Shown: positions 1 to 64,000 of the stretch, one piece after another
Numbering within the stretch: position 1 is the first letter of the stretch
How the letters are laid out: each line of letters starts with the position of its first letter
Translations under genes and position numbers: made by a program
The notes under the pieces: model-generated
Told to the model about the DNA's origin: nothing
The model's database searches: none
What the model saw: only the letters and a program-made list of their open reading frames with translations
Source: Polytrichum commune
Lineage: Eukaryota > Streptophyta > Polytrichopsida > Polytrichales > Polytrichaceae
Length of the DNA stretch: 64,000 nucleotides
Assembly (NCBI GenBank): GCA_950295325.1
Contig: OX485807.1
Span: forward strand, 40,456,440-40,520,439
Direction: 5' to 3'

Positions 1-830
1 GTCGACCTACCCAAACCTTGTGGCACGATGGGATCATGGTCATCCAGATCCCATCCAAACAGTGGGGATAAATTGGGTCGAGCGACCCAAACCTTTTCGC
101 AAGATGGGTTCAGGCTCATAACAGAGAGCACCCACACAGTGGGGATGGATTGGGTAGACCGTCCCAAATTATGTAAGGGCAATGGGATGTGTCAAACCTA
201 GTACATGCCCACTGTGGGATAAGGTTTGGGTCGACCGACCCAAACCTTATAGGGCAGGAAGGGCTCAAAGTCCACCCTAGTACCTGCCTCACGTGGGGGT
301 GGGTTTGGGTCGACCGACCCAAACCTTGAGGGGCAGGATGGTCTCCGTGTGCACCCTAGTACCTGCCTCATGTGAAGGTGGGTTTGGGTCGACCGACCCA
401 AACCTTGAGGGGTAAGATGGACTCCGTGTCCACCCTAGTACCTGCCTCATGAGGGTATAGGTTTGGGTCGACCGACCCAAACCTTGAGGGGTAAGATGGA
501 CTCCGTGTCCACCCTAGTACCTGCCTCATGAGGGTATAGGTTTGGGTCGACCGACCCAAACCTTGAGGGGCAGGATGGACTCCGTGTCCACCATAGTACC
601 TGCCTCAGGAGGGTATAGGTTTGGGTCGACCGACCCAAACCTTGAGGGCCAGGATGGGCTCCTTGTCCACTCTAGTACCTGCCTCACGAGGGGATAGGTT
701 TGGATCAGGCTGAAACCCGCCCACACTAGTGGAGGGGTTTGGGTCGACCGACCCAAACCTGATCAGGGTCAGGCTGAAACCCGCCCACAGTAGCGGAGGG
801 GTTTGGGTCGACCGACCCAAACCTGATAAG
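1..830. repeat. Palindrome tandem array, 79-bp period
   Basis: At least eleven copies of the palindrome GTTTGGGTCG-N2-CGACCCAAAC or decayed forms. From 224 to about 640 they start at 224, 303, 382, 461, 540 and 619, an exact 79-bp period, with a spacer that includes CACCCTAGTACCTGCCTCA. The first copies (1-160) are decayed, and the last two (about 740 and 800) have a different spacer. The central dinucleotide is mostly AC. Open frames here repeat a GRSTQT or FGSVDPN peptide in every direction simply because the DNA is palindromic and periodic, so I do not call them genes. The spacer is unlike that of the corresponding array in element B. Confidence 0.95.
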
Positions 831-1239
831 AGTCACACTAAAACCCTCAAAATCCGGCGGATAATGCGGCGGATAATCCGAAATGTGTTGTTTTTGAGCT
901 CATTGCAAAGTTCACGGTGGGCTTCCATGCTGTGGGTAGGTGCTCATGAACTTGCATGCTGTGGATAAGTGCTAATGAACGGCAGCATGCACGAACCTTG
1001 AAGTATAGCTCCGACTAAGAGTTCTCTCTACGAATTCAAGAGTGGGAGAAGAGCAAAAAATGACAGACTTTTGGGGGGTGCGTCCCTTTATACTATCCAC
1101 CTCCGTTTCTCGGACTTCCTCATTGGATGCCTTTCCCGCCTTGTTCTCCTGCAGAGGTTATTTCAAACCTCCTGACATAATTCCCCATTTTTTTTTTATA
1201 GTAGAAAATGCGCATCTTTCAATGCCCCTCTGATACCCC

Positions 1240-1690
1240 AGCCGTCATATGACTTAGTCTATGATATCTAATTTTTTTTTTTTTTTTTGTCTTGTGTGGA
1301 TATGACATACGCCGTTGGGAGGAAGGGTGGCGGCCACATTAATTTTTTCAAGTGTCATGACGGTATATTTTAACAAATATTTTAACTCCATTCAATGCTT
1401 TCAAGTGTAAACCTATTTAGGTGGGGTTTGGGCCATTTGGAGGCTGCAATTATGAAAGGGTTTCCAAGGCTTGAGGCCATTGTCGTGATGAATAAAATTA
1501 TTTATTTGTCTCCCCTAAACCCTAAACCCTAGAACATTGCTCTATTATCTCGCATGCAAGTGTGCCAATGAGGAACGTATGTGGACGTTGTTAAAGGGAT
1601 ACTAACTACCAATGTCGCTTTTTAGTTCAATCTGTTAATGATATTTGAATCCATCTTGAAGTTCACTTCAAGTTTACTAATGTGTGGCCT
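1240..1690. repeat. Diverged repeat, copy 1 (partner 5220-5860)
   Basis: Shares ordered blocks with 5220-5860: GACATACGCCGTTGGGAGGAA against GACATGCACCATTGGGAAGAA, CATGCAAGTGTGCCAATG against CATACAAGTGTGGCAATG, and CTTTTTAGTTCA followed by ATCTTGAAGTTCACTT-like sequence. The blocks are collinear but strongly diverged, so this is an old duplication within element A or two insertions of one repeat family. Confidence 0.5.
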
Positions 1691-4600
1691 TCGTGGCTCT
1701 TCGTGGCGCCAACCATCAAATGACATTGCTAATTCCGTGATGAAATAACTACACAAAATATGGGGTGTGTGTTTCATTATATTTAGTGTTGTTACCACCC
1801 TACTATGCTCAACATTAATTTTTAAATCTTTGACAATTACTGTTACACATAAATGTGTCGCTTACCTTCTACTTTCACGTATATTTTTTCTTTTCACATC
1901 CTTCCTAACACTAATTGCAAACATGTAAATTCCACATATTACCATAGATGATACTTATTGTGAGAGTTTACATTTTATGTCACTGACTTTCATATGGTTA
2001 TTGATATTTAGTGCATGCGCTTGTATATAGGGTATCAAACACTAGATATCATATTTTGTGTAGTTGGGTTTTGTAACTTAAGTTATTTGTGATTTGACTT
2101 GTCAAAAAAATGTCCCTACAATAAATAACATATTTAGAGTTTGATACACTAAATACGAACGCATTGTGAACCCTTTGAGTGGTCCACCACTCTGCGGGAT
2201 CACCTTTAGTTAGAATGTTAGCATTAAAAGTTAGAATTGATAGGGAATTTAGGAAAAATTAGTTCATTTAGCATTTAGCCTAGAAGAAGGAAGGTCAAAA
2301 TGAAACTAAGTAGTGCTAGAAGATAGCAAAGTAGAAAAAATGTGCTAGCTAGTAAAAACAACTAGCTAAGCAAATATTAGTAGATGCTAGTTATTAAGCA
2401 AATGTTAGTAGATGCTAGTTATTAAGCAAATGTTAGTAGATGCTAGCTAAGCAAGTGTTAGTTTATTAGTTAGTGTGAGGCACACAAGACTATTGGAGGT
2501 GTTTTACGTAAGAAGATAAAATCGGCGTGAAGAATTTTGAAGACAAAAAAGAAAGAGAGCAAGGGGGATACTTGCCCACTTGCCCCCTTGCCAACTCGAT
2601 GGCGGAAAAATTAGAAAGATTTCTAAAGGTTTTTTGTCGGAGCCACCTCGGCGAGAGGATGGCAACCTCAACCGGGAAAACCCCCGAGCCAAAATTTCGG
2701 GAAAGGGTTTGAAAAATGGATCCGGTGGAGGAGGGGTCCAACCCTTTTGTGAGAGGGTTTAAAAACCCCTCCTTCCACCTTGTAGCTCTCTCTCTTTCTC
2801 TAGTTTTTGGGCGAAGCCCTGCTTCAATGTAGTTAGGAAAAAATCCTTTAGCATGTATTCTCAATGGTCTAGAAGAAAGGCTTGAGAACCTCCTCTACTC
2901 TCTCTCTCCTAGTTAGGTTGTGTGTTTATTAACACACCAACAAAATTATTCCTTCTTTTGTAGAGGTAGGTTGGATGGTAGAGTTTTGAGTAGAGGCATT
3001 ATAGACCTCATCTGCCAATGCCCTGAAGGCTTAGTTCAAAAGCTAGAACAAGATACTTATCATTTTTCTCTTAGAGAGATTTCATATAGCTATCCATAGC
3101 CGTTTCCCATTTGTGATTTGGTTGAGATGACAATTAGTTATGGATTTTCAAAGATGGAGTAGAAAAACTGGGTGGTCTTGTGGGTAGCGGCTGCTGGATC
3201 AGACCTGCGAGCCCAATAGGAATTTTAATTCCAAGAAATTATATTTTTCCCAAGTAGAACTTTTGTGTAGCTTTCCAAAATGGCTTAGAAAATTTGATTT
3301 GAGCATGATTTGAATTAGATATGAATTGTGCAAGATGGGACACATAGTTTGAGAACTTTTGGTTGACTGCTGCATTACAGAGGACCTGCTGGGTTCACTT
3401 CGGCTTGCCTTTCTAATCACATATTTTTATCAAATACATCTTTTTAATATCTCTCCAGGGTCATATAGAACGTTTGATTTGACTAAGATTTGAATTAGAT
3501 ATGAATTGTTGAAGGCGAGATACATAGTTTAAGCCTTCTTGATTGACTGCTGTGTTACAAGGAGTCCGCTGAATTTCTATTAGCTTAACCTGCTGATGTC
3601 ATAATTTTTCTAGTTAGAGCTTGTTCATAGCTTTCCAATGGTATAAGGAAAGCCTAGATCCAAGTAGTAAGGAATGTGCTATGAATTTTTGAAGTTAGAA
3701 GGTAGATAGGTGGGTTGGAAGGGTCGGTTGAATCGACCTCACACTTCCAACCCTCATAACTTTTGCATTTCTTATCCGATTAGAGTGATTTTTAGATCAT
3801 TGGAAAGATAATTTGGTGCACTAAGTATAAATATTATGCTTAGGATTAAATTACAGGGCAGAATAACACTTTATATTTTAATTGTTAACTAAGGTACGCT
3901 TACTACCAAACTAGTTACAAAGAAGGAGGCAAGGTCGACGCTCGGAAAGTGGAGCAAGGAAGGAGGTAGCGGCTCGGCCTACATCAAGCCCAAATCAACC
4001 GAGGAAAATTGAGGTAAATTAACTAACCTTAAGCCTTCCATTTAGGATTGGAGGGAGCACGGCTAAGGTACGCATTTCTAAACCCACTCACCTATCTCGT
4101 AAGGTCAAGTGGCTTGACCACTTGACCGCCAAGGGAGTACCCAATTCTATTGTTTTCGGGGCCCTTGGTATGTTTTATGGTAGTAGCTTCATTTATTAGC
4201 AAGTTTCGTGTGTGGTAAGTCGGATTAATCACCGACACGACCACTCTGAATGTTGTTGGTGGAAAGGTGGGGTTAATGACCCGCGAATCCACTATTATGT
4301 TGTTGGCCCCATAGATTGGGAGTAATGGCCCCAATTTATGAAGATTGCGCAACAGGTTGAACCTACAGGTCGCCCGTCACCCTGGTCCCATTGAGTTGCA
4401 TTTCGTGGTCTATCCAGTGTAAACACATTTAACAATCAAAACATACAAAATAAATCGTAAACCCTTGTTGGCAAGAGACCCGAGGTAAGGGGTGATGCCT
4501 AATATGTTAATGTAGTGAGTTAGGACGTGCAAACAAAAGTAAGTAATGAAGAAGGAATTTGTGTGAAGGGTGGGACTTAGGCCAAGTTCCCCCGCTTAGA

Positions 4601-5219
4601 AAACTAAATAGAACTAAATAAAGAAATAGGAAGAATTGAATGGTCCATCAAATTGTCGTTATTCCGTTCGTTGAGTTAGGGTGGTATGAGTCACACCCGG
4701 TTGGGTGTATCAGAACCATCCCAATTTACAAATTAGGATTGCCTTGGTTTCAAGGCTGGTGCGTCTGCGCGTAGAATAGGTTGTAGGTTAAGGTTAGAAC
4801 TAGATATGAAATTGGTTAGTGGAATTTAAAGCCACACTAGTAAAAAACTAAGGCCTAACCTCCGGAGGTACTACGACGCATATTTAATCTCCCTTAAAAA
4901 TCTAACTACTCACGTTATACACCTATCATCCGGGTTCGGCTTGGGCGCCTGCAAATGCAGGCCACCTTCACCGAAGGGCTTGTGTGATACTTTTAGGCTC
5001 CCTCGAAAGGGGGTGGCCCAAAAGTACCACACGCATCTACTCAATACTAATACCACTATGAAAGTAAGTAACATCAAACATTGTAAACTCAAACACTCAA
5101 TATTATCTATGGTAATATGTTGAAGTTACATGTTTGAATATAGTGTTAGTAAGGATATGGAAAAAAAATGATAAAGAAAGATCTCCAATATATCTTCCAA
5201 TATCCTATAACAATATTTG

Positions 5220-5860
5220 TCAAAAAAATTAAAATTATTGTTGATGGGGGTAGACTGTCTCATTTTATGTGCCTATGACATGCACCATTGGGAAGAAAAT
5301 GATATTTGATAACTGATTTTGAGAACCCATCCTCCACAACTTCACATTGATGCATTGCATACAAATTAAATTATGTACTTCCAGGATATTACTCTACTTG
5401 GACTCAAATATTATGGTTTATTTCAAATAATATCTTGACAATATATGTGGCAACATTATGAAACTTCATATAGCTGAAGCCACCAAATACAATTACAGTT
5501 TATGTCGTTATGAAGACTTTCACATGAGGACTTATACATTGAAAACAAGGAATTGATCTCATGACAAATTTGAATAAATTGGCCAACTTTCAATTTGCAA
5601 CAATAAAATGAGAAAAGCTTTAAAAGAACATGTGACGTTTGTAATGTGTGCACACAACGTTGATCCATTGTCCAACATACAAGTGTGGCAATGGATAACC
5701 TATGTGAAAGGCATTAATGGGAATTCCATCACGAATAGGACTTTTTAGTTCACTCTTTCAAGGATGTTTGAAACTATCATGAAGTCCATTTGAAATCTAG
5801 TATGAAGATCATATATACTATAATCAAGTTATTATACTCTTCTTTTTAGACAGACATTGT
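5220..5860. repeat. Diverged repeat, copy 2 (partner 1240-1690)
   Basis: Collinear with 1240-1690 in the same orientation (see that entry). It is followed about 150 bp later by a TTTAGGG run, while copy 1 contains a CCCTAAA run. No open frame of note. Confidence 0.5.
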
Positions 5861-6000
5861 TATAACTTAATATTGGTTGACATGATCGTGAGCACATATG
5901 ATTAGGATGTTGTCAAGACAATATACATTTGTATTGGAAACTACAAGCACTAAGGCCCTGTCATTTAACCTTATGTGCCATTCATTTAAGGCTTGCGGTG

Positions 6001-6027
6001 TTTAGGGTTTAGGGTTTAGGGTTTAGG
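6001..6027. repeat. Interstitial telomere-like TTTAGGG run
   Basis: About four tandem TTTAGGG units, the plant telomere motif. Similar short runs occur at 1508-1532, 34791-34805, 35518-35540 and 44296-44321, all inside the giant elements. Such runs are also common near plant promoters (telo-box), so a regulatory role is possible. Confidence 0.8.
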
Positions 6028-6540
6028 TTGGAGGGATCATCGAACATCAAGCTTAATGCTTAAATGGCTTCATATGATGTTGAACTCCATGGGGTTGCAG
6101 TAGATAAATTTGTAATCTTTGTGTATCTCCCATGTACTTCAAATGTCAACTTCTATGTACTGATATAAATGTTGAATTTAATGCTACTTGGGTGGGTAAT
6201 ATCCATTGTAGGCTAGAGCCTTATCTTCTACGAACTTGGGTTATAGAAATTACAATAGAGAGCACTTAGTCTAAACCCTTGACCATGTAAATTGTCACCA
6301 TATTTTAATTGTTGCACCGTGCAATTGCATTTGAGGATTGCAATATACTTATGAAATACTCCTCTTAGACTTTGTATCGCTCTCATCTTACTCCATATGA
6401 CTACAATATTCAAATACTAAAACAAATAATGGATTCATTCTATGATGTAAGCAATTCCAACGCGGGACCATTGAATTGAACACCATTAAAATCAGAGTTG
6501 GTGATGGTGTTAATTTTGTGCAATACCTTAGGCTATGTTG

Positions 6541-8173
6541 CTTTTCGATTTTTGGGCTAAGCCGCTATAGATAGCGGCTTAGAAGGCCGGGGCCGGGCTT
6601 CGGCGGGCAGGAGGCCGGGTGGCCGCTAGGCGCCAAGTGTGCACCCCAGAAGCCTCGGGTAGCCACCATCACCAATAAGGTGTTGACACATGGCAGGGTG
6701 GCTGCCCGCGAGGCTTGTGAGCCGTAGATGGGCTCGGGGCGCTCCCATGGCCCAGATTGGGTCCCATGGTGACCCTTCGCTTTGTCTATTTAACTCCCTC
6801 CGCGCCAAGCTCCCTCCTTTCTCTCCCTCATTTCTCACCTTGTCGTGAAGCGGCGCCTCCGCCTAACGCCGCTTCCCACATTCTCTCTCTCATTCCTTTC
6901 CACCTCTCTGATTCTTGTAACCCTCTTCTCTCATTCTCTCTTCTTCTTGTAAGGGTTTAGGAGTGATTGTAGAGTGTGTTTAGGGGTTGGGGAAGTGTTT
7001 TTGTGTGGAAATATGCGCATTGAGTGATTTCAGGGTGTGTATGTTGTTTAGGAGTGTTGTTTTGTTTAAAAATACAAGCATTGAGTGATTTCAGAGTGTG
7101 TTTGTTGGTTAGGACTGGAAGCGGCGCCTTTCGACTTACACTCATTCTCTCATTCTCTCTTCTCTCATTCTTCTCGCCATCTCTCATTCTCTCTTCTTCT
7201 TGTAAGGGTTTAGGAGTGATTGTAGTAGGGTAGTGTTTTTGTGTAAAGTATCCGCATTGAGTGATTTCATAGTGTGTTTGTTGTTTAGGAGTGTTGTTTT
7301 GTTTAAAAATACGAGCATTGAGTGATTTCAGAGTGTGTTTGTTGGTTAGGAGTGTGTTTTTGTTTTAAAGTGCGCCCTTGTAGTGATTTCAGAGTGTTTT
7401 TGTTGTTTTGAAGTGTGTGTGAGTTGTTTGTGAAATCTAGTGAGTGGAATTTTAGTGAATGTTAGTGATATCTGAGTGTTCAGGTGTAATCTGATTCTAA
7501 GAATCAGATTCGGAAAACCTATTCGCAAAACAACATCAGATTGGCAGAGCTTGCATCAAGGTAACTTATCTCACTCAACATAACCTGCTTCTTAGCCTTT
7601 AGGGTCTTCATGCATATACAATGCAGCGTAAAACATTATGGGTGAATATTGAAACACTACGGTTTCGGTAGACGCCCGAAACCTCTATATAAAACCCCAA
7701 ACCCATAAAGAATTAACTGGGCAGCTAGTTTGGGTCGCTCGACCGAAACTCTGCAGCTGGTTTGGGTCGAACGACCCAAACTCTGCAACCTACAAATCCA
7801 ATATCCCAAAATAAACATCCTTCCCACCATCAACAAGAAATTATATTCAAATGGCTATAATTTGAAATCGTCTGATATTTGTTGGCATGTCCACATACGT
7901 CCAGCGCGGCCCTAGAAGGTCACCAAAAATTGCTCTCCTGTTGGATAATTTGACCACTACACAATATTCAATATATTCATATTCTTAAGACCCTAACTCT
8001 ACCAATAATTCATATACAATTAGGCTATTCGAGGCTTGGGTTTGGGTCGGTCGACCCAAACCTATTCATGATGGCCAGTAGAGCACCCTTCAATTCGCAC
8101 TGATGTTCAATCCAAGTTCGAGAAACTTTGGGTCGATCGACCTAAACTAACAATTTTGTTTCTGGACTTACAG
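6541..8173 (+). promoter_or_regulatory. Promoter and 5' leader of cargo gene, copy A
   Basis: GC-rich start with a CCGCTATAGATAGCGG palindrome (about 6561), then TATTTAA at about 6786 followed by a long CT-rich tract, typical of a plant core promoter and transcription start. From 6950 to 7440 there is a G/T-rich tandem repeat (GTTTAGGAGTG, then ATTGAGTGATTTCAGAGTGTGTTTGTTG). An untranslated exon and 5' intron are likely, because the first coding ATG directly follows an acceptor-like CTTACAG at 8173. Palindromes occur at about 7728, 7772, 8040 and 8129. Copy B has the same layout with different tandem units (46240-46920). Confidence 0.5.
7725..8150. repeat. Scattered palindromes in leader of copy A
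   Basis: Four copies of the GTTTGGGTCG-N2-CGACCCAAAC palindrome or one-mismatch forms: near 7728, 7772, 8040 (central GT) and 8129 (central AT, one mismatch). The last lies about 25 bp before the acceptor preceding the ATG at 8174. The corresponding leader of copy B has them at 47097-47345, 47512-47535 and 47611-47631. Confidence 0.85.
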
Positions 8174-9532
8174 ATGGCCACTAAAAAGAGACTTGGAGAG
8201 AGGTGGTTCATGCTCGCCCCAGACCACCTTTGGGAGGAGTACGAAACTCCACAGGACGACTCATACGTCCCAAAGGATGGGATCGTTCTTGCGTGGTCCG
8301 TTCAGGTTGTGAAAGCCTCCCAGTACAAGCTCTTGTTCGTGGTGAAAGAGGGGACCCACGAGCAACACACCTGGGCAACGCTGACGGGATGGGAGGTTGC
8401 TTCCGTCCAAGCTCTCGGGGAGCACGTGGACGTTATTCTAGAGAACTCCGCCGTGCAGAACGTGCATATGTTCATGCACCAATTCTCCGAGGCATTCGAC
8501 CCCCTATACGCCAAGGAGACGTGCGTTGACCCGGACACCATAAAACCGGAGACCATCTTCATAGATGGCACTATATCGAACACCAAGGTCGCTAGCAGGT
8601 TCACAAAACTGAAACAAGCGATCACGGTTTTGAATAAGGCGTTGCAAAGCAAACCAAAAACGCAACAACCTGTCAGGCGGAAGGCCAAGACAGAAGAAGG
8701 AGCAGGTTCCTCCAGACCCCAATCTGTGAGGATTCCGCGGGCGGTTCCGGCAGATTCTAGGAGAACGAGCACTACCTCGACTCCGGCTGACAGCGAGACG
8801 CCAACGCCTTCAGGAAGCCGGCAGACAACCCCGTCCGGAAGCCGGCAGACGACCCCGTCGAAAAGGGCAAGGGAGTCATCAGTCATGACCACCGAGCCAG
8901 TTTCGCCAGAGTTGCGGATGCCCAAGCCTGGCCAAGAGGTTGATGCTGGGGAAATTCAAAAAATCAACGACAATTTTGAGACGAAATGCCTCCATTGCTT
9001 CTTTATAGGCAGGGACTTCAAGTTCGAGGTGAACATTGCACAATGCCACCTTGCGCCACCTGAAAAGTGTTGTCCGAGCCAAGGAAGATGCCTATGTCGA
9101 CTGGATGGTCGCTCAAATCTTGGGCGGGCAGTTCAAGGACGACATGCAGACAATTGTTGTGATGCCCCAGGGGCTAAAAAGAATGCCTACGGCTGATATG
9201 TGGCCGGCGATTTCTAAAGGAGATTTCTGGCTGATTGACGGCCAGCACAGTGTCGAGGCCTCCAAAAAAATCCAGCTGATGACTGAATGGGACGACCCCA
9301 ACAACCAGAAGGAGAAGCTGAAGGTATGGAAGGCACTGGTGGTTTGGTCGGACAACGAGACCGTCCTTAGTGACATCTCCAGGTTTTTCAACATGGGGAA
9401 TAAAAAGAGGGCGTATCAGGCATCCTGGATTAGGAATATAATGGCCTCGAGGGATGTGTGGGAGTTCTATGGCAGGCCTCCCAAGGAAAGGGAGAATGCA
9501 AAAGACAAGAACCCAAAATGGGAGGTGAGTAA

Positions 9533-9896
9533 GTTTGGGTCGATCGACCCAAACTCTTGTATTGTTTTATTTTCTTCGCAAGTTTTGTAGTTTGGGTCGA
9601 TCGACCCAAACTCTTGGATTGTCTTATAGTCTTCATCAGATTTAAAGTTTGGGTCGATCGACCCAAACTCTTGGATTGTCTTATAGTCTTCATCAGATTT
9701 AAAGTTTGGGTCGATCGACCCAAACTCCTGGATTGTCTTATAGTCTTCATCAGATTTAAAGTTTGGGTCGATCGACCCAAACTCCTGGATTGTCTTATAG
9801 TCTTCATCAGATTTAAAGTTTGGGTCGATCGACCCAAACTCCTGGATTGTCTTATAGTCTTCATCAGATTTAAAGTTTGGGTCGATCGATCCAAAC
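9533..9896. repeat. Intron 1 palindrome array, 57-bp period (copy A)
   Basis: Seven palindromes start at 9533, 9590, 9647, 9704, 9761, 9818 and 9875, an exact 57-bp period. The centre is AT, so GTTTGGGTCGATCGACCCAA-AC is a perfect 22-bp palindrome; only the last copy has a substitution. The first begins 8 bp after the splice donor (GAG|GTGAGT at 9524/9525). The array fills most of the 431-bp intron. Copy B has four copies at the same place. Confidence 0.97.
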
Positions 9897-11320
9897 TGTT
9901 GTTCCATTTTTTTCATGATGTGTTCTCTAACATATGTTTTTGACTTCATGTACAGGACTTCAAATACCAGATGATCAATAAATTCTCCTCTATTGACAAC
10001 GCTAGCCACAAGCAAAAAAAATATAACGAGCTAAGAGGAGAAATCTACTTGATCACAGCGTCCGACTCCGTGTGGACAAAATGGAAGACTGTCTTCGAAA
10101 AACACGAGACGGGAGACCTCATCGATCCCAACACCGGCATTCTGTACAACCAGACTACGCGCTTCAAGCAAATGAAGCCACTGGTGAGGGAGTTCTTCAG
10201 AGCTCTTCAAGGTCTCTCGGAGACAGAGGTGGGAAAGGCGGCGTCCCACATCCTCCACATGTAGCCGACGGCGAAGAGATGCTGGGTTCACCCGAAGATC
10301 GTCTTCACGAAGCCTAAGATCTTCGTCCCTTCATGCTACACCTTGAAGGAATGGACGGAGAACAGGAAGAAGAAGACGACCATCGTCCAAGAGCTGCACA
10401 AGCTAGTGCCCGAGAAGAAGCTAATCGTGGACGGAGAGGTTGACGAGGCGCACTGGAGGGCATTCAAAGCCGAGTACAAGTTCACCAGTGCGTCCATGGC
10501 GGCACTCATGAGGGAGGCGGGAGACGACTTCCTCAGGTCCAAGTTCGTGAAGGGGGGGAGGAACCGGGCGCTTCCCGAACACTCCGCGCGTGCCTTCTCC
10601 AACTTTATAAAGGAGAAGAAGATCGTCAGGTTCGAGGGCGAAGCTCACTTCAACGCGGTCTCCTTCGAGCCTCTAAAAATCCAAGGTTGGCCGGGCTTTG
10701 ATGCCAGGAAGGCGATCAGGACTGCAGCCAGGGACCGCTTCCCCTTCGGAATGATAGACTTCAGAAACATTCCTGGAGCGTCATTCGAGGGGACAATAAG
10801 CACCCCGTTTTACGAGCCGTTCTTCACCAAGTTTGTGGACTACGCCAGCCCCAAATTCAGGGAGGTCGACGTCTGGTTGTGGATTGTTGAGGACAGGAGG
10901 GCGGAGCAGGTGTACGAGATCGTGCGTAAATTGCAACGAGACTACGCCGTCTCAAAATCTCATTACGTTGCTGCACCGGCGGAGGGGGCGTACAGCTCAT
11001 TGAAAGACAAGAAGACGAAGATAGTCTGTGTGCTGTGCTTGTACTTCGTGTACAAAGCTGAGCTGCTGAAGGTGCCAAACCATCCTATAGCCCGGATGGA
11101 AAAGCTTTTCCAAGTCCTAGAAGGGTTGGGCACCAGCAGAAGCTTGTACGACGAGGCGAAGTACGCCAACTACCCCGCGGATGAGCTGCGGATGGATTTT
11201 TACCTGCGGATGATGAGGACCCTCACGAAGAGGGGGGACTTCATCTTCAATGTCTTCGGGGGCTCCAAACCGGTTTTTGCAGCAATGGTAAGAAACTAAC
11301 CTCGTGGATGTATATGCCTG

Positions 11321-11448
11321 GTTTGGGTCGAGCGACCCAAACTAGGGCATGCTTGGTTTGGGTCGATCGACCCAAACTATGGGCATGCTTGGTTTGGGTC
11401 GCTCGACCCAAACTAGGGCATGCGCAGTTTGGGTCGAGCGACCCAAAC
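11321..11448. repeat. Intron 2 palindromes (copy A)
   Basis: Four palindromes at 11321, about 11356, 11392 and 11427 with central AG, AT, CT and AG, spaced about 35 bp and separated by TAGGGCATGCTTG-like spacers. The first starts 34 bp after the donor ATG|GTAAG (11287/11288). A poly-T tract follows before the acceptor TTGTGCAG at 11528. Copy B has three. Confidence 0.95.
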
Positions 11449-12649
11449 TAATTTTTTTTTTTTTTTTGGGTGTCATTTTTCCTTATTCTTCATTGGTGAT
11501 ACTAATACTATTGATTTGGATTGTGCAGATGTCTGAGTTGAACATCTACTCCTATGTGGAGGATACCGATGTTCAATTCTACAGGACCCAGAAGGCGCTG
11601 GCCAAGAGAATGGACATCCTCGACTGGATACCCGGATCCTACGTCGAAGAGATCGTCGAGGGGGGCGAGAATCCTTTGGATATGGCGAGGTGAATCAACC
11701 CGGGGGAATTCGCCATGCGGGCCCCCATTCAATTGCCAGAGTCGCTCATCGGGTTGCATCCGGGCAATCCGTCTATGGGAGCAGGTGGCGGGGTTGCGGA
11801 GGAGGGGGAGGAAGAGGAGGATGAGGAGGAAGCAGAGAAAATGGAGGGGGAGGTCGAGGAAGGGGCAACATGATTCACTCAAGAATCCGAGGCCCCTCAG
11901 CGGAAGAAGGCCATGCGAGCTACCGCGCCGCAGAGCAAGCTAGTGCCCGTCCTCACGGTGGCCGACGCGAAGGACATGTATTCGAGGGACGCGACGGCCA
12001 CCTTCAGGGAGCGGCGAATGCTGAAGGGGAAGAAATTATACAGTGACTATGCGGTGGAGGAGACGATTGCCATAAGCTCCGAAGACGAGGACGACATGGA
12101 GCTTGCGAAGAGGCTCAAGTCGGATCCTGCCTCCCCCGGAGGGTTCGCTAGGAATGTGAGGGTGAAACCCGAGGTCCTCACCGTGGAGGAGGCCAACGCG
12201 AAGATGCTCCGGGACGAGGAGCAACGCGTCCGATTGCAAAAGGCCGCCGCCGAGGAGCCCTCGGTCCGCAACGAAGTCGCGGAGTTGAGGGCTCTCCTGT
12301 TGGAGCAAGAGCGGCAAAGGGCGATGGCCCCACCTCCGTCCCAAGCGGACCTGATCACGCAAGTGATCCAGGGCATGCTGGCGCAGGGATTGGTGATGGC
12401 TCCCCCGAGTTCATTCCCTCACTTGCCCGCATGCTTCCCTCCACAGGATATCCGCCCGCGGCCGGCGCCGCAGCAGTCCTTCAGCTTCGCGCACTTGCTG
12501 CAGCCGCACGCCCGCCCTTACGCGCCCGTCCAGCAGGTGGACGACCCCAACCTTTGGCGCGTCCCCGGAGCTTTCAGCCCGTTGGCACCCCCGCCGCTCC
12601 GGCCTCCCATCCTCTTGCCCCCACACCACCAGCGGGACGACCCCCACAT

Positions 12650-12740
12650 GTTTGGGTCGTCCGACCCAAACAGTGCCGACGTTGCAGCGTCCCAGAGTGA
12701 CGCTCGCCAAGCAGCAGGGTTTGGGTCGGCCGACCCAAAC
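12650..12740. repeat. Two palindromes inside coding exon 3 (copy A)
   Basis: Palindromes at 12650-12671 (centre TC) and 12719-12740 (centre GC). They lie in frame within exon 3 and encode FGSSDPN and FGSADPN in the proline-rich linker. The 69-bp spacing is a multiple of three. Copy B keeps both (52888-52909 and 52957-52978, the second with one C-to-T change). Confidence 0.9.
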
Positions 12741-13022
12741 CCCGTCCCCGATCAGACCCCGGTGGACGAGCCCATGTTAGATGTTGAAGGCCCGCAAGGG
12801 CCTGGTGATACCTCTACTCCTAACCCAGTCGATGAACCAATGCATGATGCGCATGCGAAGGTTGGGTTGGGACAAAGGCTTGACAGTCAGCCTTTGCAGG
12901 AGCAGGTTGCGGCTGACGTCGTCGTCGGAGGTGGCGGTGATAGAGGTGGGGCAGCGCACGCGGTGACGGCATCCACGTCGTCAAGGCACGACCAAGGCGA
13001 GGTAATGCACTGACCCCACTCA

Positions 13023-13044
13023 GTTTGGGTCGGTCGACCCAAAC
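13023..13044. repeat. Intron 3 palindrome (copy A)
   Basis: A single palindrome with central GT, 22 bp after the donor GAG|GTAATG (13001/13002). With introns 1 and 2 this makes three introns in a row with palindromes just behind the donor. Copy B has it at 53261-53282. Confidence 0.9.
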
Positions 13045-14340
13045 TCCCTGGGTCTTTGTCTTCTTGCCTTGGTCGTGTCCCCTAGCTACCCTAAATTCAC
13101 GCACACGTCTCCCCCCCCCCCCGCCACTCGCGCCCTTCGCCACATCCCCCCGACCATTCGTTCGTCCACATACCCCCCGGCTTGCGACGAAGTCTTCATC
13201 ACGGCGGCCCGTCTCTTCAATTTTTGCTAGATGTAGAAGTAGGCTAGTTTGAACGCATCGTTCAACACGGCTCCCCCCAATCAAGATGTACATAGAGCAT
13301 TGTATACAATATAATCGCCATTTTTTACTCCTATATATATACTTGTATCCTGTGTTTGAATGTATGTTGTATGCTCTTGCCTCTCTTGTGTCCCTTGTTG
13401 CACCCCCTCCAAAATGAATCAAATGGTTTTGTGTTTGCACCGAGAACACTCGTTTCTTTAATGCTTCGTTTGGACATAGCATGACATAAGTCGCCCACCA
13501 TTTTCTCTCGATCGTATCCGCAGGGCTCGAAGCATAGCGTAGCGGCTCCCCGACGCTCTTCTCCAAGGAGCAGAGAGGGCAGCGCGGCGGCGCCCCCGAT
13601 TTTACCCGCCCTGCTCCCGCGGCCGAAGAAACGATTCCTGGTGTTAGACTTGAACGGGGTCCTCGTCCAATGCGTTCATTGCCCGAGGACCCCCACGGTG
13701 CCCTTTTGCAAGCCCGAGGACGCAAATTACGACGGCCCGCCCACGTTCATAAAGAGCAAGCTAGTTCACCTCCGCCCGTGGCTTCGGACCTTCCTCCAGC
13801 TGGCCCAACAACGATGGTGGGTGGTCGTTTGGAGCTCCATGACGGCCGAGAACACCAATGCCGTCGTGGAGTTCATCTTCAAGGGCATTGAGCCCCCCTG
13901 CATGGTCCTAGCACAGGAAGCCTGTAGAATATTGTACACACCGGACGGCAAAGTCGTCAAAAAACCAAACAACCCCGCTTCCCCCCAATATCTCAAGGTC
14001 TTGAAGCCCATTTTTTGGGACCAGCGGCCGTCCTTGATAGGCGTCCCCTACGACGTCCGTCCCACCCGCGAGAACACGCTCATGGTGGACGACAGCGCCG
14101 CAAAGAACATGTTGAACCCGACGGCCAACCTCATAGTTTGCCCTACCTGGACGGTCGAGAAGGTCCGGGACCGATTTTTGTTAGACCTTGGTAAATACCT
14201 CCAGGCGCTCTGCGGAAGCGGACTGCCCGTAAACAATTTTGTTAGGAACAATCCGATAGGCGAGAGATACTTGGATCCACGAGACCATTTGTACAGAGAG
14301 TTGTTATCTCACGCGAAATTTAACAAGCTCATTTGAGACA

Positions 14341-14402
14341 CTACGTGTGTTTGTATGTGTATGTATGTATGTATGTGTGTGTGTGTGTGTGCGCGCGCGC
14401 CC
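14341..14402. repeat. TG/TATG/CG microsatellite
   Basis: Run of TGTATG, then TG, then CG dinucleotides directly after the FCP1-like exon stop; the same microsatellite with different unit numbers is at 54574-54632 in copy B. Confidence 0.9.
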
Positions 14403-14503
14403 GTTCATTTTGTGTAATATATGCTTCATATGTATCTTGATTTTCACGCGCTCTAGCAAACCCTCCTCCCTTGGGTTTTGTTTCGTTTCCTTTTTTGCGC
14501 CAG

Positions 14504-15307
14504 CGTTTGGAGCCCTCGATTGACATCGTCAGCGAGTCAGACTTGGGGAGCTTCTTCTACGAGACCGTTTACGACGCCGCGTCGACCATTGACTACTCCA
14601 AGGAGCCTCTTGACGCCGGCGTCGTCGATAGCCCCCCACCCAAGCAAATCTTCCGGCGATCTGCGTCCCCGTCGCCGCTCAAGGGCATAAATCGCAAATG
14701 CGTCCGGACGTCCCCCTCTCGGCCCGGCGGCAGTAGTACACCTCAACGGCGGCTGCGGATGGACGCTCGGCCAACGAAGAGTGGAACCCTTCCTATTCCT
14801 TTGCGGGACGCATTGCCCCTCCTCGCCGACTCCGACGGGAACGCCCCCGGTGACAAGGTGAACCCCCCCCCCCCTTAAACATGGTTATCCGCGCATTACA
14901 ATCATCCAGCACTTAAAAAATGAACGTGTGACACGTTTGGGTCTTCCTCCCTAAACTAACACGTGTGTTCTTGCATTCACACGTTGCAGGTTGCTCCCAC
15001 CCGTAAACCTATGCGGTCTAGTGTGTCCGTCGAGTTGGAGCGTTTCTACTCCATGACCAGAAATGCAAGACAGTCCACTTCATTGTATTCGAATTCTTCG
15101 TCGTATAATTCGGGCGGCCGACGGAATCCAAAATGTGTTATAGAGGGCGGTCAACCCAAAAATGGCTATAGTCGCGGGGCGGAGATTTTTAGGAATGTTG
15201 AAGCAATGCGAGCAAAAGAAGCCGCAGCAAAAGAAAAAGAAGCAAAAACAAAAGAGGCAAAAGAAAAAAAGGCAAAAGAGATAGAGGCAGTCTCCGAGGC
15301 TAGATAG
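14504..15307 (+). CDS. Basic, low-complexity 3' exons of cargo locus, copy A
   Basis: Two open exons, 14504-14857 (acceptor GCGCCAG, donor AAG|GTGAAC) and 14990-15307 (acceptor TTGCAG), join in phase 0 and give about 223 residues ending at the TAG at 15305. The first is Ser/Pro/Arg-rich with acidic residues at the start; the second ends in an Ala/Lys/Glu repeat of the type KEAKTKEAKEK that would form a charged helix. No family recognised. They follow the FCP1-like exon by 167 bp. They could be a separate small gene or the 3' part of the same transcript if the TGA at 14334 is not the true end. That TGA is shared by both copies, and no phase-compatible donor was seen before it. The intron contains a degenerate palindrome (GTTTGGGTC...CTAAAC at about 14935). 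Confidence 0.5.
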
Positions 15308-15924
15308 GCCATAGTAGGCGTAGGGTTTTGGACCATAGGCAATATGATTTTGGGTTGCACTATCCAATGGATGTGTGGTGTTAGCATGCTATGCATTTTA
15401 CGTGCCATACTTTGTTTTTTTGTTTTTTTTTGCAATAATATAAGTGTCACATGATTTTGCCTTCAATATGGTCTAAGGTTTGGAGTGCCTTATTGTGTGC
15501 ATTAATATGAATGTTTTAAGATTTCCCCTTCAATAAGATCTATGGTTTGGAGTGCCCTACCTAAACCATACATTACAAGCTCTCATATTTTGTGTGCATT
15601 AATATGAATGTTTCAAGATTTTCGCTTCAATAAGATCTATGGTTTGGATTGCCCTACCTAAACCATATTCATACAAGCTCTCATATTTTGTGTGCATTAA
15701 TATGAATGTTTTAAGATGTCCCCTTCAATTTGGTCTAAGGTTTCGATTGCCCACCCTATACCATCACAAATATGAGTTATTAATGGGGTTCTTGGTCTAA
15801 ACACCCGCTTCAAAGTGTTCGCATCTTACAACTTTCACCAATATGTGTTCCATTTATCCTTGTTCTTATTTCTATGAATGTCTCAAAATGCCCAAAAAGT
15901 TTCAATTTAACGAATATAGTGTTT
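15308..15924. repeat. Right subterminal region and TIR of element A
   Basis: Contains about three tandem copies of a ~115-bp unit (TTAATATGAATGTTTTAAGAT, then TCAATAAGATCTATGGTTTGG, then CCTACCTAAACCAT, then AAGCTCTCATATTTTGTGTG) between about 15470 and 15760. Within each unit GGTTTGG...CCTAAACC looks like a decayed form of the GTTTGGGTCG palindrome. The last 28 bp (15896-15923) are the terminal inverted repeat, with one difference from element B. The same layout is at 55561-56176. Confidence 0.8.
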
Positions 15925-17126
15925 GGAATATTATTTTCTAAATTGTTCATGGAATAAAGAGGACACTTAAATGGGTTTCAGACAACACCTTGTGCAGTCA
16001 TAAAGTCCAAATGTATTGTTCAACTTATGTAATATACGATTTCATCCAACATTTATCTTTTTAAGTATCATATATTTAATAAACACCGCCCTACAAAAAA
16101 CCTCAAACCACGTGACCAAGAATGAACGCTTCAAACCCTAGATTAATCTCTCACAACACCTTACAAAAAAACAAAGAACATCATGAGAGTAATTGTGGCT
16201 GCCACAATAATCCAAGAATGAACGCAATGTAAGTAATTTAAATTGCCTCAAACATTCAGAGAATGAATGCAATGTGAACTAGAATGAAGTTGAATATAGC
16301 ACCTCAAAAACTTTAATTAATTGGGCCAACAATGCCTCTCTCCAAATTAAACCTCACCAACCTCACAATAAATGGATCCTCACTCCCCACTATGTCAATT
16401 CAAGACACAAGGAGAAGAAGCCCTACACAACTTGAAGATGCCATGCCTATTTGACAAAGGAAGCCGTGCAAAATGACAATGGCAAACTAGCTCAACATGC
16501 TTCTAACCCTAAAAGACCTTTTTTTCTCTTGATTCATCCATAATGAACCAAAGTCTATCCGTAGTAAACCAAATTTCATCTACAGTGATTGAAATTTCAT
16601 TCATATTTCCAACAAACCCCCACTATTCTTTTAACATTACTTGACTTACCCTCTAAACATACTCAACTTACAAAAAAGAAATTATTCGATCCAATTTTTG
16701 TTAGGCTATAGTACAAAAAAATCAAAAGTAAATTAACACAAATGTCAAGTAAACAAGATGACAAGTTTTTGTGATTTGATTTTGACCCCAAGTAATTAGC
16801 AAGGGTAAAGGCATCCTACCGGCACCTGCAACATAATTGCACATATCAATGTACATATCACTGAAGGTAACATACTATCTGCCTCACCAATGAAGTACAC
16901 TATTTATGGTATCTAGTGTCACTGAATATTTGGAGTTATGCAATGCTATAGTTTTTTTATTTATTGATAATATAAATTTATACCAAGTAAAGATGCTCAT
17001 GTTTTATAATGTGCAAACAACCAATTTCACTTTTGTGGTACAAATTGACATCTATAGTAAATAAGTATAGCATTGTGTTATCCAAATAGTAAGAGACACT
17101 AAATGCCATAAATGATCACTAGAAAT
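15925..17126. other. Flank of element A, no gene seen
   Basis: AT-rich intergenic DNA with no coding signal, palindrome or obvious terminal repeat. It starts directly at the element A right end. Confidence 0.6.
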
Positions 17127-17313
17127 AACTTGTCCATTACAACTATCTATTGTGAGGTGTCCACTATGACTCATGGCAATGAAATGCATCAAAACATCAT
17201 TTTGATTTTTGGTTGCGGATTTTGGACAATTGACAACCATTGATTTTTTAATGCATTTTCTCGCCATGAGTCACAATGGGCAAGTCGACATGGACGGTTG
17301 TAATGGACAAGTT
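17127..17313. mobile_element. Foldback miniature element
   Basis: Perfect 17-bp terminal inverted repeats, AACTTGTCCATTACAAC at 17127-17143 and its reverse complement at 17297-17313. A second inner pair follows (GACTCATGGC with ATGCAT on the left, ATGCAT with GCCATGAGTC on the right). The 187-bp unit would fold nearly end to end. No coding capacity. I could not define a target duplication, so superfamily is open. Confidence 0.75.
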
Positions 17314-17847
17314 TTCGTCTCATGGGTGTATTGAATGCAACAACTCTGTCAGTATTGTAAAAAGTTCGCTTGATGATGTCCAGGCAAGAATAAGCTTAGT
17401 ACGTAGGCTGAAGAAGTTGAGCACAGATGCATAATTGCAGAGTTCAATAACTTCTACATTTCCAAGTTTTTAATCATCATGCTCTAAATGTATTGTGGGA
17501 CATCCACAAAAGTACATAAAACCCATAACCAACATGGAACCTGAAACGGGCACTATGTACCACAGTCATAGATTTGGAGGCTATGGAATGTATGACAGTG
17601 GAACTTAGTGTTGGTTTTGTGAATCCTTACCCTGCTGCAATTCAACTAATTCCATCTTGCTCACATTGTGCTGCTGCACTTATCTGTTTCTCAGCCTCCT
17701 AGCCTCCTGAGAGGCTGAATACCATAGAGGGCACTTTATTTCATCAATATTAGTGCAGGATTGTAATTTTCACAAGGGATTCAATAGGTTCATTAGGGTC
17801 TGAACCAATGTAAGAATGACGCATGGCAAGGGTTGAGAGGAAACTAA
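17314..17847. other. Intergenic, nothing seen
   Basis: No open frame, tandem repeat or terminal repeat that I can support between the foldback element and the Tourist-like element. Confidence 0.5.
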
Positions 17848-18988
17848 GGGCCGGTTTACACCATGGACCATGAAGCTTGACCATGGTCCGACTTCTTAAA
17901 AAATGAAAATTTAAAAGCCTTGGGTCCCTTACTAGGTGTAATCCAAATGTGGACCAAGAGGAATGACCATGGACCAAAAAGTGGAGGTGTTGATTTTTTT
18001 AGTGTATGTACAAAAATGGCAATTTTGAAGAAAATGAATCAACTTTGATCATTCCTCGTCCATCTCGCCTCAATTAGCAATAAGGTGATGCACATCAAAA
18101 TTCTTCTTCTTCTTCTTCTTCTTCTGTGTTGCTCGCTTTCTCTTCTTCTCAGGTTCATATTTTGTTGTTGTTGCCGCTGAAACTGTTGTTTCTTCGAATT
18201 CTTAGAAGATGTCAATTCCAAGATGCGTCCCCATTTGTCAACCTTGCAAGAAATTAAACACTAGTGTAATTGGTAGAGGGCGAAATGCACTAGAAGGAGT
18301 GGAGAACAAATTAAGAACATCTAATATTGTAGAAATCGACAATTGATTTCTCCTGAAAATTGGAGTTACCATTTTTTGTAGAATACTCTCCTTGTGACTC
18401 TATACGTGACTCCTTGCCAAAAAAACACACACATACACTACTGCACAAATTATGTCACAACATGTTTATAAGAGAAATGAGGGTTTGCTGAATACAACAA
18501 CTATATATATTGGTTTTAGGTAATTCAACATTATATTGGTTTAATGTTTTACTAATTTAATGTAATTTAACTTTTTATTGGTTTTAATTAATTTAACATT
18601 TTACTAGTTTTTGAGGTTTAATCATTTTACTGGATTTTGAATTATAACCGGTTTTTTAAAATATACTATTATTCTATAATAAAAGGGAGCCATCATATCA
18701 TCTACAACCCTCAAAAAATTATTTATAGAAAAATATTAAAACAACATTTTTTTGCCATGGGCCCTTGACTTTTCCTACCAAACCACCTCTCTCACTGCAA
18801 AATCTCGTGGATCATGTCGGTGGATTAATTAGGCCTTAAAATATGTCTTTTGGGGACCTCAATCTCCATGGTCATTCTGCTATTTTTCCTTGGTGTAAAC
18901 CGAAGTGGTCCAGGGATGAGATCAACAATCAATCAACGCTCTTACAACGCCGTGGGATGATTTCTTGTTTCATGGTGTAAACCGGCCC
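17848..18988. mobile_element. PIF/Harbinger (Tourist-like) non-autonomous element
   Basis: Terminal inverted repeat GGGCCGGTTTACACCATG at 17848-17865 and its exact reverse complement at 18971-18988, flanked by the direct duplication TAA at 17845-17847 and 18989-18991. A GGGCC-type end with a TWA duplication is the hallmark of PIF/Harbinger and Tourist elements. The 1141-bp interior has no transposase, so it needs a transposase in trans. It includes a TTC microsatellite near 18100-18126 and AT-rich tracts with repeated TTTTA(C/T)TGGTTTT. Confidence 0.9.
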
Positions 18989-18991
18989 TAA

Positions 18992-20460
18992 TTCATTTCA
19001 TCAAGATAGACAGCCTTCTATGGTATTCTTTATTTTGGCAACTGCTCCAACACATCCTTGTGGGGCAGCATTTCAGTACTCAACACTGGCCAAAAGGATG
19101 GCGAAGAATTAATTTCAAAACAATCCAGGAACATCCCAACAACCTAAAGAGCTTTAGACTTTGGACACTGGCGGAACATGCACATCCAACTGACGTACTA
19201 CCTATTTTCCACCTTCACCATAGTCCCAGTAATTTGCTCTGTACTAGCAACTGACATCTTGGAAAATTCACAAAAAACAAACCAGTAACGGATTGGTAGT
19301 TGTGGGATTTGAGATTCTATGAATCTGGAAGAGTGACAGTTAGGTCAGGACCATGATCTGTTTAGAAGCTAATTGTGTTCTAATCTCCATTTGGCAAGGA
19401 TGATCTTGCTTTGAGTCTTAATTCATCACCATGTTGAGATCACAGATTGTATGCACATGGGTACTAGCAAGCTTGGGAGCTTCAATAACCCAATTACCAG
19501 GATAGTTGGCAGCTTCTGAGTCTTCCCATCAGGCTTTCAATATCCCACATCTGCATACACATTCATAAGCACATTCTATAAATGAACCTCGTAAACGCAC
19601 ATCTACCAGTCCTTTCATTAGCAGGCTCATAATAGCTTGAATTTTGAAGGTCCTATGAGTGAGTTTGATGCTGGGACCATAAATACCATGAGACAAAGAA
19701 AAACGCAAATTGCTTCACCAATGTGCAGCATACCAGAATGAAAGACCAACATATGACTGAACAGAGCTACATATTTGTTAACTCATTTCAGGAATTAGAT
19801 TTTGTGGGTACTGGAGGTGCGTAATGAACAACCACAGCAAAGAAATACATTAGATCCAGAAGCCGCCTAGATGCTCAACACAACCATCAATTTTCAATTA
19901 TTGTTTACAAACTGAACAATCGACCATGGATATGGCAAACTATGGAAAAAATACATCGCAAGGCTATAACAAGAGCTAACAAAGAGTATTGACAGAGAGT
20001 ATAATCAAAATTTGTTCTTGTATGCTTCTATAGATTCTTTGGAGCCAATTCAGAGGAGCACATCCAAAATTTGGGCTATAATCTGGCAAAACAATACAAT
20101 CCATACTCTTGCCAGCTCCACATGATATCAAACATGATGATTACATATCAAATTTATTCGAGGAGTTACTAACCTCATCAGAGTGCTAAATTTGTGGGTG
20201 CTAAGGTATGTTGTCCATTATCTCTGCTTCCCAAGAAAATTAGTTGAAAATTTTATTTTGTCAGGTTTCTAGAGCTCTTTAAAACATAATTCCTAAATCC
20301 AATGGCAATTCTACACCCCCACATTTTCATATCCGTAACTATTAAATTCTATGTCCAAACCAAAAGTTTAATGGATTTTTAGAAAGCTATAAACATGATA
20401 CAAATATTCCTAAAATATTAAAATAAAAAATAAAATTGCCACATTTTCACAAGCATTCAA
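18992..20460. other. Intergenic; part resembles the pectinesterase 3' flank
   Basis: No gene. From about 19600 to 20200 scattered collinear blocks match 60330-60800: GGTCCTATGAGTGAGTTTGAT against GGTCCTACGAGTGAGTTTGAT, then a GAGACA...AAAAA block and a later CCAGCTCCA block. The match looks like an old duplication of the DNA downstream of the pectinesterase gene, but no pectinesterase coding remnant accompanies it. Confidence 0.4.
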
Positions 20461-20650
20461 AACACAACTTTCTCATAACAACTCCAGAAAATGTTTTACT
20501 GTCTTCTTTTTGCTCTATTATTCCAATGGTGTATAGCGCAATTTTTTTGGAGTTATTATGAGATAGTTGTGTCTTTTAGAGTGAACACAACTTTCTCATA
20601 ACAACTCCAGAAAAAATGCACTATACACCATTGGAATAATAGAGCAAAAA
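20461..20650. repeat. Long hairpin (inverted repeat) with a partial third copy
   Basis: About 66 bp at 20507-20573 is repeated inverted at 20584-20649 with roughly five mismatches and a ~10-nt loop. A further direct copy of 30 bp (ACACAACTTTCTCATAACAA onward) lies at 20462-20491. No target duplication was identified. Probably the remains of a foldback element or two inverted insertions. Confidence 0.8.
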
Positions 20651-22869
20651 TAATATAGTAAAAAAATTTCATTAAGATTCCAAGTATACAAAATAAGTGG
20701 TTCTTCCTCAAAGATGCGGAAAAAAACTCAAAACAATGAAAAACATGGGAGAGAGAATAGCCTTGGGAGAGGAAGACCCTCCCCACCCCTTATCCAACAA
20801 CAAGGGGGAACACATGAGCCCATGTTTTGCCTAATGGGCACCCTTAAACAATTGGATGATCCACATTACTCCCCCTTATCTTTAATCATTCATATTATTC
20901 GATCATAAAACCACAAGGTTCAAGAAAAGTGAAATAATCTTCTCTTTCTTTTCAACAACTACTAAATTCAAATCAAATCAAAACTTACTTTATTAAGATT
21001 AGATCTTCAAATGCAACAAAGTAGACAATAAAACCTCTTAGATGTCATAATTTTAATCACGACCTTCTCCTTACCTTCTCTATTACTTTCCTTTCTACAC
21101 AACTCAATAAAAACAAATCTAAATAACAATACCATATGCTTTCTACATCGTGTAAGAGTTTTGCCTCACAACATTGCAAGATGATTGTAGTTGAAAATAA
21201 AGTTAAGTCCATTCGTTTGAGTAAGTAGGAGCATGCACTCAAGATTAGCCTTCACTTGAAATATGCCCCAGTTAAGAGACCTAGAGTTGTTGCCAAATCC
21301 CAATAATATTCCAGAATCAAGCATCGCCACGAAGAAATTGTTGCACTGAAAGCGTAGATTGAGCCAGTCTTGTTCAGAAGAGGGTTAAAAGATAACACAA
21401 TTTGTCTCTCCATAGAAGCCATCGAGTTGTATGAGCAAAACATTGCAAAGTTAGAGGATACATTTAAGATGTGTTCAGTGAATAAAGATGAGATCTCCAC
21501 AAGGGTTCTTTCTTTACTGAGCGTGTTACTCTCAATGAGAGTCCAAAGCTACCACATAGCAGTCAATTTGGACGAACGAACCCATACACTCGTTCCGTGT
21601 TGGACGCCTAAACCTTTGCATCCAAGAAACCATGGTTGTTTCTCCCCAGCCCATGGCAGCCTGGTTGGTGTTTCCTTCTTTTCCCTCCCTCTGCAAGGTA
21701 GTCCGCATCTGTTCGATGTTGTAATGCACACCCTTAATGCATGTCCTGTTTGTTCGTTGTGGTATTCTTGATGGATTGCTCTTCATTGGCTTTGCGGGCA
21801 TACGGAACACCCATTTTGCTCGTACGAGCACTCACAGAAGTCATCCGTGTCTCTTCTTCCTGATTGCAAGAAGTCTTTTGATCCTAAAACAGTTGCTGCA
21901 ATAGGCATTCCTCCTTTGGCGATTATTGTGGCCCAGTCAAAACCAGTGGCTTCATTCATTCCAAGCAATTTAGAGTTCGGTGCACCGAACTCGACTTGTC
22001 CAGGTACGATTGGGTCCAGGGACATGAGACCATTCACAAGTTTCACTAAATGTCATAATTGGATCAACTCTGGCTGTTGGGAAAAATGAAGTCATCCAAA
22101 ATATTTGTCCAATCAGGGTCCGGGGAGGTTTTTGAGCATAATCGATTGAGACCCTAATGTTTCCAAGTCCAAGTGGTTACATGTTGACATCTTTCAGTTT
22201 TTCTTTACTGATTTGGAGTATATTCTCTAAACTCCTCTAAAATTATCCGTAATTTTGCTGAAGTCTTGAACTTCAACTGGCTACTTCTCACACTCAACCG
22301 GTTCATTTGTAACTAGCGATCGGTTCTCCTTGTTCATTGTGTCCGATTCCATTATTGTTGTGTGTATGGCTCCGGGCTTAGCAGGGTGGAGTCAAGTCTC
22401 AGGAGTCTGGGATTAGTAGGGTGAAGCCAAGGGTCAGGAGTCCGGGCTAAGTGTAGTCCCTATAAGGAATCTTTGAAATTGGCGGAATCGGGTTAGAGCT
22501 CGTTGCCTGGCTAATAGGTTCACAACAATTATGGAATTTCCTTGCACGATTAGAATCCCAATGCGGGTGCTCCAAAGTCCAGAACGGAGTCTTAGGGGGT
22601 TGGAAATCCGAAATGCCGGATTGCATCTCTTTCTCGAATCTTCTGATCCTTCTCACGGAACATTGTAGACTCTGCGGGTCTTATTGGTTGTGCATGGCTT
22701 GGTGTCCGGACCTATCATGTCCGGGTGTTCGGATGCAAGTCCTTGGATGTGCGGACGTATGGATTCAAGCAGGAGGATGTTCGCGTTCCAGTTTAGGGTC
22801 GTGGAAAGTCCGGGTTTCTGGGTTGAAGTCTTAACATTTTGTTGTATCACCCCGTTTTGTTTATCAGGA
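20651..22869. other. Intergenic and upstream region of the RING-like gene
   Basis: No supported gene. An open frame at 21370-21771 has plausible helical composition for its first 50 residues but no recognised family, no clear splice context and poor composition afterwards. A perfect 20-bp palindrome GAGTTCGGTGCACCGAACTC is at 21973-21992. At 22117-22340 is a diverged copy of sequence also found inside element B at 36720-36930. A short tandem motif (TCAGGAGTC(T/C)GGG(A/C)TTAG) lies at 22395-22450. Confidence 0.45.
22117..22340. repeat. Diverged repeat shared with element B interior
   Basis: Collinear with 36720-36930: GGTTACATGTTGACATC against AGTTACATGTTCACATC, GAGTATATTCTCTAAACTCC against GAGGTATATTCTATAAATTCC, GTCTTGAACTTC(A/G)AC in both, and CAACCGGTTCATTTGTA in both. 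In both places the repeat lies several hundred bases to 1 kb upstream of a gene start. It may be a repeat insertion or a promoter captured by the element. Confidence 0.65.
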
Positions 22870-23724
22870 ATGGAGGATCAGGTAGCAATTTCGTCACCAA
22901 CTTCATCGTGGGGTGCGGAAACTCTTGGGAAAATATGTGACCCCTTGTCTCAGTCAAGCAAAAACGACGTTGTTGTTTCAGTTCAAGGCCCCTGCATTGG
23001 TCGCTCGACTCCGTCACAGACTTCCAAATGTGAATTGTGCAGCAAGAATGTCGCTACTTTATTTATACAGGTGGTTCACTAACTCTTAATGGTTGGATTT
23101 GCTACTGTGCACATCTATGCCGACACTGTAGTGTGTGTGCTGATGGATGTTCATGTGGACGTTTTGCTGCAGCCTTGCAAACACGATATATTTTGGATTT
23201 TATGTGTGCAAGGGCTAGAGGAATGTCCCATTTGCGATGCAAGTATAACTGGATGGGGTGGAATCAACAAAAGGTACACGACAAATTCTACCATGTCGTC
23301 CGCCAGTCTGATAGCGGACGCCAAAGTAAAGGAGCCGACCAAGAAGGAGTCCATTCTGGAACATGACGATCCATCAGGAGGCACACCCGCCGGCGGGGGC
23401 GTCGATGAGGAAGAAGGCGTGGGATATGATACCGATGACAGCACCAAGGCGGTCACTAGAGAATGGTGTTCTGACGACCAATTCAGCAATGCTGGGGTTC
23501 GCTCTGGGCAAGATGCCTTGGAATTTGGCAACAATGAAAACAAAGCGAATGCAGGAGGACCCAACATAGAGCTAGAAGAAGAGGTAGTGGTCCAGAAGAG
23601 TCAAGGCGGAAAGAGGTTTGCCACTATCTATGATTCGCTTGTGCAGGTAGAAGCACCAGCTTCAAAGCCACAAAAACGTTCACGAACTGCGCAAGTAGCC
23701 CCTGACGTGGAGCGACATATATAG
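22870..23724 (+). CDS. Degenerate RING-type zinc finger protein
   Basis: Two exons, 22870-23070 and 23173-23724, with donor CAG|GTGG and acceptor GCTGCAG, both phase 0, giving about 250 residues. The acceptor-like ATCAG just before the ATG suggests a 5' UTR intron. The RING-HC pattern spans the splice: CELC (residues about 54-57), PCKH, a Cys after FWIL, then CPIC. The expected fifth Cys after the His is replaced by Trp (TGG), so zinc coordination may be incomplete. RING domains of this kind usually recruit E2 enzymes for ubiquitination; here ligase activity is uncertain. The C-terminal ~140 residues are acidic and low complexity with a KPQKRSR basic patch near the end (possible nuclear signal). 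No neighbour suggests a partner. It could be a decaying duplicate. Confidence 0.6.
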
Positions 23725-25404
23725 GAAGATGATATTAAGGGCCCCATTGGAACTGCTTGGCCTGATATCATCCACGGCCAGGACGGAGAAGGCAACAATT
23801 TGTAGGAAGGAAAGTGGTGCGTTAGTTGGGAAGAGGGTTGGTGGTCAACCACCAGGGATCTCAAAATTGCAAGCCAAGCTGGCTCCGACGAAGAGTACCA
23901 AAAGTTTTGGAGCAATACTCAAACAGGGTCCAATCCAGAAGCGGCTACGGAATGTTCATGGACTAGTCCCTATGAAACTTAGGGGAATCAGTTAGGAAAT
24001 GCTAGTCTTATAGTAAACATGACCACTTTCGTAAAATACTATCAACTTGTGTGTTGATAGTATTTCAACAATATCATCACCTTCAGTTTTTACCACCACA
24101 GCAGCAGCTAACCAATGCCATATTCACAGCTGAAGTTAGGAAGCAAAAGTGATAACATTAGCATCTTCTTACCATGTTTTTAAGAGGATGAGCTTATCCA
24201 CATAACTCAATTATTGTAAGGTTGATAGATTAGGAATAATGTTCTTTTTACACATTCCTGAAGTTGTGCAACATGAATGGATGGCAATGTACCTAAGTTA
24301 ACGCACAAAATTTGAAGAAATGCCCATCAAACTTGGGAACTTTGCGAAGAGAATGTGGTTGGAATAATTTATGCAAAGAATCTCCAACTTCTACTCACTA
24401 CAAGCATATGGAGCCTAAGCAATTGACCTATGAACTGGAAACTTGTCCTATGTAACAATTTTTTTTGTAAATCTAGCAATTTGGTAGATTTGCATTGTTC
24501 TTTCATTGTCATGGGACGATTACGTAGGACTCGTATGCTAGTAGTGACTGTCTTAAGTATCTTGAGTATGCAGGACCATGTCCTGTGTGAAACTGTGCTT
24601 GGGGTGGCCATTGAATCCTATAATATTCCAAGGTTGTAATGCCACCACGCAGTTATTCAATAGGACCTTCAGGGATATCAAAATAAATTTGAGGGTAATT
24701 TAATTGAAGTGCTTTGAATTAATGGCTGCACATTTGTGAGAAACAGAGAGAAACTCAGAGCATGTTTTGAAGGTGAGCCATCTTAGCCGTTGACAGCATC
24801 ACAATTAGGCAACTTCAGGATAGGGGCTTTGATGGCATCAAGATACTCCAGCTGAGATACTTCAGGATAAGAAAATCTAACAACTCAGTTATTGCAAGGT
24901 CTGATGAATGGTGTGAGGCCATGTACCAGTTGAAATGGAGAAAATCCGGTAGCGGCCTCAAAGGAAGTCCGGTAGGCAAAGAGAATTGTTGCTAGATGTA
25001 CCATAGTTATGGACCCAATGAGTGGTCTCTCGAACTAAGGATGAGTTTATAGTTGGGTCCAAGACCAAAGAAACTCCAAAATGAAGCGATCCTATTGATT
25101 GAGAGCAAAATTTTGGACCTCAAGGAGTTTACATGAGGGTTCAGGGTCAAGGTTTGAAGAAAATGAAGTGGCAATATTGCAACATCACTTTCCCACCAAA
25201 TCTCTTCAGTCTACACTCAAAAAAAAACTTTGCCTAAAATTGAGAAACCGATTTTCAAGCTTGATCCAATCTTGAGTCCAATTAAATGGTCCATTTTGAG
25301 CACCAAGGTTAGTGAACCCAAGACCCCAATAGAAAACCCACCCCAAGAGGCATAATTACTTGGAGATGCCAATGCCGAGATCAGGTGAGAAAGTGATGCT
25401 ACAT
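23725..25404. other. Intergenic with one perfect hairpin
   Basis: Nothing coding is supported. A perfect 13-bp stem with a 6-nt loop (AAATACTATCAAC at 24034-24046 and its complement at 24053-24065) sits 0.3 kb after the RING-like gene stop; it could act near the 3' end of that transcript, but plants do not use hairpin terminators for mRNA genes. Confidence 0.5.
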
Positions 25405-25406
25405 TA

Positions 25407-25877
25407 GAGTTATCCGTAAAGTGAGCTGAAGAGAGGGTTTTGGGCCTGAATTTGAGAAAATTGTGTGACAGGCCCTAAAAGTGGAGCAGGTGTCTGTAGC
25501 TATAAAAAAACACAGGTACAAATCTTTTGAGGGACCGGAAATGGTGAAAAAAAAATTTGCTCCTGTGTTGCGAGCGCGCCCCGGGAATTTAGCGTCGCTT
25601 TGTCAGAGGGCCCTCTTTTGTTTCGCCAACAAAGAAGATCCACTGACAAGGCGGGGCGAAGTCCGCGGGGACAACCCCAAATTTGTCGCAGCCTAAATCC
25701 GGAGAAACTAAAGGACTGCAGACCAGCTCCAAAAACAAGCAGACCAGCTCTGACCCTAAACCCTGGCCTTGTGTATTATGCCCCGGAATTCAAGAGCCTT
25801 ACTTTGCGTTTCCATGGGTTTGTGTGAATAGTGCAGTCAAAATCTGTCAAAACACCAGCTTACTTTACGGATAACTC
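25407..25877. mobile_element. TA-flanked miniature inverted-repeat element
   Basis: Terminal repeat GAGTTATCCGTAAAGT at 25407-25422 and its reverse complement at 25862-25877, flanked by TA at 25405-25406 and 25878-25879. The TA duplication fits the Tc1/mariner group. The 471-bp interior is non-coding but unusually GC-rich in its middle (about 25565-25680). The short open frames there have no family resemblance. Confidence 0.75.
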
Positions 25878-25879
25878 TA

Positions 25880-27660
25880 TTAGCTATGCTTCATTTTTCT
25901 TCATTCCTTACACCCGGACCCACATGTAAACTTATTTGGCAATAAATAAAAATATCCACTCTTGAGCAATAAGATCACTAGATTTTGGTCTTGGTCTTTA
26001 ATGTGATCATGACCTAGTTAACACTACACCAAATATTGTCTTTAGTGTCAAAATGGTATTTCATGTCATTGTGATACCTATTCTTACAACAAGTCTTATG
26101 AATAAGTTTACAAGTATTGTCATCCCATATTACTTTTTAGTTCATCCAAACTCAAATCATTGAAACAATTTTGGTATATCCTATATCTTGACATTTATGC
26201 AATGAAATATTTGCTTAGTAAATGAGAGTAATTGCAACATTGTAAATCTAGTATCCCAAAAAACTCTTACAAGGAATGACAAATAATGTTAGGTTTACAT
26301 TTAGTTCATCCTATCATGTTGACTCTAAGATTCTCACAATGTTATGCATATTTTGAGCCCTGATCCAATCTCTTGAGACATGTATCATGTTTAAGTCCAA
26401 CAACTTTAGACACATGTCATTCTTAATTCCACATCTAACCACTTACCACTAATATATGGTCAGTTGTGCATGAACATCAATGATGGTAACGTTATTTTGG
26501 TAAAGGTGAATTTTTTATGTTCATGTAAAAACGGCCTTTGTGTTCACTTCAATCGTTTAGTTTAATTTTTGGACACCTTTGATTTTAGGAATTTTGTTGC
26601 ATACATGGAGTCCATAAATATGAGACAGTTAACATACTCCAAATACAAGGTAACTAACCTAGACCTATTGAGGCTAACACATTTGCAAGAAGAATTGGTG
26701 GAGGTTCTCAACTTTTGAGTTGTTCTCATTTAATGGATCACACAAACATTCCACTTATTATATTTGCAAAGCTAACCTCTTGAACACAATTATCTTGCTC
26801 AAATCCAACAATATGGTTTGTAATATTCATGGAGTTTGAAGTGCAACATTGTGGCCTCATACCTTTCATAAGGATACTTATATAGAAAGATTAACCACTA
26901 AATTCCCAACCGTGTGAGAGGATTGTTTTAAGTGCATTTCTATCAATGTTGGTTGTGAAATTTTCATGGACAAGTTTTGAGGTTAGAATGAGATTTATCC
27001 ATATGGTTGTGACAAGCTTATGAGGAGAGAGAAGTATTGCATTTGACCATGCTTATCATTCACATAACAAAGTTATACCCTTGTGATAGTATTCCGCCCA
27101 GAGATTACTTTAACACCTGAATTAGTATTAAAGACCCTAAGGTATTGTCGTCCAAGTCAATTGAAAACGAACTGGCCCCAATTAACCTATACTAGGAGTC
27201 AAGTTTGTGTTCAATGCATGATAGATTTGCTCATACCTATGCAATAACTCCCTGTCTTCCCACTTTTTGTTGCATTGTGTATTAAGTTGGCTCCCACTCT
27301 CACTCATGTGTACATTACTTATTGATGAGCAATATTTTATCCCATGGGCCTCGAAGAGGGAATTTCCTTTGTATGTAACAAAAAAAAACTTCATGTTGCC
27401 TCCAACTTGGGACAGGCCATAGGGTTCAGGGTTTACATATTTTCGAGAAAACTAATATAAACTTATAAGATTGGAAGCTTGTTTTATGAAACAATATTAC
27501 GAACATATTCATGCAGTTAATTGATATCTTAATGAATAGAAACTTACAGGAAGATTTCAAGTGCAACTCGAAAAATTCACAGTAGGTCTATACATTGACC
27601 TCTAAATCCACAGAAATAGGCTTGGAGAATCCGCTGACATGAGCATGTTCATGTTCTAGT
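25880..27660. other. Intergenic, nothing seen
   Basis: AT-rich DNA without supported coding regions, terminal repeats or tandem arrays. Confidence 0.5.
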
Positions 27661-27662
27661 TA

Positions 27663-28754
27663 CAGTCTAACCTTGATAATGTCACCCTTGTTAATAGAAC
27701 ACCTTGATATTGTCACCTAAAAGTTTGAAACCGATTTTCATAATGTAAAACTCCCTCGTTATTATCCCTATCACCCTTGGTAATGTCGCTATTTTTTTCC
27801 AAAATCCGTAGCGTAAATGTGATAATACCAAGTATGGATGGATTGTATGTGATGGTTGGATGGACAGATTGTAGTAGCCGAAAGGGTCATGCGCCGCCCC
27901 TGTGATAAATGCAATGCATGGCGGCATGGCGGCATGGCATGAATTAGATGATCAAACCATTAGAAATTGTTGGAGAAAGTCCGCCATATTGCCTATAGAG
28001 TGGAATGCAAATATCAACAATTTTGATGAACGTATGAAGTCCAAAATGGAGTAAGTAGCTTTGGAATTGGGCAATCTCATTGCCGCATTGAATTTGGGTT
28101 TGGATGTCGAAGACAAGCCTGTAGAAAAGCTTTGTCCTTTGGAGTACATAAACATGGAAGGTGAAGATGATTTTGAGGTGGAATATTCTACTGAGGAGCT
28201 TGTGCAATTAGTGCAAGATGGCGAACATGTTCTTGATTCCATGGAAGTAGACCCATTGATTGTTGATAGCAGTGATGATGAGTCTAAAGTAGTGAAGCTA
28301 AGCGATGCACAAAAATATGCTAAAAATGTTTTGAATTTTATGGCTAGCCAAGGTTCTCAGATTTTCAACACTCTGGAGTTGTTAGGAATGGAAAAAATTC
28401 ATGACAAACTCATTAGAATTGGTGTTGCACATTTAACATCAACAAAACAATGTGACATTAGAAGCTTCTTTGTCTCTAGTGAGAGGTCTTTACCTGATCT
28501 CAATGACACATTATGATGTGCTCTTGTTGTTATTCACAATTTTGAATTAGATTTTACATTCAAAAACATTGAAGTCTCGTATTTGTTATTTTCTTTTTTA
28601 CATTGTAATTTTATTTTGATTTTCTACCTTTTTTTTTTGATAATATCACATTATGCACAAATCTTCAAAATGTGACATTATCAAATATGTCACACCTTGT
28701 TTATATCACTCTTTTTGGTGAAACGGATGGTGTGACATTATCAAGGTTAGACTG
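27663..28754 (+). mobile_element. pogo/Tigger-type deletion derivative
   Basis: Terminal inverted repeats CAGTCTAACCTTGATAATGT at 27663-27682 and the complement at 28735-28754, flanked by TA at 27661-27662 and 28755-28756. Ends beginning CAGT with a TA duplication are typical of pogo/Tigger elements. Related TGACATTATCAA-type motifs recur just inside both ends as subterminal repeats. Only the 3' part of the transposase remains, so it is non-autonomous. It sits about 220 bp from the copia left LTR. Confidence 0.9.
27926..28516 (+). pseudogene. C-terminal remnant of pogo/Tigger DDE transposase
   Basis: In-frame from 27926 to the TGA at 28514, with one internal TAA at 28052. The start reads AWHELDDQTIRNCWRKSAIL; a Trp...TIRNCW segment is the conserved post-catalytic region of pogo/Tigger (CENP-B-like, DDE_1) transposases. 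The rest is the variable acidic C-terminus. The DNA-binding domain and the DDD/DDE catalytic core are absent, deleted along with most of the element interior. Confidence 0.8.
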
Positions 28755-28756
28755 TA

Positions 28757-28977
28757 CACTCCGCTTGCCGCACTTGTAACACCGGGAAGTGGCATTTCTG
28801 ACGAGCAAGGCGATCTACGCACTCAATTTGTGCAATAGTTGGGGAAGAGTGGGTACCGCAGTCGATAAATCCCGATCACACAATTTCTGCTAAAACAAGG
28901 CGCGCGTGTCTGCGTGTCTGATCGACGAGGGGAACACTGCCCCATGCAAAGACAAGCGAGTCAAACACCAAAGGCAG
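28757..28977. other. Copia left flank with target duplication
   Basis: Short unique stretch. Its last five bases, GGCAG at 28973-28977, are repeated at 60156-60160 just beyond the right LTR and form the copia target-site duplication. Confidence 0.85.
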
Positions 28978-29331
28978 TGATGAAAACTGAATGGAATACA
29001 CATGTATCTGTGTGGAAATTAACTCTGCAATTCAATGAAATTTTTTTATTGCTACACTTATGCTGTTTATATCTTACGGAAATACTATCTGCTGTAATTC
29101 CTACGCCTGATGAAATACCTTGATCAATGTATGATGCTTTGCTAATCTGTCTGAGCTACATTTGCTTTAGATACACTACGCGTACAAAGATGATTAACTC
29201 CTAATTGCAAACGACTACATCTACACTTCTCTCTGGTGTCACTAGAAGAATCCTTCCAAAAGATTCGAACAGGTGAACGAAGTTCATTCACTTTAATGAC
29301 TGGATGAACGTTAGACTGAAATCATCCATCA
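28978..29331 (-). repeat. Copia LTR (3' LTR in element orientation)
   Basis: TGATG...CATCA termini and 354 bp, matching 59802-60155. On the internal side a purine-rich GAGTGGGAG (minus strand) abuts it and serves as the likely polypurine tract. Confidence 0.95.
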
Positions 29332-30099
29332 CTCCCACTCGTTCATCTGGTCATGAAGGTACCCTATCCCTAACCCTAAACCTTAGCAACTACATTCAAT
29401 GATTGCCCTAGTCTATTTCTAACCCTAACCCTAGGATTCGTGAGTGCTTCGTCTTTCGCGAGCTATCTTGTTAGCTGCTTTCCTTGATCTGATCAAATCG
29501 TCTTTTGGCCTTCTCAAATGATGATCCATACTGGCCTCATCGTAGATACTCACAACTGTCGATTACCTGTCTTGAGGGGTGTGAGAGACATCTTTCTTAG
29601 AGTCACTTCTTATATGCTTCATTTCTTCAAAAGCTTCCCCAGTGCGTCATGCATCACTCCCTTGTTCATACGTCTGTGAAGTAGATGTAGTTTGATAGTT
29701 ATCTTCCCTCTGTAGAGTAGATTTTGCTCGATAGTTATCTCTTCTCTCTTTGATCAATGTGAGGAAGCATCTTCTTCCAGGATTTCCTCCATGTTCTTCA
29801 TCTTATCAAGGATTACTTGATGTGTCGCTCTCTTGTTCATGCACTTTGCGAACCAGATGCAACCTGATAATTAGCTTTTCCCCATAGCTTCCTAATGTAT
29901 TATCTTCGTGTGTGCCTTTTTGTGAAACAGAAAAGAAACGTAAAGTTTTACCTTCATTGGACTCCATCTTGTATCCTTTATTGCTTTCCAGTTTTCTGTT
30001 ATTGCTTGTGAGAAAGAATAGGTGTGTCTGCTTCCCTTTCTCTCTCATCTTGTCGATCTGCTTCCCTTCCATTCTCTTGAGCACATCCCATTCTGTAGG
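29332..30099 (-). other. Copia 3' non-coding region
   Basis: Lies between the RNase H stop and the 3' LTR. No open frame. Contains a few CCCTAA(A) units near 29370-29440. Confidence 0.7.
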
Positions 30100-30955
30100 T
30101 CAGATAATGTTGTCGTTGTCAGAATTGATGTCTTGTTGTTCACCTGTGAGAACGTTCCCAGATAATCTCCCACTCGTTTGAGACAGGGGAGCAAGAAGAC
30201 CTTGAAGACGCCGAAGATGTTGAAAAACTTCGCGAGGGAGAGGTTTGGTGAGAGTATCCGCAAGTTGATGTTTCGTGTTGATGTAAGATACATCAATCTG
30301 CTTGCGTTCGTATTTCTCCCGAATGAGGTAGTATTTTGTCTCGATGTGTTTAGTGCGCTTATGATACTTTGGATTCTTGACTAACTGGATAGCGCCTTGA
30401 TTGTCGGAGAGGATGGGTGTAGGTGCGTGAGAGGGAAACCCAAGACTCTGTAGAAGACGACGGAGCCAAAGGGCCTCCTTGACAGACTCAGCCATGGCGA
30501 CGAATTCGGCTTTAGTTGTGGAATCTGCAGTGCATCCTTGGCGTTTGCTACACCAAGCAACGGCACCGTTAGCAAGAAGAAACAGGTAACTAGTGCAGGA
30601 CTTACAGTCATCGTGATCGCCGGCGTAGTCAGCATCGCAGTAGCCACGAAGAGATAAGTCGGGTAAGGTTCCGCAATAAGAAATCCCCATATGAATAGTA
30701 CCAGAAAGATAGCGAAAAATCTTTTCACAGCGGTCCAATGAGATTGATGGGGATGGCTGGTGAACTTGGCAACCTTACTGACGGCGAAGACTATATCTGG
30801 TCGTGTTAACACCATGGCATACATGAGGCAGCCAACAGCTTCGCGATACGGTATGGACGGAGGAAGAGGTAGATCATCCGGGCCCATCGTAGCTTGAAGA
30901 GGTACGTGAGTGTCGGCCGGGGTAGTCACAGGGTTGGCTTTCTCTAACTGAAAGC
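30100..30955 (-). pseudogene. Copia polyprotein, RNase H part
   Basis: Minus-strand continuation of the polyprotein: reverse transcriptase tail (conserved MYAMVLTRPDI), then RNase H with CDADYAGD, a DSTTKAEFVAM block, SDNQGAI and the C-terminal TKHIE and LADTLTKPL signature. A 1-bp deletion at about 30722 shifts the frame just before the conserved RYLSGT. It begins directly at the element B insertion point and continues the frame of 56180 onward once B and one GGT are removed. Confidence 0.92.
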
Positions 30956-30958
30956 GGT

Positions 30959-30998
30959 AACACTATATTCGTTAAATTGAGACTTTCTCTAGTCTCAA
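30959..30998. repeat. Left TIR of element B with adjoining hairpin
   Basis: The 28-bp TIR starts AACACTATATTCGTTAAATT. Its inner end forms a short hairpin with neighbouring sequence: TTGAGACT, TTCTCT loop, AGTCTCAA (30977-30998). The right end lacks this exact hairpin but repeats a TTGAGAC motif 15 bp further in. Confidence 0.93.
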
Positions 30999-31489
30999 AT
31001 TAATATATGGATCAAACAACATTCCGTGTTCCGAAACTATATTGAGAACAATCTCAAATATATTATATGTTCTAATATCCCAAATCTATTATGTGTGGAC
31101 ATAAGCATATATGGTAGAGCACTCAACACCAACTTCATCAACAAAAACACTTTGGGTAGAGCACTCCAAACTAGTTTCACCCAAAAAACATATAAAATTA
31201 TTTCTATTATTAGCATGTTCAATAAAATATAGACCTTGCAACATACAAAGTGCATGCAATAAATGTATATTTCTTCAATGGAAAATTTAGTCCCAAACTT
31301 AATAAAAAAATGAACTTCACAATTGTATTGAAATATAGTAAATGGATATTCATCCAACCCCAAACAATATAGCATTCGCAAGTTCTACCCAAACTTTGCC
31401 CCAAGTTTGAGGAGCACACATATGAGTAATATATATTCATCGAATTACATATTACACTATAATCATGCTAACACAATCCTACCAACTTC
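30999..31489. other. Left subterminal region of element B
   Basis: AT-rich, no coding. Contains a short direct repeat (GGTAGAGCACTCAACAC and GGTAGAGCACTCCAAAC at about 31112 and 31158) that might be a subterminal binding motif. No GTTTGGGTCG palindromes. Confidence 0.5.
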
Positions 31490-34414
31490 TCATTCAACGT
31501 GGGTTGCTTCTTCTGCGATCCAAGCAAGGTTGTCTTTTGCAAAAGTTATGTACTTTTGAGGGATGGACACTGATCCACTATGATTTTTCCGTGATTTCCA
31601 TGCTATAAATATGGAATCTGTATCTACCCAAGATGGACCGTGCTCAGAATCCACCTTCCACCGAAAGTGTTGGTTTGTATCCCAGCCTGTATAATGCTGA
31701 ACAACATCTTCATTCCGTGCTGTCGGTCGGTAGTACTCTACTTGTATTTGTCGAAAATGAGGGCTGGAAGTTACAAAATTTGGATTGGACAAAGCTCTTG
31801 CCACCCACAATGGCTTTGCATATGTCTCATCTCCAGGACGCAAAATGAGCATATAACCTTCATGACAATCCACTGCAATGCGGAAAGATGGTGGCGGACG
31901 ACTACTAGCAGGCCCCATGTAATGGTCGTCCACATCAAACTCCTCTCGAATCTCTCCATTTCCCAAAAGACTAGCCTCCGAAGGTTGTACATTGACACGT
32001 GTTTGTGGCGAAAACCCATGTCTTAAAGTAAGGAGTGTATCTTCATGAAGGTTTGCCAAAGCGCCACGAACACGTGTCCAATATTGTATCCAACTTCCGT
32101 AACGAAGCCAACACGATCCACCAACATCCGCTACCCTCAAACTCTCCCAATATTGAATGAAGTCTGATATGCCTTTACAAATGTCCTCCAAATTCTTCAT
32201 GGGTATTGGTTTGCAAGGCTTAGGCTCTCCGTCAGGCAACATCGTCCTTCCCTCCCCATCAACACGCCATACAAGGAGACCCTCCGACGGGCTCCAGTCT
32301 TGTGATGTGCACAACAACTTGTATTGCATGGCGGAGACACCATCGTCACGCACGTAGAACCGAAATTGTTGTGCCTTCGTATGCCCGATCAATCGGTGAG
32401 CTCCGCTTCGAATATACGGTTCTATAAATGCCTTGAAGTCTGGAACCTCCTCGATCATATGGGGGATGATTGGAATGTTCTCCAAATCCATGTACGACTT
32501 CATCAACAATGGGATTGTTGGAAAATCCTCCTCGCGCAACTTCATGCTCCACCGCCCAAAAGATGTATCGATATCATCGTGCGTGTGGCCTACCAATAGA
32601 AAGGACACAAAAACCTCCTTGAAAATGCCTTTCGCAACCAACAACGACCAATATGCAAAAACATATCTACTTTTATTGTCCTTCGCACAATTATCCAATT
32701 GGACACGCAGAGTTGGGGGCAAATTCTTGGCAATCACATCTGCACTTGGTGGCTCCGGCAAGAAGTGCACGCATACATCTCTTCCATCCAAGACCGCTTC
32801 ATATAGAGGTGTTAATCCCGAGTTTTCAAATAACAATCTTGATGAATAGGACGGCGGTTTCTCCAAATCACGTAAAAGCTTTGCAAATGACCCTATCGTG
32901 TGGTTTGAATCCGCCGGATACAAATCAAGAGCATAATGAGCATACTTGACATCCCCATGTCCATGTGCAATCATCCCTGCAAAGCCAACCCAATGGTTTA
33001 ATATTCAACTATAACACCAAAAAATTCACATGGTGTACATCTATGGCCCCAAGTACAAACCTAAAAGCACAAATTTGTGTTTAGGTAATGCAATGCAATT
33101 GTTATCGAAATCACCTGTAATTGATACAGGAAGCTTAAAAAGGCCGTCTGTGGCTTTTATTCGATTTGCAAAACATGGTGAGGCTGTTTTGGCATGGTCA
33201 ATTTTGTCATGGATGATTGTAAGGACCTCCAAAGGCCTAGAGATGGACAAAGCTCTATTTGTGTAGTAATCATTACGGTGTGTCTCTTGCATGTTCACAT
33301 GCTTGAAATAGTTCATTTGATGTGCGGCATAGGACTATGTCCCCATCGTGTGTGCATCTCGAAGGCGTTTCAACTTCTCGCATTTGGAACAACGGGCAAA
33401 TTTGTCGCCTCGTCTTTTTGTGATGTATTCGCTAAAGTTCGATTTTTTGATTGCACTCAGTTTCAACAACGAAATAGGGTCCAACCCAGCCTTCTCGCCA
33501 ACTGCGTTTACGTCCAACAATATGTCTTTTCATTTCGTGCCTGTAGGAAGAACCTTCTCCACAACCTTTTCACCGGTTGCGAGTGTACGTGTTTTGTGCG
33601 GCATTGCATCGGCAAGGGGGACAATGATGGTTGCCAGAGTGGCTGTTGTTTGTCTCGTTGCTTCTCTTGGTTTTTTTAAGCCCATATTCCCATGGTGACG
33701 AGACCGGCGTCCTTCCTTGGCATACGCGGCTTGTCTATAAAATTCCGCTTTCGACACACCGTGAATGGTATACCATGCCGTACAACACACGTCTATGCTC
33801 TCAAGGGTGATGACCTTGCGACCCGCTCCGTTCACATGTATCGCCCTATGGACATCAAGCTTTTTGGTGGATCTTAGACGGAAATCTCCAAGCCACATTT
33901 CCTCGCGGATGGCCTTCAATTTATCCCTTGGGAACAATTAGCAACAACGATGTACACAACAATCCTTCGTAGCAACTTCTCTAATAGACTCCTCACAGAG
34001 CAACCTTTGACGTTTACACTCATTTGCAGACGGAGTAGGACGTACCAATGTATCGTACTTCCGTAGGCCTTTGCGTGGCCTAATGTGTGCTTGGAGCTCC
34101 TGTTGGATTTGGATGTGTCGTCGCTCATGGTCATGCAAGCTAACCCCCTCAATTGTCACATTCCTCAACGGCCACCTTCGCAACGAGAACCTATGAGTTG
34201 GATTCACTTCGGAATGTACGAGTGATTCCAATATAACAACTCCAACATCCTCGGTGCCAAGGGGGTTTTCATCAATACAATCTTGTGGATGTGTGTTACG
34301 ACAAATACCCTCCGCCATAGCAACTCCATTGTCATTAACAAGTACCACATCCAAATTCACCCATGAAGCTCGTGAAAGCCCCGCACATTCCACAATGGGG
34401 CAAAAAGGTGCCAC
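31490..34414 (-). pseudogene. DUF7869-like transposon protein with three in-frame stops
   Basis: Two exons on the minus strand, 34414-33115 and 32976-31490, separated by an intron with donor ACAG|GTGATTT and acceptor TTTGCAG|GG. The junction is in frame and gives 928 codons. Conserved features match proteins I know as DUF7869-containing, widespread in non-seed plants and animals and thought to be transposon-derived: a CCVHRC motif, a Cys pair in FARCSKCEKL, HVNMQETHRNDYY, the QLDNCAKDNKSRY block, and SFLLVGHTHDDID. The Asp/His-rich blocks suggest an RNase H-like core, an inference. Three stops interrupt exon 1: TAA at 33940-33938, TGA at 33532-33530 and TAG at 33337-33335, all in one unbroken frame. 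Each could come from CAA, CGA and CAG by a C-to-T change. No frameshift is seen. The start is uncertain; an upstream in-frame TAA lies at about 34440. Confidence 0.8.
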
Positions 34415-35517
34415 GGGGAGGTCACTTAGTACATTTTAAAAACGACGTGCGGCATAATATAGGGAGGATTAAAATCATTTGACATAAAAATTATAAAAGA
34501 ATTCCAAATAATGAAGGGTCCATTAAAATTACATAAGCCCATTACAAGTAAAATAGATAGGTATAAAATACGGGCCATTCCCTTTTAGTAAAAATAATAT
34601 AGGGGCTGAAAATAAGGATCTTAGGATGTATGTTTAGTAGAATCAATTTCGTACGCATGCCTCATGAGGGATGGATGAAAAATTACTCATCATTCACCCA
34701 AAAATGGATGAAATTGGAAGCCTAACTCTATGCCCGACTTCTCTTGGTGGTTTTTCTCCCCTTCTTTTTTGAAACTCTTCAACCCGTTTGTGTTTAGGGT
34801 TTAGGATTGCTTGTCGTCATCCTCTTCTCCAATCTTGTGTAGAGTTTTTTAGCCAGGCTGCGTGATCTGATGCGGAAACCTTGAAGGTATGAAACGATCC
34901 ACAGTTTTGTTTTTGGCTCTAACATAGCAGTTCTGGAAGTCGTGGATTAGAAGCAGACGTCGTCGTGGAAGTCCATTGGAAGAGCCATTTTCATTGCTGA
35001 TTTTAAGTCAGATCAAGGATTCTGCTAATGAGATCTGTGGTCTTAGTGTCTCGGGCTTCTATTCTTCGTGAGGTTCGTTCGAGCAATACTATTGTGCAGG
35101 ATTCCGTTTTTAATTTGAACACGATTTAGTCGTTCGTGCTGCGAATTTGAGGTGCTTCGGAATACAAACACAATACGCCTTCCTCGTTAGCGTGTGGCTC
35201 TCGTTCTTTGCGGTAGTTTTGATGTGTTTTGGTTCTAATGTAGCATTTCTTGAATAGTGGACGTCGTGAAAGCTATTGAAAGAGCGATTTGTACGATCTG
35301 AGAGCGGGTCCTTTCGAAAGCGTCTGTGAGTTTAATGCTCTCTGCCGCCATAGTTCGATTATTTTTTATGTGATTCGAGCGGTACTAATAATCATTCGAA
35401 TGCTGATTTTGAATCCACAGTACCTCGAATTTGAGGTATGTCGGATTACAGACACAAAATGCACCGAGTTGTTTGGGATGGAATGTGCACTTGTTGGATA
35501 GGTTGTCTATCATTTGG

Positions 35518-35540
35518 TTTAGGGTTTAGGGTTTAGGGTT
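35518..35540. repeat. Interstitial telomere-like TTTAGGG run
   Basis: Three TTTAGGG units within the divergent upstream region of element B. Confidence 0.8.
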
Positions 35541-36719
35541 GAACTGCGAAGGTAGAGCTGAAGCACGACAAGGCGGTCATTAGTGTTCTGTGTCATCAAA
35601 TGTGATGTTCATGGGAATGGCCTGTTATCAGTTTCAGATTTATCTTTAGATTTACCACATTATGAATCTTGTATTATGTAGTATTTTGGAGCATGATGTG
35701 CCCTATGCAATCAACTGACAAGGCTTCTTCTGTTTTATGTTGCAGGAATACTTTGCGGGTATGACCGGAAATGTCATTTTTGGAGGCCCGATGGAGCTGG
35801 GTATCTAAAGGCTTGCAAGTTGAGTTCAAGATTGGAAGTGCTCATTGTTGGACAGAAAAGCTCTTGGAGTCGTCTCCAATCCTGCATGATAAAGGTGATA
35901 GAGGTGATGATTGCATGCTTCCAATTTTGACGTCACCCTTTACCCTGTTTGATGACCTACTTCAACTTTGTTGATGTTGTTGTGGATCATTGGCATCATT
36001 GATGACATGAAATTGTGCACAGATTAATACACCCCTGTATCCATTTTGGGTCATCTTTGCAGCTCGTAACTTCAATGATGAAAAGTACTGTCTCCGAGCA
36101 ACAGGAAGGTCGCAAGGCAGGCGAGTGAGCGCATTCCTTCCTTCCAAACCAGTGAATGGGATGTAGTGATTCTCCGAAAGAACACAATTTTGTGATTCAT
36201 TTGATATGTGCCTGCAATTATATTCTCTACATCATTTTCTGAATTGAATTTTTCACTCACAACTTGGTTGCATCTTTCTGATTCTTAGACTTTTATTGTT
36301 GAAAACCTTGCTGCAAGTCAGCCAGAGAGACACAGTTTCAAGCTAGAGTACAAATTGATTCCAGATCCAATTTGATGAATGCAGACAATACCACAAATGG
36401 AGGCTAACTCCTGGTTGCACTCTTAACTAACTTTCCACTCGTTCGTTTGTTTGTGTGTATAGCGGTGCAGGAGGCTGTTTGAGGATTTCACCGTGCTCAT
36501 GTGTAGGAATTGGAGATCTTCCCTTGTAAGCAAGAAAGTGTGCAAATGATCATCGCCTATCTAGTACTCTTCCGAGGTTGTTCAATCTTGTCGCGCCAGC
36601 TGCACTGTTGGAGATCTTGGAGGCTGACGTTGTGACGTATGTGAGGTCATTCTCTGGCGTCTTCGGAGGCGGGGGAGGTGGCGAAGGGGTCGACCTTGTA
36701 CATGAGTGTTGTGGTTATC

Positions 36720-36930
36720 AGGGATTGGGGAGATTTTAGGGCACAACCGGTTGACATCCTAGTGTTTGCAAGTCGAACCAGTTACATGTTCACATCCTCC
36801 GGTTTTCCTTTATTAAATTGAGGTATATTCTATAAATTCCTATGAAATGACCGGTAATTTTCATACAGTCTTGAACTTCGACCGGTTTTTTCTCAAATTC
36901 AACCGGTTCATTTGTATTCTCCCCGATCGT
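36720..36930. repeat. Repeat shared with 22117-22340
   Basis: Same orientation and block order as the copy upstream of the RING-like gene (see 22117-22340). Here it lies about 1 kb upstream of the transposase candidate start. Confidence 0.65.
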
Positions 36931-37913
36931 TGGTGGTTATTCTGATTGTCAGTCGGTTCCTGCTCCCGAGCTTTGCAGGAACTAAGCATAGCGCAGGAAG
37001 AGAGTACCAATATCGTGTTGCTTGTTGTCCTCGCATTCTCCAATCTTGTGTCGATATTTTCACTAGGCTGAATTTTAGGGTGCGAAAGACTGGAATCGGT
37101 TCGAATCGCTTGCATGCTGATTGCACGGTTAGGTGCAGAAAGGCAGGTTGATTTCTCATCACGAATTCTTGATGAATTTAAGCAGATGGTAAGATCAGAG
37201 TATATAGCATTTGTTTTTTGTCTTCCTCTGCTTCTCCTGCCGTAGGTGTTTAGCCAAGCTAAGTTGCACACCCTTTTTCACAATGATCTACACATGGTTC
37301 AAGCTTGATCACAACTCATGTTCACAAATCCATGTACAAGAAATCGTCTCCTGCACCACTGAAGCTACAATATTTCGTCCAGAAGTGGTCGGTTTGCCAA
37401 GAAAATTATACAAATTTTGCAAATCATTGAAATAATGAATCCAAATTATTATTTGAAACATAATCTAGATTATATCTATGATTATGTTACATGATCTATG
37501 CCTTTGTGAAACCTTTGGAAGAGCCCGTTGTGATTGTTTGATTGAGTTCCCCGGGGGTTATCACTATAAACAGTTCGAGCAAAGTTTCATTGTCTACATC
37601 GATCTATTTCATGCTTCTCATCATTTTAAGCATGCATTTGCAATTTCTGCAAAATATGCAGCTCGCCATGATGTACTAAATGGTCGATTGTTGTCTTGAT
37701 TAAACTGAGATTCACAACCTTTGTTCACCATCATCACTACTAGATCTTTTGCTAGTGTCAACTGCAATCATGGGTTTCCACCAAAAATCTTGGGAATGAT
37801 TTGTGAACAAGGGTCATGTCATGATGGCTTCTTCTTGCATAAAGGAAAAATTTGTACATGTCTAGCATGTTCAGATTCAACCTTTGATAGGGTCGTTGTG
37901 TTGGTGTTTACAG

Positions 37914-40900
37914 ATGGCAACTCAAGTGAAGTTGTGGACTCTGGAGAGAGATTTTGCTATGCCTCAATATTATAGCAAGTTGAAGGTTTTTGAGGAGGAG
38001 ACATACGCCTCGCTTAGGGTTCGTTTGGAAGAGAAATCAGCGTTGGAGTGGCCATTTGAGTTTTGGGACCATGACGATAACTGTAGGATTCGAGAGAAGA
38101 TGGAGGGTTTGAACGATGTAGTAGGTGATGTGTATGTCTTGCCGCAACGGAGTGAGACGGAGGGAGCCCCTAAACGGCGTCGTCTAGACGATGCAAGTCA
38201 CATAGCAAATCAAAATCACCAACAAGTGCCGGATGAGGAGTTTCCACGGATTGAAGAGGACAATGGTGACGAGCTTGTGGAGCCTCTCGGAAGTTGTGGG
38301 GTTACTGGTTCTATAGGGATAACTGATTCTTTGGACCACCAGATGAACTCAACCCTAATTCCCACTGATGTGTGGGAGCGATATCTCGAATATGCAGAGA
38401 AGATGAAGAGGGATTTGAAGTGCTCATCGCAGGAAGACAACCGATGGGTGTTAAAGTCTTGGGACTTTAATGGTAATGGAGTGGTGAAGATCTTTTGCAT
38501 AGAATGTCGCAAGGAGATTGGGGGAGATAGTGGAAAACATGATAAAATCAACATTCAAAATTTGTTTAACAATTTTAAAGCAAAGCATTTGCAGTCTACA
38601 AATCATGTGAAGAATTGGTGTCTTAAAAACGACATAAATTATCATGATCATCCGCAATCCATTGCACCTAAGGGCAAAGGCGTGCATCTCACTCCTGAGA
38701 TGCACAAAAAACTCATTGAACAGGGGGTTGATGTTATGGAAGAAGTGAACTTGTCTTTGGATGTTGCACATAAAACCTTCACAGTGCTAGGGACGTTCAA
38801 AGAATCTGCCCCAAAGAGTTTTTGGATGAAGGTTAGATGCTTCTATTGTAGGGATTTGATTAGCCTATGCCCCCCCCAAGAACAACTTGGAATGGAATTT
38901 ACGACATCATTTGGCATCCACAAAGCACTTGAGGGCAGTTGAAGCATCTAAGGCTAGTGCAAAACGTCCAACTGCAATTTTTAGTGGAAAAAAAGGGAGG
39001 CCAACGCTATCATCTAGGGTTAGTGTTCATTCTAACCAACCTGATCTTGGAAGATGGTGGAAGGCAAGAACTACTAGTTCAGAGTCCCAAGGTGGTGGAG
39101 GTGAGTCATCTATTACTGATCGCAATTCAATTCTTGGGTTGATGTGTTGGGGTTTTAGAGGGCCAACCTTCATGTACTCTGATGTATCGTATTCAGTTAA
39201 GGAATTACTTAATGATCCTCATGTTGGGGGAGTTTGGTATCCTGAACCACATGTTAGAGCAAGTGTTATTGTGAATGGAGAGACCATTGACATTAATGGT
39301 ACGTTTAGACATAGGTCATGTAATAGAGTGGATACCTCTGGCTCTGGATTTTTAAGTCTTATGTGCTCCATGTGCTCTGCAATCCCCTTGGAAAATGATT
39401 TTAGGAAAAGGGTCTTACGAGAAGATATTACATTTCAAAAAAGGGGAACTCGGAGCACTGGGGCAGGGAGGAGAGTTGGATATTTGTCCAATTATGAACT
39501 TGCTAAGCACAGTTATGATTTGAGTAGAAAATTAAAAATGGAGAAGTTCTTGCATTCGGCAGCTCGGGCTAGGATTGTTCAGTTGAAAGTGAAGCGTCCA
39601 ACTCTACGGGAACTAGCAAGAGAGGCTTCCTCCGAGCATAATGTAATTAAATTTTGCACAAATATCATCAACGCTCATAGGTGTGGTGCATTTGGTGGGA
39701 AACCAGCATTATGGGATTTTCTTAATGATGTTGCACAAAATATAAATCGGGATGTTAGAGGGAACCGATATAGTGATAATAGTAAATGCCTAGGGGAAGT
39801 TATGAAGGTTTATGGTGGTCGTCGAATGGTTGATCTATTTTCTTTAAATTTTGCGGGTCCAAGCTATAGTCAAGTTAAGAGAGATGTAAAGAAAGGAGTA
39901 CAATTTATACCTGGTGAGCATGCCGAGATATTTTCTGCGGTAGCCGAAATATATCGGGATGCTAAGTTGGCTCATAATATTGTCGGTCCAGTCCCGGTTA
40001 TCCTTGCCAAGGATGAGACAAAAGTGAAAGGAAGAGTGGCGTGGGAATCCAAGTGGGATACTCTTGCTGGATTTTGTGGACCATCTGAAAACCATGTTTG
40101 TGTATCTGGTTTTAGACCTGTCGTAGGTTGTGGTGAGGATGGATATCGTCAAATATGTACATCTTTCTCGTCTAATACGAAAGGTTCATTTGCCCGTGTA
40201 GTAGTTGTAAACCCTTTACATGATAAATTACCTCGTATTGTTTTAGTTGTATGTTGCACATGTAACTGTTTCAATTCCTCTTGGATAAGAAACCAATGGG
40301 AAGTCATTGACAAACTATGGGAAATTGATTGCCTTGCTAGTGTGGGTCCTATAGTGGGGCATGCTAGCGATGGTGATTCCCGCAGGAGACAATTAATGTT
40401 GGCAGATTTCAAAAGCACGGTAGGGAATCGTCTTGATATAGGGTGGGAAGGATGGATGTTTACGGCATCCTTAGATGAAAAAGGCAATGCCAGGGGATTG
40501 CACGACCAAGATTATATTCACAATGGTAAAAAAATAATCAATCCTTTGCTTTCAGCAGCAAGGACACTACAACTTGGAGGAGATTTGTGTCTCCACCAAC
40601 ATATAGAGCTAGTGTTTGAGCAATTTCAAATTGAGGAGCATGGTTTAAAATTGGAAGATGTTCATAGAAAGGACCGGCAGAATTGGGCATCAGCACAAAG
40701 GTTATGTCAGTCAAAGGTCAGGGCATGTTTGGCACGGATGCGTAGTGTGGACTACCCTCATAGAGAAAGAACTATGGGGACTGAATATTATTTGGAAATT
40801 TGTGCGAATTACATTGATATTTTTTTGTCTCCCATATTAGACCTTCGTTCACGGATTGTATTGTGTGGCAAAGTGTCATTTTTTTTCCGGATTTGGAGAC

Positions 40901-42402
40901 TATGGCTTCAGAATGGAGATCATGGTGTGTTGGGGAATTCACAAAAATTGGTAGAGGCAAAAAACTTTGTGAGTTTACAATGTTTTTTGGACATCCAGCT
41001 ATCGTGTCATTTTGTTGTTCTTTTAATCTGCCATTTCAGAGACAGGTACCCGGAACTAGCTGTTCCGCTCCATTTGACGGGAAGTGATTCATGCGAGATA
41101 TTTTTTTCAAAAATTGGGGGCATGAACGGGCAAGAGCGTGCATATGACTTCCACGAGTTGGTTAATAGCGCAAACATCTTGAACCATATCTCTGCTATAG
41201 AATATGGTAAGAACGGATTAGCGTTCAAAAAACAACACAATAAGATGGAGAATGTTTGGGAATCACTTCATAAGCTTCAACCTGGAGAGCAACGATGCAA
41301 TTTGGGCGACTATACGGCGATAACCTCAAACGCCGATGTGATAGCCGCGCTGCAAGATGGATTGAAAGAGGCCCATGCTTTGTTCCGGCCTTTGAACATG
41401 GCTCCAAGTACACAATGTCTAGCCAAAAAAAAAATATGGTATGAGAAGCCATGGCTAGTGGAGAAAGCAGATCCAACAAGTTTTGCTTACAAACCAAATG
41501 TTAGGCCAGTGTTAGGAGAGGATGGGGACTCTGAGGTATTGAGGGACCGGTTACATATAGAATCTGTGGCATCAGTGGATTTTGTAGATTCATCCCAAAT
41601 GGGAGATTCCATTGAAGATGATGTCATCGACGATGGGTTGCAACTATCCACTTTGGTAGAAGAAGAGACTCGTGATGTCATAACGGACCTACTTAATCAG
41701 GCGAAGGATCAGGTGACCTCAGTACAGAGAACCAGAAAAATTTTGCCAACCGTAGAAGTTGATGGGCATTCCATTTACAAGTCAACGTTTGTCTCGCAAC
41801 TCAATGGTAATGTTTTTCTATCCAAAGATAGATTAGCAAGAATTAAACATAGTATTCATTTCAACAACCATGATAATTGTCTCCAAGCAAGATCTTCATG
41901 TGGATCAAGTTTGTTATCTATAGGATCTGATTGTGGGGTGCATTTTGTCCAACGGAGCACAACAATGCTATTGTCAACTGTAAAAGCTGCTGCCAAACGA
42001 AAAAGGGGACGTTCAATGACTGATGTTAAAGCTGGAAATGCTACTAACATATTGAACGGAGTAGATTCCAGTTCATGGTGGGTGGGTAGGGTGCAGGCTA
42101 TGCGGCGGCGCAATGGGAAACAATTTGGAGTACTTAGGCAAGCGGTTGACCTTCTTGCTCGAACGGAGGAATCAGGGAGGAGAAATCCTAATAATCCCCA
42201 CATCGAAGTAATGTTGCAATATTATAGAAAATATCCAGGCCGTAACAAATTTAAGTATGATCACACGGATAGCAAATGGATTGATGTAGATTGCATTATA
42301 TCTACGGTAATAATGAGCTACAATTCTAAAAATGAGGTGTACACTCTTGATAGGAATGATTCAGAGCAACTGTCCAAGTTTGTGACAGAACAAACTATAT
42401 AA
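37914..42402 (+). CDS. Zinc-finger, RNase H-like transposase candidate (~1495 aa)
   Basis: One long frame apart from a single extra C in a C8 run at 38870-38877. Before it the frame runs 37914-38942, after it 38887-42402. The ATG at 37914 directly follows acceptor-like TTTACAG. N-terminal ~90 residues are unassigned. Two U1/BED-like C2H2 fingers follow: CIEC...KHLQSTNH and CFYC...HHLASTKH, each C-x2-C...H-x5-H, on either side of the C run. The central and C-terminal part has possible catalytic acidic residues in HASDGDSRRRQ, HDQDYIHNGKK and GSDSCEIFFSKIGG; the last two resemble the Asp and the D/E-x-FF positions of P-element and hAT-like RNase H transposases. An acidic stretch at about residues 1190-1260 and a basic KRKRGR run follow. 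The remaining 700 codons have no stop, so this is the best candidate to move the element. Which family it belongs to, and whether it acts on these ends, is unproven. Confidence 0.75.
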
Positions 42403-43261
42403 GATTCATGACCAAGCTTAAAGTGTTTCACACTATATGGTTTTGGTCTTCACTAGCATGTAAAGTGATTTTGAATAAAGGATTTTTATGGAGCGGGTGT
42501 TGTGTTTGTGAACACACACACAATCTTGTTGTGTTTGTAAACACACACTCAATCATGTTGTGTTCCATCCTAAGTCTTCTTTTTGTATTTTTACTTTAAG
42601 TTTTTGTACTTGGTTTTTGCAATGGTACGTAATTTTTATATTTTTTTGTTGCCATGCTTTTCCCATCACTTTTGTAGTGCATACATTCTTAAATTCTGTT
42701 TTTTTAATTAAAAAGAATATAGACTACAAAAAATTTCAATGACATGGGCATTATAAGTAATGATAGGGTACAAAAAAATAGGCCATTTTAGAAAATTATG
42801 TAATTATAGGGAGCTTTTAATTCGTGCCTTGGAGGTAAATAGCCCCTAAAAAAATACCCCTCCGCCGTACGTGGTACACAAAAATCCTATTGAGTGACCT
42901 CCCCGTGAAAGGTGCAGATGTCGAAGGACTCCCCAAGTCACCTTCATCTGCACTGTCATCAAAACTATCCTCCCCGACAATGTCTAGCTCATCCCCAGAC
43001 GTAGATTGGGTGTTGCCCATGTCGTCAGAGAAGGAATCCCCTCTTCCACCAACTCCCTCTATTGCGCCTACACACATGCACATGAAACCTCAACACACAT
43101 GGAAAGAATGTACGGGTCCAAAAGAATCAAATATCGGAAAATGCAAGACACCATGATCAATGGGGACACCGAGGATGAAGACATTTCCAACACAACTACA
43201 ATGTGACCTCCCAACAATGTGCGTAAGTCCAAAAAAAGTTCCAGAAAATATTTTGATGGGG
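42403..43261. other. Spacer after transposase candidate, with small ORF remnant
   Basis: AT-rich to 42836. From 42846 to 43156 an open plus frame contains LLSDLPV and a Ser-rich stretch; its DNA around 42885-42915 matches, inverted, the start of the DUF7869-like frame at 34395-34437 (14 identical bases GTGACCTCCCCGTG plus a looser match outward). The product is not recognised and neither strand can be called a gene. Confidence 0.4.
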
Positions 43262-44252
43262 GTTTGGGTCGACCGGCCCAAACCTCATAAGGGTCATACT
43301 GAAACCCTAACACTCTGGGGTAGGGGTTTGGGTCGACCGAGCCAAACCACACAAGGGTCACATTGAACCCCTAACACACTGGGGTAGGGGTTTGGGTCGA
43401 CCGACCCAAACCTCACAAGGGTACATCCACCATCACAAGGTAGGGGTTTGGGTCAGTCGACCCAAACCTGATAAGGGTAAAAAAAAAACCCTCACACACT
43501 GGGGTAGGCGTTTGGGCCGACCGACCCAAACCTCAGAAAGGTACATCCACCCACACCAGGTAGGGGTTTGGGTCGGTCGACCCAAACCTGCTAAGGGTAA
43601 AGAAAACCCTTAACACACTGGGGTTGGGGTTTGGGTCGACCGACCCAAACCTCACAAGGGTACATCCACCCACAACAGGTAGGGGTTTGGGTCGGTCGAC
43701 CCAAACCTGCTAAGGGTAAAAAAAAAACCCTTAACACACTGGGGTAGGGGTTTGGGTCGACCGACCCAAACCTCAGAAGGGTACATCCACCCACACCAGG
43801 TAGGGGTTTGGGTCGGTCAGCCCAAACCTGCTAAGGGTCAGGAAAAAACCCTAACACACTGGGGTAGGGGTTTGGGTTGACCGACCCAAACCTCACAAGG
43901 GTACATCCACCATCACGAGGTAGGGGTTTGGGTCGGTTGACCCAAACCTGGTAAGGGTCAGAAAAAAACCCTAACACACTGGGGTAGGGGTTTGGGTCGA
44001 CCGACCCAAACCTCAGAAGAGTACATCCACCCACACCAGGTAGGGGTTTGGGTCGGTCGACCCAAACTTGCTAAGGGTAAAAAAAAACCCTTAACACACT
44101 GGGGTTGGGGTTTGGGTCGACCGACCCAAACCTCATAAGGGTACATCCACCCACACCAGGTAGGGGTTTGGGTCAGTCGACCCAAACCTGCTAAGGGTAA
44201 AAAAAAACCCTTAACACACTGGGGTAGGGGTTTGGGTCGACCGACCCAAACC
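43262..44252. repeat. Palindrome tandem array, 60-bp period (element B)
   Basis: About 17 palindromes every ~60 bp. Two spacer types alternate: CTCA(C/G)AAGGGTACATCCACC after palindromes with central AC, and CTGCTAAGGGTAAAAAAAAA followed by CACACTGGGG after palindromes with central GT. The true unit is therefore a ~120-bp dimer. The spacers are unrelated to the 79-bp units at 1-830, although the palindrome is the same. Confidence 0.97.
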
Positions 44253-46130
44253 TCAGATTGACATTGGATAGATTAATATGTTATAACCCTATCTCCTAAA
44301 CCCTAAACCCTAAACCCTAAACACCAAATGTAGTTGTGGTTCACTGATGCCCCCATATACAAACAACATCTATTTTATCTTGCGCCATCATCTAATATAC
44401 ATGGAGGGAACAATGCATAACAACATGATTGCTTGAATGGCTTCATTTTATGTTGTGCTTCTCCGATTTACTCTTATATCATAATCTATATATTAAATAT
44501 ATCGTGAACCATGGTTTATTGGCGACTCTGCGATTCATCAAAGTCACGATCTCACGGAATCATGTACTTAAAACTTGCGCATGTTAGTATTTTCAAATAA
44601 GGATCATGCATTTCAAAACCCTTACAAAATGCAGTTGGGGAAGGTATTCATTTAATAGGCTCCACACTCACGTATTCTAAATTGTTCCACATGTTGGGGG
44701 GTGTGGGACCCCTTTTTTATTCATTCAATATCGTGTGAGTTGTTGGCATCATTGGTAAAGTCTAGATGTCAATGATTACATCGTTAAATATCACGCAATT
44801 GTATGGTTTTCCTAACATGGTCAAACAAAAGAGAAACCAATGCCTTCAATGTGTTTGGAAAATTTAGGGTATGGTGTCATGTATGTAGGGGTTAAGTATT
44901 AGTTTAGCATAAAGTTTTGTTGTAAGAATGCATTGGCTATATAAATGGTTAGTTTTGTAGAATAACACATTTTATGTAGCACCTTAGTGTACTCCAGAGA
45001 TCAAGTTACATACTATTTAAGGGCTTTATGTTGGATGAACGAGAGGTGCACTTGTGCACTTCATAATTATGTCTTGCTATAACTTTTTACCGACATTATC
45101 GTTTTTTACCAACTAAGTCAGATCATAATCTTTCGTGTGCATACTACCTACTTAAGTTATTTGGATGAAAAAAATACTTTCTATTAAATGTTACAGAAAT
45201 GTGTAGCTCCGAATGGTAACCCACACTAATTAGAGAAAATAGTCTAGTAGATTAGGAAATGATCACAAGCACAAGGGATTGAAATCTTGAGAAACTTGTA
45301 CAAAAGCTTTGGTGGGGTGCGAGGTGGGGGTGGGGGCCATTTTATACATCATAGTAGAGTTATACATGAAGTCTTGGATCAAACTTAGGTTTGAGAATAT
45401 AACCATAAAATCATCCAATTATTTCAAGGGCTTAGAACCATATTAATTGTAAGACCAGAACAACATAGTCTAATGTTTGGGTCGTCCTACCTAAACCATC
45501 ACAAATTAACAAATAAAGTGATTAATACAAATGCAGCCTAAAAAATAAGTGACTTAGCCTATAAAATTTTGAAAGTGTAGGACAAAGAGCCTATGCACAA
45601 TTTAAGAACATAGGATATCAACCTATGTGATAAAAAAATGTAAGAAATTTTACATACAATTTGTTTAAAAGAGAGGATTTTGGCCATTCATCCTTCTTCA
45701 AATTAGGAAATTAGTTGGCCTAAGTACATATCTTTAGGCTATATCTTAGGAAGAGTAGAGGTTGAATCAGAAGATGGTGAGGACTTTCACCCTTGAACTC
45801 ATTTGAATTTTAGCAACCTTTCATAACTTATAATCAACGCTTTAAAAAACAGATGGTTAATCCTTGGCCTTCAAATGTGGTGAAAGGCTTAGCCAGGTTC
45901 AATTCCTGCCAAGGATACGACTTAGTACTCAAATTTTGAATTAAAAACCTACAACATTAAAAGATATGAAGGATTTTAACCTACTAAAAATTAGTTTTCA
46001 AGGCAATTGGCGGGTAACTTAAAGGCTCAAAAGGTTTTCAACTTACAAAAATTTGATATTGTAGTATGCAACCTATGCCATGAGGGACATAGCCTATGCC
46101 TTTTTAAAGAGGTAGGCCCGCTAAGGGTTT
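44253..46130. other. Non-coding interior of element B
   Basis: No gene. Begins with a CCCTAAA run at 44296-44321. One decayed palindrome (GTTTGGGTCGTCCTACCTAAAC) is at about 45476. Remainder is AT-rich. Confidence 0.6.
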
Positions 46131-47655
46131 AGAGTCGGGCTTTCGAATTTAGGGTTCCCTATATCCCTATTCCCGTGGGTGCCCTAATCCTGTGGGCACC
46201 CTATTCGCGCGGTTGGGGGCCAATTCCCGAGGCAAACAAAACCCCAACCGTCACAAAATTTCATTCTTTCTCTCTTACTCTCCGCGCCAAGCATACGCTC
46301 CGCGCCTCGCTTGGAAGCGCCGCCTCTCCTGAAGCGCCGCTTTCGCGAAGCGGTGTGGCGATTCAGGCTGGGTATAGCTTTTACATCGTTTTCTCCCGCA
46401 TCTTGCTTGTTTTTCCTTCTTCTATTTCTCTCCTTTCTCTTGCGATAACAATAGAATAACACTTGTGCAACCTTGGAAGTTAGGAAGAGTTTAGAAAAAA
46501 CCAGAAACACACGGAGGAAGGTTTTAGGGCGTGAGGGTGAAGGAAAAAGTAGGAAGAGTTGTTGGAAGAGTGTTGGAAAGTGTTGGAAGAGAGTTGGAAG
46601 AGTGTCCAGGAGTTCTTGTGAGATTCGGGAGTGTTTGTGAGGTGCAGGTTTTGTGAGTTTGTGTTGTTTTAGGTTTGTTTGATAGATTCAACAGTTTTTT
46701 TGTGAGATTCAGGAGTGGTTATATCTTTGAGGTTTTGGGAGTTTGTGTTGTTTAAGGAGTGCTTGAGAGATTTCGAATTCGTTTAAGAGGTATAGTAGTT
46801 GTGTGTGAGATTCAGTAGTTGTGTGTGAGATTCAGGAGTTGGTTCAGAGGTTCAGGAGTTGGTTCAGAGATTCAAGAGTTAGTTGAGAGATTCAAGAGTT
46901 TTTTGAGAGAATTTACAATCGTTTGGAAGCCACAGAACCAAATCTATTCCAAAGTGTCTGCAACACATCTTTGAAATGTATTGTGTTTTCTTATATCCAC
47001 AATGTGAGATGGTTAATTCATGGTTTGTAGCATACACAACGCATAAGCATTGTATATGCTTCATGCCAAGTTAAAAATATATAATAAAATAATATTGTTT
47101 GGGGAGACGACCCAAACACAGCCTCTTGTTTGGGTCGATCGACCCAAACACAGGATCTTGTTTGGGTCGTCCGCCCTAAACATGTCCTCATTTTGGGACC
47201 CTGACCCCTAAAGAAAGCCACATGTCTGTGAACCTAAACACAAAACAAAGCCTCATGTTTTGGTTGTTCGACCCAAACATGGCCTCATGATTGGGAACCT
47301 AAACCCAAAACAAAGCCTCATGTTTGGGTCGCCCGACCCAAACACGACGTCTGAACAAGAAAAGTATCAAAAAATCCTTCAAATGCCCATAATTGAAATT
47401 GATGAAATCATGTACATACACATATATTATACTAAATACACACAAACTCTCTAACGAGGAACCATCATAGGTCTATTTCAGCACACAAGGAGCACGAGCC
47501 ACCAAGTGTTCAAGGTTTCGGTCGATCGACCCAAACCTTGAATTTGGGATGGTCAATAAAATACATTTGTTCCATTTCCACCAAATGTTAAATGCATTGT
47601 CGACTACTTTGGGTCGATCGACCGAAACTAATAGTTTCAATTTTTGGACTTACAG
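46131..47655 (+). promoter_or_regulatory. Promoter and 5' leader of cargo gene, copy B
   Basis: A GC-rich, CT-rich stretch at 46150-46350 containing AGCGCCGC repeats resembles the start region of copy A. It is followed by tandem G/T-rich units (GAGATTCAGGAGTTG(G/T)TT) at 46590-46920. Palindromes, partly decayed, lie at 47097-47345, with further copies at 47512-47535 and 47611-47631. The coding ATG at 47656 directly follows the acceptor-like CTTACAG. An untranslated first exon with a 5' intron is likely. Confidence 0.5.
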
Positions 47656-48975
47656 ATGGCCCCCAAGAAGAGACCTGGAGAAAGGTTCTTTATGCTCGCG
47701 CCAGACGTAATATGGCAGAAGTATGAAACTCCCTAGGACGACTCATACGTGCCCAAGGATGGGCTCGTCCTTGCGTGGTCAGTTCAAGTTGTAAAGGGCT
47801 CCCAGTTCAAGCTCTTGTTCGTGGTAAAAGTAGGGACCCACGAGAACCACACTTGGACAACGTTGACAGGATGGGAGGTTGCGTCCGTCCAAGCCCTCGG
47901 AGATTACATGGACGTAATTCTCGAGAACTCCGCCGTGTAGAACGCCCACATGTTCATGCACCAGTTCTCCGAGTCATTCAACACCATATACGCCAAGGAG
48001 TCATGCGTGGAGCCTGAAACAATTAAACCGGAGACAATTTTCATAGATGGCAATGTAACCAACACGAAGGTTGCAAGTAGGTTTACAAAATTGAAACAGG
48101 CTATCACGGTCCTCAACAAGGCGCTGCAAAGTAAAGCCAAAACGCAGCAGCCTGTGAGGCGTAAGGCAACGGCGGAAGAAGGCGCAGGGTCGTCCAAACC
48201 CCAAACTGTGAGGAAGCCGTGTCCGGTCCCTGCAGACTCCAGACGGACTAGCACTACAGGAACGCCGGCTGACAGTGAGACGCCCACACCGTCCGGAAGC
48301 CGGCAGACGACCCCGTCGAAGAGGGCGAGAGAGTCCTCCGTCATGACCATCGAGCCAGTTTCCCCGGAGCTGCGGATGCCGAAACCTGGCCAAGAGGTGG
48401 ATGCAGGCGAGATACAGAAAATCAATGATAACTTCGAGACGAAGTGCCTGCATTGCTTCTTCATGGGCAGGGACTTCAAGTTCGAGGTGAACATTGCACA
48501 GTGCCACCTTGCGCCACATGAGAAGTGTGTTCGAGCCAAGGAGGACGCCTACGTCGACTGGATGGTCGCTCAGATCTTCGGAGGGCAATTCAAAGACGAC
48601 AGGCAGACAATTGTTGTCATGCCCCAAGGGCTAAAGAAAATGCCGACGCCTGAAATGTGGCCGGCAATATGCAAAGGCGACTTCTGGGTGATTGACGGCC
48701 AGCACAGTGTGGAGGCCTCTAAAAAAATTCAACTGATGACCGAGTGGGACGACCCCAATAACCAAAAGGAGAAGCTAAAGGTGTGGAAGGCATTGGTGGT
48801 TTGGTCTGACAACGAGACCGTACTAACCGACATCTCACGCTTCTTCAACATGGGGAACAAGAAGAGGGCGTACCAGGCATCCTGGATTCGGAACATCATG
48901 GCCTCGAGGGAGATGTGGGAGTTTTACGGCAGGCCTCCCAAGGAAAGGGAGAATGCTAAAGACAAGAACCCAAAA

Positions 48976-49953
48976 TTGTCGCGCACCTCTCCATGAGGAG
49001 TGCTCGAAACACCATGGGCACAAGGGGGACCCCGGAGTGACACCCGGGACTTGTGGCGCGGTTGGTGAGAGGGCCCAAGTGATCCTAGTGTGGGTGAGGG
49101 CCCCGGGCGTTGGGAACGCCTCCCACCCACGGAGACTAGGAGGCACAAGGGTAAGGCCATGAGCTATGCGTAGCTCATGGCGTGGTGATTCTAGAATGCT
49201 CAAGACCACCTCAATCGGAGGTGTGAGCTAGGAGTTATGGCCATTTGAGTGGGACGCTGTCCTGGGACAGCGCCCTGGTACAGCAGTGCCTGGGAGTGAT
49301 TCCCGGGACTGCCAAGGTTCAAACAGGCATAACTTTGTTAATACTTGCCTGTATGGGGCAAGTGAAGAGTTCATCGGCATCTACGTGAAGCGTAGATGAA
49401 GATGGAGTGGTTGGTTGTTAGCATCAGACATCATACAAGGAAGTTATGATGGTCTGAAGCTGCTGGGGGCTTCTAGGCCCAGCGGCTAAGGGAAAGTGTC
49501 CACTTGGCCCCAACTCTTGGTAGAGAGACAAGAGGTTGGTTGATGGTGGGGTAGGGGCCCCGCGTAGAGTCCTAGAGGCTTATATGGGTGAGGTGGTGTG
49601 GCCTCACCCACCCGAGGCCGAACGGCATGGCCTCCATGGGCATTGGCCCAATGTGAGGCCATAGTTGCCTAGTATGGTTCGAGTTGTTGTAGTGTTGCTC
49701 CGGCAACGCAATGATCAACATGGGATTGGACTTCCATGGATGAAAGTCCACATCTAGGAATGGGTTACCGATTAAGGGGTGAGTCCCGAAAGCAAAGTAG
49801 GAGGGTTGGTTCCCCTCCTATGAACTATATGGTCCGGGGTAAGAGGAGCTAACCATTAGCATGGCGGAATGCGAAGGGTTAGCGACTCGTAACCTTTGCT
49901 AGAATTGAAAATTGGCAAGATTGTCAAGGGGCGGCTAGCAAGGGTTGCGACAA
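48976..49953. mobile_element. 978-bp miniature element inserted in exon 1 of copy B
   Basis: Ends are TTGTCGC at 48976-48982 and GCGACAA at 49947-49953, with the 3-bp duplication AAA (48973-48975 and 49954-49956). Copy A has the empty site CCCAAAATGGG at the same codon, so the borders are exact. No coding region; moderately GC-rich interior with several short inverted repeats (for example CTGTCCTGGGACAG near 49258). It splits the last two codons of exon 1, six bases before the splice donor. The short TIR and 3-bp duplication do not settle the superfamily. Confidence 0.9.
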
Positions 49954-49970
49954 AAATGGGAGGTGAGTAC

Positions 49971-50162
49971 GTTTGGGTCGATCGACCCAAACTCTTGCAT
50001 TGTTTAAACAACCTCGTCAGGTTTATAGTTTGGGTCGATCGACCCAAACTCTTGCATTGTTTAAACATCCTCGTCAGGTTTATAGTTTGGATCGATCGAC
50101 CCAAACTCTTGCATTGTTTACTTTTCTTGTCAGGTTTATAGTTTGGATCGATCGACCCAAAC
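49971..50162. repeat. Intron 1 palindromes, 57-bp period (copy B)
   Basis: Four copies at 49971, 50028, 50085 and 50141 with central AT; the last two have one substitution. Same position relative to the donor as in copy A, which has seven. Copy-number change by unequal exchange or slippage is the simple reading. Confidence 0.95.
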
Positions 50163-51574
50163 CTTTCATTCACAGTTTTCTAACGTGTGTTATTTACTTC
50201 ATGTGCAGGACTTCAAATACCAGATGATCAACAAATTCTCCTCGATTGACAACGCTTCCCACAAGCAGAAGAAGTACAACGAGCTAAGAGGAGAAATTTA
50301 TTTGATCACAGCGTCTGACTCCGTGTGGGGGAGATGGAAGAGTGTTTTCGAGAAACACGAGACGGGGGACCTCATGGATCCCGACACCGGCATGCTCTTC
50401 AACCAGACTCCGCGCTTCAAGCAAATGAAGCCTCTGGCGAGGGAGCTCTTCAGAGCTCTTCAAGGTCTTTCGGAGACAGAGATGGGAAAGGCGGCGTCCC
50501 ACATCCTCCACGTGCAGCCGACTGCGAAGAGATGCTGGATCCACCTGAAAATCGTCTTCATCAAGCCCAAAATCTTCGTGCCTTCATGCTACACCATGAA
50601 GGAATGGACGGAGAATAGGAAAAAGAAGACGACCATTGTCCAGGAGCTGCACAAGCTGGTGTCGGAAAGGAAGCTCATAGTGGATGGAGAGGTCGACGAG
50701 GCGCACTGGAGGGCATTCAAAGCCGACTACAAGTTCACCAGTGCGTCCATGGCGGCACTCATCAGGAAGGCGGGAGACGACTTCCTGAAGTCCAAGCTTG
50801 TGAAGGGGGGGAGGAACCGGGTGCTTCCCGAACAATCCACGCGTGCCTTCTCCAACTTTATAAAGGAGAAGAAGATCGTCAGCTTCAAGGGCGACGCCTA
50901 CTTCAACTTGGTCACCCTCGAGCCTCTCAAGATCCAAGGCTGGCCGGGCTCTGATGCCAAGAAGGCTATCAGGACAAAAAGCCAGGGACCGCTTCCCCTT
51001 TGGAATGATAGACTTCAGGAACATCCCTGGAGCCTCATTTGAGGGGACAATGAGCACCCCGTTCTACGAGCCGTTCTTTACGAAGTTTGTGGATTACGGC
51101 AGCCCCAAATTCAGGGAGGTCAACGTCTGGCTGTGGATTGTCGAGGACAGGAGGGCAGAGCAGGTGTACGAGATCGTGCGGAAATTGCAGCCAGAGTACG
51201 CCGTCTCAAAATCTCACTACGTTGCTACACCGGCGGAGGGGGCGTACAACACGCTGAAAGACAAGAAGACGAGGATTGTCAACGTGCTGTGCTTGTACTT
51301 CATCTACAAAGCTGAGCTGCTTAAGGTGCCAAACCATCCCATAGCCAGGATGAAGAAGCTCTTCCAAGTTCAAGAAGGGTTGGGCTCCAGCAGAAGCTTG
51401 TACAACGAGGCAAAGTATGCCAACTACCCCGCGGATGAGCTGCGCATGGAGTTCTACCTGCGGATGATGAGGACGCTCACGAAAAGAGGGGACTGCATCT
51501 TCAATATCTTCGGGGGCTCCAAACCGGTTTTCGCAGCCATGGTAAGCAAATAACCTGAAGGAACTATATGGACG

Positions 51575-51667
51575 GTTTGGGTCGGGCGACCCAAACTAGG
51601 GGCACGGTTTGTTTGGGTCGAGCGACCCAAACTAGGGCATGCATTGTTTGGGTCGCTCGACCCAAAC
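51575..51667. repeat. Intron 2 palindromes (copy B)
   Basis: Three copies with central GG, AG and CT; copy A has four. Confidence 0.95.
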
Positions 51668-52887
51668 TAACTATTATTGTTTTTTTTGGGTGTCATTTTT
51701 CCTTATTCTTCATTGGTGATACTAATACTATTGATTTGGATTGTGTAGATGTCTGGGTTAAACATCTACTCCTATGTGGAGGATGCCGATGTTCAATTCT
51801 ACAGGACCCAGAAGGCGCTGGCCAAGAGAATGGACATCCTCGACTGGATACCCGGATCCTACGTCGAAGAGATCGTCGAGGGGGGCGAGAATCCTTTGGA
51901 TATGGCGAGGCGAATCAACCCGGGTGAATTCGCCATGTGGGCCCCCATTCAATTGCCAGAGCCGCTCATCGGGTTGCATCCAGGCAATCCGTCTATGGGA
52001 GCAGGTGGCGAGGTTGCGGAGGAGGGGGAGGAAGAGGAGGATGAGGAGGAAGCAGAGAAAGTGGAGGAAGCAGAGAAAGTGGAGGGGGAGGTCGAGGAAG
52101 GGGCAACATGATTCACTCAAGAATCCGAGGCCCCTCAGCGGAAGAAGGCCATGCGGGCTGCCACGCCGCAGAGCAAGCTAGTGCCCGTCCTCACGGTGGC
52201 CGACGCGAAGGACATGTATTCGAGGGATGTGACGGCCACCTTCAGGGAGCGGCGAATGCTGAAGGGTAAGAAGTTGTACGGGGACTATGCGGTGGAGGAG
52301 ACGATCGCCATAAGCTCCGAAGACGAGGACGACATGGAGCTCGCGAAGAGGCTCAAGTCGGATCCTGCCTCCCCCGGAGGGTTCGCTAGGAATGTGAGGG
52401 TGAAACCCGAGGTCCTCACCGTGGAGGAGGCCAACGCGAAGATGCTCCGGGACGAGGAGCAGCGCGTTCGATTGCAAAAGGCCGCCGCCGAGGAGCCCTC
52501 GGTCCGCAACGAAGTCGCGGAGTTGAGGGCTCTCCTGTTGGAGCAGGAGCGGCAAAGGGCGATGGCCCCACCTCCGTCCCAAGCGGACCTGATCACGCAA
52601 GTGATCCAGGGCATGCTGGCGCAGGGATTGGTGATGGCTCCCCCGAGTTCATTCCCTCACTTGCCCGCAGGCTTCCCTCCACAGGATATCGGCCCGCGGC
52701 CCACGCCGCAGCAGTCCTTCAGCTTCGGGCATTTGCTGCAGCCTCACGCCCGCCCTTACGCGCCCGTCCAGCAGTTGGACGACCCCAACCTTTGGCGCGT
52801 CCCCGGATCTTCCAGCTCGTTGGCACCCCCGCCGCTTCGGCCTCCCATCCTCTTGCCCCCACACCACCAGCGGGACGACCCCCACAT

Positions 52888-52978
52888 GTTTGGGTCGTCC
52901 GACCCAAACAGTGCCGACGTTGCAGCGTCCCAGAGCGACGCTCGCCAAGCAGCAGGGTTTGGGTCGGCCGACCTAAAC
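52888..52978. repeat. Two palindromes inside coding exon 3 (copy B)
   Basis: At 52888-52909 (intact) and 52957-52978 (one C-to-T change, turning DPN into DLN). Same positions and reading frame as in copy A. Confidence 0.9.
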
Positions 52979-53260
52979 CCCGTCCCCGACCAGACCCCGG
53001 TGGACGAGCCCATGTTAGATGTTGAAGGCCCGCAAGGGCCTGGTGATACCTCTACTCCTAACCCAGTCGATGAACCAATGCATGATGCGCATGCGGAGGT
53101 TGGGTTGGGACAAAGGCCTGACAGCCAGCCTTTGCAGGAGCAGGTTGCGGCTGACGTCGTTGTCGGAGGCGGCGGTGACAGAGGTGGGGCAGCGCACGCG
53201 ATGCCGGCATCAACGTCGTCGAGGCACGACCAAGGCGAGGTAATGCACTGACCCCACTCA

Positions 53261-53282
53261 GTTTGGGTCGGTCGACCCAAAC
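53261..53282. repeat. Intron 3 palindrome (copy B)
   Basis: Intact palindrome with central GT, 22 bp behind the donor of intron 3, identical in placement to 13023-13044. Confidence 0.9.
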
Positions 53283-54736
53283 TCCCTGGATCTTTGATTT
53301 CTTGCCTTGGTCGTGCCCCCTAGCTACCCTAAACTCACGCACACGTCTCCCCCCCCCCCGCACTCGCGCCCTTCGCCACATCCCCCCGACCATTCGTTCG
53401 TCCACATACCCTCGACTTGCGACGAAGTCTTCATCACGGCGGCCCGTCTCTTCAATTTTTGCTAGATGTAGAAGTAGGCTAGTTTGAACGTATCGTTCAA
53501 CGCGGCTCCCCCCAATCAAGATGTACATAGAGCATTGTATACAATATAATCGCCATTTTTTACTCCTATATACTTGTATCTTGTGTTTGAATGTATGTTG
53601 TATGCTCTTGCCTCTCTTGTGTCCCTTGTTGCACCCCCTCCAAAATGAATGAAATGGTTTTGTTTTTGCACCGAGAACGCTCGTTTCTTTAATGCTTCCT
53701 TTGGACATAGCATGACATAAGTCGCCCACCGTTTTCTCTCGATCGTATCTGCAGGGCTCGGAGCATAGCGTAGCGGCCCCCCGACGCTCTTCTCCAAGGA
53801 GCGGAGAGGGCAGCACGGCGGCCCCCCCCCGATTTTACCCGCCCCGCCCCCGCGGCCGAAGAAACGATTCCTGGTGTTAGACCTGAACGGGGTCCTCGTC
53901 CAATGCGTTCATTGCCCTAGGACCCCCACGGTGCCCTTTTGCAAGCCCGAGGACGCGAATTACGACGGGCCGCCCACGTTCATAAAGAGCAAGCTAGTTC
54001 ACCTCCGCCCGTGGCTTCGGACCTTCCTAGAGATCGCCCAACAACGATGGTGGGTGGTCGTGTGGAGCTCCATGACGGCCGAGAACACCAATGCGGTCGT
54101 GGAGTTCATCTTTAAGGGCATCGAGCCCCCCTGCATGGTCCTAGCACAGGAAGCTTGTAGAATATTGTACACACAGGACGGCAAAGTCGTCAAAAAACCA
54201 AACAACCCCGCTTCCCCCCAATATCTCAAGGTCTTGAAGCCCATTTTTTGGGACTAGCGACCGTCTTTGATAGGCGTCCCCTACGACGTCCGCCCCACCC
54301 GCGAGAACACGCTCATGGTGGATGACAGCGCCGCAAAGAACATGTTGAACCCGACGGCCAACTTCATAGTTTGCCCTACGTGGACGGTCGAGAAGGTCCG
54401 GGACCGGTTTTTGTTAGACCTTGGTAAATACCTCCAGGCGCTCTGGGGGAGCGGACTGTCCGTAAACAATTTTGTTAGGAATAATCCGATAGGCGAGAGA
54501 TACTTGGATCCACGAGACCATTTGTACAGAGAGTTGTTATCTCACGCGAAATTTAACAAGCTCATTTGAGACACTACGTGTGTTTGTATGTGTATGTATG
54601 TATGTGTGTGTGTGTGTGTGTGTGTGCGCGCGCCCGTTCATTTTGTGTAATATATGCTTCATATGTATCTTGATTTTCACGCGCTCTAGCAAACCCTCTT
54701 CCTTTGGGTTTTGTTTCGTTTCCTTTTTTGCGCCAA

Positions 54737-55560
54737 CGTTTGGAGCCCTCGATTGACATCGTCAGCGAGTCAGACTTGGGGAGCTTCTTCTACGAGACCG
54801 TTTACGACGCCGCGTCGACCATTGACTACTCCAAGGAGCCTCTTGACGCAGGCGTCGTCGATAGCTCCCCACCCAAGCAAATCTTCCGGCGATCTGCGTC
54901 CCCGTCGCCGCTCAAGGGCATAAATCGCAAATGCGTCCGGACATCCCCCTCTCCGCCCGGCGGCAGTATTACACCTCAATGGCGGCTGCGGATGGACGCT
55001 TGGCCTACGAAGAGCGGCACCCTTCCTATCCCTTTGCGGGACGCCTTGCCCCTCCTCGCCAACTCGGACGCGAACGCCCCCCGTGACAAGGTGAACCCCC
55101 CCCCCCCCCCCCCGCCCTCCCCCTCCCAACATGGTAAACCGCGCTTTACAATCATTTTGCACTTAAAAAATGAACGTGTGACACGTTTGGGTCTTCCTCC
55201 CTAAACTAACACATGTGTTCTTGCATTCACGCGTTGCAGGTTGCTTCCACCCGTAAACCTATGCGGGCTAGTGCGTCCGTCGAGTTGGAGCGTTTCTACT
55301 CCATGACCAGAAATGCAAGACAGTCCATTTCATCGTATAATTTGAATTCTTCGTCGTATAATTCGGGCGGCCGACGGAATCCAAAATGTGTTATAGAGGG
55401 CGGTCAACCCAAAAATGGCTATAGTCGCGGGGCAGAGATTTTCAGGAATGTTCAAGCAATGCGAGCAAAAGAAGCCGCAGCAAAAGAAAAAGAGGCAAAA
55501 ACAAAAGAGGCAAAAGAAAAAAAGGCAAAAGAGATAGAGGCAGTCTTCGAGGCTAGATAG
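54737..55560 (+). pseudogene. Basic, low-complexity 3' exons of cargo locus, copy B
   Basis: Counterpart of 14504-15307: exons 54737-55090 and 55240-55560. The reading frames are open, but the acceptor of the first exon is GCGCCAA instead of the GCGCCAG of copy A, so the AG required for splicing is lost. The last exon has one extra codon. No family recognised. Confidence 0.5.
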
Positions 55561-56176
55561 GCCATAGTAGGCGTAGGGTTTTGGACCATAGGCAATATGA
55601 TTTTGGGTCGCACTATCCAATGGATGTGTGGTGTTAGCATGCTATGCATTTTACGTGCCATACTTTGTATGTTTTTTTTTTTTCAATAATATAAGTGTCA
55701 CATGATTTTGCCTTCAATATGGTTTAAGGTTTGGAGTGCCTTATTGTGTGCATTAATATGAATGTTTTAAGATTTTCCCTTCAATAAGATCTATGGTTTG
55801 GAGTGCCCTACCTAAACCATATTCATACAAGCTCTCATATTTTGTGTGCATTAATATGAATGTTTTAAGATTTTCCCTTCAATAAGATCTATGGTTTGGA
55901 TTGCCCTACCTAAACCATATTCATATAAGCTCTCATATTTTGTGTGCATTAATATGAATGTTTTAAGATGTCCCCTTCAATTTGGTCTAAGGTTTCGATT
56001 GCCCATCCTATACCATCACAAATATGAGTTATTAATGGGGTTCTTGGTCTAAACACCCGCTTCAAAGTGTTCGCATCTTACAACTTTCACCAATATGTGT
56101 TCCATTTATCCTTGTTCTTATTTCTGTGAATGTCTCAAAATGCCCAAAAAGTCTCAATTTAACGAATATAGTGTTT
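55561..56176. repeat. Right subterminal region and TIR of element B
   Basis: About three tandem ~115-bp units (from about 55710 to 55990) with decayed GGTTTGG...CCTAAACC palindromes, then a unique stretch and the right TIR at 56148-56175. Closely similar to 15308-15924. Confidence 0.85.
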
Positions 56177-56179
56177 GGT

Positions 56180-59100
56180 GAAGAATGTCGGTGATGTAGC
56201 GAGCTCGATTGATCAGTATAGTATGAGTAAGAGGATCTCTGTGAACCTGAAAACCAACGTAATAGTCCATAGGGCCATACGTAACTTTGAAGTTGGTCTG
56301 AAGATGTTGAATTACTGCATCGAGATCACTCGCACTGGTGGCGCAAACGATGCCGTCATCAACAAAGATACCAACGATAAGATCAACAGACTTAGAGGGT
56401 GTAAGTCAATAATAGACACAGGTGTCTGCATCACTGGTAAGAAGGTGGTAGAGTTTAAGGAAGGCGTCAAATGTATGGTTCCATAACTGTCCAGATTGTT
56501 TTAAACCATAAAGGTTTTTGAGTAGAGAACAGACATAAGAAGGATGTTTGGGATTAACAAAACCTTCTGGTTGATGCATATATATGCGGGTTGCAAGATC
56601 ACTGTTGAGATATGCGGTCCCAATGTCGAATTGACGCATGTGCATTCGTAAAACGGCGGCGATCGCAAAAAGAACACGTATAGAGTCGTGTTTGATAACA
56701 GGACTGAAAGTTTCGTCATAATCGATGTCGTGTACCTGACTATATCCCTTCGCAACAAGGCGAGCCTTGTATTTGTCGATGGCACTTGTAGAGGTGTATT
56801 TGATCTTGTAAACCCATTTACATTGAACAATAGTGCGTCTAGGAGGAGGGGGGACAAGAATCCAGGTACGATTCTCCATTAAGGAATCATATTCGCGTTC
56901 CATAGCTGCTTTCCATTGTGCAGCTTGAGGTGACATAGTGGCTTGCTTGTATGTTGTCGGTTCTCGGAAAGTTTCAGCCGAATGGATCATGTTTGCAAAG
57001 GAACTGTTCTAAGATGAACTATGTTGTGGTGAAACAGGGGAAACATGTGTGTCATGCGCTGAAACAGGTGTGTTGGGCGCAGAGACGGAGGAGGCGGTGT
57101 AAATGTCGGTAAGGGATCTGTACTTAGGTTGGATAGGTGTATCTAGTGGATGTGAAGAAGATGGTATATCAAAAGCATATGGGTCATATGAGACAGATTC
57201 AGGAGAAGAACTGACATGCTCATATAAGTGGGATGAAATAGGAGAAGGAACAGATAGGGTGTGAGAGTCTGCAGGACTATCATGTTCAGGGAAGGGTAAA
57301 GAATCTGTGGTAGAAGAAACTCCCACTGAATCAAGAATTGGAACTGATTGAGGAATGGGAGAAGGGAGAGGAGGTATTGGCATGGCAGGAATATCGACAT
57401 GCGTAGGCGGCTTCGCCGAGAAAAGGGAAGACGAGTAAGCAGTGGCTTCATCGAATATCACATTAGAACTTTCTGAAATAAGGTCTGTGATAGGATTCCA
57501 AAACCTCCATCCTTTGCTCGTGTCGCTATAACCAACAAAGATAACCCGAGAGCCTTTCGGTTGAAACTTAGTACGCTTCGACTTATCAATAAAGATATAG
57601 GCAAGAATATCAAACGTTTTGAAATGAGAAACACTAGGTTTCGTTCTGAACCATAATTCATAAGGAGTCACAAAACCAACCTAGTTGTTGATTGTCCGGT
57701 TAAGGATGTGGACTGTAGTATGAACAGATTCTGCCCAGAGTTTCAGAGGTAGATTATGAAGATGCAGCATGCATCTGGCTGCTTCACATATGGTACGGTT
57801 GTCTCGTTCAATATACCCGTTCTGTTGTGGAGTATACGATGTGTTGGTCTCTCGGAGGATGCCTTCTTTCTCAAGAAGTAAGTCAAATTCAATGTTACAA
57901 AATTCCTTGCCTCGGTCTGTTCAGAGAGTCTTGACGGAATTCCCTGTAGTCCACTCAACAGATCGTAGAACCTTTAGGAAAAACTGGATAGCATCTCCTT
58001 TTGCTTTAAGAAAAGCAATGAACCTGAAGGAAGTACAATCATCCTTAATTAAGATGTAATAGTGAGCGCCACCTAAGGAGGGAGTGGACATCTTCCCACA
58101 TAAATCTGCATGCAGCAATTTGCCAGGTACTTTCGATCTCTCCTTTTGTGGATTCGAAGAATATGTTGATTTATGTTGTTTGCCCAAAGCACATCTAGCA
58201 TAGACACGAAGTAGTTTGCTATTGGAAAGAATCGGAAGATCCTTGACACTGTCATGTACGCTCATCGTTTTGATGGTATGTATATTAACATGTCCCATTT
58301 TGTTATGCCAGAGTACTAAGTCGGTGTCACGCGAAGTTGTGACCGCAAGAGCTGCAGATGAGACTTGATCTTCATGTTGAACATCCAGTGTTGATGCAGG
58401 AGGAACAGGGCTGATGGATAATTTATACAATGTTCCAACTAGGGAGCCCTCCATTACTTTTGAGCCGTGTCGAATATCTTCATAGAGGACGCATTTGTCT
58501 CCTCTAGTCTGGAAAGAAAAACCAGTCTTGGACGCAAGACCAATTGAGAACAGATTTCGTCGCAGATCAGGTATGAATAATACCTTCTTCAGAACACCCT
58601 TCTTGTATACTCCATCAATTAATCGCATAATATTGATGTCACCTACTCCTCTGACCCATAGATCTCTATTGTCTGCAACAGCGACGGACCACGTACCCGA
58701 TGGTATGTCCTTAAAGGTAGAAAACCGATCACGGTGTTTGGTCATGTGTTCGGTAGCGCCTGAATCTGCATACCAGGCTTGTTTATCGAGGTTGACACTT
58801 AATGCTTGTGACCATCTGCTAACTGCCATGAACGCACAGTCGATATGATCAGATTCTGACGCTGAGTTGCTTGAACATGAATTAGGTTGTTCTGATGTAG
58901 CAGCAATTGATGCCTCACTGCGTTTATTTTGCGTAAACTTTTGTTGACGATCAAATCTGTTCTTCTTTTGATTTGAGAACTTATCTTTGTCACGTCGCGG
59001 ATGTGGACATTCGGCTGTCCAATGATCGTGTTCTCCACAGTTGTAGCAGCGAGTGCGACTCTTCAAGTTTTTGATATACTCCTTGTTTTGCTCATGATTG

Positions 59101-59742
59101 TGCTTCTTGTTTGATGAGGACATCTTGTTGGAGCGAGTGAAGAACGCTGAATCGCCTGCGAGTTCTCCGCCTTGTAACGCCAAGAGATGCTCCAGTTGCA
59201 GCAGGTGGACCTTGAGATTTGCAACAGTCTGATCCTCGACGGGGACATTAGTCCAAGCGGTGATTATGCTATTGTAGCTAGGAGGTAAGCTACAAATTAA
59301 CTTGGTGATGATCATGTCTTCTGGAATCGGTTTCCCTAGATCTTTCAAAAGATTGCCAATATTGATAACCTTGTTAACATGAGTATTGATTGTGTCTCCT
59401 ACGCTCATTTCGTATCTGAAGAAGCTATTCTGGACCATGTAGATGTTCTCCTTTGATTTCTGCTGGTAGAATGCACACAATGTGGACCACATAGTGCAGT
59501 CGTACAATTGACAAGATTTTCTAGGACTGGAAGAGTTACTGACGAACCTATCAGTTGTTTTGCCAGGTTATCACCCTTCTGCCCAGCTGCTTTTTCGATT
59601 TCCGATGCATCATCACCCGGTCGTGGAATTGTGCCATCGACAATGGACATTACCTCTCTGGTGGAAAAACAGAGTTCCATGTAGAATTTCCAGACGGGGA
59701 ACTTGCTGCCATCGAACACTAAGGGACGTCTCGCTTATCCAT
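56180..59742 (-). pseudogene. Copia gag-protease-integrase-reverse transcriptase part
   Basis: Minus strand. Gag begins near 59742 and carries a CCHC knuckle (CYNCGEHDHWTAEC). Protease motif DSGATEH follows, then integrase with HNKMGH...CARC zinc-binding residues and TDRGKEF, then reverse transcriptase with the conserved W-x-A-M-E-x-E block, KARLVAKG and FVDDGI at the active site. Breaks: an early frameshift near 59720, another near 59500, TGA at 57923-57921 just before TDRGKEF, a TAG near 57680, and TGA at 56408-56406 shortly before the FVDDGI motif. Ends at the element B insertion point. Confidence 0.92.
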
Positions 59743-59801
59743 TTTGTATAGACAATAGAACTGTATTGCAAAGTCAATTTTCTTATGGTGGGCCCATAAC
59801 C

Positions 59802-60155
59802 TGATGAAAACTGAATGGAATACACATGTATCTGTGTGGAAATTAACTCTGCAATTCAATGAAAAACATTTATTGCTACACTTATGCTGTTTACATCTTA
59901 CGGAAATACTATCTGCTGTAATTCTTACGCCTGATGAAATAGCTTCATCAATGTATGATGCTTTGCTAATCTGTCTGAGCTACATTTGCTCTAGATACAC
60001 TACGCGTACAAAGATGATTAACTCCTAATTGCAAACGACTACATCTCCACTTCTCTCTGGTGTCACTAGAAGAATCCTTCCAGAAGATTCGAACAGGTGA
60101 ACGAAGTTCATTCACTTTAATGACCGGATGAACGTTAGACTGAAATCATCCATCA
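59802..60155 (-). repeat. Copia LTR (5' LTR in element orientation)
   Basis: 354 bp, TGATG...CATCA, about 12 differences from 28978-29331. Followed by the GGCAG target duplication. The primer-binding site just inside (minus strand, GGTTATGGGCCC) does not match the usual initiator-Met tRNA pattern that I know for copia. Confidence 0.95.
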
Positions 60156-60160
60156 GGCAG

Positions 60161-61112
60161 ACTGCATTTAATATTGCTAAACCGTTGTTCCGAACACGGT
60201 TTTCCAAGATCAGGGAACTCCTTTTCCTGCAAAGAGCATATGAAAAATGGCAATGTATATATTCCCCAACAAGAAGCGTGCTTCAATTGTACTTCTCATG
60301 AAGTACAATGATCCATTCATCGGAATGTTGAAATCTGCGAAGGTCCTACGAGTGAGTTTGATCCTAAATTTGATCCTACGAGACATTGAAAAAATCAAAA
60401 ATCAAAACAATGTGCAAGAAATAGAATTATGAAGACATACATGCTGAAATGCAACTAAGTTTACCGTGTTCACAAACCTAACTATCCACCATCGATAAAG
60501 AAGTGCACCGCAAAGTTACACAGCATCGACAGGAAGTATAATTTCGTTAGTGTGAGAATGATCGTCTCATGAATACATGAATTTCTGTACTACAGCTTCT
60601 GTACAGAAAATTGAATAACCGTACAGCCGTACTTCGGACAACAACAAACTCCTCTGTACTTCCATCGCCAGCTCCATGTGAGCCAAATAATATGGAAAAT
60701 GTATCAAGATATAATCCAAAGACTCATCAATACGCCGCTATGGATTTAGAGGGTCACAGAGAGTAAGAAATCACATTACATTGCACTTAAGTTGCGTTCT
60801 CGCATTCTCTTATGAACTATGTATCGATGACAACGCACCTACATTTCTGCCACATCCACTAAATAGATTATTGAAATAATTTCTGCCACTAAATTAACCG
60901 TCAGGTATACATGTATCAAACATCATGAATATGTGTCATAAAATCACAAGAACGGGGTCAAGGATTTCGAAACGATACATGATACCATGATAAGCCACAG
61001 TGGCAATGTGCCAAAAATTAGACCTATACTTTCCTACAAATCATGCTGGAACTGCCGGAAAATATTTTAATAATGCTCAATCCCAGAGCAATTCAAGCGA
61101 ATTAATTTACTT
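60161..61112. other. Downstream region of the pectinesterase gene
   Basis: No gene supported. Contains the 3' UTR and polyadenylation region of the minus-strand pectinesterase, and blocks resembling 19600-20200. Confidence 0.5.
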
Positions 61113-62492
61113 TCAGAGCCAAGCCTTCCCGTCAATGAAGTTCAGGCTGGAGAATGCGGCCGCCTGGCTCGCGGTCAGCACACGTGACCACTTCACACGT
61201 CCAGCGCGATTCGCCCCCACACCCGTGCACTCGTACTCCCCGTAGAACACCGTCTTCTCCCTCGTAGCATCCCCCCAGTTGAACCACCCGGCGGGGATGA
61301 TCTTATCAGCGATGTTGCACCGGATGAACACCACCCGGGAGTACGTTCCCCAAGCACGTCCCAAGTAGATCGTTCCCGAACCTGTCAAGGTGCAACCCAC
61401 GAACGAGAATCCCGTCAGCTCTCCTGGACCTCTCTTCTGGGCGGTCACGGATCCGCTCGTGCCCTGCGCGATGGAATTCAGGTGGCAGCTCTGATAGATG
61501 GATTGCCCGTCGCCGAAGATGTAATCGATTGAGCCCTGGATGAAGCAGTCCTTGAAGTAGTGCCGTCCTGCCTGGTCGTACAGGGTGTCCTGCGCTCCGT
61601 AGAACGAGCACCCGTAGAATGCTCCGAAGTCTCCCTTGATCCTCAATGCCACTGCCTGCTTTCCCACTGCACCTCCGACTGGGGCGGGTGCGGAGTTCTG
61701 CAATCACAACACTCCCATATCAGCAATGTACAAACACGAGGAGATACCATAACACCAGCAGAGGTGCACCTACACAAGTCTTGAGAATTTATCCAATATC
61801 AGAATATAATGTGAGTTAATTCAGAAAGATTTATTTTTGATGTAGTACCGCGAATGTGCAGCCGATGGCGATGAAGTGGTCAGACTCAATGGCAACGGAG
61901 GCACTCTTGGAGGTCCCTCCGGCAGAACCTGCGGTGTCAGCCCATACCAGGACGGTCTTCCTGCCTGAGCATTGGAATGTGATATAAGGTTTCTCCTGTG
62001 GGATAAGGAGTTTCTGCCTGTGACATACAGATACCCAATACTGATAAGTAAAATCTCATATTACTCGAATGACAAAACTTAGTAAAAACCCGCAGTACTT
62101 TGAACATAATACTGAACAATGCTGTGATAAAAAAGGTGCCAACTATGACTTTTCTGAGAATCATGAAGGCAGCGCAAGGTCATAGTGACGAGCTTAAACC
62201 TGTATACTCCGGGCCCGATGACGATGATCACACGCCGCTGGTTGCCATTTGGCACGGCATTGATAGCACTTTGCACATTCTTGAAGTTGCCCCTGCCTGA
62301 TTGATCCACCACGATCGTTCGGCTAGTTCCAGACTGAGTGCTCAGAGTTGTGACAGTCCGTGGGGGCTTCGACTCCACTGTGCTATACCAGTGCGCCGCC
62401 TCGGTTTCATTGAGAGCCAACACCGGCACAGCGATCACAAATACTGCTGCCAATACTACCAATAAGTGGGAAACTCCGAACCCATGGGCCAT
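61113..62492 (-). CDS. Secreted pectinesterase (pectin methylesterase)
   Basis: Three exons on the minus strand: 62492-62200, 62017-61849 and 61697-61113, giving 348 residues with no stop or shift. Splice sites are CAG|GT and CAG|G for intron 1, GCG|GT and CAG|A for intron 2. The N-terminus has a hydrophobic signal peptide (about residues 8-27), then FKNVQSAINAVP. Exon 3 carries the family signature in order: KQAVALR with the first Gln, GAQDTLYD with the Gln-Asp pair, SIDYIFGD with the catalytic Asp, and YLGRAWG with the Arg and Trp. The enzyme removes methyl esters from homogalacturonan in the cell wall. There is no N-terminal inhibitor (PRO) domain, so it is the short form. YLGRAW replaces the commoner LGRPW. 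The gene looks intact and has TATA-like sequence about 150 bp upstream. It is the only clearly functional host gene here. Confidence 0.93.
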
Positions 62493-62641
62493 AACTGCAG
62501 ATGATATTCAAAACCCTGCAGCTTTTGATGATGTCAGAGACCTGGCTACCTTTCTACAGGTGGAACTGAATGGATGGTCTCTAACCCTCGCTGTTAGAGG
62601 GTGGGGATGATGAGACACTTTGAGATGTGAGGTTTTGTGAA

Positions 62642-62650
62642 CCTTTATAG
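62642..62650 (-). promoter_or_regulatory. TATA box of the pectinesterase gene
   Basis: CTATAAAGG on the minus strand, about 150 bp upstream of the ATG at 62492; distance allows a typical plant 5' UTR of about 115 bp. Confidence 0.55.
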
Positions 62651-64000
62651 GATCGGTTTCTGTAAACCGCGTAACTTGGTAGACAGGCAGATCGAGCGGC
62701 AAACTCCGGACGTGCGGCGGATCGAAGCAAGAGTTCGAGAATCGGGAGTTCATCACCTGTGTACACTATCTAGGATCAGTGTACATTCTACAACTCATGA
62801 AAATTGTGCATCTACTCATGCCCTGGATGTTAGGACATACATCATCGAGTCCCTCTTGAGCAGTGAGCACTACAAATTTAGGCGTGTGTCTTAATGTTAG
62901 CCAGCTAGCTCAACCTTGGACACTTCCAAATCGGCAAGCTGGAACCTAGACCAGAAGCCCCTACCGATCCCCTGCTGCAATTTTCAGCTTCAACCTGCAT
63001 CACAGTTGAGGTTGAGGTGCTTCGTGGCAATTGTCTATCTTAAGCCGTCTAGTGATATCATCACACTATAATTTGGTAATTTGCTCACAATGTGCATCGA
63101 TGAAAGTTGCTCTAGACAAGCTTCCCCTCATACAGTGGTGATTATGTTGGATATCCCTTTTCATGTTATATGCTCGTGGCCAGGATTCCAGACTCTTTTT
63201 AGATGCAACCTGCCTTGTTGGTACAAACTCCACATTCTGGCAGCCTGGTATCCTCATCGCGATCTCGATCTCGACCTCGACTCAGCACGATCACCCGGAA
63301 CACCAAGAAACATCACCAGTGTGTACTTAGGAGAACTAAAATATTTTGTGATCAATGTAAGTTCATAAGTTATTCACCACATGACCCATAATCCGTTTGG
63401 AAGAAGGGAATCTGCGTCAGTTCTGGACATGGGCCTGAAAGTGCGGCGCATCCCTCCATTATCTAGATGTAATGTAGATGATACCACTGATGAAATGGTA
63501 GTTGTACCAATTTCCTAGATAGTGGGCTCTGAACTTCAAGCCCCCCGCCCCCCCGTGTATGCCTTTACCGACATCTCCCCTTGATAATAAGCGCCACTTC
63601 ACACACGAGACTGAGGGCCCGTGACCATTGCACCGTGACCATTGCACTTCCAGCACTCCCATTGGTGGAAAAAGGCAGAGGCGGTCCAAGTTCGCTTCAA
63701 ACTACGCTCGAGGGAACAACGAAGTAAGTGAATGCAATATGGATCTAAAGTCAGCCTGGATTCCTGCATGGCATCAAATGATTCATATTTTATGGTCACT
63801 TGGACTATTTTCTAAAATCACCTCTTGGAGGTAGCTAGGCTTAACACAAAACCAGGAGACCATGACACTCCAAAATCTCACAACTGTTGATTTATTATAT
63901 TTTATTTTGTGTGAGGACCCGCATGAATATATATTCATTGAAATAGCACCTGTTGAGGGTCCCGTAGATATGACTTCACACTATACTTGAGGGTTCGTGA
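62651..64000. other. Upstream of pectinesterase, no gene seen
   Basis: Intergenic. Contains a short CGATCT/CGACCT simple repeat near 63258-63285 and a C-rich run near 63540-63555. No coding region or terminal repeat is supported. Confidence 0.5.

Follow-up and report, generated by a model that had tools for sequence, protein, structure and literature searches.

What interrupts a copia element of Polytrichum commune with some 25 kb of DNA, and what are the palindromes for that this insert carries? The window, meaning the whole stretch of 64,000 nucleotides analysed, had been described beforehand as holding a giant DNA transposon with TIRs, its borders exact and its empty site identified. This part stands, and the transposon has many copies; the single 25.2-kb unit of that description is in fact a 16.7-kb element with a nested 8,496-bp transposon inside it. 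The borders and the target are as follows.

30955..30958, no strand: left target-site duplication (TSD), CGGT, compared with other copies
30959..30986, plus strand: left terminal inverted repeat (TIR), AACACTATATTCGTTAAATTGAGACTTT, with L-type subterminal sequence next to it
56148..56175, minus strand: right TIR, 28 bp, R-type end
56176..56179, no strand: right TSD, TGGT, one mismatch against the left CGGT
30100..30958, minus strand: copia target, RNase H side, from ORFs and flank comparison
56180..59567, minus strand: copia target, reverse transcriptase to gag side, from ORFs and flank comparison

The inverted ends are as first reported, 30959-30986 being identical to 56148-56175. The duplication had been read as 3 bp, GGT, and the right border as 56176; the former is really 4 bp (CGGT/TGGT) and the latter lies one base too far, the element spanning 30959-56175 (25,217 bp). 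Its terminal sequence is AACACTATA, and the 4-bp duplication lies outside the AA. Twenty other copies were hand-picked from the TIR pairs of contig C1; the 4-bp TSD is exact in 19 of them and reads AGTA/ACTA in the remaining one. Is there an empty site, as had been claimed? The right flank of the copia has 16 matches, one of which is the window itself, and five of the other 15 were fetched. All five are uninterrupted copia copies that lack the interior of the element, their flanks contiguous at a single 4-bp site. When 300 + 300 flank bases are joined, leaving out one TSD copy, 175 aa are open over the junction, and the single copia frame is restored as the preliminary description had it.

Its claim of rarity is wrong within this genome. 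At up to two mismatches, the 408-Mb host genome matches the TIR 589 times forward and 595 times in reverse, and the reversed pattern, as a control, 0 times in either direction, so the absence of other TIR-bounded intervals, named beforehand as a ground for refutation, is not what is found. On contig C1, 68 of the 90 TIR ends listed pair into 34 elements with a median of 17.4 kb; the genome of this one plant has hundreds of copies of a DNA element of about 17 kb. Another one enters the window itself. It measures 19,733 bp as a whole (TSD TGGA/TGGA), its left end is 3,810 bp outside the window, and its genes were placed by likeness to the right-hand copy.

1..15923, plus strand: second element of the same family, right 15.9 kb
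8072-9590, plus strand: ParB-like, in two frames
10265-11299, plus strand: methyltransferase-like
11874-13013, plus strand: third exon
13485-14336, plus strand: NIF-like

The excess length of the right-hand copy is due to the nested transposon.

34412..42907, plus strand: nested DNA transposon of a separate family, 8,496 bp, TIR CACGGGGAGGTCAC...
38860..42402, plus strand: its 1180-aa ORF, a repeat family

It is flanked by an 8-bp duplication, AAAGGTGC, at 34404-34411 and 42908-42915. Without this insert the element measures 16,713 bp; copy E2 measures 16,707 bp. The 1180-aa ORF was considered as cargo of the host element and rejected, as it belongs to a separate repeat family (1594 first-look candidates genome-wide, 39 scored, 40 matches).

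What could move such an element? Two exons of a DUF7869 gene lie on the minus strand.

31490..33004, minus strand: C-terminal exon of DUF7869, putative DDD transposase (Pfam PF25273, 8.6e-42)
33938..34435, minus strand: remnant of the N-terminal exon, broken here and also cut by the nested element

In copy E2 the matching N-terminal exon is open for 519 codons. The DUF7869 protein is probably a DDD transposase. The candidate second and third D of the C-terminal exon lie in LDNC and HTHDDID, and the D of LDNC/ADNC and HTH[DE]D[IV]D is invariant in six sequences of five families, which share 25 invariant columns, with D103 and D143 of the window protein among them; IIHDKMD or IIDGMD is visible by eye in the exons that reach that far. 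This genome has 1490 candidate places for the domain, of which 150 were scored and match; none of 14 control genomes has a match. Viral contigs scanned with the protein gave no match, and a scan of viral contigs with alignment A1 gave 66 pattern matches, none confirmed.

To which superfamily would the element belong? CACTA/EnSpm elements have TIRs starting with CACTA and 3-bp duplications, and were rejected on the ends AACACTATA and the 4-bp TSD; PIF/Harbinger, which also makes 3-bp duplications, was rejected on the 4-bp TSDs of the window family and of a sibling family, F2. Bao is said to have reported in 2009 that the Sola superfamily makes 4-bp target-site duplications, and the Sola-1 transposase is of the DDD type. 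Duplications of this length are exact in 19 of 20 copies of the window family and in 9 of 9 pairs of F2 (right ends were fetched from 10 copies, left ends from the 9 for which one was listed). F2 was also considered as a small 3.8-kb element and this was rejected, its other end lying about 25 kb from the transposase end. The contents had been said to match no nameable family. This holds for Pfam, which labels the putative transposase DUF7869 only and names nothing further but NIF; the layout is that of a giant Sola-1 transposon of Ectocarpus, as far as the consulted part of PMC12477816 describes it.

Helper genes lie on the strand opposite to DUF7869 and encode a ParB-like/methyltransferase-like protein and a NIF-type phosphatase; we infer their exon borders and introns.

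47941..48996, plus strand: ParB-like exon, open part, motif VIDGQHSVEASKK, with stops upstream in the window copy
50086..51553, plus strand: methyltransferase-like exon, in two frames here (50086-51042 and 50864-51553)
52112..53251, plus strand: third helper exon, acidic and proline-rich, holding two palindromes
53769..54257, plus strand: NIF/FCP1-type phosphatase exon (Pfam NIF 5.6e-9), 162 codons open

Elsewhere these frames are longer: many other copies have the ParB-like one open over 494 codons, and in copy E1 the NIF exon is open for 281 codons. Between E1 and E2 the coding blocks are under purifying selection, with dN/dS of 0.10 and 0.20 for the DUF7869 exons, 0.05 for the methyltransferase-like exon, 0.12 for the first part of the third exon and 0.18 for NIF; the ParB-like exon has a dN of 0.092 and a saturated dS. 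Pfam NIF scores 36.3, 43 and 49.7 bits in the window, F2 and G3 (cut-off 21.8) and is absent among the listed ORFs of G4 (at least 180 aa) and G5 (at least 120 aa), the phosphatase gene being present in three of the four families that have a ParB-like gene.

Is the helper protein a ParB? Sequence comparison hints at it weakly. The best PHROG match is a ParB-like partition family, with weak E values of 0.0087 (G3) and 0.079 (window); G4 has no PHROG match and F2 matches another family. An hhalign comparison with ParB covers only 16 columns (P 0.0033; 12 controls 0.19-0.93). No Pfam match lies above the cut-off, and a phage tblastn search gave one match for the G3 ParB-like protein (E 0.5) and none for that of F2. 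What suggests a methyltransferase is the motifs DFRNIP and FGGSK of the next exon, in an order judged by eye, together with an algal precedent. No library match of this protein exceeds the cut-off. Its profile met an engineered cytochrome c555 trimer (E 3.6e-6, 35 positions), which has no bearing on methyltransferases. PDB searches gave no meaningful match for the helper protein and no useful leads overall, and two AlphaFold models are meaningless (mean pLDDT 32 and 34, from alignments of 3 and 2 window sequences).

The most unusual feature of the element, which the earlier description leaves unmentioned, is its private palindromes. In the window family the palindrome, P1, is GTTTGGGTCG-NN-CGACCCAAAC, two 10-bp arms around two central bases.

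43262..44251, no strand: array A, 17 sites, 5' of the DUF7869 gene
47128..47628, no strand: array B, 6 sites, 5' of the ParB-like gene
49971..50162, no strand: 4 palindromes, in the presumed intron between the ParB-like and methyltransferase-like exons
51575..51667, no strand: 3 palindromes, in the next presumed intron
53261..53282, no strand: last palindrome of the element

One more lies beyond array A, at 45475, and those of the third exon read as FGSSDPN at 52888 and FGSADLN at 52957. Seven of eight elements counted carry 28-43 palindromes, and the 22.8 kb of the window outside elements carry none. The eighth is a 4.8-kb deletion copy with exact ends, an exact duplication and no palindrome; its junction is spanned at its own place only, among 40 scored matches (764 candidates), so it may have been deleted in place and does not show that the palindromes are dispensable. 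How private are they? Of 77 P1 sites listed, 39 lie inside exact TIR pairs, which make up 0.88% of the stretch. A further 24 have an unpaired TIR no more than 20 kb away. The other 14 are strays, 8 of them near a DUF7869 exon among those listed.

Of the five DUF7869 families read, four have a palindrome of their own, 22-24 bp long, with 16-43 sites per element (0 in the deletion copy). Counts of the own palindrome are 24 in F2, 16 in G3 and 21 in G4, all cross counts in the four-by-four comparison are 0, and 20 shuffles each of E1, F2, G3 and G4 gave 0 throughout: the palindromes are concentrated in their own family and absent from the siblings read. Arrays stand 5' of the transposase and 5' of the ParB-like gene in all four families, with intronic sites in three. 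The palindromes of G3 and G4 had been predicted in writing before these elements were fetched, and both have them; the ends of G3 and G4 were looked for and not found. Fifty sites of the F2 palindrome, P2, were listed and assigned by eye. The two ends of an F2 pair enclose 36 of them, one such pair having its ends 56 kb apart; of the other 14, 2 have an F2 end within 10 kb and 12 have neither. Palindrome P3 has 713 sites genome-wide. The fifth family, G5, is degenerate. Its DUF7869 gene is retained, though the copy read has a stop in it; a palindrome array is absent, and none of the six frames shows a GQH or GQY motif. G5 thus lends no support to the reading that follows, nor does it cleanly refute it.

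How would these parts work together? We somewhat favour, as one joint reading, a giant cut-and-paste DNA transposon of Sola-1-like type with family-specific self-recognition working like VANC of the VANDAL elements. The DUF7869 protein would act as DDD transposase. The ParB-like/methyltransferase-like protein would bind GTTTGGGTCG-NN-CGACCCAAAC as a dimer, thereby recognise the copies of its own family and keep them expressed, most likely by countering or rewriting the host's chromatin or methylation mark. The NIF-type phosphatase may be an effector in the same module, and F2, G3 and G4 would do likewise, each with its own palindrome. We give an even chance to a broader proposal, in which a ParB-parS-like address system arose independently of VANC: a diverging ParB-like/pseudo-methyltransferase in each family (with a phosphatase in three of four) and cognate palindromes would provide epigenetic regulation of the own family only, protein and site diverging together into four orthogonal pairs.

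Could the protein rather mark its own copies? A ParB-guided DNA methyltransferase laying N4-methylcytosine or N6-methyladenine is the best placed of the alternatives, at perhaps one chance in four. Such enzymes have a DPPY-like catalytic motif and a SAM-binding motif. The order of the methyltransferase-like motifs, judged by eye, is consistent with this. In the exon, however, no DPPY-like motif was seen, only an FGGSK-like one; its place is taken by DFRN and variants, four families sharing D-x-R-x-x-P at the catalytic position and G5 carrying a variant, so the protein may be inactive. The methyltransferase fold also finds no support. The marking of copies does agree with how Sola1-1_Ec32 of Ectocarpus is read in the consulted part of PMC12477816.

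Are the palindromes simply binding sites of the transposase, for synapsis or autoregulation, and the ParB-like gene unrelated cargo? This seems unlikely to us. Transposase and palindromes do co-occur in four families, array A adjoins the transposase gene, and En/Spm carries TnpA binding sites. In F2 single palindromes lie 239 bp and about 210 bp from the ends, so end-proximal sites exist there. In the seven palindrome-bearing elements of the window family, however, the outermost palindromes stop at least 3.8 kb short of the left end and about 2.7-2.9 kb short of the right one, unlike subterminal sites, and many lie in helper introns and the third exon. The transposase also varies less between families (52% identity over 256 aa, window against F2) than the palindromes, which are unrelated, and G5 keeps its DUF7869 gene, with the stop, in the absence of array and GQH motif.

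No better placed is the view that the palindromes are neutral ancestral repeats, functionless and homogenised by slippage and gene conversion. Much of the count does sit in tandem arrays, and one ancestor per family would be expected to leave private sequences. Against this, the sites of E1 and E2 stand at several separate places, introns and coding sequence included, and the same two gene-flanking arrays recur in four families. The arm columns stay alike (0.93-1.0 in E1, 0.94-1.0 in E2), measured on sites picked by palindrome likeness at up to four mismatches, a choice biased towards similar arms. By contrast, the two bases at the centre vary, as do the spacers, which differ between E1 and E2, and neighbouring synonymous sites of the ParB-like exon are saturated. 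An assembly artefact at 30958/30959 and 56175/56176 can practically be dismissed, with no point found in its favour and many intervals elsewhere bounded alike with matched duplications.

What would self-recognition of this kind mean? In our judgement, the way in which transposons escape silencing and yet leave the host undisturbed is an open question with few worked examples. If the favoured reading is true, the four sibling families of this one genome would supply ready-made DNA-recognition pairs that are orthogonal to one another. They would let the coevolution of protein and site be tested directly, and might yield epigenome-editing tools that are addressed by sequence. The range of giant transposons with ParB-type accessory genes would extend from algae to a plant, and DUF7869 would gain a likely function, that of a transposase. 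In bacterial ParB-parS a ParB-type protein reads palindromic sites on its own replicon. The likeness is a ParB-type protein and palindromes on the same element; the Polytrichum element, however, is integrated in a plant chromosome, its homology is marginal, and no ParA-like match was found among the element proteins scanned.

A parallel in arrangement is VANDAL of Arabidopsis, a Mutator-like group. According to the consulted part of PMC5735166, VANDAL motif arrays occupy VANC21 and VANB21 introns and a place upstream of VANA21, the transposase is more conserved than VANC, and the motifs vary between related families. Family-specific arrays in helper introns and upstream of the transposase, and a less conserved helper, are common to both; in Polytrichum, E1 and G3 are 66% identical in the transposase exon and 37% in the ParB-like exon. 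The VANDAL21 motif, YAGTATTAC, is however no palindrome, VANC has DUF1985 and DUF287 and is not ParB-like, and its anti-silencing is demonstrated (PMC5735166), whereas that of Polytrichum is only inferred. In content the closest known system is Sola1-1_Ec32, a giant Sola-1 transposon of 21.5 kb from the brown alga Ectocarpus with a ParB-like + methyltransferase gene on the strand opposite to the transposase; the giant families there also have nested TEs and pseudogenised transposases (PMC12477816, in the part consulted). Iyer 2011 and Petroll 2025, as cited there, report ParB-methyltransferase proteins in green and red algal transposons, the same domain pairing, likened here by description. 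The Polytrichum element, likened by layout, differs in its plant host, in the NIF phosphatase of three of four families and in the private palindromes of all four; that part of PMC12477816 mentions neither phosphatase nor palindromes for Ectocarpus. The layout with a ParB-methyltransferase gene was already known from the alga (PMC12477816), and what is new here is the private palindromes.

The element studied sits in a copia element, and the preliminary description had given it 28-bp inverted ends, a GGT duplication and an empty site in a single copia frame. How well do these borders hold? The inverted ends are present in the window and identical across all 28 bases. The target duplication is really 4 bp long, not 3 bp; in the window it reads CGGT/TGGT, so the element occupies 30959-56175, and among 20 other copies, a non-random set hand-picked from TIR pairs on contig C1 of the host genome, it is exact in 19 and has one mismatch in the other. 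Joining the short flanks does restore one copia frame, with 175 aa open over the junction. The right copia flank has 16 matches including the window itself, and all five copies fetched from the other 15 are intact at the insertion point. Direct repeats of 354 bp (28978-29331 and 59802-60155, 96.6% identity) flank the copia and are probably its LTRs; just past it, on the minus strand, lies an ORF at 61113-61703 that by eye is pectinesterase-like. Intervals bounded by the same TIRs recur in the genome, with 589 + 595 TIR matches against none for the reversed control. On C1, among the ends listed, 68 of 90 form 34 pairs spanning 4.8-44 kb, and 21 of these pairs measure 14-19 kb.

The idea of a single 25-kb unit did not survive alignment with E2, another copy of the family, as 8,496 bp at 34412-42907 interrupt the window element. 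Its parts are as follows.

Minus strand: DUF7869 protein (Pfam)
Plus strand: ParB-like exon, with the motif VIDGQHSVEASKK
Plus strand, after the ParB-like exon: methyltransferase-like exon, then acidic third exon, then NIF-type phosphatase
34404-42915: nested DNA transposon (8.5 kb) plus duplications, with inverted ends and an 8-bp duplication

The nested transposon encodes a 1180-aa ORF of a separate large family (1594 first-look candidates in the genome), whose protein contains the stretches KDETKVKG and HASDGDSRR and matches no Pfam family. Without this transposon and one duplication copy the window element measures 16,713 bp and E2 16,707 bp, with lesser length differences persisting in the middle part. 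Over its leftmost 3.45 kb the window element shares 96.6% identity with E2; over its rightmost 6 kb the figures are 88.7% with E1, a third copy, and 76% with E2. Synonymous divergence between E1 and E2 varies about tenfold among segments (L041-L044), from 0.16 close to the right end through 0.28 and 0.48 for the transposase, 0.74 for the phosphatase and 1.1 for the third exon up to values between 1.6 and saturation for the two leading exons of the helper. The window element is a mosaic, and the simplest reading is that subfamilies have exchanged segments. About 1 kb at 48976-49953, between the ParB-like and methyltransferase-like exons, is found in the window element and missing from E1 and E2.

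What do these elements encode? The DUF7869 proteins keep the motifs LDNC or ADNC and HTH[DE]D[IV]D across families, the D of both being invariant in six sequences from five families, and more upstream, where that exon was read, IIHDKMD or IIDGMD. The motif set follows the pattern of a putative DDD transposase. Predicted catalytic-site variants of the transposase of G4, a sibling family, circulate; one G4-type copy (L055) has S in place of the D of ADNC. The helper exons, whose predicted borders were drawn from open reading frames, lie on the opposite strand. The ParB-like frame is open in many copies (1022 candidates, 116 scored), with 494 codons a common length among 118 matches, and comparison of E1 with E2 reveals purifying selection on the exons. 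The window copy itself is probably non-autonomous, because its transposase N-terminal exon is broken, being also split by the nested element, and its helper exons contain stops or frame changes. The third helper exon (window 52112-53251; L103; L090 3107-4915) carries short hydrophobic-then-acidic stretches (IAISSEDEDD, VLELSDEDEDE, VICLDSDDD), which we take to resemble SUMO-interacting motifs.

How firm are the names given to the helper protein? A ParB identity is suggested by the motif, by marginal profile matches and by an algal precedent: two families match the same PHROG marginally (E 0.0087 and 0.079), and a profile-profile match over 16 columns reaches P 0.0033 versus 0.19-0.93 in 12 controls. 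Motifs argue for calling the second exon methyltransferase-like, with a non-canonical catalytic site. Two structure predictions, from alignments of two or three sequences each, were uninformative.

DUF7869 has 1490 candidate places in the genome, with matches in the 150 scored, and these belong to several families. The ends of F2 (ATGGGGATATTAACTAAAATGAGAC / ...GAGCC; 49 + 46 ends) commonly lie ~25 kb apart, the copy read being 25,116 bp, and a 4-bp duplication is exact in 9/9 pairs examined. Its transposase has diverged from that of the window (52% identity across 256 aa); it also encodes NIF, a ParB-like exon of GQY type and, as second helper exon, one akin to that of G3 (26%, E 4e-10). G3 has the same gene set of transposase, NIF (4.4e-13), ParB-like exon and second helper exon, and its ParB-like exon aligns with that of the window element across 346 aa at 34% identity (E 1e-48). 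In G4 the transposase is distant and, in the copy read, interrupted by a stop; it is accompanied by a VDGQH exon and by one of methyltransferase-like type, and NIF was not seen among the ORFs listed for that copy. G5 is degenerate; its methyltransferase-like exon is 28% identical to that of G4 (E 9e-20), and in the copy read the GQH motif is absent and no ParB-like exon is recognisable. In all four GQH/GQY-motif families the helper runs opposite to the transposase.

The palindrome of the window family, GTTTGGGTCG-NN-CGACCCAAAC, occurs at 28-43 sites in seven of eight elements counted, the eighth, a 4.8-kb deletion copy, having none, and is absent from the 22.8 kb of the window beyond elements. 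Exact forms number 3328 forward and 3461 reverse genome-wide, self-complementary sites being scored on both strands, and the control gives 0. The F2 palindrome is different. From F2 it was predicted, ahead of any further fetch, that each ParB-like family would carry a private palindrome, and both families fetched next did; at up to 4 mismatches, E1, F2, G3 and G4 each contain their own palindrome only, and shuffled versions of the four contain none. In G5, fetched later, the array is absent. Palindromes lie 5' of the transposase gene and 5' of the helper gene in 4/4 families; the window family, F2 and G3 also have them within predicted introns of the helper gene. Two in the window family fall inside the third exon, where they encode FGSxDPN-like peptides. 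A comparison of E1 with E2 shows matching arms and differing spacers, in sites chosen by likeness, which favours alike arms; helper synonymous sites are saturated, though the arms match. Window-family palindromes lie far from the element ends, and F2 has single ones near both ends. Among those listed, 14/77 sites of the window-family palindrome and 12/50 of the F2 palindrome are away from TIRs. Six window-type palindromes at 32-bp spacing form an array (G000:C1:2159706-2159887) whose closest exact TIR, among those listed, is ~30 kb away.

What could read these palindromes? Alongside the observed anatomy, selection on coding blocks and private palindrome distribution, we infer palindrome binding, a binding partner and an effect. 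A 10 + 2 + 10 dyad maintained in introns, in coding sequence and in arrays beside the genes would fit the need of a dimeric DNA-binding protein, and its family-private sequence points to an element-encoded factor. The helper protein is a better candidate than the transposase, because it changes faster between families (37% versus 66% identity between E1 and G3), because many sites lie in its own gene and because window-family sites are far from the ends. In the part of the literature covered, mostly outside subscription journals, neither the pairing of family-private palindromes with genes of this kind nor this element in a plant is reported. The layout of the element is likened to that of a giant Sola-1 element of the brown alga Ectocarpus, in which a gene combining ParB-like and methyltransferase domains runs opposite to the transposase (PMC12477816). 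In VANC of VANDAL, an anti-silencing system of Arabidopsis, motif arrays that vary among related families occupy introns of the helper gene and the upstream side of the transposase gene (PMC5735166). The anatomy is the same as in these elements, and it is on this account that we propose self-recognition by the helper protein, which would keep the element expressed.
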